A stretch of DNA of 64,000 nucleotides from Petrosia ficiformis (Eukaryota; Porifera; Demospongiae; Haplosclerida; Petrosiidae), in assembly GCA_947044365.1 (NCBI GenBank), contig OX345636.1, positions 2,562,001 to 2,626,000 on the forward strand, given 5' to 3'. Shown piece after piece: positions 1 to 64,000 of this stretch. A program made the position numbers and the translations under genes. The notes below the pieces were generated by a model, which ran no database searches, was not told the origin of the DNA, and saw only the letters and a list, made by a program, of their open reading frames with translations. How positions within the stretch are numbered: the stretch's first letter is position 1; every line of letters begins with the position of its first letter.

Positions 1-122
1 ATCATCTGATGGAATCTCAAGTGCACCTCCTAGTTCATTCCAAGAGGCTGAGATATCCTTAACTAAACCTAAAATATCTTTCATTTCTGGTGGTTTCTCA
101 AGTAAATCCCTAAATGATATAC
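1..122 (-). CDS. Death-domain exon, partial (runs off left edge)
   Basis: Minus-strand exon with a clear splice acceptor (TTTATAG, AG at 124-123), open to the left edge of the window. In phase 1 it reads a run including EMKDILGLVKDISASWNELG, then an ALEIPSDD-like segment. This matches the start of a Death domain: helix 1, then the W..LG..L.I pattern also seen in the other Death exons here. Death domains are protein-interaction modules of cytoplasmic cell-death and immune adaptors. No upstream exon was identified between 123 and 3.9 kb, so the rest of the protein is unknown. It may be a neighbouring paralogue of the genes at 6-7.7 kb and 23.6-61.3 kb. Domain call inferred from pattern only. 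Confidence 0.6.
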
Positions 123-2294
123 CTATAAATAATTATAGTAGAAAAAATGTTAATTAATTACTAATATCATAATTATGTTAATAATAATTTATTACTGTAC
201 AGAACTCTCACCAGAAGTATGAAGTGTTATTGGAAAACAATAATAGTAATAGTTATTAATTTTACTGACAGAAATAATTGCAGTGTTAGTCACTACATGT
301 AATTAAAAGCAGGTTTAAAGTATAATAATTATTATAATTATATGTGTGTGTTACAGCTTATACTCCAGTCCTAGTAAACAAATACATTATGATAAATCCT
401 AAAATAAGTTATAGAGCAGCGTTATAATCAAAGAAGTTAAAAAGCGTTTTGTGGCTTTAAGGCTCTTTTGTAAATGTTATATTAACTCATATGCTGATGA
501 TACTGAGATAGATGTATTCTTGACAGATTTTGAAGTTGTTGTCTCCAGTCTCATCACGTCAAGTCTTTAGTCTAGTCAATTCTCCAGTTTCCTTTCTCAT
601 GATTACTCACCTGCAAAAAGGTCTTGATGCGATTCATGATTGGAGTATAATTATAAATATGCTAAAGCGAAATACTTATTGGAAAAGCTCAGATGGTTAG
701 TGATAAATCGATTTCTGCTAGTTTATATTGATCAAGTAACATGCAGTGAAGCATGTGGATTTTGTGAGATATCTACATTAATTAACTGTGTATTATAAAT
801 ATTTGCTTTGATCATCAGCGTCAGATAATAGCGGTCACAAAATCTTTTTCAACGATGCACTGTACAAGCAAATTGCTCTTTTGGACCATTCCTTTACTTC
901 CCTGTAGGGGTATTAGTGGGAATCAAGGTCATGAAGCGAAGGGGCTGGCCCGCTAGACTAGTCTCACGTATCCAGCCCCTCCCCTCTAAACAAGGGTATA
1001 CCGGTATCCGGTACGTATGTAAGCGCTTAAGCCTCGTTTAGATGGGAGGGGCTGGCTACGCGAGACTACGGATGCTACGGTATTACACATGTAAGAAACA
1101 TTAGATACTCTAACTCAAATTTTTTAAAGCTTAAATTAGTAGCTGATCTCAACTCTTAGTCTTATAGTTTAATATTTTATTTAGTTTTAATGCAATTTTG
1201 GACATTGTAATTACAAAAATAACAAAATTGTATCAGTATAATTATACACCAAGTTAATTAAGCTATTCTTGTTTTGTGAGTGATTGTACATCAGTGGTAG
1301 TGTCTTCTCGAGGCTGAGGGCCCCTCCCCAAGTATCTCCCAGCTGTATTCATTAATGACAGACAATTAGTACAAAGTAGTTTAGCAAATTGGCATCCCCA
1401 TATATCTCTTAACTAAATTTACAATTAATTCTTGCAACTACCAATAAATTAGTTACTTTAATAACAATTTTTTTTACAGATATATAAAACCTTCTAATTT
1501 TAGTTTTTGGTTAGCTAACTGAAACAGCACCACGATTTTCATTTTCACAGTTATAATACAACATTTTTGATTTATCAATTTCTGTTATACTGCAAAGGCC
1601 ATTCTTAAACTTGCCCGGCCAGTTTACTATAATATTAGTCATGTATGTACAAATCCCCTTTTATGGTCAAAGGCACAAGAGACACAAACAATAACAGCAC
1701 TAATGAACTCACATTAAAATCAACATCATGTAATAATGATATTATAGCTATGAAAAATAAATAATTAAAGTTTAGATTATTAATTGCATAACAGCAAGAG
1801 CATAATCATAATTATTATATTATATATAATTATAATAAATATATGCATATTTAGCAGCAGAAATATATTACATATATATAGCTTTATATATATATATATA
1901 TATATATAATTATATATATATTATGTATATAGTTATATATATATATATATATGTAATATATATAGTATGATGGCGACATCATTCCTTTGTACAGGACGGC
2001 TGAAAAACAATCGCTGATCTTTTTTTTTTTTAAATTGAAATTCATAATTTTCCATGCACAGTCACATATAGTCTTTATTATTGTCAATTGTAAAGCTATA
2101 CTTGAAAATTGGTGAATACAGTCACTATACATTAAAATGTTGTTTACCTATAACAATTCATTTACAAACCAATCCCTGTAATGACACAACTATCTCTCAT
2201 CTACTTATGCAATGCACATATAACATTAAACCCCTGAGAAAACAATAGAGATGGCCCTGCAGGCCGTAAAAAAATGAAACAGCATGTAGAATAA
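123..2294. other. AT-rich non-coding stretch with small inverted repeat and TA microsatellites
   Basis: No supportable gene. It contains a small inverted repeat (arms 970-991 and 1036-1057, nearly complementary, centred on a locally GC-rich patch at about 930-1075) and long TA/TATATA runs around 1860-1960. Open frames across the TA runs are low-complexity artefacts. Confidence 0.6.
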
Positions 2295-2302
2295 CTTATT
2301 AT

Positions 2303-2676
2303 CAAGGGCGTAGCTAGCAGTAGGCTACAGTAGGCTTTAGCCTACCCTGAGATTTTGAACTTATTCCTAATTACTTCTCAAAATATTGTATATAATAAAA
2401 TTAAAATAAATTATAATACTTACAGGATAAAAAATAATGATAATTATGTTGGAAATATAATTGTTTTCCAGACAACTTTTGATTCTTTTCAGAAAATACA
2501 GCTTAGATCGCTTCTATGCCGCCATATTAAACAAATAGGCTGGGTTAGTCAATTGTTACCAATTTAATTAATTGACCACACCCATCATGAATACATAATT
2601 AGCTAAAATTTTCGGCGCGCTGCGCGCCCAATTTATATTGAGCCTACCCTATTCATTCATCCTGGCTACGCCCTTG
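2303..2676. mobile_element. short non-autonomous DNA transposon (MITE), 8-bp TSD
   Basis: A 374-bp element with terminal inverted repeats beginning CAAGGGCGTAGC, ending with the complement GCTACGCCCTTG. It is flanked by exact 8-bp direct repeats CTTATTAT (2295-2302 and 2677-2684). An 8-bp duplication is typical of hAT-type (also P-type) transposases. No coding capacity; the 70-aa open frame inside is not convincing. An internal GC-rich patch sits near 2615-2630. Confidence 0.85.
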
Positions 2677-2684
2677 CTTATTAT

Positions 2685-3439
2685 AATTATAATTGGAGCT
2701 GCAAGAAATATATAATTAAATTTAGTTTTATGGTCATACTGTTCACCCAATACATAATGCATACCTACCAATTACTTATGGCTATATATTTCATGTAACT
2801 CATATAATGAACTAGTAATTTTATCTGTCCAAACCTAACTTGATTTACTCGTTGTATAGTTGTGCAGTTATTTGCACTGCAACCAGGGCCTAAACTCTTC
2901 TCAGAATCACTACTAGCCCAACCTGTAAACTGCCATGGAGACTTGACTGACCTGCAAAGGGTCAAATCTCCAGCCAACCCATATAGAGTATACAGATCAA
3001 AATTTCAATATAGTTTTAATCAATTTAGTTCATTTTATGCTTATGTGATTTGTCCAATTGACTTTCAAGGAAAAACTCATGATAGTACTCTTGTTTTTTT
3101 TAATATTGACATGTTGAACTTAGTGTTGTACCTATACTAAGTATTGCCTATAATTCAGATACAGATATTATAGGCAACTAAAACTGCCTATACTTATACC
3201 TATACCTGTACCTGTGTTCACTCCTGTTTCTAGTATATGTTCATAATGTTCATGTGTATCACTATATAGCCATTTCTGTTGGAAAATGAAACTGACAAAC
3301 TACTTGAAAATATGGAAATAGGTAAAAAAAAATATGATTCTAACTATTGTATCAACCTTTTCCTACAGTAAAATAGTACTATCACTGTAAAAAATAATGG
3401 TTATTTTAACCAATGTTCGGTTACATGAGTTTCAGTATT
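2685..3439. other. non-coding stretch, nothing recognised
   Basis: AT-rich sequence with only short unsupported open frames on both strands. Short repeated words (ctatacctatacctgtacctg-like) occur near 3180-3215. No gene or transposon ends recognised. Confidence 0.5.
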
Positions 3440-3449
3440 AATAATATGC

Positions 3450-3720
3450 TCCTGAGTAGTGTTGTTCTTGTTCTTGGGTACTAGAACTAATATAATTTTA
3501 GTTCTGCCCTTTTTATTTTAGTTCTAGTACCAAGAACTAGAATTGGTACTAGAACTAAAAAAATATTTTGTTAAGAACTAGAATTGGTACTAGAACTATA
3601 AATATATTTTGTTAAGAGCTGGAATTGATACTAGAACTAAAAAAATATTTTGCTAAGAACTAGAATTGGTATTAGAACTAAATTTTTGCAATAGAACTTT
3701 AATAAGTACCGTAACTAAAA
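3450..3720. repeat. imperfect tandem repeat of ACTAGAACTAAA-type units
   Basis: Units of about 57-62 bases share the words AAGAACTAGAATTGGTA and ACTAGAACTAAAAAAATATT, repeated about four times from about 3520 to 3700, with more degenerate copies before. Similar (GAACTAGAACTGGAACTA) words recur just after the hAT transposase gene (6136-6165). These two patches probably mark the subterminal regions of the hAT element between them. I could not place exact ends or a TSD. Confidence 0.65.
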
Positions 3721-3900
3721 CTATGATGCCAGTTACTTGGGTCATTTTACATTTTCTTTGAAGTTGGAAGGGTAATAATTTTAGCATTTTACACCTTGTT
3801 TTGATTATGATATCATGCACAGCTGATGACTACCAGCTGACATATTACTCACAATGACACAATCTCACACCTTTGAACAATTACCTGACTCAGTTTTGTA

Positions 3901-6036
3901 ATGGCAGGAAGACCAAAGAAAAGCAGTGTGTGGAATTATTTCATGTATGAGAAAGACAGTGATAAAAGTGTTTGCCAAGTGAGGATTTCAAAGAATGAGG
4001 AAGAAGTGATTTGTGGAAAGAAGTTGAGTGGAATGTATGCCTCCAATATGAAGAAACATCTTAAGCTTCAACATAAGGAAGCCTTCAAAAAGTTTGAGGA
4101 AGAAGAAAATGAAAGAAGTAAATCAAATGTCTCAAAGAGAAAGAGACTTAAAAGAGACAGTAATTCCACCACATCACAACTCACAATCAAAGAAGCACTG
4201 AGGCCAACTCTTTACCCAAGGGATTCCAAAAAACAAAAGGCTATCACACGAAAATTAGCTTTGTTTGTTGGGTCAACCAATTTTCCTTTGTGTCTAGTAG
4301 ATTGTTCTGAATTTCGAGACCTTCTCACAGAAATGGACTGCCAGTACGGCATACCTTATTGAAAGAAGCTGGGTCAGGAAATTGACCAGGTGTACAGTGA
4401 TTTACAGCATAACATCTCCCTTGTTTTGGAGCAAACGAAACGAATTAGCATTTGTTGCGACATATGGTCAAAGCAGGGTATGACTGCCTCATTTTTGGGT
4501 GTCATTGTACATTGCTTCACTGTTCATGACAGGAAGCGGCACAGCATAACTTTGGCCGTTAAACGTTTCGAGCAGCCACACACCGGGGAAAGAATTGCAG
4601 AATTGCTGCAATCAATCCTTGATCAATGGGACATACCTCGTCACAAAGTCTTTTGCTCATTGACAGACAATGGAAGCAATATGATTAAGGCATTTAAATT
4701 GCTTTCATTTGATGAAACAGATGAAGAAGAGTCAAGTGAAGTTTTGAGCGAAAACGAGTTGGATAGTGAACAAGAAGATGATTGCGATGATTCGGATTTG
4801 GAAGATGAAGAAATGTCTGATGGGTCTGCAAAGGCTGTGGATGAAATAAAAAACTTTGATGAACATGAAGATGACCACAGTATAGCATTTATTGGGTGGA
4901 AACGTAATAGTTGTTTCACGCACACATTACAATTGGTGGTCAAAGAATTTGAAAAGGCTCCATGCTTCAAAGCAACACTGGCGAAAGCATACAAAATAGT
5001 GAAAAAATTCAACAGCTCATGTAAAGGCACTGAAAAACTCGTGAAGCTTGCTGGGAAGAAGCTGGTGTCTAACTGCCCAACAAGATGGGACTCAATATTT
5101 TTAATGATATCTCGCTTAATCAGTGTCAGGGATCATGTCACTACTGTTTTGGATGACTTGGGGTGGGATGCACTCACACCATCTCAATGGAAGCAACTGC
5201 GAGCTGTAGTGGAACTCTTGCAACCATTTGCACATCAAACAAATGTGGCGAGCTCTGAGAATACTACAAGTATTCCTATGGTCATTCCAAGTTTGAAGGA
5301 ACTTGATCTTCACTTAAAGGAGGTAAGAAATTGAAGATAATAGTTCGAATTTAATTATGCCCACTTTGTTTTGTAGATGATGAAGCTCAATACTTTCAAC
5401 ATACCAACCGTCATTATAGCTGCCAGAAACATGCAGAAGGCTTTGAATGTAAGATTCAAGTTTGCCATTGATCCTTTGGCCACCAATTTTGATGGAATCT
5501 ATATTGCCTCCACCTTTCTCACTCCTGCATATCGAGGTTTGCTTGATGCTTCCCAAAGTTCCAAAGCCAAGGAGTTCCTAACGGAAATGATGACAGATGG
5601 TAGTCATCTTCTGAATGACTGTAATACATCTGAAGAGAATGCAGATCCCAAGAATGATGAAGAGGAGCCTCCTTTTAAAAGATTCAAGCACCTAGATCGT
5701 GTTAGTGAGTTGTTGCGAAAAAAAGAAGAGGAAGAGAGAAATAAAGATTCAATGGAACTGACCACAGAGGAAGAAGAGATTGAAAGATATACCAAAACCA
5801 AGCACAACTGTGAAGAGTTAAAACTAGATCCACTAACGTACTGGATACAAGTGGCTCACATATACCCACATCTTTCAGGTGTAGCATGTGACATCTTGAC
5901 AACACCTGCATCATCAGCCCCTGTTGAGCATGTCTTCTCAATTAGTGGGGAGGCAACAAGAGGAAGACGGAATAGATTGGTAGACTATAATTTAGAACGA
6001 GAGACATTACTTAGAAAAAATAAATCATATTTATAA
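3901..6036 (+). pseudogene. hAT-family transposase with BED zinc finger, one in-frame stop
   Basis: Two exons: 3901-5322 and 5377-6036, joined by a 54-bp GT-AG intron (donor GAG|GTAAGA, acceptor TTTTGTAG|ATG) in phase 0. Together they give about 693 codons, a normal hAT length. The N-terminus begins MAGRPKKSSVWNYF, followed by the Cys...Cys...HLKLQH pattern of a BED zinc finger (DNA binding). The middle has the catalytic-core style segments CDIWSKQ and SLTDNGSNM, with an acidic insertion (Glu/Asp-rich, about 4710-4860). The C-terminus has the hAT dimerisation region (PASSAPVEHVFSISG). A single TGA at 4360-4362 interrupts it; the same frame continues open from 4363, so one base change would explain it (CGA to TGA is a simple option). 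AATAAA lies just after the stop (about 6048). Not part of the host gene set. Confidence 0.85.
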
Positions 6037-6431
6037 TTTCAAGGTTAAATAAATGAACTGATTAATAAATTAGTAAGAAAAGATTACACCCACAATGCAA
6101 CTGGCACCATACAACTAGTATTAGGACAATAATACAGAACTAGAACTGGAACTAGAACTGGAACTAAACTTCCTGTAACATTTGCTGATGGTGTTATCTC
6201 TTCTATTGTATCACTTGTTTCCACACACTCGGGAACAACAGAACGTTCTGAAGTTGATTGCTGATGATCATAATCTTGTGTGTTCATATGTATACGTGAA
6301 GTATTTGGTGATATATCATTGATATACTTCTCCTCAACTTTATTGGCAACATCTAATCTTTTAATCTTCCCCAGTGCACCCACAATATCTTTCCATGTAC
6401 CCTTAGGGGTTGTCTGAAGCCATTTATTTAA

Positions 6432-7558
6432 GGTGGTACTAGGGAGTGGGCGGATGCGACTCCAATCAGTTTCAAAATAGAATATTATATAATATGACTC
6501 TAACCTGGTGTAATGGCAACCTTCATATCTTCTAATCACCTTTATAGGGTCCTGGAAGTGATAAAACATATATAAAATGTCCATTTTTGTAATCGCAATA
6601 AGTACAAAACAGAGAAAGCCACGCCCACCAATCATGGCATGCACCAAGTACAATGCATTTAGAGAAAACAAATAGAGCCGTTTTCTGGAAATTCATTTTA
6701 CTTTTATAGTTACAAGAGGCTGAAGAAAGCTGAATTTTGTAGCTTTCCACTGAAACCATAAAATCTACCTTTCTAGGCACTATCAAACTCCGATCTTTCT
6801 CAGAGACCAACTACAGTTACCCGCCATTGTTCCAGAAAAGTTACGAAGCCGTTTTCTGCAAATTCATTTTACTTTTAAAGTTACAAGAGGCTGAAGAAAG
6901 CTGAATTCTGTAGCTTTCCACTGAAACCATAAAATCTACCTTTCTAGGCACTATCAAACTCCGATCTTTCTCAGAGAGCAACTACAGTTACCCGCCATTG
7001 TTCCAGAAAAGTTACGAAGCCGTTTTCTGCAAATTCATTTTACTTTTAAAGTTACAAGAGGCTGAAGAAAGCTGAATTCTGTAGCTTTCCACTGAAACCA
7101 TAAAATCTACCTTTCTAGGCACTATCAAACTCCGATCTTTCTCAGAGAGCAACTACAGTTACCCGCCATTGTTCCAGAAAAGTTACGAAGCCGTTTTCTG
7201 CAAATTCATTTTACTTTTAAAGTTACAAGAGGCTGAAGAAAGCTGAATTCTGTAGCTTTCCACTGAAACCATAAAATCTACCTTTCTAGGCACTATCAAA
7301 CTCCGATCTTTCTCAGAGACCAACTACAATTACCCGCCATTGTTTCCCACCCACCGCCCCTTCCACCACCCGTGGGGCGTGTTTAGCTTTGTTTCTGAAA
7401 ATAAACTATCAGTGAAAACATTTAGGCCCAATAATTATACCCCCCGGGTGGGTGTGGCTTCCAAAAAATACAGAATGGAACCAGATTGTATGCAGCAAGA
7501 AGCTTGCAAGACTAGAAACTGATTGGAGTAGCATCCGCCCACGGAAAAGACTACAACC
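6432..7558. mobile_element. TTAA-target non-autonomous DNA transposon, copy 1 (expanded)
   Basis: Flanked by TTAA on both sides (6428-6431, 7559-7562). One end reads GGTGGTACTAGGGAGTGGGC, the other (inverted) GGTTGTAGTCTTTTCCGTGG, both followed by GGGCGGATGC(G/T)ACTCCAATCAG. These are the imperfect terminal inverted repeats. Length 1127 bp, against 615 bp for copy 3 (22488-23102); the excess is three extra 171-bp internal units. TTAA duplication is the signature of piggyBac-type integration, but no transposase is present. The open frames inside are not genes. Confidence 0.85.
6660..7345. repeat. 171-bp tandem repeat, about four units, inside TTAA element
   Basis: The word TCCAGAAAAGTTACGAAGCC recurs at 6831, 7002 and 7173, an exact 171-bp period, with almost identical sequence between. 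The other two element copies in the window (15682 and 22488) carry only one unit, so the array grew after insertion or in this copy's lineage. Confidence 0.95.
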
Positions 7559-7841
7559 TTAATAGAGCAATTAGTTTTGTGTCCACATTATGTTTATCTA
7601 AATCTATCACATCAAGATCAATGACTTCAAGTTTCAAGAACACTCCAAACTTATACCATTCGGCTCTAATAGGTTTCAGTTCCACAACTAGATCATGTAA
7701 TTTGGGTCGGTGGTCGCTGGCCTAGCGTTATAGCCCTGCCCCCTTAACAAAAATGCCACTCCCCCGAGTCTGACCTTGGGCTCGCGGATGCTGGGCATTC
7801 TTCTTCTGTCCCTGTCTTAAAAAAAAAAGATTAGACCAGGA

Positions 7842-7969
7842 ATGTCTCAGTGGATCTTCTGGAGTAAAATAGTAAACACAGTCACAGTCATGAAGATAAT
7901 GAATGTAGATCTGGGGTCCTGTGCACAGCAAAGCAATTCCAAAGCCATCCACTGGAGGCATAATCTTTT
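7842..7969 (-). CDS. possible upstream exon of the Death-domain gene (uncertain)
   Basis: An open stretch on the minus strand reads MDFEKIMPPVDGFGIALL, then a GPQIYIHYLHDCDCVYYF segment with protein-like composition. It lies just upstream of the Death exon at 7722. It could be part of a domain preceding the Death domain in the same gene, but no convincing acceptor and donor were found. I do not recognise the domain. Confidence 0.2.
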
Positions 7970-8292
7970 CAAAATCCATTCTGGAAATTATGGTAATGCT
8001 TTCATCAAAGAACTGACCAGATTATTTAGGGCTTGTACGGAGCCAATAAAGAATCACATTGAAATTTGTTTTTCTTCTTGCTATACTAGTTTTACTAAAG
8101 CCTGTTCAAAGATTAAACAAAAGAACACATCATACACCAGACTCAAACTATGGCTGATGGTTCTTTTCAGCAGTTTTTTGATGAAAGAAGATTGATTCAA
8201 CTTCGTATAAAAAACCAAAAGAAAATGTTTTGCTAACTTCTTGTGTAAACTATAATGATGAATAAAAAGTGAAGTCTGCTGTTCACCTTTTG

Positions 8293-8520
8293 TCAGATCA
8301 ATCTAAGGGTTCTGTTCTCTCTATAGATGACCCTTCTTTTCCTGATGATCCCCACTTTCTCAGGTAAAGGCTTGACTAAACTCTTTAGTTGCCTGGATTG
8401 CACTGCATCTAATTTGGCCTGTTCAATCAGCTTGAGGTACAACTTTTTCAACAAGCCTTCAGCTTCAATAATCATATCTACCCTTTCATAAATCATTTCC
8501 AACTCTTTCAACAGGTGTAT
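8293..8520 (-). CDS. hypothetical helical fragment
   Basis: Open frame on the minus strand, rich in Leu, Lys and Glu (for example ERVDMIIEAEGLLKKLYLKL), which would form a long helix or coiled coil, ending in a basic tail. No family recognised and splice sites not evident. It may be a leftover of a mobile element or an exon of a host gene. Confidence 0.2.
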   Translation of the reverse strand: MHLLKELEMIYERVDMIIEAEGLLKKLYLKLIEQAKLDAVQSRQLKSLVKPLPEKVGIIRKRRVIYRENRTLRLI

Positions 8521-8579
8521 TGTAGTAAAGAGAAAATGACATAAGGGAATACTATCTATAATTAATCATACCTCACTAT

Positions 8580-9360
8580 GGCCATTGGAGTCAAACTATT
8601 GATCAAGAAAATGTCAATGGACAACATCAACCAAGTGTGGTATGCAGATAATGTATGGTTCATTAGTTGTGGGACAAATTAGTCAGATTGGTAAATCTTT
8701 TAATGTGTAGCATTCTCTGAGTTGTTCATACGATGGTTTGCTATACATTGAAGCACAACAAAATGTGAGACATCACAGCAATAATGTCATAATGATGAAA
8801 GAACTTTGCACTGTCAGCATCAAACCTTCTCTCCAACCATTGAGTGGTGAAACACTTCACCACAAAACAGCTATAGCTGAAGATGGTGCACATCCTGACA
8901 TTGCTTTGGTGACTGTGATAATAATGTGCATTTTTTGATGTAAGAGTTTTTAATCAATATTATCGCAGTCAATCATTGTCTTCTTGCTATAGGCATAACA
9001 AAATTGGTGAAAAATTAAACGTTCATTTGAGGAAAGAGTCAAAATGTTGAACATGGCACCACATGTCTTCTCAACCTCTGGAGGTCTCAGTCCAATTTCG
9101 TCTGTGGTGTATAAGACTGGGATCTCTTATCTTGTCCATATTGAATCTGAAACATACTCTCAAACCTTGTCCTAATACACTGTAAATTCAATTTTGGCCT
9201 ACTTCGATCAACTACAATATGAGTTCATGATTTCATTCTGAATTGCATCATCTATTTGAAAAACTGGATACCAACATTGATCCATGAATATACTAAAAGT
9301 AATTTCAACTTGTGTGCAAGACAATAAACTATACATGTCACATCTTATCACAATCGCTTC
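8580..9360 (+). pseudogene. decayed retroelement, RT-containing type
   Basis: With stops and frame changes, the plus strand shows fragments of a reverse-transcriptase element. An early segment reads NINQVWYADN, a decayed form of the QVWYADDA-type RT catalytic motif (second Asp lost). Then comes LQPLSGETLHHKTAIAEDGA, and further on the phrase VFSTSGGLSPISSVVYK, which resembles the conserved VFSTSGG...FYK region in the C-terminal part of such elements. No intact frame longer than 66 codons, so non-functional. Family attribution is from memory of these motifs and should be searched. Confidence 0.45.
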
Positions 9361-9663
9361 ACACAATCATTATTAGTTAGCTAGTTAAAACCATTATTAC
9401 AACTTTACAAGAATAATAAAAACAATTTTCTAGAAAAATTTTTTAAAAATGTAGGGATGTCAAAACCCAAAAAGCATGCGAACAAGGTTGGGAAGCTACA
9501 TAGGACTCAAAATTAAACATTAAATCTTAATGGCCATCTAGAAGGTGTTAGTAGTCATAAAAACACACCATTCAGAAAAAAACAATGGAAACAAGAATAA
9601 TAAAAAACATTTTCAATAAAAATGAAAGATGTAGGGATATCAAAACCCAAAAAGCATGTGAAC

Positions 9664-9826
9664 AAGGTCGGGAGGCTAATATAGGACCCAAAATTAAACA
9701 AACCACTTCTGTATAACCCTACATAAGTACAACTCTTTGCATTTTGCTTTGTAAGTACTTATGTATATAGGGTTATATGGAAGTGGTTTCTTTAATTTTG
9801 GGTCCTACGTTAACTTCTCGACCTTG
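9664..9826. repeat. foldback (inverted) repeat
   Basis: Arms about 9664-9731 and 9758-9826 are imperfect reverse complements (GGTCGGGAGGCTAATATAGG against CCTACGTTAACTTCTCGACC, and CCCTACATAAGTAC against GTACTTATGTATATAGGG). A related single copy of the left arm lies at about 9440-9530. Probably a foldback MITE remnant. Confidence 0.7.
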
Positions 9827-11089
9827 CTGGCATGCTAGATCATCAATACTTGTATTGGAATATACCTCTTCGATGAGTGAATCTTGCACTGTGCATGACG
9901 GAGGTATCTCAACAATGTCAGCAACCTCTGTATCAATATCAGCCTTTAGCATACCATTGCTGAGTCATCTTGCAAATCCTGCTCACATGGACGGGTGTGC
10001 ATGTTCTGTATTAATTGGTTTTGTCTGAATAAAGACCAAAGAGGTGATTTGTTTTAGGCAGTTATCTATCACCACTGATGGCAGGACTCGAGGGACAACA
10101 GGCAGGTTGTCTAAAATCACCACCATAAAGTAAATCTTTCCTCCAAAATGGCTTGCTACTCCTGTGATATCTTGCAAGCATATGTCAATTTGCATGGAGT
10201 GCAGAATCATTGTGGTGAACAGATCCTGTCTTCGTAGCTTGTCAGCTTGAAGTTGGAGACACATTACAAGGGCTTGTTTCCAAAACAGGTACTGGAAGCT
10301 TGAACAAACTGTGAACTGTTCTTCCATCAAACATTAGATTTCCTGCTATTCCTGTCCAGGCTGCACACACAATGTGTTTGCTGTGATGTCGCAGGTATGA
10401 TGCTAACTTGTTGAATATATAGGTTTTTCCTGATCCTCCTGGAGCATCTACATAGAAGCAATTAGATACAGGCTCATCTCCTCTCTACACTCTCAATGGA
10501 CTGTAGCACGGCTTCCACCAAGCATTGCTGCTCTTCATTGAGATCTTCAAAGTTGGGTGTTGGTTCAAGCTGAGTTGTCTCATCATCACTCCTACATTCT
10601 CTTTGGGGGAGAGTGGTAGGCCGAGAATAGCACAACTAGATCCTTTCTCTTGCAGTAGTTTATCAGGGCTTTATTAACAGCAAGTGATTTCTTACAAAAT
10701 CCTTTATCATTGTTTCAGTGTGCGTAATCCAAAGCTGCATAGGATTTGATAACTGGCAGTACGCACAGATTGTGGCAAAAATGCTCTGAAGCTGTTTAGG
10801 CATTTGAAATCGAGAAGCTTCAGTCAGAGCATCATCATGCATACTCTGTGTCGTTTGCCAGAAGATGCATTTGAATGCAAGCTTCACGAAATGTAGAAGC
10901 AACTTCACCTGAGACTGTCTTCACACTGTCATAGCTTGTAGCTCCAGGCACATGCAAAAGCAGCATTTTTAGGAAGAACTTCTCCAGATCGGCTGGACTG
11001 ACTGAGTCCATTCTACTAATTATCCTATCACCACCTCTTTGTCTTTTCACCAAACTCTTATCCCTGTTTTTGAAGACAAAATGATTTGG

Positions 11090-11302
11090 AATTTCAGTGT
11101 ATTGGAGCTGGTGTGCATTGGGATCTTCAATATTGAGCTTAAACCAAGCAGTCAAGTGTGTGTTTCTGATTGATTCTCTTTCAACTGCTTGTGCCGAATT
11201 TCAGTGTATTGGAACTGGTGTGCATTGGGATCTTCAATATTGAGCTTAAACCAAGCAGTCAAGTGTGTGTTTCTGATTGATTCTCTTTCAACTGCTTGTG
11301 CC
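11090..11302. repeat. 107-bp tandem duplication inside the Helitron remnant
   Basis: The segment starting AATTTCAGTGTATTGGAGCT at 11090 is repeated at 11197 with almost no change, up to GCTTGTGCC at 11302. A 107-bp period is not a multiple of three, so it also breaks the reading frame. Confidence 0.9.
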
Positions 11303-12116
11303 TTTTCTCCATCTCTGAAGTACACTCTCTGCTGCTGTAGTAAGTGGATGGCTAACCTATAAACAGTATTTGACTGTTCGTGCATTCTGTACTCAGACAA
11401 ACGTCAGGTGCTGAGACATACCTGCAATTTAGATATGTGGTGATTTCATCATGTGCCTCACTTTCTGTTTCGTTTAGGGGGTTGTTGCTGTCTGGTCTGT
11501 CTACCACCAACTCCATGTTGGCACAATCGTGACCTTTGTACATGTACTCGAAGAGATATTTGACTCTCTTGATAAAAGCACAGGCTTTAACATTAATGTG
11601 TGCTCTTTATTTTCTGAGTAGAAAGCTGTTATATGCTACAACGTATCTGTTGTCTGGCACCAAACCTCCCACTTGAACAACTCTGCCATTATTTCTTCGC
11701 CTATAAGCAAGGTAGCCATTCACAATCTCTACTGTGTCATCACGATATTCCTTTGCACATTTTTTGCATTCAATGGCCATTATCCATGCATGCAGAATTT
11801 GGATTTTGAACACCACATAGACCATGAATCATCCATGACTTGACTAAGTTGTGCTGCTCAATATCTCCTTCATGGTCTGGGATCTTGGCAGAGATGACCC
11901 TGTATCAATAAGATTATAATGAGTAACTTAAGACCTTAAAAAATAATATATAATTATAATTATATTAAACAAAATAATGATGACATACATGCACCATAGC
12001 AACTGGAACACCAAGGACATGCCTGTTTTTGATATCACACAGTAGCTCAGTTAAGTGTAGCTTGTACACTCATGAAACCAGATCAGGACGGTAATCAGGT
12101 CTCTCATCCGGTTTAA

Positions 12117-12503
12117 CCCTTAGAGGACTGAGTTTGTTTTTCAAAATTCTTCCCATTTCCAATACTGGTGACTCTATTGCATATATTTTGGCCACTGGTC
12201 ACTTTTTCTAGCCCAAACTTGCCTCCTTTTCCGACATGGAGTACAACTTCTACCAACTTGGTTACCGGGACTCGAAAGTCCCCAAGTGCTTTGTAGGATA
12301 AAATCAAATGCAGGGCTCTCCCTCTTTTGACTGGAACTGGGGCAAACGAAATGACCCAACTACGAAGCAGAGCACGTGGGCAGGGTCACTGAAACCACAA
12401 ATTGCGTGGGTGGCGAGGGCACAGCCCGGTTTGCACCCCCATTAACGGGGGGACATCACGCTTTAAAATTCCCCCTGTAGTCGTTATCTAGGCGGCCGAA
12501 AAA
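12117..12503. mobile_element. TTAA-target element fragment, CCCTTAGA-ended family
   Basis: After TTAA (12113-12116) the sequence starts CCCTTAGAGGACTGAG, the same terminus as the complete relative at 48916-49488 (there inverted, CTCAGCCATCTAAGGG). Internal matches in inverted orientation include CACAAATTGCGTGGGTGG, CATTAACGGGGGGAC and GGCGGCCGAAAAAC. The far terminus is missing, so this copy is truncated near 12503. It interrupts the Helitron remnant. Confidence 0.65.
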
Positions 12504-13000
12504 CATTCAACTTTTGATTATTTCTGCATGTAGTACAATCTGTATCCCTCTGTCTTCACATATGCATCCACTGCATATTGCTGGAACAACTTCCCCGAGT
12601 TGTATATGTGACTGAACTCTGATCGTACAGCCAGTCCGTATAAAGCTGCTGTATATGGTTATGTTTTTACAAGTAGATATCTGATGCTCTGCTACATGAG
12701 TCATACAGTTGTGCCAACCTGGATCACCCCTAGGAAATAGAATTGGGTAGCACATTGAATCCAAGTGGCATGACATGTATGAGATTCTTTGTGGCAACGT
12801 ATCTCTTGGCTATTTCACAATACCTCTGTTAATAGAGGGTGCACCATCCTCTCCTGCAAATACTACTGCTACCTCATTATTTGTTAGCTCGTTGTATCGT
12901 CAGCACTCTGGTCTATGCTTGAAAAAAGTCTCATTTCCTGTGGGTAGTTTCAAAACTTTTCTTTCAGCCTGTTCAATACTGTGCATGTGTCTGTAGGCAC

Positions 13001-14913
13001 CGGCATATGGACATATTTAACTCCATCACTTCAGGTAGGCATTCGCTATTAGGTGTTTCATACGAATGGCTACAGCTTGGGCTCCCTCAATAATATATAC
13101 ATTCGTTCTTTACCATCAGGTGGTTGTAGAGTGCTATGTCTGACCATGTATCTTGTAGCAATAGGTGCCACGACTGGAAGTTTGTACTGTTTGAGCTCTA
13201 AATGATGCAAACAAAAATGTGATATTATATTTTCTTTTATTTTTTTTTGAAATTTTTTGACATTTCATTTTCTTTATTAAACAACTCATTTAGTGTAGGT
13301 GGGTAGTTGGCTAGTGATGGTAAGCTAACCTTTCCATTATGGCAACAGTTTAGTGCTTCTGCTGGAAATCTCTTGGCACGGCAGTATTTGTGTTCTTCAG
13401 ACATATAAGTCCAAGATAAAAAATATTGTCATTGCTAACATTTTTTTCTACTCTCCTGTGTTTTCCATTGTCTTACACACTGCAGAGTTCCTTCTCTTAC
13501 TCTCTGCCTTGCGCAGTCTGTCAGTTGTGATCTTCTTAATAAAGAATAAGAGCAAAAGAGAGAGAAAGGCAAAGGCCTTTCTCTCTCTTTTGCTCTTATT
13601 CTTTCTGTATTGTTTGCTCTGTACCTTCTCTGTATTATATACAGTGGATCCATAGTACATGAAATTAATCTGCATGTATATTTGTGGGTTAATACTTTGT
13701 TGTGATTGCTCTGAACGTATATTATACAATGGGTTGTAATATTTTGTTGAGATTGCTATGCAAGTGTATTATACCGTGTGTCCATTAATGCTTTGCAGTT
13801 GCTTTTACTCCTTCTGTATTCTTTTCTGTTCATCCATAATACTTTGCACATTTTCTCGTGTAGCTAGCTTAACCTTTGACCGTAACGTACGTTACAAGGA
13901 CAGTTATATATCACTTTCAGTTTTTTAATGTTGTAATTTTACAACATCCTGTCAGATAGGAAGTACCACGCCTACTTATTATATTACTAAATTTCACTGC
14001 AAAAGCTGGGTCTTGGTGTTACCACACCCCAAATTACTGTAGATTACGAGAGTATACCAATGTGGTAGCGGCATGTCGGCATTCTATTGTCCAAAACACC
14101 CACGCTTTGTTGGATGTGGTCTAGCGGTGCTTTGATTCAAGTGTCCGCCCTTTGATGTTACTTTGAAGTTAGCTTTGGGTTAAAAAAGTGAAAGGGGAGT
14201 AGAACGGGATGTTGATGTATGTGTGATGTATAGACTTTGTTTCTAGCTGGTTCTAGCAAGAGAGAAAGGGATGTTGGGAGAATAAGTGACAAATAGCGTT
14301 CGCGTGCAGACTTGAGTGGATCCTGTGCTTGCAGTAATTGGTAAGCAAGGTTGAGGTGAGTGTTAGATTGCTCCAGAAGTTGGAGAAAGTGGCAAATTGC
14401 CTGTATTCAGTTGCAACGAAGGTTTTCATTTTATTTTAATGAGATGCTGAGCCACACCTCGCAATCACATTCATGGTAGGTGTGGTTGGAATCATTATTA
14501 TTTCAAAAGCCCCCGGGTTAAGAAACTGTAAGTGATCATATTTTAACCCTCGCCGCAAAGCGTAGGCGGAAGGGTACGGTAATCATATTGTGTGTCTGTA
14601 TATCTGTCTGTTAGCAAAACTTTAGGAAACCTAGGAACATTGGAAGCTCGAACGAACTATTGGCAGACTTCAAATTATACAAGGATCAAAATTAACAACA
14701 GGCTTTTGCTAAAATTTTTCAGTTAAAAAGTTATCACGATTTATATCACTCACGGTTACTGTTTTCAGACTTGAGAAGACTCCTGGGGACAACTACACAC
14801 ATCTAAACATAACTACTACCGTATCATGACTATAGCTACCACAGTACTGCATTAACAATTGAGGTAGTCCTGGATCCAAGCATTTTCTAGCCCCACCTAT
14901 TTAAGGTCATGTA
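13001..14913. other. non-coding stretch, no gene recognised
   Basis: Contains possible further Helitron debris to about 13.2 kb, the hairpin at 13541-13604, a palindrome CGTAACGTACGTTAC near 13880, and a repeat-like segment around 14545-14610 (CGCCGCAAAGCGTAGGCGGA). No supportable coding region. Confidence 0.5.
13541..13604. repeat. perfect 29-bp hairpin
   Basis: Left arm 13541-13569 and right arm 13576-13604 are exact reverse complements (AAAGAATAAGAGCAAAAGAG... and its mirror) separated by six bases. It would form a strong stem in RNA from either strand. Purpose unknown; may be a terminus of a decayed transposon. Confidence 0.95.
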
Positions 14914-14921
14914 TTGTGCAC

Positions 14922-15429
14922 TAGTGATGGGCGATTCCAAGATTTCTGAATTTGATTCGATACCGAGTAGTTTGAGAATGGGAATCGATAGAATCGAGTA
15001 CGATACCGAGTACTAAACATGAAAAAAGGAACTGCTGTCGATGGTGATGCTCATTTGTAAGCTGTTATCACATTTACTTGTTATAAATTATAATAATTAT
15101 AATATATAATTATATATTATAATTATAATTATAGTACTAGTGTTATTAAAATTTTGCAAACAAATTTTTTTTTAAATAATAATAATGGGTGTGTAGTGGG
15201 CGTGACTACTCAGAATCGATTCAATCCAGTACAAGCACTCGATTACTGTGATTTGGTGATACAGTCGATTGCGGTTGCGTTTGAACCGGATTGCATACAC
15301 AATGTAAACATTTGAACATTGCGGATTGCGTGTATGACAGGCACGCAATCCGCAATGTTCAAACGCAACTGCAATCGACTGTAGGAATCGAAGAATCAAA
15401 TACTTTGGAATCGGAATCACCCATCACTA
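14922..15429. mobile_element. hAT-type MITE with 8-bp TSD
   Basis: A 508-bp element flanked by exact 8-bp repeats TTGTGCAC (14914-14921 and 15430-15437). Terminal inverted repeats TAGTGATGGG(C/T)GATTCC. The interior contains a long imperfect hairpin (CAGTCGATTGCGGTTGCGTT paired with the region at about 15340-15385) and GATACCGAGTA-type words. A weak relative of the left end occurs near 27930-28010. No coding capacity. Confidence 0.85.
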
Positions 15430-16594
15430 TTGTGCACGTGATTTTCACAGGTCTAAGCATTTTTCTGTGTAGAACGTTTCACAGGACAACCTTTCTTTCT
15501 TTTTTGAAAAAAAAAACAGAGACTAAATAGTAAGACTTATAAAGATAAAATACACATATTTTTCATATACTTTTTGTATTTAAAAAAAAATTGATGATAT
15601 ATAGCAGCCACTATTTCGGCCTTGATACAGAATCTTCATCCTTGACTTTAATTAGTACTTTATACCTTTTGTATGCATTAAGGTGGTACTAGGGAGTGGG
15701 CGGATGCGACTCCAATCAGTTTCAAAATAGAATATTATATAATATGACTCTAACCTGGTGTAATGGCAACCTTCATATCTTCTAATCACCTTTATAGGGT
15801 CCTGGAATTGATAAAACATATATAAAATGTCCATTTTTGTAATCGCAATAAGTACAAAACGGAGAAAGCCACGCCCACCAATCATGGCGTGCACCAAGTA
15901 CAATGCATTTAGAGAAAACAAATAGAGCCGTTTTCTGGAAATTCGTTTTACTTTTATAGTTACAAGAGGCTGAAGAAAGCTGAATTCTGTAGCTTTTCAC
16001 TGAAACCATAAAATCTACCTTTCTAGGCACTATCAAACTCCGATCTTTCTCAGAGAGCAACTACAGTTACCCGCCATTGTTTACAACCCACCGCCCCCTC
16101 CACCACCCGTGGGGCGTGTTTAGCTTTGTTTCTGAATTAATGCCTACAGGTTCCTATTTACCTGGAGGGCCAGACCAGCTGCCCTGGCTGTCTAGTTTGA
16201 GGGATATAGCTACCTCCCATGCTTGACCTCACTAGTGGCATAGTATAGGAGGAGTTATGGGAGATTCATAGAGGCACAGGACTCCTCCCATGGGTGAAAC
16301 CTAAGCCCCACCCATTGCTTGACCCCACCTTTTTGCTAGTTGGATTAGACTGTGGGGGCGGAGTTTAGCTTAGGGCGGAGTCCTTGCTGCCCAAGGGAGT
16401 ATTAGAAAACTCCCCCCCAAGACAATATATAGTATATGAAAACATTGAATAATGGTGGTGGTAAACATTGATATAACTGTCAAACCATGAACATATAGAT
16501 ATGTAAAGAAGGCATCATTAGTATGATGCTATAATGTACATAAAAGACCGAAAACAATGAATGCAGAGATATACTATACAATTAATCCCTTTGG

Positions 16595-17563
16595 TCACAG
16601 TACAGACACTAGGTTCGACGATATGCCTGTAAGCTGTTGTCTAGGAGTTCGGATGTATAGGCAGTATGCAGATGATTCCCACCTGCCAAGAATCTTTATG
16701 GTAGAGTCTGGTATACCCACCCTTGCTGCTGTTGTTGCAGCACCTATCCTGAAGCTGTGACCATTGTAACCACTGGAATCGATTCCTGCAGATGAAAGCC
16801 CCTGCTTCAGCCTAGAGACAAAGGTCTCCCTCGTGAGGGGTACCCCACTGGAGAGTAGGAATAATGGGCCAGGAGTACTAGGACGAATTGCCAGATAAGC
16901 AAGTACCGCTGCTACAGGGCATAAAAGTGACCCTGTCGTTCCCACAAACAAGGTGATCCCTTTGCCATATGGGTCGGTCTTACTCTTGCTCAAAAACAAA
17001 CTGATGCATGTGGGTTTGTGGTGATCATCTACACGGACACCATCTACCTGAAGTGGGGGTGAATGGCCTTCCTTTGTTGAAGTGAATTCTCCACAACGAA
17101 GAAATGCAAAAAAACCCAAGCAGCATGCTGCCCACATCATTATAATGTCTGGGTCAGCTGAGCAATTAGACCAAACCTGTTTCAATTTGAACAGAATTTC
17201 TGGTGTGATTGGCAAACGAATGTGGACTGGTTGGTTTCCAGTAGAACGCCTTATTCCATTTAGTACATACCGCAGTCGTGGGAATTGACTATCCATGCAG
17301 GGATCATGGTGACCCTCCATTATCTGTAAGTGTCTAAGTGCTAACAAGTAACCTCGGATGGAGGAATACTTTAGGCACTGTTTAGCAAGCCAGGTAACAT
17401 AAAAACATATTATTACCTCTTTGAGGGGTAGGGGTTCAAAGGTAAACATGTTGCAAAACTTGAGGTACTTGCGTTTGGCTGAGTCATACGACCTTCGAGT
17501 TGACCCTGACAAACCTCGTACAAGGTATCCCTGAAGCGCTGTCTCCAGGCTTGGGATGTCCAC
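16595..17563 (-). CDS. tyrosine recombinase of the DIRS element
   Basis: 322 codons, apparently intact. N-terminal SAM-like helical part (TRRSYDSAKRKYLKFCNMF), then a catalytic domain with Arg156 in FLRCGEF, His269-x-x-Arg in HSFRIGAATTAA, Trp in LGRW, and a C-terminal tyrosine in YIRTP. These are the residues that cut and rejoin DNA in the tyrosine recombinase family. It would insert the circular cDNA, replacing the DDE integrase of LTR elements. The start overlaps the end of the RNase H frame. Confidence 0.92.
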   Translation of the reverse strand: MDIPSLETALQGYLVRGLSGSTRRSYDSAKRKYLKFCNMFTFEPLPLKEVIICFYVTWLAKQCLKYSSIRGYLLALRHLQIMEGHHDPCMDSQFPRLRYVLNGIRRSTGNQPVHIRLPITPEILFKLKQVWSNCSADPDIIMMWAACCLGFFAFLRCGEFTSTKEGHSPPLQVDGVRVDDHHKPTCISLFLSKSKTDPYGKGITLFVGTTGSLLCPVAAVLAYLAIRPSTPGPLFLLSSGVPLTRETFVSRLKQGLSSAGIDSSGYNGHSFRIGAATTAARVGIPDSTIKILGRWESSAYCLYIRTPRQQLTGISSNLVSVL

Positions 17564-19241
17564 GTCCTCTCCTGACCCAGAAGCAAGGAGTGGAGGGCCT
17601 CTGGGGCAGGTGTTGCCTTGGGGTCTGCCTGTGGGAGGAAAGATAAAAATTGATGAGGCCTGTTTCTGGATAGGGCATCCGCCGCGTCATTTAATTTCCC
17701 AGGGATATGGACCCCTTTGTATGTAAAAGCAAATGTAGGAAAAAGCATCGAAGGACATGCAACAATGAAGGGTCTCTAGCAGTGTTCTTATTGATTGACC
17801 ACACCACGGCTTCATTATCTGACCGAAACAGGACGTGTTGACCCCTCCAGGATCTCCCCCAGAGAGCTGCTGCTACTGCGATAGGAACCATCTCTTTGGC
17901 TGCAATGTTGACATTCAGCCACTCGTCAGGCCATTCTAGTTGAAACCATTCTCCCAACTGTGTGTAGGCACCACAACCCCAGGAGCCAGACGCATCAGAT
18001 GTGACAGACACTGAAGACACTAATGCCGGCATATACGATACCCCATTCCATTGGTTGGCAAATTCATGCCACCAAAGTAAGTCTCCTCGGCACTGGGTAT
18101 TCAGTCTGACAAAGTGATGGGGGCGATCTGTCCTCCTGATTGCCTCAATCAAATTGCGTGTAAACATTCTACCTGGCCTCACAACTGTTGCTGCATGGTT
18201 TAGGTAACCCAATAGTGACTGCAGCTGGCGCCTGGTGGATGACCGGCGGGACAACCACTCATTCAACAGCTCCTGTAGACGGGACAGCTTACTACTAGGC
18301 AGTCGAACTTCATAAGCCACAGTGTCAATCTCGATGCCTAGAAATGTGAGGCAAGTGGATGGACCCTCCACCTTCTCAGGGGCCACCTGGAAACCCAGGC
18401 GACGGCAGGTTTCAAATGCACATGTAAGGGCGAGGTTTGCCTCTTGTGCACCCGCTGTGCCAAACACTAAAAAATCATCCAAGTAATGGAGCAGCTCCCT
18501 GACACCATTGCACACCATAGCCCATGCCAAACCATCTGCTACAGCTGTGAAAATCTTCGGTGCAGAGCGAAGACCAAAAGGCAGTGCTGTGTCAACATAC
18601 ACTGCCTCATTCCAAATGATACCTAAGAGGTGATGATCTGTGGGGTGGACTGGGACCATACGGTAGGCAGCCTTCAAGTCCAACTTGGCTAAGAGTGTGC
18701 CTGGACCCCATCTTCTTATAACCTCCACAGCCTCATCTACTGAGGCATACTTCAATGAGCATACTGATGGGTCAATACCATCATTGACGCTTCCCCCTTG
18801 AGGGTGAGACAAGTCCACAATTAAGCGCCACTTCCCTGGTTGTGTTTTCGGGACAATACCAATTGGGCTGATGTGAACTGCTGCTGCCTCAGTCAGTGCA
18901 AACGGACCCTTGAGTCTATCTGCTTTCACCTCCTCACTAACATGCGAATGCACCACTACTGGGTTATGGAGCACTGACCTGTGGTTCTTACTTGTTGAAT
19001 TCAGTCTTGTGTCCCGTTGAAATTCGATGTGGAATCCGTGTGACAAGCCCCTACTCAGGTATGCTGCAAATTGCTGGTCCGGGTGAATTGCTAAGAACGG
19101 CTCCCAGCATCCACTATTAAGTGGGTGTGACACGGGGAATGAGAAGGTGTTGCTGGGGCTTGTCATACCCCTACTCTCCAAAGCAATGAGATCTTCTATA
19201 TATTGGTAACGGCCGCAGAGGATTCCACATCTCTGCCACAC
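17413..19241 (-). pseudogene. reverse transcriptase - RNase H of the DIRS element, frameshifted near its end
   Basis: The main frame 19241-17691 has RT motifs: KWRLIVDLSHPQGGSVND, AKLDLKAAYRMVPVHP, LPFGLRSAPKIF and the catalytic YLDD (about residues 253-256). An RNase H domain follows (TSDASGSWGCGAY; FRSDNEAVVW). The end is out of frame: after HVLRCFF the expected continuation (PTFAFTYKGVHIPGKLNDAA then DALSR) is in the overlapping frame 17748-17413. This points to a one-base indel near the A-run at about 17740. The second frame then overlaps the recombinase gene, as is normal in DIRS elements. Confidence 0.9.
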
Positions 19242-19632
19242 ATGGGGGGCTCCTTGGGTTGAAGGGGTAGTGGATTGACCTATGTGAGGAGATAGGGATA
19301 GGGGGGGATGGGTGTGCCATAATCAGACTAAGGTCTGGGGTTACATGCAAGAAGGGGGGGGGGGGGCGAGTGGCTTGACAATATTAATATATTATTATTA
19401 TTATTATTATTTATTTATTTTTTCATCATAATATATATATATACCAAGTAATGAAATCAACAAGAGACCATAAAATATACAACAGTGTAATGATAGTGAG
19501 ATTATAAGTATCGGTCCAACACAACATAACTGTCCGGAGATATATTGGACATGAACTAGCATTTTGTAGGCACACAGGCACCAGGCCAACCCACCTGTAT
19601 CAGGACTTCTGCCAGGTAGTATATCAAGCTCA

Positions 19633-21466
19633 CATCAAAACAAGGGGGTGAGCGCTTGTGCATGCATTACCTTCCCTGACTTCTCAGGGCATAGAAGGGC
19701 AGGATGCGCCCCTTTAAAGCAGTGGGAGCAAGTGTGTCGATACTTGCATTCCCCTCCCATTTTACACACACCCTTATTAAATCGCCGGCATATGTCATCC
19801 AGAGGTGAGGGTCTGAGCCTCTACCTGTAACGAACTGGGCCAGGAGGCTGCTGGGAGTGATCCTCCAAGGCCTGTAGGGCACACTCATTTGTCTGGTGGT
19901 CTGACTGGTGGCAGAGGACACACATTGTGCCCCCTGAACTTGCTACCAGTACTCTAGCTGCCATCAGAGATGGGTTAATCTCACCCCATGACACAGAGGG
20001 GTTGGCAGCTGCCTGGAGACGAAAAATTTTATCATAGTCCAACCATCCCTTGCCACCGTGACGTTGAGCCAGGTGGACTATGACTCTGGCATAGGTCACC
20101 AGGTCACGAGTGAACTTATCCTGTGACCTTATTGATATATATTCGAGGAAACAGTAAACCCAAGTCAGGATATCCGGGACCTCTCGGAGCTTGACAGACA
20201 AGGGTGGATTTTGTGGTAGCTGACCAGAAGAAATCTCTCCTAGTCTCTGGAGTAAAGAGACATTGTCACTCAAGATCTCCTTCATGTCCACAAACATGCC
20301 CGACTGAACTTTTCTTACCAGCTTCCCTGGGACTGGAGGTAGGGCAGATGACACTACTAGCGGGGTGTCAACCACCAATTGGTCCTGACTGAGAGGGCAA
20401 GCAGACGAGGTTTGGGAAGGGGAAGCCAGTGAAGTCATGATACTGTGTTGGGACACTGAGGGACTGGGCTGACAGAGAGAAGTACCTGATAGGGCCACTG
20501 AGGTAATAGCTGAGGGGGGAGGCATAGAACCAAGCTGGAAATCTATGGGAGGGGAAGGTAGGAGGGTGTGTAAAAGGGGGGTATGATCAAGAAAAATACA
20601 ACCTTTGTTCAACCCAGCAGTTGATGGAGGTCACCTTCCCCCATTGATGGATACTCACTGTGACTGCCAAGCCGTGATATGGACTGTGGGCTTACTTTAT
20701 GAACTGGTTTAAAACACCATTCTGGGACTGTGTTGCACTCAGTGAGCAAGGGGAAGCACCAATGTGGGCACACCTTGTAATTTGCCTAATATAGTTGCAT
20801 ATAGGTAGGCCCAGCGGGGCCCGACTAACCCTGAATGGAATCACAGTAGGACCAAGGGTCCTACTGTGAATTCATATTGACTGTGATGTTCAGGTGTGGA
20901 AGTGGTTCACGCGGGACCGCAGGTCCAACCTGTAGATAGAATGCATCATAGCAGGTCACGCTGACCAGCAAGAACATGTGGAATGAACACTGAATTTGTG
21001 ACAAGTGAGAATGTGGGTGAAACACAATAGATTTTGTCTACCCAAGCAGAGGGGTAAGGATATGCTTGCCATGAGAAGCCAATTACGGGCTATTTAACTA
21101 TTAATTATTATGAGGAGTGTGGGCGGTTAGTCCACAGCGGGGACGTGCAACCAAAACAAACAACAACAACAACAAAAAAAAAATGGCGGGACCGCGGGTC
21201 CAAAATACAACACCTTACTCACCTTGACTCGTAGTGACTACCGGTAAGGGCAGATCCCCCAATGGCTGGGACTGGGATAGAGCTGATAGCTGGCTTACCG
21301 CGCCTCTAACAGCAGCGGTGACTTCAGAATGGATCAGGTCCCTGAAGGTAGTAATTACCTGCTGTTGGGACAGACTAGTCGGCATAGTCGGTCGTTGCTC
21401 AACATGTGAGCTAAACTGTGAACCCTCCTGTTCACTTTGCTGGGCTAAATTATCCTGTGAATCCAT
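19633..21466 (-). pseudogene. Gag-like protein of the DIRS element, apparently spliced, with in-frame stop
   Basis: First exon 21466 to about 21222, starting MDSQDNLAQQSEQEG. It ends at CAAG|GTGAGTAAGG, a consensus donor. A strong acceptor (CTTCCCCTCCCATAG) precedes ATTTCCAGCTTGG at about 20545, and the phase (G|AT) keeps the frame into the long second exon. The second exon has a Ser/Pro-rich start, a globular middle (including WVYCFLEYISIRS), then a CVLCHQSDHQTNEC cysteine/histidine knuckle. A TAG at about 19821-19823 interrupts it. The same frame then continues with a CCCH-type finger (ICRRFNKGVCKMGGECKYRH) and another Cys/His pair to a stop near 19633. Zinc fingers in Gag bind the element's RNA. 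Confidence 0.65.
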
Positions 21467-21747
21467 CGCAAAGCAGAGTCACCCTAAACCCAGTCACAAG
21501 CATGAGATAACTCAATAATTAATTAATACTGCGCATGCGCATCACCTGAGCATTAACCTTGTTTAAAGCTCCGCTCTAAACATCATAATAAACTATCAGT
21601 CAAAACATTTAGGCCCAATAATTATACCCCGGGTGGGTGTGGCTTCCAAAAAATACAGAATGGAACCAGATTGTATGCAGCAAGAAGCTTGCAAGACTAG
21701 AAACTGATTGGAGTAGCATCCGCCCACGGAAAAGACTACAACCTTAA

Positions 21748-22483
21748 ATTATTTTCTTAATTGTGCAAAAAAACATGTAAATTCTAACTTCAAATTAAAT
21801 ATACAAACAATGACACAGTATTATCTACTTCAAAAAAATATTATGATTGGTTACAATGAATATTAACTGTTCACATAAACACCTTTTAATGAGATAAAAA
21901 AAAAAACAATATTCATGCACACTCTAATCAATGAAGACCACCCAAGAACAAGAAAATGGATATCAATAAGCAAAACATTAACTATATATTAAACAAGTTA
22001 ATTGTGATAAGCATGAAGCTAAAGAGGACAGACTCAGTGAAAGGTTGGCAGCCCTTGGGAATCAAAATCTGGACAACTTGCTTTTGTCAACAGTGTTTGA
22101 GCTGCGACTGCATGTGACCTCTGACAACTACCAGTACATATACACAGGATTGTGAAGGGCTGGGACTTGTAACTCAGTGGTCCTCAAATCAAATATAACT
22201 TCCACAAAGCAAAAGGCTTTCATAAAGGTGTAGATTTATTGGGATAGGAAGATGCCTTGACTGCATGAGCTGAAGCCTCTAAAACGAGCCTACGTGGCAA
22301 TGTGTAAAACAAACAATAATTATTTATAAACATAATTCAGCAAAGATTATATTTATGTATAATTATAATATATACATAAATATAATCTATAATTATGTAA
22401 TTACATAATGACCAATGACGTCATTGGTCATTTATGGGTGTGACTCTTATAACTATTAAAAAAGTTAACTTTAGATTGTTTAA
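21748..22483. other. non-coding stretch between TTAA elements
   Basis: AT-rich with no gene recognised. A TATAATTATAATATATAC-type AT tract lies around 22340-22400, next to a palindrome-like ATGACCAATGACGTCATTGGTCAT at about 22407-22430. Confidence 0.5.
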
Positions 22484-22487
22484 TTAA

Positions 22488-23102
22488 GGTTGTAGTCTTT
22501 TCCGTGGGCGGATGCTACTCCAATCAGTTTCTAGTCTTGCAAGCTTCTTGCTGCATACAATCTGGTTCCATTCTGTATTTTTTGGAAGCCACACCCACCC
22601 GGGGGTATAATTATTGGGCCTAAATGTTTTGACTGATAGTTTATTTTCAGAAAGAAAGCTAAACACGGCCCACAGGTGGTGGAGGGGGCGGTCGGTGGGA
22701 AACAATGGCAGGGGTAACTGTAGTTGCTCTCTGAGAAAGATCGGAGTTTGATAGTGTCTAGAAAGGTAAATTTTATGGTTTCAGTGAAAAGCTACAGAAT
22801 TCAGCTTTCTTCAGCCTCTTGTAACTTTAAAAGTAAAATGAATTTGCAGAAAACGGCTTCGTAACTTTTCTGAAAATACATTGTACTTGGTGCACGCCAT
22901 GTATGGTGGGCGTGGCTTTTATGGTTTTGTACTTATGTTGATTGGAAAAATGGCGATTTTAACAATATTTCTTCAATTACAGGACAATATAAAGCTGATC
23001 GGAAGATTTGAAGGTTGCTATTACACCAGGTTAGAGTCATATAATATAATATTCTATTTTGAAACTGGTTGGAGTCGCATCCGCCCACTCCCTAGTACCA
23101 CC
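22488..23102. mobile_element. TTAA-target non-autonomous DNA transposon, copy 3 (complete, 615 bp)
   Basis: Flanked by TTAA (22484-22487 and 23103-23106), in the opposite orientation to copies 1 and 2. Terminal inverted repeats GGTTGTAGTCTTTTCCGTGG and (inverted) GGTGGTACTAGGGAGTGGGC. It serves as the reference for the family because it has neither the 171-bp expansion nor the DIRS insertion. No transposase gene. Confidence 0.9.
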
Positions 23103-23106
23103 TTAA

Positions 23107-23593
23107 TTAAGAAAGTTAACATTAAATTGACAAAAGGACAATGTGAAAATATTTGGGAGATGATTCATCAAACTACGTCCTTGTATTGTGGGTTTCTTCT
23201 GGTTTGTAACAGTGTGGTTAAAAATAAGATAGTTAGAGGTCTTTAGCTGAGGATATTAATTGTTTTAGAGCTCTTCCTTTGCTTGAACTTGATAACAACT
23301 AATATCCCTCCCCTATAATGAAACCTTCACCAAAGACACCTCACCATATCATGTGAATGCCTGTATAATTTATATGATTAGTTAACATTGTAGAATCCAT
23401 CAACTTTAGATTCATAGGATGTTTTCAGTTCAATTCATTAAAATCACAGCAAAAAAAAACACCAAAAAAACAATTACACAGAGAGAATACTACATCTACC
23501 ATACTATTTGAGATTAAAAATTCTAGATATAATATATAAAAGTTTACATATAACTGTATTATGTTAGTAACATTAATATTAGTTTTCCCTCCA
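23107..23593. other. 3' flank of the large Death/ankyrin/caspase gene
   Basis: Sequence downstream (minus strand) of the stop codon at 23594. AT-rich and non-coding; no canonical AATAAA was found on the minus strand close to the stop. The 3' untranslated region probably lies here. Confidence 0.4.
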
Positions 23594-23952
23594 TTAAAGT
23601 TTAAATTCTACAAAATCTGGTCTTCCCATATACTTTTTAACTATATCTACTCTTTCCAAGAAACAATTGACTTCCTGCGCAGTATGCCTGAGATTTAATT
23701 TTATCAGCACTTCAAAGACCTTTCCCCAGGTTACAGAAGTGGGTTGTCCCTGTATCCAATCGTTAAGTATTATATTTAATTTGCTTAAATTACCAAGAGC
23801 AGCATTCTTAGTCAACGATTTAAGATCACCAACTGTAATTCCTAGTTCTATGCCCAAGACATGCCAATCAGGTGAATGGTTTCGGAGTAAATTATAAACA
23901 TCACATAACTCTGGAGACTTCTTTCTCATCGAAAACTCTCCTTCAGCTCCTT
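23594..23952 (-). CDS. terminal exon: C-terminal Death domain and stop codon
   Basis: Acceptor TTATCTAG (AG at 23954-23953), stop TAA at 23594-23596. The exon reads SPELCDVYNLLRNHSPDWHV, LGIELGITVGDLKSL, a linker and TWGKVFEVLIKLNLRHTAQE, then VNCFLERV. This is the six-helix Death-domain pattern, with Trp in helix 2 and again in helix 5. The frame joins exon 24191-24856 in phase 1 (C|AA). Death domains bind other death-fold proteins, so this end probably recruits partners. Confidence 0.85.
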
Positions 23953-26900
23953 CTAGATAATAAAGAATAATATAAAAAGTATAATTATAGCTATGCCTGA
24001 AATTAATAACAAGAGTACAATAATAATAATTATTATTTTCATATGCATCGAATGAAAGCTGTATGCATGCATGCATGCATATTAAGGAGAGTAATGCAAA
24101 TATATGCAATGGAAAAATGATTTTTCAATGCAAGAGTATGAAAATGCATGTTACTATGAACAATAATTACAGATCATTTTTTAAACTCACGTTTTAGATT
24201 AATTTCACCAATGTTATCAATCATGTAGAATGATTGCTGATGACCTTCTCTTTCTATGGCATCACGTGTTTGGCTCAAAATATTAATTAGTGGAAGATCA
24301 AGTTTCAGATTGTCACTGAGATAGCGAGTCCATAGTCCTCCTTGAATTGTATCTCCCACTGCCTTCTCACCAACAGATGTGGCAAATGCAGCCAAGCCAT
24401 CAGTAACTTCAACATTTGTGCTGCGAGCATTTCCACTCAAACAGCAATCAAAAAAGAAAAAGAACTTATGTTTCTTTTTACCTGTATTGCCAGCTTCAAA
24501 AGGATGTATTATCTCGCTTTGAATATTAACATGAACATTATCACTTGTCACCACAAATGCGCCCGAGTCATCAATCCCACCATGTCCGGCAAAATAGAAT
24601 GCAACATAGTCGTATATGCGTGGGTACCGATATTTAGCACCAGCTTGAATCAAGCACTTTAAAGAATCACGATTCAAGTTGTTCTCACGCAAGACGGCAA
24701 ACTTCAAGTCCTTTTTAAAAGTCTGGTACATGTTGTCCACATCAATGTCTGTTCCTGCTACAGTCATCCCAATGACAAAAGCAATACCTTGTGCCTCAGG
24801 CTTCTCTCTCTTGCACAGAGGCGTTATTTTTGATGTAAAGTCCCCTGGTTTGCATACTACAAAAAAATATTGTCAATCATTAATGTGATGATTATATTAG
24901 CACAATAATATATGCACAGTATGTTTGCAGGACAAATCATGTTGCAGTAGATATGCATGTAATGGAGAGAATATGTTTACAACGTACAACCTTGGGTAGG
25001 AAAAGAATAACTTATATAAAAATACACAAGCGGAAAAGACCTGTTTTGTTGCAAATCTGACACAAAAGGCTCAACGTCTATACTTGCATTATACATCAAT
25101 TTATTCCACAACTTCTGTTGAGTTTAACTCTTTACCGACTATAATTGAAATAAGCATTTTCGTTATTAACCTAAATTTAATTAGGAAATATTGTGTGGGT
25201 GGAGCCTTAAGATCTATATAGCTTTATTCAACTCTATAACTCTCATATTTTATAATACTCAAAATTCTAACTTACTATGTGGAAAGAAGATTCTTTAACA
25301 AACCCATTGAAGTAAAATGTATGCTTCGCTTTCATCAAGAAGAGGGAAAGGCGAACGTTTGTAAGTATTGTAGTCGACGGGCAACGCCCACTTTTTGTCT
25401 ACTCTGTATAACGCCTAAATTTTAAGCAACCATGACTTTTAACTCACTTAGTCATACAGAAGATCTTCTGAGAAAGCTATTGATACCAAAAACATGCTTC
25501 GTTAGCTACAGGAAAGCAGCAAGACGAGTATTTGAAAAAGTAGTAGTCAGCGGCGACGCCCATACTTAGCGTCTTTCTCACTTTTTTTGGGCCTACAACT
25601 TGACGTTTTCCCTAATTTAAACTAACTAAATGTCTTCTTCGTAGTGTGTGCTTGTCTATATTTAAAGATTCTATCATAAAATTGCCTTTTGCTATTTAGG
25701 TTGCAAATCTGCAACCTTCGTTAATTAATGCATTATTCAAAAGTTGCATATTTGCAACCTTCGTCGGTAAAGGGTTAAGCTGAAGTCCTCATACCAATAA
25801 TGTAATTCCTAAGGTTAGCACAGTAAAATTGTTGAAACCATCATTTCCAAGCATGACATATTCCTATACGTAACACCTACATAAGCCTATGTACTTCCAC
25901 ATTTTGAATATTGTGATACCACATAGATCCCATATAAGAATAATTATGGACAACAGTCATTTGTTCGTATGACAAATCATAATTAAATAATTTGTTAAAT
26001 TTTTAATACGTATAAGTTGTTGTTCTTGTAGCTTGATGTTTTAACTATAGAAGATAATGGCTACAGTACTATAATAAGTATTATTGTTGTATTTTTTATT
26101 TCACTTATTTCTGTATGGTCTGTTTACAGAGCATTGCTGAAAACTGCTGAGTGGTGCCAATGAAATACAAAAAAAATGGAAAAATAAATAAAATAGAAAT
26201 GAAATATGTGGAGCTAGAAAATGACCTTTAGCTTAGATCCAGCACATTATGTTGTAGCAGCCACAGTGAAATCAAGTGCAATTGAGATAGTGACTACCTT
26301 ATTTGTACTTGATTTCAAGCAGGTTTAAAAAGCGAAACAAAGACAAGTTGTGTTCCATAATTATAATATTAACAATTTTTTTTCCTACTAACAGTCATCT
26401 GAAAGGTGTAAAAGAGTAATCATTAAACTGAATGGCAATAGAGAAAGCCTATTGTTATTTGGAAGCTTGCTAGTATACCTTGTTTGATGTTCCAATGTTC
26501 GTAGTTTTGCTGGTAATAGACAGACAGAGACGTGCAAATGATTACAATAACCATCTGCACTGTCTTGGTGAGTTAGACTTAATACTTATATAATTATAAT
26601 TATTATGATTAGCATTATAAATAAAAGTTATAGTTTAGTCTCTCATTGTACAATATAAATATGTGACCAGCTATGAGAAGACCAGGCTTATGGATTAAAA
26701 TAAAATACAAGTGAAAGTATACAGTTATTAGTTATACATTGGCAATCACCATTTTATTACATAAAAAGCTTCACTATATAGTATCTTATATTCAATTGAT
26801 ACTTTCAGTGAGGCTTGGAGACCTCTATGCTTTTCGCTAGCCTATGCTAAAGCAACTTTATGGAATTGAATTGGAGTCAAAAATGAAAGATTAATGACTT

Positions 26901-29900
26901 CAAAGTTTTAATTGCTTGTTGTGGTTTGTGTTTATCTTGATTGGGATGTCTCATAAACCAATCTAGAGCTAATTTTCAGGCAAACAAAAACTTTATATTT
27001 TGAAATTTCAATCCATAGCCTGGTTTTTTCAGAGACAGTCGCATATTATTTCAAACTTACTGTCACTTTCCTCTATTGGTATGTCTTGTGACTTCTGTCG
27101 GACATCACTGCAGATACCTAGATAGAACAAAAATATTCGTAAGTAGCAACATAATTATAAACTTGTTCCTAACTGACTGTTATCATGAGCAATTGTAATT
27201 ATATACTATGTATTACAATTTAAAGCTAAAGCTATGCTAGTTAATATAATAACTTAATAAAATTATTGTAAAACAAATTGAAAGAGTTATCAAGCACTTA
27301 TACAAACACTTTGTATAACTAATGATTATAGTCAACTATTATAATATAGATTGAATCTACACCTTCTGTACTATAAATACTATACAAACTTACTATCTTC
27401 TTCCTCTGGTGAAGTGTCTGTGCTCTCATGTGGCATACTACGAAAGGTATCTGAAGTAATAATAAATATCGTAAGTAGCTACTACAAAAAAATGGAAACA
27501 CATCATAGTAGATGACTTCAATTTAATGAGTGAATAATAGTCACTTTTATAACGTTTAATGTAGTCATTTGTTTAGTGCGAGGTTAGAATTTTGATATTA
27601 AATGTGGTGAAATGCAAGATGCAGTGCAACTGATGAGTAAACAAAATGAGAGGTTTTCCAACATACATCAAGGAAAACCTCTAAGTATGTAAATGTGACA
27701 GAAAATTGGTAGGATCCTTAAGAAAATCACACAGATATGGCATGTTTCTACATTATCACAAGACACACACCGTGTCTTGGTGATTCTCATTGATTCTACT
27801 AATTTTTGTTATGTTTCCATTCAGGATTCCCTTGACACACATTGGATGATCGTTCATTGGTAGGAGTGAGTTCAATTGACATTAAGCTGATGAAAATTTG
27901 AGTATTAAGATTACTTGTGGGTGATACCAGTAATGTTCATTTTGATATGATACCAAGTAGTTTGGGAATCAGTATTGATGGTATCGAGTACGATACCAAT
28001 GCTAAACAATGCACATGAGCACAATGCACATGGTTAGACAAGCAAATTCAGCTAAAAATGTGCAAGTGCTATGAAAATTTATCTGTTAAATTAGTGTGGC
28101 AGATTAAAATATAGGTGTGGTAGACACGTAATATGGTATCATAAACAACCGAAGACTATCGATATTGTTGGAAAATTTTAAGTATCATAGATATCAATTA
28201 TTTTTGATATTGCTCCCCTAATTAAGAAATTAATGTAATTTTAACAAGGATATCCTGCAGTTTGCTAGAGAGAGGCTCAGTTGCAATGAAGGAATAACTC
28301 TTCAATGAGTATAATAATAAAATTAATGTAAATCACAATTTTTAAAAATAATCATTTAGATAGTAGCTAAGTGTATATGATTACCCTTTTGGATATCCTT
28401 TTTTGGCAATCAAGGATTTCTAGATATAAACTTTGTCCTCCAGCTACAGTAAGTTAGACTTATGAAAACATTTAAATCAACAATGTCCCACCATCATTGT
28501 TATAATAGAAATACAACTTTCTGTTGTAGATATTGCTTGTTTTTGTTTGGGTTAATTGATTATGAATTAACTTTGATCATGTGATGAACCACGTGTTTGT
28601 TAACATTTGTTTCACTTCTTTAATTGTCATCCATTCAAAACAAGCAACATTAATTTAAACTAAGATCGAGTGAATAATATGAATCTCTTACACTTTCACT
28701 GTTGTTCAAACAAACAGCCAGGGTGTGTCTTTGTTCATCGTTATTGCCACATCTTAAATTCGTGGCCAAAGCAACATTGATTATTATAGTGCAATGTAAC
28801 ATTATTATACCTTGGTCACTATTTCCCACAGGAGCCGCTTCTTTCGTTTCACTGCTCTCTGTAGAAGAAACATATGTGTGAAATTCAAAAAAGTATATTT
28901 CTGCTCACTCTTCAATCATCATTACTGTAACTATATTTATTTATATGCATGGTTTTGTCATAGTAAAGTACTGATAATGCTACAGTATAATTATAATGCT
29001 GCAGAAATGTACATACCTCTGCTAGCAAAGTAAAGAAAAATTAATAGTATAGTATAACTGCATTTCAGTACTACCACTGTACAATACATACTTCAGAGGT
29101 GTCTCTAATCCAACTATTACAAAAACAATACCTTTCAAGTAAACTTCACCAATGTTGGAATGATAGTTAGATTCTTGTAGTCTTCCTGAAGCTATAGATT
29201 CATTCTTTACAGCATCGTGTGTTCGATCTAAAATGACATTAATTGGGAGAGGGAGTTTCATATTATTATGGAGATGAGAAGTCCATAGTCCTCCTCTCTG
29301 TTTGTCTCCTTCGGATTCGGAGCTTCTGGAAGTTGCATATGCAACCAGACAACCACCTGGAGCTTCAATCCTAAATTTCTGGGGTTCTGGGGAATGATCG
29401 TCAGGATCTTTTCTCATGGATTGAGTGGCCAAACAGCAATCAAAAAGAAGTATTCGACAACGATGTTTAAGGGTAGGAGAATGTTCATCCGAAAATGGAG
29501 AAACAATGGATTCTTCAATGTATACCTTATCAAGATCACCTTGTTTTCGATGCTGGAATGGTAGGATATAAGCACGTCTGTTATGATCAATACCACCATG
29601 ACCGGCAAAATAAAATGCTACAAACTTGTAACTGAGTGGATACACAATTTGGGGAGCAATATTCAGCAAGGACAGTACTTCACAGGCGGTTATATTACGT
29701 TGAGACAAGACGGCAAAATTCAAGTCTTCAAATGTTGATGACATGTTTTTTATGTCGATATCAATCCCATTTGGACCACATATTCCAATAACGAAAGCAA
29801 TACCACTAGCATTAGGTTTTTGCTGACTTTCAAACTCAACCAGCATCCTGAATTTCTCCTGTTCTTTCTGGTTGCCTATAAGAAGAAAGGTTTATATTAA

Positions 29901-32900
29901 ATTGTACGTTTTGTCATATCAATTATTGGATTACCAAACTAAATGCAAAATAACACTCTTTCTTACCAGTAGGCCTGTGCGATAATGAAAAAACCTATAT
30001 CACGATAATAATCCCAACTATCACGATTATCACGATAATTTGATTTCAAGAATAACTGAACAACATATTTATTTAATTTCAATTCAATGAATAAAAGTTA
30101 AATTATTATTAAGGAGTAAGATTCTCAAATGCCTCTGTTATTGAGCGCTGACCTGGTTTAGACAGTTCAGACATATGAAACTAGTAGCTATTTAAGACGA
30201 AACACTATCATATTCATCTTTATGGTTGTATTGCAGATGGACAATCAAGTTAGTGGTATTTTCTTTGTAAGACAGCACAAAACACAGTGAACTGTCTGTC
30301 TCTTCTTTTTATCCGGCTCCAAAAATTTCCCCTCTTGTGCTAGAAACCCGAAATATTTCCAAACAGGACTTTTGGCCTTCTCTAAAGGTAGGTATTCAAA
30401 ATTAGAAGCCATCGTTACTCGACGAGATGCTTGTAAGTGTATTGATTGAACAATGTGCGAGCAGTGTGCGCATGCGCAAATTATCACGATAAGAATGTCA
30501 ACATTATCGTTATCGCGATAACAATTTCTTTTTGCGATTATCGACCTATCGCGATTATCGCACAGGCCTACTTACCAGTAGTAGTTTCTTGCTCATTTGA
30601 TACACCAGGTGACTGGTTGCTATTCCTCTCTAATAGGAAAAATAATGAATCACTATAACTTGTAGTACAAACTTTCATTTCTGTGCAGAAGCTTGATAAT
30701 TTTATATGAAAATCAGCACTGATAAATACTACAAAAAGGATACCACACACTCGGCAAAATGTCATCAGTCTTGATGTTCACATAAAAATTATATTAGCTA
30801 GTATTATGAGCTTATAATATTTGATAATTACAACAATGTCTGGGTTGCGGTCAGTGAGTTAGGGGTACAGAAAGTGAATGATAGCTGAGATATCTACAGC
30901 AGAGCCACAGTGTTGGAAATGGGAAGAATTGTCAAAACATGATCAGTGCTCTAAGGGCTAACAATTAATTAAAATGTAGACAATAGTCAAATTTTTATGG
31001 CCCACAGGCTAGGGCCTTCCCTATGATTGCTTTCCCACAGGTTCGAACGATATATATATAAATTCTTGTATCGCTTGCATGAGTATGTGTTGTATATGTA
31101 GTTAAGGAACCTGCATCATTCCAGGAGGATCAGTCAATTAATGAGTGTGGCACATAATAGAATGTGCGCTCTGGCTCTACAGGCTTGTAGCGTACGTAGA
31201 ACTGCTAGATATTCTGAAATGTACTACTGAAGTTCTACAAGATCTTTTAAAAGGTAAGGAGAGTACATAATCAAAATAATAACTATAATAGATTGAGTGA
31301 ATCTCTTACACTTTTACCATTGTTCAAACAAACAGCCAGGGTGGGTCTTTGTTCATCATTATTGCCACATCTTAAATTTGTGGCCAAAGCAACATTGATT
31401 ACTACAGTGCAATGTAACATTATTATACCTTGGAGACTAGTTTCCACAGGAGCTGCTGACTTCATTTCACTGTTCTCTGTAGAAGAAGCATATGTACGTT
31501 TAATATATTTCTACTCACTCTTCAATCATCATTACTGTAACTATATTTATATGCATGGTTTTATCATGGTAAAGTACTGATAATGCTACAGTATAATTAT
31601 AATGCTGCAGAAATGTACATATATCTGCTAGCAAAGTATAATAGTATAGTATAACTGCATTTGAATACTACTACTGTACAATACATTCTTCAGAGGTGGC
31701 TCTAATCAAACTATTATAAAAACAATACCTTTCAAGTAAACTTCACCGATGCTGGAATGATAGTTAGATTCTTGTAGTCTTCCTGAAGCTATAGATTCTT
31801 TCTTTACAGCATCGTGTGTTCGGTCCAAAATGACATTAATTGGGAGAGGGAGTTTCATATTATTATGGAGATGAGAAGTCCATAGTCCTCCTCTCTGTTT
31901 GTCTCCTTCGGATTCGGAGGTTCTGGAAGTTGCATACGCAACCAGACAACCACCCGGAGCTTCAAGCTTAAATTTCTGGGGTTCTGGGAAAGGATCGTCA
32001 GGATCTTTTCTCATGGATTGAGTGGCCAAACAGCAATCAAAAAGAAGTATTCGACAACGATATTTAAGGGTAGGGGAACGTTTATCCGAAAATGGAGAAA
32101 CAATGGATTCTTCAATGTATACCTTTTCAAGTTCACCTTGTTTTCGAAGCTGCAATGGTAAGATATAAGCACGTCCGTTATGATCAATACCACCATGACC
32201 AGCAAAATAAAATGCTACAAACTTGTAACTGAGTGGATACACAAAACTGGGGGCAATATTCAGCAAGGACAGTACTTCAGAGGCGGTTAGATTACTTTGA
32301 GACAAGACGGCAAAATTCAAGTCTTCAAATGTTGATGACATGTTTTTTATGTCGATATCAATCCCATTTGGACCAGATATTCCAATAATGAAAGCAATAC
32401 CGCTAGCATTAGGTTTTCGCTGACATTCATAATGAACCAGCGTCCTGAATTTCTCATGTTCTTTCTGGTTGCCTATAAGAAGAAAGGTTTATGTTAGATT
32501 GTAAGTCTTGTCATATAGATTATTGGTTTAGCAAAATAAAAGCAAGATAACACTCTTACCAGTAGTAGTTTCTTGCTCATTAGATACACCAGGTGACTGG
32601 TTGCTATTTCTCTCTAATTGAAATGAGGAAAAATAATGAATCACTATAACATGTAGTACAAACTTTGATTTACTGTGCAAAAGCTTGATTCTACAGCAGA
32701 GCCACAGTGTTGGAAATGGGAAGAATTGTCAAAACACGATCAGTGCTCTAAGGGCTAACAATTAATTAAAAGGAAGACAAAACTCAAATTTTCATGGCCC
32801 ATAGGGCCATCCCTATGATTGCTTTCCCATGGGTTTGAACAATGTATGTATATATATATTCTTGTATCACTTGCATGAGTATGTGTTGTATATGTAGTTA

Positions 32901-35900
32901 AGGAAGTTGCATCATTCTGGGGAAGTTGCGTCATTCTGGGGGGCTCAGTAAATTAATGAGTGTGGCACATAATAAAATGCATGCTCTAGCTCTACAGACT
33001 TGTAGCTTACGTAGAAACTGCTACATATTCTGCGAGATCCTTTGAAAGGTAAGGAGAGTACATAATCAAAATAATAACTATAATAGGCTGTTGTGTTTCA
33101 GGCATGATAGTCAGCCATGATTATTGAATGCTGGACACCAAAAAGCAATCATAGGGATACTTTTTTTTCTATATGTCTTGTTTCTCGAATTCTGTAAAAT
33201 CCTCTAAAATTAGAACTCACATATAAAAGTTACCGGTAGTTCCTTAATTTTAAATAATTTATAATGAACCTATACACTATGTATAACATTATTTATATTG
33301 GATATCACCATGTCTATAGGTGTTATGGCCAAATAACATTTGTGAGAAAATTATAGGTGGTAAGTGTAACCCAAGACATATTTTATCATGGGAGTTATTG
33401 CCCATAACATGTGCCTGACAGGTGATATGTGGTTTATACTTTGGCAATCATAAAAGTGTCATAAGAACACAATTAAGGTTCCTTTATGAAGCAAAGGGAA
33501 GCATTTACAAGTGATTGCAAACCCCAATTTAATCCTTAAAGACAAACATTCAATCCTATTAAAATGTAAAGTATTAACTATGGTGTGAAGGTATGTTTTG
33601 AGCATATAACTGTACGTCAAAGGTTATTATGATAATTTCTTACACACAATGTTATAAAATTGCATACAATTATATAATTATAATCATATTTATAGACGAA
33701 GTACATAAATATAAACACACTTACCTTTTTTTAGATATTGGACAACATTGTCTTTCCCATTAGCTTTAGCTTTCCTTAATGGGGTAATACCTTTGTCATC
33801 TTTACAGTCTGGAGTAAACTCATATTCATTTATCAGCTCTTTTACTATATCCAGCCATCCATGATATGCAGCATAATGAAGAATAGTGACATTGTTGTTA
33901 CACTTCATTGTACGAGGATCTTCAATTTTCTTTAGCAATCTAAGAGCTTCCTCATGTCTACCACAGTTAAAAGCATCATAACACTGTGTTTCTACAACAA
34001 ACAAAGTAACAAGAAGTGAAACATTTTGCATGCATTTCTAGAGTACTAAAACTACAAAAGGGTAATGAGTATTTTTTGTATCTCATTGATACGAATACTC
34101 AAATATTATAGCCTTTGATTGAGTGATTATTGACACCAAAATGCATAACATGTGTTGAGAATGTGGGTAGTTAACAGAGTTCCTACCCTGAATTTTACAA
34201 GATATTTATCCTAAATTCACAAATGTTTCTATTTTTTATTATAATTATTAATGAAATTACTCAATATATATCTGCAATTGTTCTGCAGATTGTGTGGCAC
34301 TAACATAATGGTAAATATACTAAATTATAGACTATAATATTATGATATACAAAACACAATTAGTACATAAACATAAACAGACACCAAATGTACCTATAGC
34401 TTCTTCCAGGTAATCCACAACAGATTGTTTGCCATTACTTCTAGCTTTGCTTAATGGGGTATTACCATCTTCGTCCTCACAGTCTGGATTAAACTGGTGT
34501 TCTGTTATCAGCTCTTTTACTATATCCAGCCATCCATGATATGCGGCATAATGAAGAACAGTGAAATTGCTCTTACTTTTCACTGTACGAGGATCTTTAA
34601 CTTGCTTCATTAATGTATGAGCCTCCTCGTGACTACCTTTGTTAAAAGCATCATAACACTTTGTCTCTGTCTCAGCTACAAGTAACAAGAATTGAAATAT
34701 GTCTGCTTGCATTTGTAAATAAAACAGACAATTTATTTAGGGTCTACATCAATTTATTATTTCCCTCTAAAATACATATCTAGCAGTACAGAATCATTTA
34801 CTCCAATAACTAAAGGTTTATAAAGTTTGCACAACTCGAAATCAGTAACATGTAATAACATAACAATCGACTAGAATAAGAAAGGTTTACTTCACTAAAC
34901 AAGATCTACAATATATGAGATAACAATAATTATTTTTGAACATTATTTAATAAGTTGCATAGTGTACATATTTTAAGAGGTAGTTTTACTTTGGGATGGG
35001 AGGGGGAGGGGCAGGTTGTTACATAACAGAATATATGCTTCAGTTCACACACAAAAGCAGGAAGAAAGTATATTTTTAAAGTTCTACGAGAACCTTTAAA
35101 AATTAAGAAGAGCAAATAACTAATATACTAACTTCAACAGTCTGCTTGTTTCAGACATGACAAACTAAAAATCACTGTACAGTAAAAAGTAAGAGCAACA
35201 AACATTACCCATGTTTACTGAATGAATGGGAACACAAAACAAATATAGAGATACATATATCTTGCTATTAAGTCTATATTCACAAAGTTTGTTGAAAATA
35301 AACCTCACAGAAATTTCTTACAGTATATTAAGTTATTGGCCTTTAGAAAATGTTACAGTATATTGGAGATGGCAGCAATGTTAATATGATATTTAGTATG
35401 CCGAAAAGTGTAATTATCAATCTATCATGGCTGTTGCACAGCAAACATTTTAAATACTACAACTACAAAAGGGTTATAAGTATTATTTGTATCTCATTGA
35501 TACAGCTAGTCCAAATATCCTAGTAGTTATTATAGCCTTTGAAGATGTGGAGTGGTTGACACAGATTATATTAAATACCAAGAAAAGCATTATTATACTA
35601 TAAGTACATAAACATAAATACACAACAAACGTACCTATAATTTTTTCCAGGTAGTCCACAACATGTTGCTTTCCATTACTTCTAGCTTTGCTTAATGGGG
35701 TATTACCATCTTTATCCTCACACTCTGGATTATACTGATGTCCAGTTATCAGCACTTTTACTATATCCAGCCATCCATAATGTGCAGCACAATGCAGAAG
35801 AGTGAAGTTGTTTTTATTCTTCACTTTACGAGGGTCTTCAACTTGCTTCAGTAATCTAAGAGCTTCCTCCTCTCTACCGTAGCTAAAAGCATCGTAACAC

Positions 35901-38900
35901 TGTGTCTCTACTTCAGCTACATAAAATAAGAATTGAAACATTTTTGCTTGCATTTGTAGATAAAACACATATGTAATATGATGTATGGATGAGTTTATTA
36001 CCTTCCTCTACAAAGCATACATGTATCTATAAATGACTCAATAATACAATGATATTTATAGCTCCAGAAACTCAAGGTTTATACATTTTACACAACTGAA
36101 ATATAACAATCAGTAAAATGTAATAACTTGACATTACACTAGCTCTACTTCATTTTAATAAAAAAAAAGTGCAGAAGTCCCTGTAACATTTGTGCTCAAT
36201 AATCTGTGTAAAGGGTTACATGAGGTGACTAAGGAGCTGTGTGATAATATTCAAAGAAAAGACTCCCATTCTATAACAGGTTATTTATGGCCCGTAGAGC
36301 CATCCCTGTATTTGCTTTCCATGGGGTTGAATCTATATATATATATATATATATATATGTTTGTGTCACTTATGCGACTATGCATTGTAAACGTAGTTTA
36401 GGAAGTTGCGTCATTCCCGGGGGCTCGGTCAATTAAAGGGGGGGACCGCATAAAAGAACGTGCATTTGAGCTACAGACCAGCATTATGCAAGAATCTTTA
36501 ACAAGTAAGTATGATAAGTTATTGAGTTTCAGACACGAGGAAGTCATCATTTAGAACCTTGAAGGAGTACTTCAGTCAGTTCATCAGAGATCTGTGTATC
36601 TAGACTGCAATCAGGCTTACACTTACTTCTTCAGGCCTCAGCTTTGGAGTACACAGAAAGGTAGAGACACTAGTGCCATCAGCAATGCTTAATACATAGT
36701 CATCAGAAAGCAAATATAGGGATGGTTTTTTCTCTATATACACTTGTGAAACATTGTGAAGAGAATCTATGTTTGGGTATTGCATTCTTTATTTTATGGC
36801 CTATAGGGTTGTCCTTATGATAAATTTCCACAATGGATATGTGACCTGTGTCAGGTATCCATTGTATACAGAGTTATGGAAGTGGTATCAATCAGTGAAT
36901 GTATGCTTGAGCTCTACAGACCAGCAGAAAAGAAGCTGATTGTAGTTTATGTAGGAACTAGAGCTAATTGCTGATTTAACTGAAATCAGTATATTCTGGA
37001 AGTTCTATGAGAACATTTAAAAGGTAAGAGAAATGGATAATGAAAATAATAACTATAATAGTCTGCTGTGCTTCAGGCAGGACATCGGCTTTGATTACTG
37101 AATGGTGACACCACAAAACAGTCAGGTATGTTACAATAAGTCATATACATGGAGAAAGGCTACTTATGATTCTATTCTGGCTGATGCTCAGAATCATTTT
37201 CAATATTGTAACTACAATAGGATTACAAGTATTGATTGTATCTCATTGACATGGTTACTCAAAATATCCTAGCTAGTTTATGTTATAGCCTCTAAAGATG
37301 TTGTGTGGTTAACACAAAGACAATTATAATTGTGCTAAGTACATAAACAAAAATAAACAGCAAATATACCTATAACTGTTTCCAGGTAGTCCACAACATC
37401 TTGCTTTCCATTATTTCTAGCTTTGCATAATGGGGTATTCCCATTATTATCCACACAGACTGTATTAAGCTGATGCTCAATTATCAGCTCTTTTACTACA
37501 TCCAGCCATCCATGGTATGCAGCACAATGAAGAATAGTGAAGTTGTTTTTACTCTTCACTGTACGAGGATCTTTAACTTGCTTCAGTAATCTAACTGCTT
37601 CCTCCCGTCTACCATTGTCAAAAGCATCATAACACTTCGTCTCTACTTCAGCTAAAGAAAGCAACATTTTTGTTGTCATTTATAGATAAAAATGAAATGG
37701 AATTTATAAAGTGTGAATCCCCGTACCAAATACATATCTAGTGACTCCAAATGGAAGAAATGTTCAGCTCGAGGTTTATGCAATTTGCATGACTGAAATA
37801 TTATAGAAACAGAGTCGAGGGGTCACATGAAGTGGTATAGAAACTATGTGTAATACTTACTAATGAATCCCATTGCATAGCAGAGGTTATGAGACATCAT
37901 AAATTGTACGTCATTGTATAATCTATTTTAATTACACGCAGGGTCATCAGTATGATTGCAGTTCATGTGGTGGAATCATATTTCTAATGGCTTGTGGCTT
38001 GGTGCACAATATAAGGTGGCATACTCAAGCTCTATAAACCACCTTATGAAGTTATTGAATGATAATTGTATACCACCAAACAATAGTAGAGATACATTTC
38101 CCTCTATATACCAATTATTATTTTGTTACTATTTATATAAAAATCACAAATTTGGGGAAAAATTGACCTCATCACACAGTATGCATTTACAAATTTTGCT
38201 GTTTATCGAAAATGCAGGAGTGCTAGTATGATACATACATAGAGGAAAGTATATGAATCTATCCTTGCTGATGTCCAGTAACATTTTGAGTACTGCAACT
38301 GCAAAAGTGTTATAATTATTGTTGGTATCTCAATGATATGGTTTTTAATTATTCTGGTACACACTATAGCCTTTGAGGATATGCTGTGGCACAGACTATA
38401 TATTATTATACCATCAAAATTATATACTAAGTGTATAAACACTACTATATAGACAACAAATGTACCTATAAATTTTTCCAGATAGTCCACAACAGTCTGT
38501 TTTCCATTACTTCTAGCTTTGCTTAATGGGGTATTACCATTTTTATCTTCACACTCTGGATTAAACTGATGTTCAGTTATCATCTCTTTTACTACATCCA
38601 ACCATCCATGATATGCAGCAAAATGAAGAAGAGTGAAGTCATCTTTACTCTTTACTGTACGTGGATCTTTAACTTGCTTCAGTAATGTAAGAGCTTCCTC
38701 CCGTCTAGCATAGTTAAAAGCATCATAACACTGTGTCTCTACAGAAAACAAAGAAACAAAAAGTGAAACATTGTTTTTATAACTTTCAAAAAAAATATTA
38801 AGGAGGTTATTTGTTAGTACTATTGTAGAAAGGGGTGTGACTGGCATGCATTGTACGGTGTAGCAGGGTGTCCGTTCATGTGAGAGGAGATGTAACAGTA

Positions 38901-41900
38901 GTGAGTTCAATGACAGGTCAGTTGGGACTGTGGCTGGTGTCACAGTATATAGTAGATGTCTGCAAATCAGAAGTGTCCGTTAAGAGGGATTTTACTGTAA
39001 TATATTTCTGGCATTTTTGCAAAATGTGCAAAAATATTTTACAATTGCTAAATTATCTCTGCAAATGTTCTGCAAATCTTGTTGTGCTAAATATTGATAG
39101 ATAATCTGTAGATTAAGAATTATGAGTTCTAATCTATGGACTATAATGTTATGACACAACAAATCCATAGACAACAAATGTACCTATAAGTGTTTCCAGG
39201 TAGTCCACAACAGGTTGTTGTCCATTACTTCTAGCTTTGCTTAATGGGGTATTACCATCATCATCCTTACAGTCTGCATCAAACTGATGTTCAGTTATCA
39301 TCTCTTTTACTACATCCAGCCATCCATGATATGCAGCACAATGAAGAATAGTGAAGTTGTTTTTACTCTTCACTTTACGAGGATCTTCAACTTGCTTCAG
39401 TAATCTAAGAGCTTCCTCTTGTCTACCATCTTTAAAAGCATCATAACACTTCGTCTCTACTTCAGCTAAAGAAAGAAGTGGTTGCATTTCACAAACATGG
39501 AAATTAATTAAAATTGTAAAGATGTGGATCAATGTATTTCAGGGATCATAAACATCAGCTGTGAATCACAGCTGATGTTTATGATCCCTGAAACAATAGT
39601 GCTACATTTTCTTTTTTTGGTAATACGAATCACAAATGTTGTGGAAATTTGACCTCATATATTTCTCATGGCTTTATTTGTTGGCATGTTTACTATATAT
39701 ATATTAGATGTTGCAGTAATATACTTAAGGTATACTTATGAATCTATACGGCTGATACTCAGCAATATTTTGAGGGCTGCAATAGGAAAAGTGTTGTAAT
39801 AATCAGGATGGTGCATAGCACAGACTATATATTACTTAATGTATAAGTTATTAAGAACATCAACAGAAACAGACAACAAATGTACCTATAACTGTTTCCA
39901 TGTAGTCCACAACAGACTGTTTTTTATTATCTCTAGCTCTGCTTAATGGGGTATTACCATTATCATCTTCACACTCTGGATTAAAGTCCTTTTCAACTAT
40001 CAGCTCTTTTACTACATCCAGCCATCCATGATATGCAGCACAATGAAGAATAGTGAAGTTGTTCCTACTCTTCACTGTACGAGGATCTTCAACATGCTTT
40101 AGTAATCTAAGAGCTTCCTCTCGTCTACCATAGTTAAAAGCATCATAACACCGTGTCTCTATATTAGACAAAAAAACAAGAAGTGAAATATTTTGCTTGC
40201 ATTCATAGATAAAACACATATGGAATTTATATTGTGGATCAATTTATTACCTTAACTACCAAACACATCCAGTGACTTAAATATACAAAACTGACTGTAA
40301 TAACAAAACTATAGTAAGGGAGTTGCTACTTCACTAAGCCAAACATAATTTGCATTGCAAGAAAAGCAATTCAAGATATTAGATAGTGCAGGTTAACAAG
40401 ACACTGGCAGTGATAAAGAAGTGCTGAAATCCCTGCTACGTTTATTGTTACTAATCTCAGCATAACTGTGTGAGATACTTGAGAAATATTCAAATAAATG
40501 TTTGGACATTGTATGATCAATGTTTATGATCCATAGGGCCATCTATACGACTGGTTTTGACAGGGTTAAACCAATACATAATATAATAATTATTATAAAT
40601 AATAATATGCATTCATGCTGTATACATTGTTAAAAACGTTGTGATATTCTGGGGCTCAGAGTGCATTAGAACACAAATCTGAGTTTTGCAGACCAGCAGG
40701 AAGAAAGCTATCTGTAGTTAGTGTAAGGACTGGTACTAAGAAGTATATTCCTAAACTTCTATATAATGACAACCTTTAAAACCAAAAACCTAAATAATTA
40801 CTATAATATTCTCTTCTGTATGAGAAAGATGGCAGATATAATTATATACATTAATTATATATTATAATTAATTTATCCTAGCTAATGAACAGCAATGTTT
40901 GAATACTGTAACTGGAAATGGGTTGTAAGTATTATCTATCTTTTACTGACATGGCTAGTCTAAATATCATGGTAAACATTATAGCCTCTGTGTATGTGGT
41001 GTGGCTATAACACATTATATACCAAGACAATAATTAAGAACATAAAAAATAGACAACAAATGTATACCTATAAGTGTTTCCAGGTAGTCCACAACATGTT
41101 GTTTTTTATTACTTCTTGCTTTGCTTAATGGAGTATTACCAACATCATCCTCACAGTCTGCATCAAACTTATGTTCAGTTATCAACTGCTTTACTACATC
41201 AAGCCATCCATGAAATGCAGCACAATGAAGAAGATTGAAATTTCTTTTACTCTTCACTGTACGAGCATCTTTAACTTTCTTCAATAATCTAAGAGCTTTT
41301 TTCTGTCTACCCTTGTTAAAAGCATCATAACACTCTTCCTCTATTTCAGCTAAAGAAACAAGAGGAGAAATATTTTAGCTCATATTTGTAAATAAAACAT
41401 ACATGGAATTTTAAATCACAAAGATGTAGATCAATAATATATTACGACCCTTTTCCAAAGACTAAACTTGCAGTATTAAAGATGTGCTGAAATCCATGCA
41501 ACATTAAGTAATAATCTGGGCTACACAAGGTGGCGCAGAAACTTAATAATTGAGGAATTACTAAAAAAAAACAATGATTTTGTTTGCATAACAGAAGTTA
41601 TGAGACATCATAAAACAGCATGCACGTTTGGGGATTGTATAATCCATTTTTGTGGCCTGCATTGTCATCTTTATGATTGCTTTCCATAGTGTGGAATATA
41701 TAATTATAATTATACATTGTATGTGTTGTTTACATAGTTAAAAAAGGTAGCATTATTCAGAAATGTTCAGTGTGTATTAGAATGCATGCTCAACCTCCAG
41801 AAAGCAGCAGAAAGAAAGCTGGTTGTAGCTTACTTAGGAGGAACTGGAACAAAACACTGAAATACGCATATTTCTAGACCTCTAAGTGAATATTTAAAAA

Positions 41901-44900
41901 GTGAGAAGTTTAGGTAATAGCTATAATTATTCTGTGTTTCAGACATGTGAAAAATCAACCATACTGAATGATGCAGTCATAATGATATATCTTGTAACTT
42001 ATAGTATAAGAATAACACATTAATGAAAATTAAACCACACAGAAATATCCTAAATGGTAATAGCTGTTGGCTTCTATAAATTCTTACTGCGTACTAGAGA
42101 TTGCAGTAGTGTTAGTATAATATAAAAAAAAACATAAACATGGAGAAAGGTATATTTATGATTCTATCCTGGCTGATGCTCAGCCACGCCATGAATACTG
42201 CAACTGCACTGGTTATAAGTATTAGTTGTACCTTATTGACATGGCTTGTCCAAATATCCTGATTAACGTTAACATGTGGTGTGACTAACACAGACTATAT
42301 TATATTTATACAAAAACAATTATAATTATACTAAGTAAACAATGAATGTACCTATATATGTTTCCAGGTAGTCCACAACAGACTGTTTTCCATTACTTCT
42401 AGCTTTGCTTAAAGGGGTATTACCATTTTTATCCTCACAGTCTGGATTAAACTGATGGTCAGTTATCAGCTCTTTTACTACATCCAGCCATCCATGATAT
42501 GCAGCACAATGAAGAAGAGTGAAGTCGTTTTTACTCTTCACTGCACGAGGATCCTTAACTTGCTTCAGTAATCCAAGAGCTTCCTCTCGTCTGCCATAGT
42601 TAAAAGCATCATAACATTTTGTCTCTACTTCAGCTAATGAAACAAGAAGTCAAGCAATTTAAATTGTGGATTAACTGAAATGCAGTGATCAATAACATAA
42701 CACTAGATGAGATTGTACTTCACTAAACCAAATATATATATAGCATTGCAAGAGCAACAATTCTAGCACAAGTGAAGATGACATTGTTAGTGTTATTGAA
42801 AATGATTACAGGAGAGAGACACATGTCCAGAAAGAACATCTGGGATTTGAACCCAGGACCTATCTGATTGCTAGTCAGATGCTCTATCATCTGAGCTATA
42901 GGTGGAGGTTGAGGAAGACCATTTCATATTCAATGTCTACTACGTATGTCAGGCAAATTCAGCTATATGTGTCTCTCTAATTCACTAGTTAAATATCCAT
43001 TAATTGCTACACATGTTCCATCATAACTTCTTTCAATGTCAACTGATGGGACCAATTCATTTGAACTGGACACATGCATAGCAACTGTTGTAGGTAGTGA
43101 TAAAAAAAATGCAGAAATGCCTGTGAAATTTATATGCAATAATTTGTGTAAAGGGGTTACATGAGGTGGTGCAGAAACTTGTAAAACATCAATATCAAAA
43201 AGTAAGTGTGTATTGTATTTCAAGTTATCTGTATACATTGGCAGAGATAAGCCCATTAGTTGCATGCAACTGAAAATGTTCGGGGCCAAATTTTTTCTGA
43301 AGCATACTCTCTGACATGAAATATATAAACAGAATAGACAACAAATGTACCTATAAATGTTTCCAGGTAGTCCACAACAATCAGTTTTCCATTACTTCTA
43401 GCTTTGCTTAATGGGGTATTACCATCCTTATCCTCACAGTCTGGATTGAACCGATTCTCGGTTATCATCTCTTTTACTACATCCAGCCATCCATGATATG
43501 CAGCACAATGAAGAAGAGTGAAGTTGTTTTTACTCTTCACTGTACGAGGATCGTTAACTTGCTTCACTAATCTAAGAGCTTCCTGTTTCCTACCATAGTT
43601 AAAAGCATCATAACACTTCTTCTCTACTACACCTAAAGAAACAAGAAGTGAAACATTTTGCTAACATGAAGTTCAAAATCAAAAAAATTTAGACCAATAT
43701 ACTGTCTACCTCAATCTACCAAACATATCCAGTGATGTCAAAAGTACAAACTCAATTTTAATCATAGCTCCAGAAACTAAAGTTGCACATCTACAATTTG
43801 CAGAACTGAAGGTAAGAGAGGCTTTACTTCACTTTAATAAACCAAATTTAGTTTATATTTGCAAATCAAGATGGCAACTAAAGAAGTGGAGAAATCCAAT
43901 CAACATTTATATCCACAACTCTGTACAAAGTGGTTACATGAAGCAGTGCACAAACTGTGATAATATGATCATGCCACATAGGTGTGTGTACTTAGTTAAG
44001 AAAGTTTAAGAGCTAGGTGCATAATAAATCATTAGAAGTACACCAGAGTTTTTGATAAGTTTTGAAGCTTGGGCCAAATTGGCTCAAAAATGGTTAGTGT
44101 GTGTACCATTTAGAATGCATCTTGAGCCAATTAACTAAGAGTTAATGCTGTTAGTGACAATATAATCATAATTAACTGTGCCACTGGCCCAAATAGAGAA
44201 CTGTACAGTGCCAAATAAGAAGCTCTTTGGGCCAATGGTGCGCCATATGAGCATATCAAAAACACTGACGTATACAATGTCTTATTTTCTGATATGTGAA
44301 TCTCTTTTAGCTGGTGTCTAGTAACTGAAAAAGTGTTATAACTATTATTTCACTGCAAAAACAAAAATGTTAAAGTAACTATTTTTATTGGTTAGGACAG
44401 TTATTAGTTGCTCACAATGCTCAGATTGTTATGGATACACTATATAACCATACTTTGTACTAATAAATTACTAAATTGTTGGTATGAAATATATGTAGAC
44501 AGCACACTAAAATTATACTTTCTACTAATTATAAAATTATAGTTTCAACTATATAATTCATTTAAAGTAATTATATCTGGCAGTTCTGGCCAATGAAAGG
44601 GACATAATTTAATTCTAGTGTACATTTTATGCTTGGTGCACATAATGTCATAGTAACATCATGTATATAGCCACAATATCCTGTATGACATTTAAGCTAC
44701 ATCTCCACTAAACAATAAATTGGTTGTTTTAACAATTTAGTTTTTGCTGTGTTGCATCTCATTGATATATCTATTTTAAATATCCTGGTAAAATGAATAG
44801 CCTTTGAGTACATGGCACAGACTAAATTATATACCAGGATAATTATATATTATGACAATTATAATTGTACTAACTAAATAAACAGAAATAGACAACAAAT

Positions 44901-47900
44901 GTACCTATATATGTTTCCAGGTAGTCCACAACAGACTGTTCTCCACTACTTCTAGCTCTGCTTAATGGGGTATTACCATCTTTATCCTCACAGTTTGGAA
45001 TAAACTGATGTTCAGTTATCAGCTCTTCTACTACATCCAGCCACCCATGATATGCAGCACAGTGAAGAATTGTGAAGTTGCTGCTATCTTTCACTGTACG
45101 AGGATCTTTAATTTTTTTCATTATTCTAAGAGCCTCCTCCCGTCTACCATAGTTAAAAGCCTCAAAACATTCATCAACGACTTTTGACATAATATAAAGA
45201 ATAAAGAAAAAAATAATTGATGCAACGAGAGAGTTTTATGACTAGTTAATGATGAAGTTATTTTTTACAAACTAAAATAGCTGAGTAACAAGTAAAAACC
45301 TGAAAGCTATTAGGTGTTCTATCTCGAAATGGCTCTACTTGAGAAAAATGTTTTAAGATACACTCACTGAAAAACTATTCAATACAAAAGTGTGAGTAAA
45401 CTGCCTATTGTTGCTAACAATTATGCTTGAAAACTTGGGAAATCATAACTTGTTGCTACCAGTTTTCTATATAAAGCATTCAAAACACTAGTTCATTCAC
45501 ACATGCAGTTAAGTGATCTTTTAGTGAAGGAAATTAGCTGCAAGAGTAATAGTAGAATTGCATTCACAGTTGCAGTTAGGTTATGTGAAATAATGTTTGT
45601 GTTGTGAGAGTTGCTAAGTTCTATTTGTGCATTGTTATGATGTGCATATATCACTTTTTACCTTTTTTGTCTTCTTTACAAGTTGCTGTATATAAATGAA
45701 ATAAACAAAAGGTAATAATATAGAATCAACAAGCTGAATACACAGTATATTGAAGAATGCAGGTACATATACAAAATGTATAGTGTAAGTAGTATATGCT
45801 CACTATGAGGAATGCACACACACCTTTGCTAATTAATACATTATTCAGCCATGAGCAATCATAAAATTACAATTACTTATAGAGTAAGTGTGCTATAAAC
45901 AACTATTGAGAGTATACACTCACATTCACTAGCACAGGAAAAACATAATTATAACTATGCATGATACAGTACTTTAAAAAGCAAATTCATTTGCACAAAA
46001 CATGTATATTTATAATGAGGTTCATAGCCCATACATTTGCAATGAAGCACATTGGTTTATACTTTGTATAAAACTGTACAAAGACTTAATCTAAAAATAA
46101 ATGTGTTGCCCATGCACATGCTCAGAAGGTGTAACTTTCATAATAGAAGATGAAATCTAACAGCTATCAAACTCGGAAGTTTTGAAAAGGCAAATCTTTG
46201 GACATCTTCTGTGATATTTTCAAAACTTCCTCAAAATAATGCATATAGACCTATAAACCATGACACAATTATACTTATTAGTTACTTTTATAAGTATATA
46301 TAATTATATACATACATAATTACATGTTCTGCAGAATTTGAAGATTGCATAGTGCAAACTGAGGATTCAGAGAATGTGTGCCAATATACAGATTGGTAAT
46401 TGTGTAAATTGCATAACCACAACTATTGCAACAAACACAAATCCTTCATTCATTGAAATTACACTTATTATATGTTTATGGAGATGGTGATTTTCAGTAG
46501 AGGTGGATGATATCAAGACTTTCTGCACAAGTACAAGTACAAAATATTTTAGCAAACTTGAGTGTTTGTTCAATACTAACATGAACTTATTAACTATTCA
46601 TTGGAATTTACTACGTAATGATACATGGTCAACCAACTGTGCATGCTCAGAGAAATCAATAACCACTTGCAGAATCTTCAAGTATTGAGTATACTAGATA
46701 GTGTCTCAGGTAATTGCTAGGAGCAAGTACATAAACTAGAATTAAAGGAGAAAGGGCTGTTGAATGGAAACAATGGATTAACTGGCATAAACAGCCCCTT
46801 ATTAATGTTTATATTAGCACACACCCCTGATGCACATATGTAATAGTATATATGGACTAGGCTGTTTTGGATTTAGTAACTAAAACTAAAAGTATTTTAG
46901 TACATCATTTTTCTTTTAGTTCTTGAACCAAAACTAAAATGAAAATGTTTAGTGACAGGTGAGCTAATTAGAACAAATTTAAATATTAAAATAATGTTTT
47001 CAAGTACAAGAACTAACCAAAACTAAAACTAGAATTACTTAATAAAGTTTACTTCCCAGAATAACTTGTTACCTACATATGTATTTTACCTACATAAAAT
47101 TAGAAGTCATTATTAGCTAAGCAAGTGTAAAACATAAAAGGCAGCTTCCTTCATAATGTCATCTCTGTGAAGAGTTAAATAGGCTTTTAGCAAAGGCAAA
47201 AGTATCTAGAACTAAAACTATAATAAGTATAAAACATTACTTTTACTTCTAGGTCTTCATCAAAAACTAAATTATAACAGATCATTATTATGTGAGAGTA
47301 GAACTAGCCACTTTTAGAATTTTAAGAACTTTGAAATCTAAAATCTATAGATTGTGTCATGCTAAATAATGTCCAAGTAATCTGCAGATTGGTAATGTGG
47401 GATCTAATCTACGGGCTATTAAGACAATTCTATACTATATAAATGAACAGAAATACACAACAAATGTACCTATAACTTTTTTCAGGTAGTCCACAACATG
47501 ATGTTTACTATTACTTGTTGCTTTGCTTATTGGAGTATTACCATCATCATCCTCACACTCCGCATCAAACTGATACTCAACTATCAGCTCTTTTACTACA
47601 TCAAGCCATCCATGATATGCAGCACAATGAAGAAGATTGAAGTTGTTTTTACTCTTCACTCTACGAGGATCTTTAACTTGTTTCAGTAATCTAAGAGCCT
47701 CATCCCTTCTACCATAGTTAAAAGCATCATAACACTTTGTCTCCACTTCAGCTAAAGAAACAAAAATTGAAACATTTTTGTTTGTATTGGTAAACAAAAC
47801 ACAAATGGAAATTAGATTCATGAAGATGAAGATATATTTACTACCTTCCTCTATGTACCATACACTATTGACTTCTAGAGTACAAAATTGATTGCAAATA

Positions 47901-50900
47901 TATGTCCGATGTTAAATAGAATTTGGACAAGGGAGATACTACTTGTCTTTAATAAACCAAATCTATTGTGCATTGCAAGAATAGTAACTCAACGTATCAG
48001 ATAGTGCGAGTCAAGATGTAACTGGCAGTGATATAGAAGTGCAGAAATGATGGCCATGTTTATACATTACTTTTCACACAAAGGGTACGTGAGGCAGTAC
48101 ACTCATACACTTGAGAAATATTTGAAGAAAATTAATTAAGGTTATGACTTTTATTGTAAAATAGAGGTTATGAGACATTTCATATAGTATGCCTGTTTGG
48201 GCAATGAATACAATATTTATGTATAACATTTTAATAAATGCTAAATTTTGTGAAAATTATACAATGTAGAAATATCCCTCCATGTTGGTTTTTAAAATTA
48301 CAGATTATAATAGTGCTAGATATCTATGCATGCAACAAAAATTACCATAATTAATAATTATAATAGTTTTATTATATATACATATTTATGGTAATGTCCA
48401 ACATCATCTGTAAATTCTGCTGCAATGTCCAAATATCAAAAGTATCAATATAACCTGAAAATTATAATTATACTAATTAGATAAACAGACATAAATATAC
48501 CTATAGCTGTTTCCAGGTACTCCACAACAGCCTGTTTCCCATTCCTTTTAGCTTTGCCCAATGGGGTATTACCATCATCATCCCTACAGCCTGGATTAAA
48601 GTGATGTTCTACTATCAGCTCTTTTACTACATCCAGCCATCCATGATATGCAGCACAATGAAGAATATTGAAGTTGTTGCTATCTACCACAGCATGAAGA
48701 TTTTTAATTTTCTTCTGTAATCTAAGAGCTTCCTCACGTCTACCATAGTTGAAAGCCTCGAAACATTGATAAACAACTTTTGACATAATAGTTAAAAGAA
48801 TAAAAAGACAGCAAATGAAATATGTTTGCTTTCATTTTAAAGTAAACAAACAAGGAATTCAAACATTTAAATGTAATGAGAAAATTTTGTGATTGATAAT
48901 ATTATTATTAATTAACCGTTAGAGTGCTGATGTCACATACATGTGACATTTCACCCCTACGTGGTTCGGAATGTGTTCCTACCATTACGAAGCACTGCAA
49001 ATGCTTGTAATTGGTGTCGGGCACAAGCCCATGAAAATAGCTAAAAACATTGATGATTTTTCGGCCGCCCTTTGGCCTAAATAACAAGTACGGGGGGAAT
49101 TTTCAAGGGGGTGTCCCCTGGTTAATGGGACCGCCCATGCAAATTGTGGTTTCATTGACCCTGCCCACGCGCTCTGGTGGGTACCTGAGGCAATTTCCTT
49201 GCTGTAAAACCTGAAATCGTGGGTGTAGCTGGTGCCAACATGCAGTGGGGCCATTTTGTTTGACCCAGTGCCAGTCAAAACATCTAGAACACTGCATTTG
49301 ATTTAATCCTACGAAGCGCTTGGGGACTTTCAAGTCCCGCTAAGCAATTAGGTAAATGTAGTCCTCCATGTCGGAAAAGGAGCCAAGTTTGGGATAGAGA
49401 AAGTGAACGGTGGTGAAAATATATATAATAGAATCGCCAGTGTTGGAAATGGGAAGAATTTTGAAAAACAAGCTCAGCCATCTAAGGGTTAATAAAAATA
49501 TAAATAGTAATATCACTGCAATATGCTCATTCTCCAGTAACTGTTACTAGGGCTGCTCAAATAGACATCAGAAAATATAAAAGCAACCAATAAATAATAG
49601 CTGCTGTTTGGGTATTTCTGTGATCTTCCAATGGGACTCAGCCATATTTGACTCTACTTAAACTTTTCAAGCTGCCATCACTAAAGGATTGTTTAATAGA
49701 ACAGACATGTGTATATGGTCTATTTTAAAAATATAGTTTACAATTGATGCAGAAAAATGTAATTTGATCCTGCCACTTTTCTGCCACAAAATGCAAGTTC
49801 ATCCTCCCATGCAATTAAGTGCTTTTTTAAATGAAGCAAATTACATGTGTATCTCTGATGGTAGAATGGCATTGACAGTTGCAGTTAGGTTATGAGAAAT
49901 AATGTTGGTGTTGTGAGTGATGCTAAGTTCTATTTGTGCATTGATTATGAATATGTATGTATCTCTTCATTACCTTTTTTATCTTCTATACCAGTTGCTG
50001 TACATAAATGAAATAAACAATAGATAATTGTAGGATCAACAAACTGAATACACAGATATAATGAACAATGCAGGTACATATTCAAAAAGTATGTATAGTA
50101 TAAGTTGTATATGCTCACTATGAGGATTGCACATGCACTTTCTGCCATTATTAAATTATTGAACATTGAATTCAATAGCGAAATTATATTCATAATTAAT
50201 TATACTTTTATGGAGCAGCTAATCCAGTGTGTTATAAGTAAATATTGAGAATATAATTATACTCACATTCACTAACAAAAAGGAACAAAGAAGGAAAAAC
50301 ATATAATTATGCATGATTCTGTTTTAATAGATGAAATTGCTTAACAACGAATCTATTTTTAGAGCATGCGGGTTGTGCAAAACAGCTAAATACTCAATTA
50401 TTAGTTGATACCAACATGAATTTACTAATCAATGCAATGTGTATACTAGATAGCATTGCTCTCTTCTAATGCTCAGGCAATTGCTAGTTAAGGGAGAAAG
50501 GATTATTGAATGGAAAAATGGGTCAACTGGCATAAATGGCCCTCAATATTCATAATAGAACACAACCTAACACATGTATTATGACTGGACCATTCTAATG
50601 AAATTGTGTGTAAATAATGTACAGGTAATCTACAGTTTGGGAATTTTGAATTCTATTAACAGACTATAATATGCACCAAGACAATCATGTAATATGTACA
50701 TAAACAGAAATATACAACAAATGTACCTATAACTGATTCCAGGTAATCCACAACAGTTTGTTTCCCATTACTTTTAGCTTTGCTTAATGGGGTATTACCA
50801 TTATCATCCTCACAGTCTGCATCAAACTGATGTTCAATTATCAGCTCTTTAACTCCTTCCAGCCATCCATGAAATGCAGCACAATGAAGAATAGTGAAGT

Positions 50901-53900
50901 TGTCATTATTCTTCACTGTACGAGGATTTTTAACTTGTTTTAGTAATCTAAAAGCTTCTTCTCGTCTATCGTAGTTGAAAGCATCATAGCACTTCTTGTC
51001 TAATTGAGCTAAAGACAGAAAAATTAAAACACTTTTGCTTGCAATTGAAGATAAAAATAGACATGGAATTTAAAGTATGGAACAATTTATTAACTCCCTC
51101 TACCAAACATACCTAGTGACTTTAATAGTATGTAGAATGCAATTATAGCTCAACAGACTAAACGTTTATGCAATTGCACAACTGTGAATACAGAAATCAG
51201 TAAAATGAAATAACATAACACTCAGGGAAACTCTACTTCACTAAACCAAGTCTAGTCTGCATTTCAACAACAGCAATTCCAGATATCACATGTGTATATA
51301 CAGACAACAATGGGAATGATAAAGAAATGCTGAAATCCCTGTGGCATTTATAATCACTAATCTGTGCAAAGGAGTTACACAAGGGGGCAGAGAAAGAAAT
51401 ATATTTAAAAAGTAATCTTTTAACTTCCACTTCATAACACAGGTTATGATAGATCATTTAATAGTGTGCATATGTTAGCAATCAGTATAGTATTTCTTAT
51501 AAGTTTATAATTATTACAAATTTTGTGCAAATTTTACTTTTTGGAAATATCCCTGCATGATAAAAGCTATATTGGTCTTTGAAATTACTAGTTTTATTAC
51601 AGATTGCAATAATGCTAGCTATGGAAAACAAGGATACATAATAAATTATATACATATAATATGTATTACCTTAATTCTACCTTTAATTGCATGTACTATA
51701 TAATTTGAATTTAAATATTTTAGCAACTAATGTAATAATTGCTAAAATTAGTACAGTCTTGTTAATTTTTTCATGATCATTTTATTAGGCATCGGCGTGG
51801 CTCACAAATTCGTTAAAATTAATGCATGCTAAATCTAAACGTTTAAGAATCACTAAATTTAATGGACACAATTAACAGTAGGCTTAATGTATCCTGGCTG
51901 ATGTCCAACAACATCTGTATTGTTTTATTACTGTTGCAAAAGAGTTATGAGTATTTAATTGTGCCTCATTGACATGGCTAATCCAAATATTATTATAGCA
52001 TCTGAGGATGTAGTGTGCACATGGTTAACAAAGACAACACAATATATCAAAACAACTATCATACTAATTACATAAGCAGAAATAAACAACAAATGTACCT
52101 ATACATGTTTCCAGATATTCCACAACAGTTAGTTTTCCATTGCTTCCAGCCTTGCTTAATGGGGTATTACCATTTGTATCCTCACAGTTTGGATTAAACT
52201 GACGCTCAATTATTAGCTCTTTTACTACATCCAGCCATCCATGATATGCAGCACAATGAAGAAGAGTGAAATTGCTTTTACTCTTCACTGTACGAGGATC
52301 CTTAACTAGTTTCAGTAATCTAAGAGCTTCTTCTCGTCTACCATAGTTAAAAGCATCATAACACTCCTTCTCTATGTCAGCTAAAGAGGGAAGAATTACA
52401 ACAATTTGCTTGCATTTGTAGATATGTAATACAAACATGGAATTTAAAAATGCAGATCAAATTATTACGCTACTCTACCCATCAAAATTCAATATGTCTA
52501 GTGACTTCCAGAGTACAAAACCAATTTTAATTATATCTCCAGAAACAAAAGGTTTATACAATTTGCACAACTGAAATATAGAATAACATAACATTATATA
52601 TACTAGAGTGAAGGAAGCTCTACTTCAATTTAATAAACCAAATCTAATTTCTATTGTAAGAAGAGCAATTCCGGATATCAATATAATGCAAGTCTAGATG
52701 ACAATATAAACAATAAATAAGTAAAATAATTCCAGCATTTGCACAACATTTATAGTTAATTAGTAATCTGTGCAAATGATGTGGTGCAGGAAGTGCATGA
52801 AATACTTAAAGTAATCAATCTTATGAATTCCATTTTATAACGGAAATTATGAGACAGTAAAATATATGCAGGTTTGGGCAATCAATTTATATAATAAAAT
52901 TTAATTGTTATAGAGAATCACAAAAAGCTGTTGACCTTTAGAATTTACTTAACTACTTACTACAGATGGCCTCATTGCAGTGTTATCTATCTACAAATGG
53001 GAAACAAAGATAATTATAATAAGTTATGTACATATCTATTATCCTGGCTAATGTCCAACAACATATGTATTGTTTATTACTACTACAAAAGGGCCATGAG
53101 CATTGTTTGTGTCTGATTGACATGCTGATCCAAACATCCTCATAAACGTTATAGCCTCTGATTAAGCAATGATAGACAGCAGAATAAATGACATGTGTTG
53201 AGAATGGTGACTACAGTAGTGGTATTGCTATTCACATTATTGAGAGATACTACTATTTAAATTATAAATTGTATGATATAAGTACGCAAGATGTAGATTT
53301 GAACTTGGTATTTGAAAATGTGAATTGTGACCATTTGGCTCGCCATAAAATACAATAAATAAAGTACTTAATTTTAATTTTGAAGTGGGCAATTCAATTC
53401 TAAAAGTAGCCTTCACTCACACTTTATAGCCTATATTACAAAAGAAATCACAGTAAGAATACTAATCAACGTTGATTTATTGTTCTCCTTCTCAAAAGGG
53501 TATTACAAATGTTACATGGAATCTCCTGTCCAAATAACCCATTACATTTTACAATGATATAGAAATATATACTCACATGGTGTACGAGTTAGATACTCAA
53601 CAACTTCCTGCTTTCCGAAAACACGAGCTTTGTCAATTGAAGTCTCACCATCATTATCTTTCTGTAATGGGTCACACTTCTGATTATCTATAAGGTATTG
53701 TAAAACATCCAGGTGTCCACTGCTACTAGCTACATGTAGTGGAGTTAAACCTCTCGAATCAACTTGGTTCGGGTCACATTTGTACTCGGTTATCAGTAAT
53801 TTTACTGTATCAAGCCATCCCCGATGAGCAGCACAATGAAGAAGAGTGAAGCTGTGTTCACCCTTCACAGTATGAGGTTGTTTCACTTGCTTCAGTAAAG

Positions 53901-56900
53901 TAAGGCCTTCCTCCTGCCTATCATGGTTAAAAGCACTGTAACATCTGTCTTCTATTTCTGTCATAATGTATAAAAAATAATAGTTTTAACAATAAAGTGA
54001 ACAACTGTACAGCAAATAGTTTATTGTTTTTTTTAATAAAGCAAATAGTGGGAGGATGACAGAATGAGTTTTATTCAGAGTTGCAACTAGGTTATGAAAA
54101 ATGATGTTAAATCAACAAAAGTGAAGAATAACTGTTAAATTATTATTTCTTAAAAGTAAACAGCATTCCACCAGACAGTAAATATTTCCTTTCATCATAA
54201 AGCTTAAGCCTGGTAATGATTTGCTTCCCATGTATATGTTGATGCAGTGCATTGATTGTAACTAAATGTATGTTTGCACAGGGCGGAAATAGTAAGCCAA
54301 TTGTTGGACATTTTGGCCTACTTTCACCACTTTTGCCTTGCTCCCCATATACATTGTATAATAGCTCAGTTTCAATTTACCAGACATTCACTAGATTTAT
54401 CGGACAATGTCCTGCATGACTGACTATTTCCATACCACTATGTATTTATCTCTTCATTACCTTTGCTAGTGGTTGTTCCATCTTCTGTGGGTGATGGAGG
54501 TGAGTTAGGTACTATAAATAAATGAAAATAAGATCCTCATTAACAAAGATAATTATAGAATCGACAAACTCAATACTCAGATGTAACTAACAATACATTA
54601 GAACAGTAATATAAACACTTATTATTTTTCGAATGTATATAAATTATTAAACGATTTGAAAACTCCAATTATGCAGATAACTTAAATTACATACTGGTTC
54701 TGCAGAAAGCAAATTACATAACCTTTGCTTTGCATTGCATACACACACTGTAGTGGGGTCACTGAATCCCAACTCAGGTGGATCGTGATGTGTTGCATAG
54801 TTAAATTAATTATCTTGCTATTATAACAGGGCCCTCAGTAACTTGATAATAGCCCTCTTATTGGTCCCTTAGAAACTATCATAGCAAAATATTCAAATGC
54901 ACAAATTCATTTGCCATCATGGCTGCTACGTATTTAAGAGTAGACACTAATCTTATTTGGGAGGGGTGGGGGTGCTTAGATGACACATGGCCATCAGGCT
55001 ATGGTAAGGTGAATGGTCACTCCTACATTTCAATTGCAGACAAGCTAAAATCTCTGCTACAAAAAGATAAACACACGCAATTGAGTGTTTTTATAACAGT
55101 AACTTCAAATGGCAAAACTGCAGGACTGTTGATCTTGTATATTTTCCATAATAATATATTTCTGCATTTCAGAGGCTATCAAAGCAGTTTTACACAAATA
55201 CAAATCATATGTTACAACCCATTGTTGTAATCATCCACTAATTAATTTCAGGTATATAACATAACCAAAAACTTGGTATTAATAGAAACATATGATATGC
55301 TTCCAAGGAGCATATAGGGAAAAACATGGCCAAAAATGTCAAGTGAGCACAAAGAAACAACAACATTTGTTATTGTAAACTAAAATGTAGCAGGACAGTA
55401 TACAAATTTCACAGATGCACAGAATATTGTATTTTATGAATAAAAATATTCACAAATGATAGTAAATAATTTAGCAAAATGGAACACTCACATGGATGAT
55501 CTGTTGTAATTTGATCGGCAAGTTCATTTTCATTTACTAAGGGTCTCCTGAGTGCATTAGCAAGTAGTAACCAAGATGCACATCCAGTGTACAACCAGTG
55601 CATGAGCATTTTACGATGAAATTTTGATGGATTTGGGAAATCCATTTCCATCATATCCAAAATATAAGGTGGTATATGAAGCTCAAGTCCCAAGTTATAA
55701 CATTCAGTAACTCCAAGGGTTGCTGTCATTACTTCACGAAGATCAGTATCTGCATAAAAAATCAAAAATGTTAATAATGATAATTATATTCAATCACAAT
55801 AATAATAATAATAATAATTATAGTTACACAAAACACTAAATCCTAATAAATAAGACTGTAGGAGGAAAATGAAAAATGCTGATAGTCATTGGGATTGGAA
55901 TTTCGAACCCAGGGCCACTGACTTCAGCCACCAGTGGTCTCATCACAATCATCAGCACTTCACAGTCCTACGGCAGCCCTGAATGTCGCAGTTGTCTCAA
56001 TGTTCTATGTGAAGGTTTCTAATAGGCCTGTGCGATAATGGAAAAACCTATATCACGATAATAATCCCAACTATCACGATTATCACAATAATTTGATTTC
56101 AAGAATAACTGAATAACATAATTTATTTAATTTCAATTCAATGAATAAAAGTTAAATTATTTATTAAGTTTCCAGTTCATCTTCCATCATTATTGAATGT
56201 ATCGAGGCTCGAATGATTTAAGCATGTGACGAAATCATGGATCAGTTACACAATCATAAGGTTGCATGTCTTTACCAATGAAATAGCAAACAGAAGCAGT
56301 AAGAGTCTGCCATCTCTTAGAATGTCTTGGTAAAGGAGTAAGATTCTCAAATGGCTCCATTATTAAGGGCTGACCTGGTTTAGACGGTTCAGACGTATGG
56401 GAACTAGTAGCTATTTTAGATGAAACACTTTCATATTCATCTTTATGGTTGTATTGCAGATGGATGATCAAGTTAGTGGTATTTCCTTTGTAAGACAGCG
56501 ATTGCTTACACAAAACACAGTGAACTGTCTGTCTCTTCTTTTTATCTGGCTCCAGAATTTTCCCTCTTGTGCTGGAAACCCGAAATATTTCCAAACAGGA
56601 CCTTTGGCCTTCTCTAAAGGTAGGTATTCAACGTTAGAAGCCATCGTTACTCGACGAGATGCTTGCATTGATTGAACAACATGTAATCACATGTGAGCAG
56701 TATGCACATGCGCAAATTATCGTGATAAGAATGTCATTATCGCAATAACAATTTCTTTTCGCGATTACCGCACAGGCCTAGTTTCTAATGTTCCACATGA
56801 CAATCCCTACGTTCTATGCGAAAGTCTTTAATGTTCTATGCAAAGGTTTCTAACATTCCATGTAACAATCACAACGTTCTACATGAAGGTCTGTAGTGGA

Positions 56901-59900
56901 TCATGGATGATAACCGTAACAATCCCATGGCCTAAACTGGGGGGGTCCACCAACCCCCCCCCCCCCCCCCCCCCCAGTTAGTAAATTCCACCTAACATAT
57001 ATATATATATATATATACTGGCCTAGTTAACACATTGTCACATAGAACGTTAGAGACCTTGTAGAACGTTGGGATTGTCACATGAATGTTAGAGACCTTC
57101 GCATAGAACGTTGGAATTGTCATGTAGAACATTAGATATACCTTCGCATAGAACGTTAGGACTATTGCGACCTTCAGGGCCACCGCACAATCCTCTATAT
57201 GTATATATACTGCATGAGTGGTAATAAATGCTTTACTTGTGCAACAGACCAAAACCATGCATGTGCCATAAGAACCCTGTTAGGAGTTGACCAAAAATAT
57301 TACTCCATCAGGAGTAAAGCCTTACAGGTGATTTTTAAAAAACTTGTATGGCTTCACTAATGTGGGTTGTCAGTGGTGAGATCACTGGTGGTTGAATTAA
57401 GTGGCCATTGGTTCAATTCCCCGTGACTACAAGCATCGTTCACTTCCTTCTTTCTGGTCTATTCATTAGAATATAGTGTTTATTTTCAATATGAGGCAAG
57501 ATTAGCAAAGCATTATTACTATAATATAAATGCAATTATAGTAAGTAATGTATATAAATGATTACCTTTTAATACTCGATTATCAACTTCAAGTGACTTT
57601 TCTGTGGAGTATTCACACATAAATACAATAGTGCATAACAACATGTATACATAATATTTGATGGTACCAGTGATTAGAGAAGTTTGACAATAATTATATA
57701 TACATGTGTATAGATATATAATTATATATATAATATTATTATACATATTATATGTATATATATCATAGCTAACAGCCACATCAAAATTACCGACAGGTGG
57801 TATATATATGTGATATACACCCAACTACAGGTGGATATGAAACCACAGGGCTTATACATGTATAATTTATGATATTCATAATGGATTGCATCAGTCTGAT
57901 CATGCATAGTCAAGTTGTAAATTGAAAAGAGTTGGGAACAAGTTGTTTACAGAAGCGTAGAGCCGTAGATGTCAGGTAACATTGATGTACATGTTAGGTA
58001 TAGAATATAATATATGTAGCATGGCTTCTCATTGTGTGTCAGCAATATCATCCCTTCACCCCTCAATAGCAGCCCTTAGCTTCGTCTCGGACTGCTATCC
58101 CGGAGTTCAGATCAGGTACTGCTGATACACACCTCGAAGCCATGTTATATATATTACATAATTACAGATATATATACAATTATAGTCTGGTGGTGACATC
58201 ATCCAATAGAAACTCCCATTTGTGGTTATACTGTATATAGACCTCAAAAGCAGGTCTATATATGGATATAGAGACCCAACAACAGCGCAAACAGAGATAA
58301 AAAAAAATTAAAACAAATATACTTAAATTATAAAACTGTTATTGCAATAATGATTTGTTTGATTTAATGATGTCACCATTATGCTATATATTACATATAG
58401 TATTCTAACAGGTCCTATATTAAAGATCTGACTTTTGTGTCTTAAGATCTGATATAGCCCTTGCAGGCTCGAACTATATCACATCCGAGGACACAAAAGT
58501 CAGGTCATATATTTTGTATATAAGACCTGTTAGAATATATAATATATATATTTAATATATATAGTATGTTAACAGGTCCTATATAGGGCCTGAATTTTGT
58601 GACCGAGGATGTGATATAGCCCAAGCCTGTGAGGGCTATATCACATCTGAGGACACAAACTGAGGGTCTAATTATGTAGTATATAGGACCTATTAGCATA
58701 CTATGTATACAAAATTATATTGTATGATGGTGATATCATAGTGTGCACATGGAAGGTCTATATACAATATATAGAACTCACTACATCAAAGGGATGATGT
58801 CACCATCCTACTATATATATGTATACTATATAGCACACCGAATTGAGTTATATACAAAATATAGGACCTGAAGTTTGTATCCGAGGAAAATATATATATT
58901 GCCCGAGCTTGCGAGGGCTATGTTTTTTCAGAAGATACAATCTGAGGGTCCTATATTTTGTATATAATCAATTCGGTGTACTATATACAATATATTGTAT
59001 GATGGTGACATCTCCTGCATAGTGTGCACACAGAAGGTCTATATACAATATATAGGACTCACCACATCAAAGGGATGATGTCACCATCATACTATATATA
59101 TATAATTATATATACATACATACATACATACATATACGTATGTATACATATATATTTATATTTATAATATAATAATTATGTATACTTATATAGTATGCGA
59201 ATAGGTCCTATATACAAAATATAGGACCAGAGTTTGTGTCCAAGGATGTGACATAGCCCGAGTCTGTGAGGGCTATATCACATCCGAGGACACAAAATGA
59301 GGGTCCTACATGCAGTATGTAGGACTTATTAGCATACTATATAAAACATTGTATGATGGTAACATCTACTGCATAGTGTGCACATGGAAGGTTTATATAC
59401 AATATATAGAACTCAGCACATCAAAGAAATGATATATATACATGTGTATATATATCATATAGCTAAATTGTACATCAGAGGTACTGACAGGTTATATATA
59501 GACCTGATTGTAGGTGATTTGAACTACAGATGTGATATAAGGTCTATAATAATATTCTAAATGGATTGCATCAGACTAAGCATGTACAATTGAGTTGTAA
59601 AATTGTGAAGTAAAGAAATGGAATGAAGAGATGCTAGAAAAATTAATGTTAGAGAGTTGTGAAAGTTATAAGTACCTTTGATGTATTTGAAGGCTTTAAT
59701 TCATATTATATGTAGCATGTCTTTTTAGCAATATCAGATCATACTTCATCCATTGATAGCAGACCTCTGTTTTACCTTAGGCTGCTATCTCAGGGTTCAT
59801 GCTTTGTATTGCTGATACACACACATCTCAAAGCCATGCTATATTATATTACATAATAATTATAATTATAATAAAGGTCACTCATTCAGGTGTTTTTGTA

Positions 59901-61282
59901 AATTCCCTCTCATCTCTGTGCATGTCATGAGGGCTTAATTAAATGCTATAATGCATTTTATCTAGGAAGACTAGGATAATAGTTATAAACATCACATATG
60001 CATGCACATGGAAGAATTTAAAAGTCTTTGAAAATGATACACAAACAAACATTCAGATCACTTTTCATTGTCTATGGTGAATCATAAACTACCTGTGGTA
60101 CTTGTTGATTGAAGATTTGTAGGCGGCTCAGTGCTATTGTTGTCATCTGTAAATAAATAAAACATTGAAATGAAGTTATAAGATATGAATTATCGATAAT
60201 AAAATGAGATGGATTGTTATCCAACACACTTAAATGTGTAAGTATATGCTGTCATTTAGCTTGTGGAACAATAAGATAAGACTAGCTAATTATACATTCC
60301 TGGTGATATGATGATAAATCATAATAATTATGCAACAACAATTCGCTGTTTGTAATTAATATTAATGCTCATGTACATCATAAAAATTATTCCCAGATTC
60401 TTTACCAGAAAATGATGAAACAGCTAGCACTGAAAACTTTATTGATTATACACATACCCATATATATAAACAGGGTAGCCCTGGTAAAACTTTTAGGTCA
60501 GCCATGTTTTTAATTTGAAATAGGAGGATTCCCTACAAATGGCCAGTTTCAGTCACTGCTACGTCAGTTTACTATATTCTTTAACATATCTGAGTAGGTA
60601 GGAATCTTTTCAAAATAAAAAAAAAAACAAACGTTTTTAGCCCAATTAGTGTACAAGGTGAGAATTATAAATTTCCAGTTATTAACCACAAGGCGTTAAT
60701 TGCATGAATTTAACTCATAAATAATTAATTAGTAAACTTTGCCACACGTGTGCAGGGTACATTATTTGCTTTGGTACATAGTTAGAAAATCCTATATATG
60801 CCTATGACTATACATACAATTTAGAGGTAATCTGTCGGTTTGCAAATGCTTTAGCTAAAAATGCTCTATGGAGGAGAAACAAGTATCCATATGATTGTTT
60901 TGAGATGACTAATCATTGCAGTTAACTTTTAATTGCTTTCCTATCCATGTGCCGGGACTGAATCTATATAATTATTCTTGTGTCATATGCAAGTTATATG
61001 CAAGTTGTTTGTGGTGGATATGTCAATTAATGGGTGAGGCAACAAAATAATACAGTTTCTATCTCTCTCTTTTTAATGGTTCTAGTGCACATATTCAAGT
61101 TAAGGTACAATAGCTCCATAAGCTTATTTCTTCCTGCTAGTCTATAGACAGACTGTTACTGTAGGTCAAGCCCCAGAATGACACAACCTATTAACAACAT
61201 ATACAATACAGCTATAAAAACATTCTGAATCAATCATTGACTTACTTTCTTCATTTTTCTGCGGTCTTTTTTGCTCCTTCTG
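23594..61282 (-). CDS. giant modular gene: Death - ankyrin array - three C14 caspase-like domains - Death
   Basis: A chain of 33 predicted exons on the minus strand, given one by one below. They are: linker exons; a Death domain; 16 ankyrin exons (two preceded by 24-bp mini-exons, one by a 51-bp linker); linker plus caspase-like exon A; linkers plus caspase-like exon B; three linkers; caspase-like exon C; terminal Death domain and stop. Every junction is phase 1 and every internal coding exon is a multiple of three (except the phase 0/1 exon at 61246), so the frame survives joining, skipping or duplicating any of them. Joined, they make about 2,600 residues. The only terminal exon found is the last, so it is modelled as one transcription unit, but several genes or alternative starts are possible. 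The product would be a cytoplasmic, non-membrane protein combining binding repeats, a cysteine protease fold and death-fold adaptors. The first exon was not found. Confidence 0.65.
24191..24856 (-). CDS. caspase-like (C14) domain exon C
   Basis: 666 bp, acceptor TTTTTTTGTAG, donor AAAC|GTGAGT. Begins with a short Lys-rich lead, then GIAFVIGMTVAGTDIDVDNM (first strand and loop of a C14 p20 domain), DLKFAVLRENN, and the catalytic His in YVAFYFAGHGG. The catalytic Cys is in FFFFFDCCLSGN, and GGLWTRYLSD follows. FDCC with GHGG is closer to metacaspase/paracaspase-type C14 peptidases than to the QACRG pentapeptide of classical caspases, so Asp specificity cannot be assumed. Diverged from exons A and B. 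Confidence 0.88.
24857..27060. other. 2.2-kb intron with a TTAA element
   Basis: Intron before caspase-like exon C. It holds the element at 25128-25774; the remainder is AT-rich sequence with no coding exon recognised. Confidence 0.6.
25128..25774. mobile_element. TTAA-target MITE, CTTTACCGAC-ended family
   Basis: A 647-bp element flanked by TTAA (25124-25127 and 25775-25778). Termini CTCTTTACCGACTAT and (inverted) CCCTTTACCGACGAA. Inside are locally repeated segments (words such as AAGAAGA and GTAGTCG...GCAACGCCCA/GCGACGCCCA at about 25370 and 25550). The CC(Y)T start with TTAA target suits piggyBac-type mobilisation. No coding capacity. Confidence 0.8.
27061..27117 (-). CDS. linker exon (57 bp)
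   Basis: Acceptor TTCTATCTAG, donor GACA|GTAAGT. Reads SICSDVRQKSQDIPIEESD, a polar acidic linker. Phase 1 on both sides; pairs with the next exon through A|TA. Similar in length and acidic end to the exon at 27394-27450, so probably a duplicate. Confidence 0.7.
27394..27450 (-). CDS. linker exon (57 bp)
   Basis: Acceptor ATTACTTCAG, donor GATA|GTAAGT. Reads DTFRSMPHESTDTSPEEED; polar, Ser/Thr/Glu-rich and likely disordered. Phase 1 both sides. The region 27118-28810 around it is intronic and non-coding as far as I can see. Confidence 0.7.
28811..28858 (-). CDS. linker exon after caspase-like domain B (48 bp)
   Basis: Acceptor TCTTCTACAG, donor CAAG|GTATAA. Reads ESSETKEAAPVGNSDQ. It is the counterpart of the exon at 31429-31476, showing that linker plus caspase exon were duplicated together. 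Phase 1 both sides. Confidence 0.75.
29132..29875 (-). CDS. caspase-like (C14) domain exon B
   Basis: 744 bp, acceptor TTCTTATAG, donor AAAG|GTATTG. Encodes GIAFVIGICGPNGIDIDIKN, FEDLNFAVLSQRN, catalytic His in FVAFYFAGHGGIDHN, catalytic Cys in CRILLFDCCLATQSM, then a GGCLVAYATSRSSESEGD segment and GGLWTSHLHNNMKLPLP. Full p20-like fold with the small-subunit region following. Same length as exon A and very similar. No stop or frameshift, so both copies could be expressed. Confidence 0.9.
29970..30570. mobile_element. hAT-type element with BED-finger remnant, inserted at a splice donor
   Basis: A 601-bp element with inverted ends TAGGCCTGTGCGATAAT. It is flanked by the exact 8-bp repeat CTTACCAG (29962-29969 and 30571-30578), which is the splice donor of linker exon 30576-30629 read on the other strand. 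On the minus strand it carries a fragment of a BED-finger protein (KAKSPVWKYFGF, KKKRQTVHCVLC). A longer relative is at 56023-56780. The paralogous site near 32560 is empty, confirming the insertion point. Confidence 0.92.
30576..30629 (-). CDS. linker exon before caspase-like domain B (54 bp)
   Basis: Acceptor CCTATTAG, donor CTG|GTAAGT. Reads ERNSNQSPGVSNEQETTT, identical in protein to the exon at 32560-32613. Its donor is formed by the target-site duplication of the hAT element at 29970-30570. Phase 1 both sides. Confidence 0.8.
31429..31476 (-). CDS. linker exon after caspase-like domain A (48 bp)
   Basis: Acceptor TTCTTCTACAG, donor CAAG|GTATAA. Reads ENSEMKSAAPVETSLQ. Phase 1 both sides. 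Confidence 0.75.
31729..32472 (-). CDS. caspase-like (C14) domain exon A
   Basis: 744 bp, acceptor TTCTTATAG, donor AAAG|GTATTG. Reads GIAFIIGISGPNGIDIDIKN, FEDLNFAVLSQSN, catalytic His in FVAFYFAGHGGIDHNGRAYI, catalytic Cys in CRILLFDCCLATQSM, and GGLWTSHLHNNMKLPLP near the end. Nearly the same as exon B. All family residues I can check are present, so it is predicted to have the protease fold; substrate preference is unknown. Confidence 0.9.
32560..32613 (-). CDS. linker exon before caspase-like domain A (54 bp)
   Basis: Acceptor TTTCAATTAG, donor CTG|GTAAGA. Reads ERNSNQSPGVSNEQETTT. Serves as the empty-site reference for the hAT insertion in the paralogous exon at 30576. Phase 1 both sides. 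Confidence 0.8.
33725..33991 (-). CDS. ankyrin exon 16 (last in transcript order)
   Basis: Acceptor TTTGTTGTAG, donor AAAG|GTAAGT. More diverged: NNVTILHYAAYHGWLDIVKE, ITPLRKAKANGKDNVVQYL, ending in LKK rather than LET.I. This suits a terminal position next to the caspase linker. Confidence 0.85.
34394..34675 (-). CDS. ankyrin exon 15
   Basis: 282 bp, acceptor TTGTAG|CTGAGAC, donor ATAG|GTACAT. Variant residues: KGSHEEAHTLMKQVKDPRTV, FTVLHYAAYHGWLDIVKELI. Open and phase 1. Confidence 0.88.
35635..35916 (-). CDS. ankyrin exon 14
   Basis: 282 bp, acceptor TATGTAG|CTGAAG, donor ATAG|GTACGT. LLHCAAHYGWLDIVKVLI and GHQYNPECEDKDGNTPLS; open and phase 1. Confidence 0.88.
37370..37651 (-). CDS. ankyrin exon 13
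   Basis: 282 bp, acceptor TTTCTTTAG|CTGAAG, donor ATAG|GTATAT. Second repeat variant: HQLNTVCVDNNGNTPLCKAR, the only copy with Cys in that position. Open and phase 1. Confidence 0.88.
38466..38738 (-). CDS. ankyrin exon 12
   Basis: 273 bp; uses an acceptor 9 bp further in (TTTTCTGTAG|AGACAC), so it lacks the AEV start. DDFTLLHFAAYHGWLDVVKE has Phe in place of Cys. Open and phase 1. Confidence 0.88.
39184..39465 (-). CDS. ankyrin exon 11
   Basis: 282 bp, acceptor TTTCTTTAG|CTGAAG, donor ATAG|GTACAT. FTILHCAAYHGWLDVVKEMI and HQFDADCKDDDGNTPLS. Open and phase 1. Confidence 0.88.
39537..39593. repeat. 28-bp perfect palindrome in ankyrin intron
   Basis: Arms 39537-39564 and 39566-39593 (starting TTTCAGGGATCATAAACATC) are exact reverse complements with a single-base spacer. 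It lies 72 bp upstream, in transcript order, of ankyrin exon 11's acceptor. Confidence 0.95.
39886..40158 (-). CDS. ankyrin exon 10
   Basis: 273 bp, short acceptor form (GTCTAATATAG|AGACAC), donor ATAG|GTACAT. HVEDPRTVKSRNNFTILHCA; second repeat DDNGNTPLSRARDNKKQSVV. Open and phase 1. Confidence 0.87.
41068..41349 (-). CDS. ankyrin exon 9
   Basis: 282 bp, acceptor TTTCTTTAG|CTGAAATAG, donor ATAG|GTATAC. EEECYDAFNKGRQKKALRLL and LLHCAAFHGWLDVVKQLI; diverged basic patch QKK in helix 2. Open and phase 1. Confidence 0.88.
42352..42633 (-). CDS. ankyrin exon 8
   Basis: 282 bp, acceptor TTTCATTAG|CTGAAG, donor ATAG|GTACAT. EALGLLKQVKDPRAVKSKND then the standard first repeat. Open and phase 1. Confidence 0.88.
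42832..42907 (-). repeat. tRNA-like sequence (Ala AGC-type body, acceptor stem unpaired)
   Basis: On the minus strand: D-arm TAGCTCAGATGATAGAGC, anticodon arm TCTGA-CTAGCAA-TCAGA (anticodon AGC), T-arm CTGGG-TTCAAAT-CCCAG, with box A/B-like promoter sequences. The seven bases on each side do not pair as an acceptor stem. It is therefore more likely a tRNA-derived SINE head or pseudo-tRNA than a working tRNA. It lies in an ankyrin-array intron. Confidence 0.6.
43351..43632 (-). CDS. ankyrin exon 7
   Basis: 282 bp, acceptor TTTCTTTAG|GTGTAG, donor ATAG|GTACAT. Starts GVVEKKCYDAFNYGRKQEAL; LLHCAAYHGWLDVVKEMI; second repeat NRFNPDCEDKDGNTPLS. Open and phase 1. Confidence 0.88.
44905..45180 (-). 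CDS. ankyrin exon 6 (possible alternative first exon)
   Basis: 276 bp. Entry is either by an acceptor after a long pyrimidine tract (...TTATGTCAAAAG|TC) or by the in-frame ATG at 45190-45188 (MSKVVDECFEAFNYGRREEA). As a spliced exon it joins mini-exon 45662 in phase 1. Donor ATAG|GTACAT. Resembles exon 4 (48501) more than its neighbours. Confidence 0.82.
45662..45685 (-). CDS. 24-bp mini-exon
   Basis: Acceptor TTTATATACAG, donor AAAG|GTAAAA. Reads ATCKEDKK. A near copy of the mini-exon at 49974-49997 and related by position to the linker at 54461-54511. Phase 1 both sides. Small and supported mainly by its duplicate. Confidence 0.5.
45686..47469. other. long intron, no exon recognised
   Basis: AT-rich. 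At 46860-47060 and 47190-47290 are ACTAAAACTAAAA-type low-complexity words like those around the hAT gene at 3.5 kb, suggesting a decayed element. No coding signal supported. Confidence 0.5.
47470..47751 (-). CDS. ankyrin exon 5
   Basis: 282 bp, acceptor TTTCTTTAG|CTGAAG, donor ATAG|GTACAT. DEALRLLKQVKDPRRVKSKN and second repeat DDDGNTPISKATSNSKHHVV, with Ile and Thr changes. Open and phase 1. Confidence 0.88.
48501..48776 (-). CDS. ankyrin exon 4 (possible alternative first exon)
   Basis: 276 bp. As with exon 6, it is entered by acceptor ...TATTATGTCAAAAG|TT (pyrimidine tract and a TTTTAACT branch-like word upstream) or by ATG at 48786-48784 (MSKVVYQCFEAFNYGRREEA). Variant KIKNLHAVVDSNNFNILHCA. 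Donor ATAG|GTATAT. Confidence 0.82.
48916..49488. mobile_element. TTAA-target MITE, CC(G/C)TTAGA-ended family, complete
   Basis: A 573-bp element flanked by TTAA (48912-48915 and 49489-49492). Termini CCGTTAGAGTGCTGA and (inverted) CCCTTAGATGGCTGAG. Locally GC-rich against the surrounding intron. Relatives: the truncated 12117-12503, and short remnants at about 30900-30965 and 32695-32765. No coding capacity; open frames inside are not genes. Confidence 0.85.
49974..49997 (-). CDS. 24-bp mini-exon
   Basis: Acceptor TTTATGTACAG, donor AAAG|GTAATG. Reads ATGIEDKK. Duplicate of 45662-45685; the surrounding intron text is shared too (GAGAAATAATGTTGGTGTTG against GTGAAATAATGTTTGTGTTG). Phase 1 both sides. 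Confidence 0.5.
50727..51008 (-). CDS. ankyrin exon 3
   Basis: 282 bp, acceptor TGTCTTTAG|CTCAAT, donor ATAG|GTACAT. QLDKKCYDAFNYDRREEAFR; first repeat LLHCAA-type with HGWLEGVKELI. Open and phase 1. Confidence 0.87.
52099..52380 (-). CDS. ankyrin exon 2
   Basis: 282 bp, acceptor CCTCTTTAG|CTGACA, donor ATAG|GTACAT. DIEKECYDAFNYGRREEALR; second repeat TNGNTPLSKAGSNGKLTVVE. Open and phase 1. Confidence 0.88.
53577..53957 (-). CDS. ankyrin exon 1 (three repeats; possible start)
   Basis: 381 bp, longer than the others because it holds an extra canonical repeat: LLHCAAHRGWLDTVKLLI, GLTPLHVASSSGHLDVLQYL and DGETSIDKARVFGKQEVVEY. Entered by acceptor ATTATGACAG|AAATAG, or by ATG at 53964-53962 (MTEIEDRCYSAFNHDRQEEG). 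Donor CCAT|GTGAGT. The middle repeat is the most consensus-like ankyrin repeat in the window. Probably closest to the ancestral exon. Confidence 0.88.
54461..54511 (-). CDS. linker exon between Death and ankyrin parts (51 bp)
   Basis: Acceptor ATTTATAG, donor AAAG|GTAATG. Reads LPNSPPSPTEDGTTTSK (first residue completed by the preceding exon), a flexible Pro/Ser/Thr linker. Phase 1 both sides. Confidence 0.7.
55492..55749 (-). CDS. N-terminal Death-domain exon
   Basis: 258 bp, acceptor TTTTTTATGCAG, donor CCAT|GTGAGT. Reads LREVMTATLGVTECYNLGLE, LHIPPYILDMMEMD, then KMLMHWLYTG and ASWLLLANALRRPLVNENEL. This is a Death-domain helix pattern with the WL...ASW..L..AL signature of helices 4-6. 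Occupies the whole exon (86 residues). It may pair with other death-fold proteins upstream or with the C-terminal domain at 23594. Confidence 0.82.
55891..57422. mobile_element. large foldback element carrying a nested hAT insertion
   Basis: Outer arms 55891-55945 and 57372-57422 are imperfect reverse complements (GGGCCACTGACTTCAGCCAC against GTGGTTGAATTAAGTGGCC). Inside, short tandem words (GTTCTATGCGAAAGTCT; TAATGTTC.ACATGACAATCC) run one way on the left (56000-56910) and the other way on the right (57030-57170). They meet at a poly-C run (56957-56977) and a TATATA tract. Lies in the intron upstream of the Death exon. Confidence 0.7.
56023..56780. mobile_element. hAT-type element with BED-finger remnant (758 bp)
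   Basis: Inverted ends TAGGCCTGTGCGATAAT / ...CGCACAGGCCTA; exact 8-bp repeats GTTTCTAA (56015-56022, 56781-56788). On the minus strand a broken frame encodes a BED zinc finger: KAKGPVWKYFGFPAQEGKF, then after a shift RQTVHCVLCKQSLSYKGN and LIIHLQYNHKDEY. The transposase core is absent. Longer sibling of 29970-30570. Confidence 0.92.
57566..57601 (-). CDS. linker exon (36 bp)
   Basis: Acceptor TACTCCACAG, donor AAAG|GTAATC. Reads EKSLEVDNRVLK. Phase 1 both sides. Short, so support is from splice signals and matching phase only. Confidence 0.45.
58010..58155. repeat. palindrome-ended MITE family 2, copy 1
   Basis: Ends TATGTAGCATGGCTTC and (inverted) ATAACATGGCTTCGAGG, with an internal inverted segment (AATAGCAGCCC / CTGCTATCCCGG). 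A diverged second copy is at 59705-59850. Short, non-coding. Confidence 0.6.
58400..59345. repeat. cluster of four about 150-bp palindromic elements
   Basis: Copies at about 58400-58540, 58561-58704, 58829-58987 and 59187-59342. Each is a near-perfect hairpin with outer ends TAGTATGCTAATAGGTCC / GGACCTATTAGCATACTA (or a variant) and an inner stem GTCCGAGGATGTGATATAGC. Between them are short inverted segments with GATGGTGACATCATCC words. A fifth copy lies at 63328-63482. Confidence 0.85.
59705..59850. repeat. palindrome-ended MITE family 2, copy 2
   Basis: Diverged copy of 58010-58155 (TATGTAGCATG...AAAGCCATGCTATATTA). Flanking sequence (ATGGATTGCATCAG...GTTGTAAA) is also shared with the region before copy 1, so a larger segment was duplicated. 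Confidence 0.6.
60093..60146 (-). CDS. linker exon (54 bp)
   Basis: Acceptor TTATTTACAG, donor ACAG|GTAGTT. Reads (N/D)DNNSTEPPTNLQSTSTT, a Ser/Thr/Pro linker like the other linkers of this gene. Phase 1 both sides. Confidence 0.6.
61246..61282 (-). CDS. most upstream exon found (37 bp)
   Basis: Acceptor TTCTTTACAG, donor GAAA|GTAAGT. In the only open frame it reads QKEQKRPQKNEE and leaves in phase 1, fitting the exon at 60093. Entry is phase 0, unlike all others, so it may sit just after the true first coding exon. No ATG. Confidence 0.4.
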
Positions 61283-61404
61283 CTGTAAAGAATTAGAATA
61301 TGACATTAAACAAGGATACTATAATAGTATAACTATTGTATATCATTTTATGGCTGGAAGATGGTATTTGAATACTTAAGCAATTTGTAACAATGACTAT
61401 AATT

Positions 61405-61994
61405 AGGAGCCCATAATGACACTGACCAGAAAGCTTAAGAGTAGGAGCAGTAAATGACCACGCATTTAATTAAATTGGTCGAACTATCTGTCTGACCGTC
61501 TGTTACTATTTTTAGAACCCACATGTATACACCTTCGTTAAATATGGCTTCTAGAAAATGAACAGCTACTATATACTACATTGAATAAACCTCCTGTATA
61601 ACAGAGAAAAGAATTGAGCGATATTCTGGCTCATGTAGATTGTGCAGATGTTTCTAGTGAAGCCATTGACAAAGTAGTAGGAAACCTCCACTGCAATCAC
61701 TTCAATGACAGAAGGGAATGATGTTAAACACTCATAAATAATTTCACGACTTCCCCAAAGCATGCTCTCACTTTCCTGATAGTAAGTGACTCCATTTCTG
61801 TCTCAAGAAGTGTTCATTTCATAGCTAACCTTGGAGATTGTCGAGGTGTAAATGCCATATTTAACGAAGGCGTATACATGTGGGTTCTAAAAATAGTAAC
61901 AGATGGTCAGACAGATAGTTTGACCAATTTAATTAAATGCGTGGTTATTTACTGCTCCTACTCTTATGCTTTCTGAATGTCATTATGGGCTCCT
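61405..61994. mobile_element. foldback MITE with about 140-bp arms
   Basis: Arms 61405-61547 and 61854-61994 are close reverse complements (AGGAGCCCATAATGACA / TGTCATTATGGGCTCCT; CCACATGTATACACCTTCG / CGAAGGCGTATACATGTGG). Outside lie TATAATTA words at 61398-61405 and 61997-62004 that could be an 8-bp duplication, though the region is AT-rich. Confidence 0.75.
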
Positions 61995-63327
61995 GCTATA
62001 ATTAAACTTATAAACTTAATCATTGGGTTAGGTTGCATGATATCAGATGCTAAAATACTCAATTCCCATGCATGATAATGTTTATATACTCAAAGACAAA
62101 TAAATTCAAATTTTGTCACTATTTTAAATCATTAACAAACTAAATCACTACTGGACTATTAATGCTACTACTGCTTTTCTAGTTGTTTATATTGCTCTTT
62201 TGTGCTCACAGTAATTCAGCAGCATGAGCTAGAAAATACTTTTGTGGCTTCAATCACATGCATGAGGTATGAAAGCCTAGAGCCTGTGCTCGAGCCACTA
62301 TATTGATTTGAAGTAGCATTTCGAGAGTTATAGCCTTCAGTCAGACAAGATAACTTGTTTTTCCATGTAATCATCTGTCATCTTGTACTTTCTCAAAGTT
62401 GTGAACTGGTAAATATGAGTTATAAATATCATCTAACTTTAATACCAAAAAGGTTTAGAAAAAGTCCTTCTTTTATGTGAACCCTTGCATTCTTTAAAGC
62501 TCTTTTGAAGTGCCAATGTTCACAGATTTCCAAATATTGTGCCAATGTTGATATCTTAGAGCTCCGAAAACTAAACAGGTATATATAGAAGCATTTCGCA
62601 TCCTTAATAAATTAATAATTATAATTATGTTAACTGGTGTTCTAGCTTTCTGATAGAGAAGCAAATCATACACTATAAATAAAGAATTAATACAACAGCC
62701 TATAATCCACAAATTGATGGGTTCATATATATATAGAAAGCTTCAATTTGAATTCTCTGGATGTGACAGCCAAATATTCTGAGACATGGGAATAGGATAA
62801 ATCTCCACAACACTTTATTTCATGCATATCATTTAAGCCACAAAAGTGTTTTTCTGATTTGTATATGTAGCACTAGCGATTTCTTTGATGTGCGTCAACA
62901 TAATGACACTAATTATTATAGCATTGTCTACACTCAATCTCTATCAAAACAACTATTTGGAAATCCTTTTCCAATCATGTTTCACACACGTGGCAATGGT
63001 GATATGCTGCTAGTTCATTCATTAATTGAAAAGTGGCAATGATTGGTAAATTCAGTGTTAATTGCAAGTTGTTCTCAGTTTTATTATTATTTTTAAATTA
63101 ATATTTGTAGTTGAGTGAAATATATCAATGAACCAAAAAACTAGGGGGGGGGGGGGGGGGGAGGGGTGAGGTGAGGCTATTCTGACACACAATCTTATGT
63201 GCCTTGTTGTGATGATTATTGACTTATTGAGAGTGAAATAAAGGTATAATAATTATATATATATATAATTATCAGAGAGTAGAGTAGTACTAGTACTCTC
63301 TATGTAGGGATATATATGTAATATATA

Positions 63328-63482
63328 AAGTATGCTAATAGGTCCTACATGTGTATATACAAAATATAGGACCTGAATTTGTGTCCGAGGATGTGATATA
63401 ACCTGAGCCTGCGAGGGCTATATCACATTTGAGGACACAAAACAAGGGTCCTATATTCAGTATATACGACCTATTAGCATAC
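63328..63482. repeat. palindromic element, fifth copy
   Basis: Same about 150-bp hairpin family as 58400-59345: AGTATGCTAATAGGTCCTAC on the left and GACCTATTAGCATAC on the right, inner GTCCGAGGATGTGATATA. Flanked on the right by the GATGGTG(T)GGCATCTCC-type segment, as in the cluster. Confidence 0.85.
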
Positions 63483-64000
63483 AATATGATGGTGTGGCAT
63501 CTCCTGCATAGTATGCAGATGGAAGTTCTATTATATATACAATATATAGAACTCATCACATAAAGGGATGATGTCACCATCATATTACATTATATAGTAT
63601 GATGGTGACATCATCCCTTTATTTGCCCACCCTTCCACAGAATCCTAAATACAGTCCTGATATATATTTATATACATTATATAATTATATTGTCAGAAAG
63701 TAGAGTTACAAGGGGTATATTGTCTACCATGTATAGAGTGCATAGGCAGAGCTCTCAACTCTCATGCATTGTGTGTGAGACACACGCATTTTATGCGAAA
63801 CTCATGCTCACACGCTTCGTGTCTTCATTCTCATGCATAAATGACCTGGATGTAGAAGTAGGTGTGTATGTAAGGGCGTGTCTCGATTTTACCATGAATC
63901 TTTAATAATTATACGCGTGACAAAACGTGGATCATGTGATCTAGAGACCAAGGCTTGGCTGATTTGTGGTTCCAATTCTGTCACTAGGAAGTTTAGTGGT

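Follow-up and report, generated by a model that had tools for sequence, protein, structure and literature searches.

The 64,000-nt window analysed here (C1:2562001-2626000, chromosome 1 of Petrosia ficiformis) holds one of six mostly intact neighbouring genes that, on sequence evidence, appear to encode a Death domain, 16 ankyrin modules, a caspase-like C14 domain and a second Death domain, with each module carried by its own phase-1 exon and the whole probably joined in order into one large protein. We give this reading a probability of about 0.6. The modules are best treated as a single gene, as originally predicted, because their order recurs in the sibling loci: it is found in full in c1, c4 and c5, and without the first Death exon in c6.

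Splice sites in the window were set by hand, and matching exons were located by tblastn with the window exons as queries. These searches placed 16 ankyrin exons between 53.96 and 33.73 kb, preceded by a Death-like exon at 55.7 kb; further on come three C14 exons (32.5, 29.9 and 24.9 kb) and, at 23.9 kb, a Death exon. All lie on the minus strand, as do all window exons described below. The full series from 61282 to 23594 comprises 30 exon candidates whose joined frame encodes 2,598 amino acids without an internal stop; all 29 adjacent junctions are in phase 1, and none creates a stop. The open, single-strand series of the original prediction is thus recovered with the same limits, although 30 exons rather than 33 could be placed. 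The adjacent junctions support the proposed phase-1 modularity, but the symmetry does not extend to the first exon (61282-61246), which is entered in phase 0. When the interval from 61.5 to 25.8 kb was scanned for additional conserved exons in three phases, strict donor rules returned none, but these rules are too stringent even for the linker at 54511-54461. A looser scan yielded uncertain candidates, such as 54772-54695, which were not accepted. No start-codon exon was found between 64.0 and 61.3 kb under the set criteria.

The series begins with its weakest member, a 37-nt exon candidate (61246..61282) that leaves in phase 1; its splice sites are kept in c3, c4, c5 and c6, and its differences from c4, judged by eye, change amino acids. 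It is followed by a 54-nt linker exon (60093..60146, phase 1-1) that is kept in c1, c3, c4 and c5, although its length differs in c4 and c5 by an in-frame 9 nt, and that is not mapped in c6. The first Death exon, Death1 (55492..55749; 258 nt, phase 1-1), is kept in the same four siblings and missing from c6. Its similarity to Death domains shows only at the level of the family: PF00531 matches 11 of 15 aligned members with E values no higher than 1 (the best being 1.3e-7), whereas the window copy alone has no Pfam Death match. Searches of Death1 profiles against solved structures gave no usable Death match, with RIPK1, FADD and PIDD at E 0.14, 0.28 and 0.66, and the top rows of one search were designed repeat proteins. 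A structure model of Death1 (pLDDT 53.7) was too poor to serve as a search query and was dropped. In each of the five copies with a Death1 exon, splicing it directly to the first ankyrin exon, B1, would create a TAA stop. A 51-nt linker exon between the two (54461..54511, phase 1-1), kept in all four siblings with this interval, abolishes that stop; because it was sought as a way round the stop, it constitutes weaker, partly circular evidence. Similar open stretches with the look, by eye, of BED/hAT-type fragments lie in introns of the minus strand at 56238-56686 and 30248-30571.

The ankyrin array opens with B1 (53577..53957; 381 nt, 127 amino acids), which is one repeat longer than the other modules and is kept in all five siblings. 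It continues through B2-B16 (33725..52380), each of 267-282 nt and 89-94 amino acids and all phase 1-1: B2 52380-52099, B3 51008-50727, B4 48776-48501, B5 47751-47470, B6 45180-44905, B7 43632-43351, B8 42633-42352, B9 41349-41068, B10 40158-39886, B11 39465-39184, B12 38738-38466, B13 37651-37370, B14 35916-35635, B15 34675-34394 and B16 33991-33725. The Pfam scan was given two of the 16 exons, each with 1-3 residues beyond the exon, and both scored above cut-off: B1 with Ank_2 (PF12796; 113 bits), and B8 with Ank_4 (46 bits) and Ank_2 (43.9 bits). Judged by eye across 56 B2-B15 modules (54 of them different) from the window copy, c1, c4 and c6, variation spares the ankyrin core residues. The very large ankyrin array originally proposed is present as 16 exons, but as 16 small modules rather than one long regular run. 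A search for a fused ankyrin-ankyrin exon at other genomic places found none: not one of 23 matches extends to query residues before 15 (150 of 426 candidates scored). An ankyrin triple used as a protein query returned 30 matches, the eight best spanning 33-42% of the query. Six matches were inspected and set aside: four were single modules whose reading ran on into introns, while P0058 (31% identity over 98%) and P0059 were ordinary ankyrin proteins with one cap. The same ankyrin exon forms another large cluster on chromosome 7 (C7:5131215-5489383, including C7:5274501-5280500), with mostly much shorter gaps in the part read; six of eight gaps in a chromosome 7 array measure only 134-176 nt. 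A minus-strand Rfam tRNA match in a window intron (42840-42898; 41.5 bits, not called by ARAGORN) is perhaps a tRNA-derived repeat.

Downstream of the array, a linker exon (32560..32613, phase 1-1) precedes the caspase-fold exon C14a (31729..32472; 744 nt, phase 1-1), which is followed by a 48-nt linker (31429..31476). Both linkers are kept in c1, c4 and c5, the latter with in-frame length changes, and neither is mapped in c3 or c6. The next segment (28811..30629) contains a linker (30629-30576), C14b (29875-29132) and another linker (28858-28811); C14b, at 29.9 kb, is 89% identical to C14a and is evidently a local duplicate of it. Two further phase 1-1 linkers, 27394-27450 and 27061-27117, are both kept in c1, c4, c5 and c6. 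The GHGG and FDCC motifs attributed to three C14 exons are present, and these exons score 64.9, 65.0 and 60.1 bits against Pfam Peptidase_C14 (cut-off 21.4). The two predicted Death domains fared less well in the same domain search, with no Death match for the window's Death1 alone and the exon at 23.9 kb (Death2) reaching 20.4 bits against a cut-off of 22.6. The C14 exons have a caspase fold, with H92 and C147 invariant in a 46-sequence alignment and aligned with the SHG and QAC of caspase-7. In the profile alignment to caspase-7, the two arginine positions of the caspase S1 Asp pocket are occupied by P (against the R of VRNG) and G (against the R of WRSPG, a stretch that is only loosely aligned). 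Because both positions differ, the substrate and protease activity of C14 are putative only. C14-Death is also a common ending in this genome: by eye, 23 of 132 C14 matches are followed on their own strand, at a distance of up to some 6 kb, by a Death match, counted against the best 150 Death matches only.

The triple C14 arrangement is not supported as the native architecture, since c1, c4, c5 and c6 each show one C14 in the 40 kb compared. The third C14 exon of the window instead lies in a 25-kb insertion (782..25775) that is absent at this place from c1, c4 and c6, and also from c5, where the joint is diverged and absence is judged by collinearity only; c3 carries another tail. The sequences of c1, c4 and c6 are collinear with the window to 25.78 kb and resume at window 781-779, as does c5. 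The insertion has TTAA at both ends; at the joint the window reads GCTTAA, then a 655-bp repeat, and ends with TTAATGTAG, while the empty site reads GCTTAATGTAG (TTAA) in c1 and TCAA in c4 and c6; from these joint letters, we conclude that the 25 kb was inserted at an apparent TTAA site. The 655-bp dispersed repeat (25778-25123) has more than 30 genome matches among those listed, at 86-98% identity, and its own TTAA ends suggest a piggyBac-like short element. The insertion further contains, on the minus strand, a GC-rich element (16598-20630) that we label DIRS-like: one of its frames encodes a reverse transcriptase, and another matches a tyrosine recombinase weakly, below the cut-off. On the plus strand it contains a hAT-type transposase frame with a dimerisation domain (3889-6033).

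Within this insertion, a 1.88-kb fragment (23105..24980) carries C14c (24856-24191) and Death2 (23952-23594, with a stop). It is 96% identical to C1:48381423-48383287, 46 Mb away, and by all appearances is a foreign, copied C14-Death fragment. Compared with the source locus, C14c has since accumulated 7 synonymous (S) and 15 nonsynonymous (N) differences, Death2 has S 0/N 14, and noncoding sequence differs by 2.2%; no constraint on C14c or Death2 is visible since insertion. The region C1:48381423-48419340 holds three related C14-Death loci and a decayed C14 copy with stops, the source family of the fragment. The family's own terminal Death exon lies outside 23594-61282, the range in which the terminal exon had been predicted: it occupies window 122 to 1 and continues to -242 beyond the window (C1:2561758-2562122, minus strand). 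This exon is open in the window copy, c1, c4, c5 and c6, matches PF00531 at 32.4 bits (cut-off 22.6), and changes without clear constraint.

A genome search with an ankyrin module and Death1 recovered the five sibling loci on C1 within 0.65 Mb: c1 (2.40 Mb, plus strand), c3 (2.73 Mb, plus), c4 (2.80 Mb, minus), c5 (2.93 Mb, plus) and c6 (3.00 Mb, plus), of which 40 kb each was compared. Every sibling has exactly 16 ankyrin exons, and all 80 are unchanged in length, open in frame and still flanked by AG and GT; collinear blocks between the window and the siblings are 73-99% identical. Pooled over B1-B16, dN/dS ranges from 0.35 to 0.66 in six pairs, with single exons scattering widely. The pooled ankyrin exons of the window copy and c4 differ by 68 S/103 N, a synonymous excess over the neutral share (p=8.5e-9) that is also seen between the window copy and c6 (p=2.2e-6), c1 and c4 (p=6.2e-10), and c4 and c5 (p=0.034), and is not significant in the closest pairs (window-c1, p=0.067; window-c3, p=0.42). 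Death1 differs between the window copy and c4 by S 1/N 15, and in five of six pairs the pN of the terminal Death exon approaches or exceeds its pS; these ends are therefore maybe relaxed or diversifying. The six-copy family is real and mostly constrained, a statement about the family rather than about each copy. Large inverted and direct segmental duplications carry the six genes across C1:2.36-3.04 Mb, and some sibling blocks are 96-99% identical.

Because all neighbouring junctions are legal and the gaps on chromosome 7 are short, joining in order is the simplest reading of the array. It is improbable, in our estimate, that the ankyrin exons instead form an alternative-splicing array in which each mRNA takes one or a few of B2-B15, yielding a receptor repertoire. 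Such an array would account for the highly similar tandem homologous exons of near-equal length (273-282 nt for B2-B15) and identical phase (1-1), and for the GTACAT form of most internal donors (10 of 14), which B1 and B16 do not share. The B2-B15 donors match the consensus at 5-7 of 9 positions, compared with 7 for B1, 8 for B16 and a weaker 5 for C14a and C14b, and their slightly lower strength could fit regulated inclusion too. However, a stop arises in every one of the six copies if B1 is joined to B10, B12 or B16, and likewise in the five copies with Death1 if Death1 is joined to these exons; the constant upstream exon of a mutually exclusive cluster should accept any member, and here it does not. 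Docking/selector RNA pairing was likewise not detected in four introns (z -1.4 to 1.5; 20 shuffles per intron, with 7 of the 14 upstream and downstream elements included), and the chromosome 7 array has the same exons at short distances. In all, 17 of 406 possible exon skips make an in-frame stop, every one of them from Death1 or B1, so the free mixing of modules by splicing that had been proposed is contradicted in part, although mixing or optional inclusion among B2-B15 is compatible with all of these points.

Two further alternatives were weighed. The mRNA of the window copy might pass from the 27061 linker into C14c and Death2 and end there, giving a triple-C14 protein from which the native Death exon is skipped; this exon capture is close to the original prediction, compatible with the main family reading, and in our view somewhat unlikely. 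Both captured exons lie on the right strand and are open, their phase-1 acceptors fit the upstream donor, and a stop closes the series; moreover, a mere 120 nt or so of the fragment precedes C14c, leaving little source sequence able to hold a promoter. Against capture, the coding differences from the source are at least as great as the noncoding ones, and the native Death exon, some 23.5 kb further on, is still open in the window copy. It is distinctly improbable that the ankyrin and C14-Death parts are separate transcription units, or that the window copy is a fossil, dead through the insertion. A 25-kb, transposon-laden stretch does precede the last native exon, the stretch from 64.0 to 61.3 kb gave no start exon, and c6 lacks Death1; yet the order is conserved among siblings, the exons are open, the array is under purifying selection in the more diverged pairs, and c1, c4 and c5 retain a phase-1 linker that separates B16 from C14a. 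The window copy alone may nevertheless be a fossil.

Sibling c3 has a different tail. It is 99.1% identical to the window over 43189-33062 and 96-99% over larger upstream blocks, apart from a short stretch near 50 kb at only 80-88%. The similarity ends about 660 bp past B16, at the end of a short repeat found at several places in the loci. Beyond the break, c3 has an open 2,190-nt exon, phase 1-1 and in frame with B16, whose product starts with a P-loop-like stretch, presumably Roc, and has a COR-A domain (E 1e-13); a C14 exon and then a Death exon of another type follow. The Roc-COR and C14 exons of c3 are about 90% identical to neighbours at C11:1,681,812-1,685,606, with nearly the same spacing. 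A cluster in which Roc-COR and C14 exons lie close together spans C11:1362785-1685606 and holds the likely relatives of the c3 tail. As the tails of c3 and the window copy differ behind near-identical arrays, nearly the same sensor array is associated with two kinds of output end. We tentatively propose, at somewhat less than even odds, that the 16-module ankyrin array stays almost fixed in this family while entire output cassettes behind it are swapped, with recombination in phase-1 introns adding a C14-Death end, a Roc-COR-C14-Death end or an extra, imported C14-Death end. If true, such cassette swapping would be an animal counterpart of the cassette exchange in other conflict systems, with several cassette states persisting side by side in one chromosome cluster. 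The locus also shows clearly how exon modules are exchanged through phase-1 introns, here between arrays that reach 99% identity.

Under ordered joining, the ankyrin modules would most likely become part of one large intracellular protein, translated from one mRNA with all modules, in which they may bind a ligand or keep the protein closed. The Death domains would then cluster copies or recruit partners, and clustering would switch on the C14 domain, with a putative immune or cell-death output. The gene accordingly looks like a modular cell-death or immune receptor with a swappable output part. Change within the family comes from genomic exchange and insertion in phase-1 introns rather than from demonstrated splicing choice, and the insertion supplies the window copy with an extra C14-Death end in a splice-compatible phase, besides its duplicated C14. 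Many candidate genes for immunity and cell death are present in sponges, with little known of their function; six closely related genes with a near-constant sensor and a varying output offer natural domain swaps for asking what the ankyrin array senses and what a C14 or Roc-COR end does.

Several known systems share parts of this architecture. The C14 domains resemble caspases (C14A; caspase-3/-6/-7/-9) in their fold and catalytic His/Cys, but have FDCC instead of QACRG, differ in the alignment at both arginine positions of the Asp pocket, and share their exon series with Death domains and an ankyrin array. DAPK1-type proteins combine ankyrin repeats, Roc, COR and Death in that order; c3 is similar in running from ankyrin through Roc-COR to Death, and differs in that no kinase exon was seen and a C14 domain stands between Roc-COR and Death. 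Sponge NLRs, like this locus, are expanded candidate sensor genes, some with Death domains (PMC12909245, PMC6208332); the locus differs from them in that no NACHT domain was found among the mapped domain exons scanned, which do not cover the 5' end. Ankyrin- and Death-domain genes of other sponges respond to microbial cues (PMC6208332, PMC8242945). The exact order Death, ankyrin, C14, Death was not found in any report listed by searches of the open-licence PMC literature, judged by titles and abstract starts. Among the closest known systems is an Amphimedon family of 357 proteins in which Death-like and TRADD-N domains are combined with variable ends, ankyrin repeats and caspases among them (PMC8195603). 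Like the present locus, it is a lineage-specific sponge expansion with N-terminal Death-like domains, often ankyrin repeats and sometimes a caspase domain; the locus differs in its 16 one-per-exon ankyrin modules and C-terminal Death domain, and no TRADD-N domain was seen among the exons scanned, which exclude the 5' end of the gene. The Petrosia locus is a variant of the Amphimedon-type Death/ankyrin/caspase expansion.
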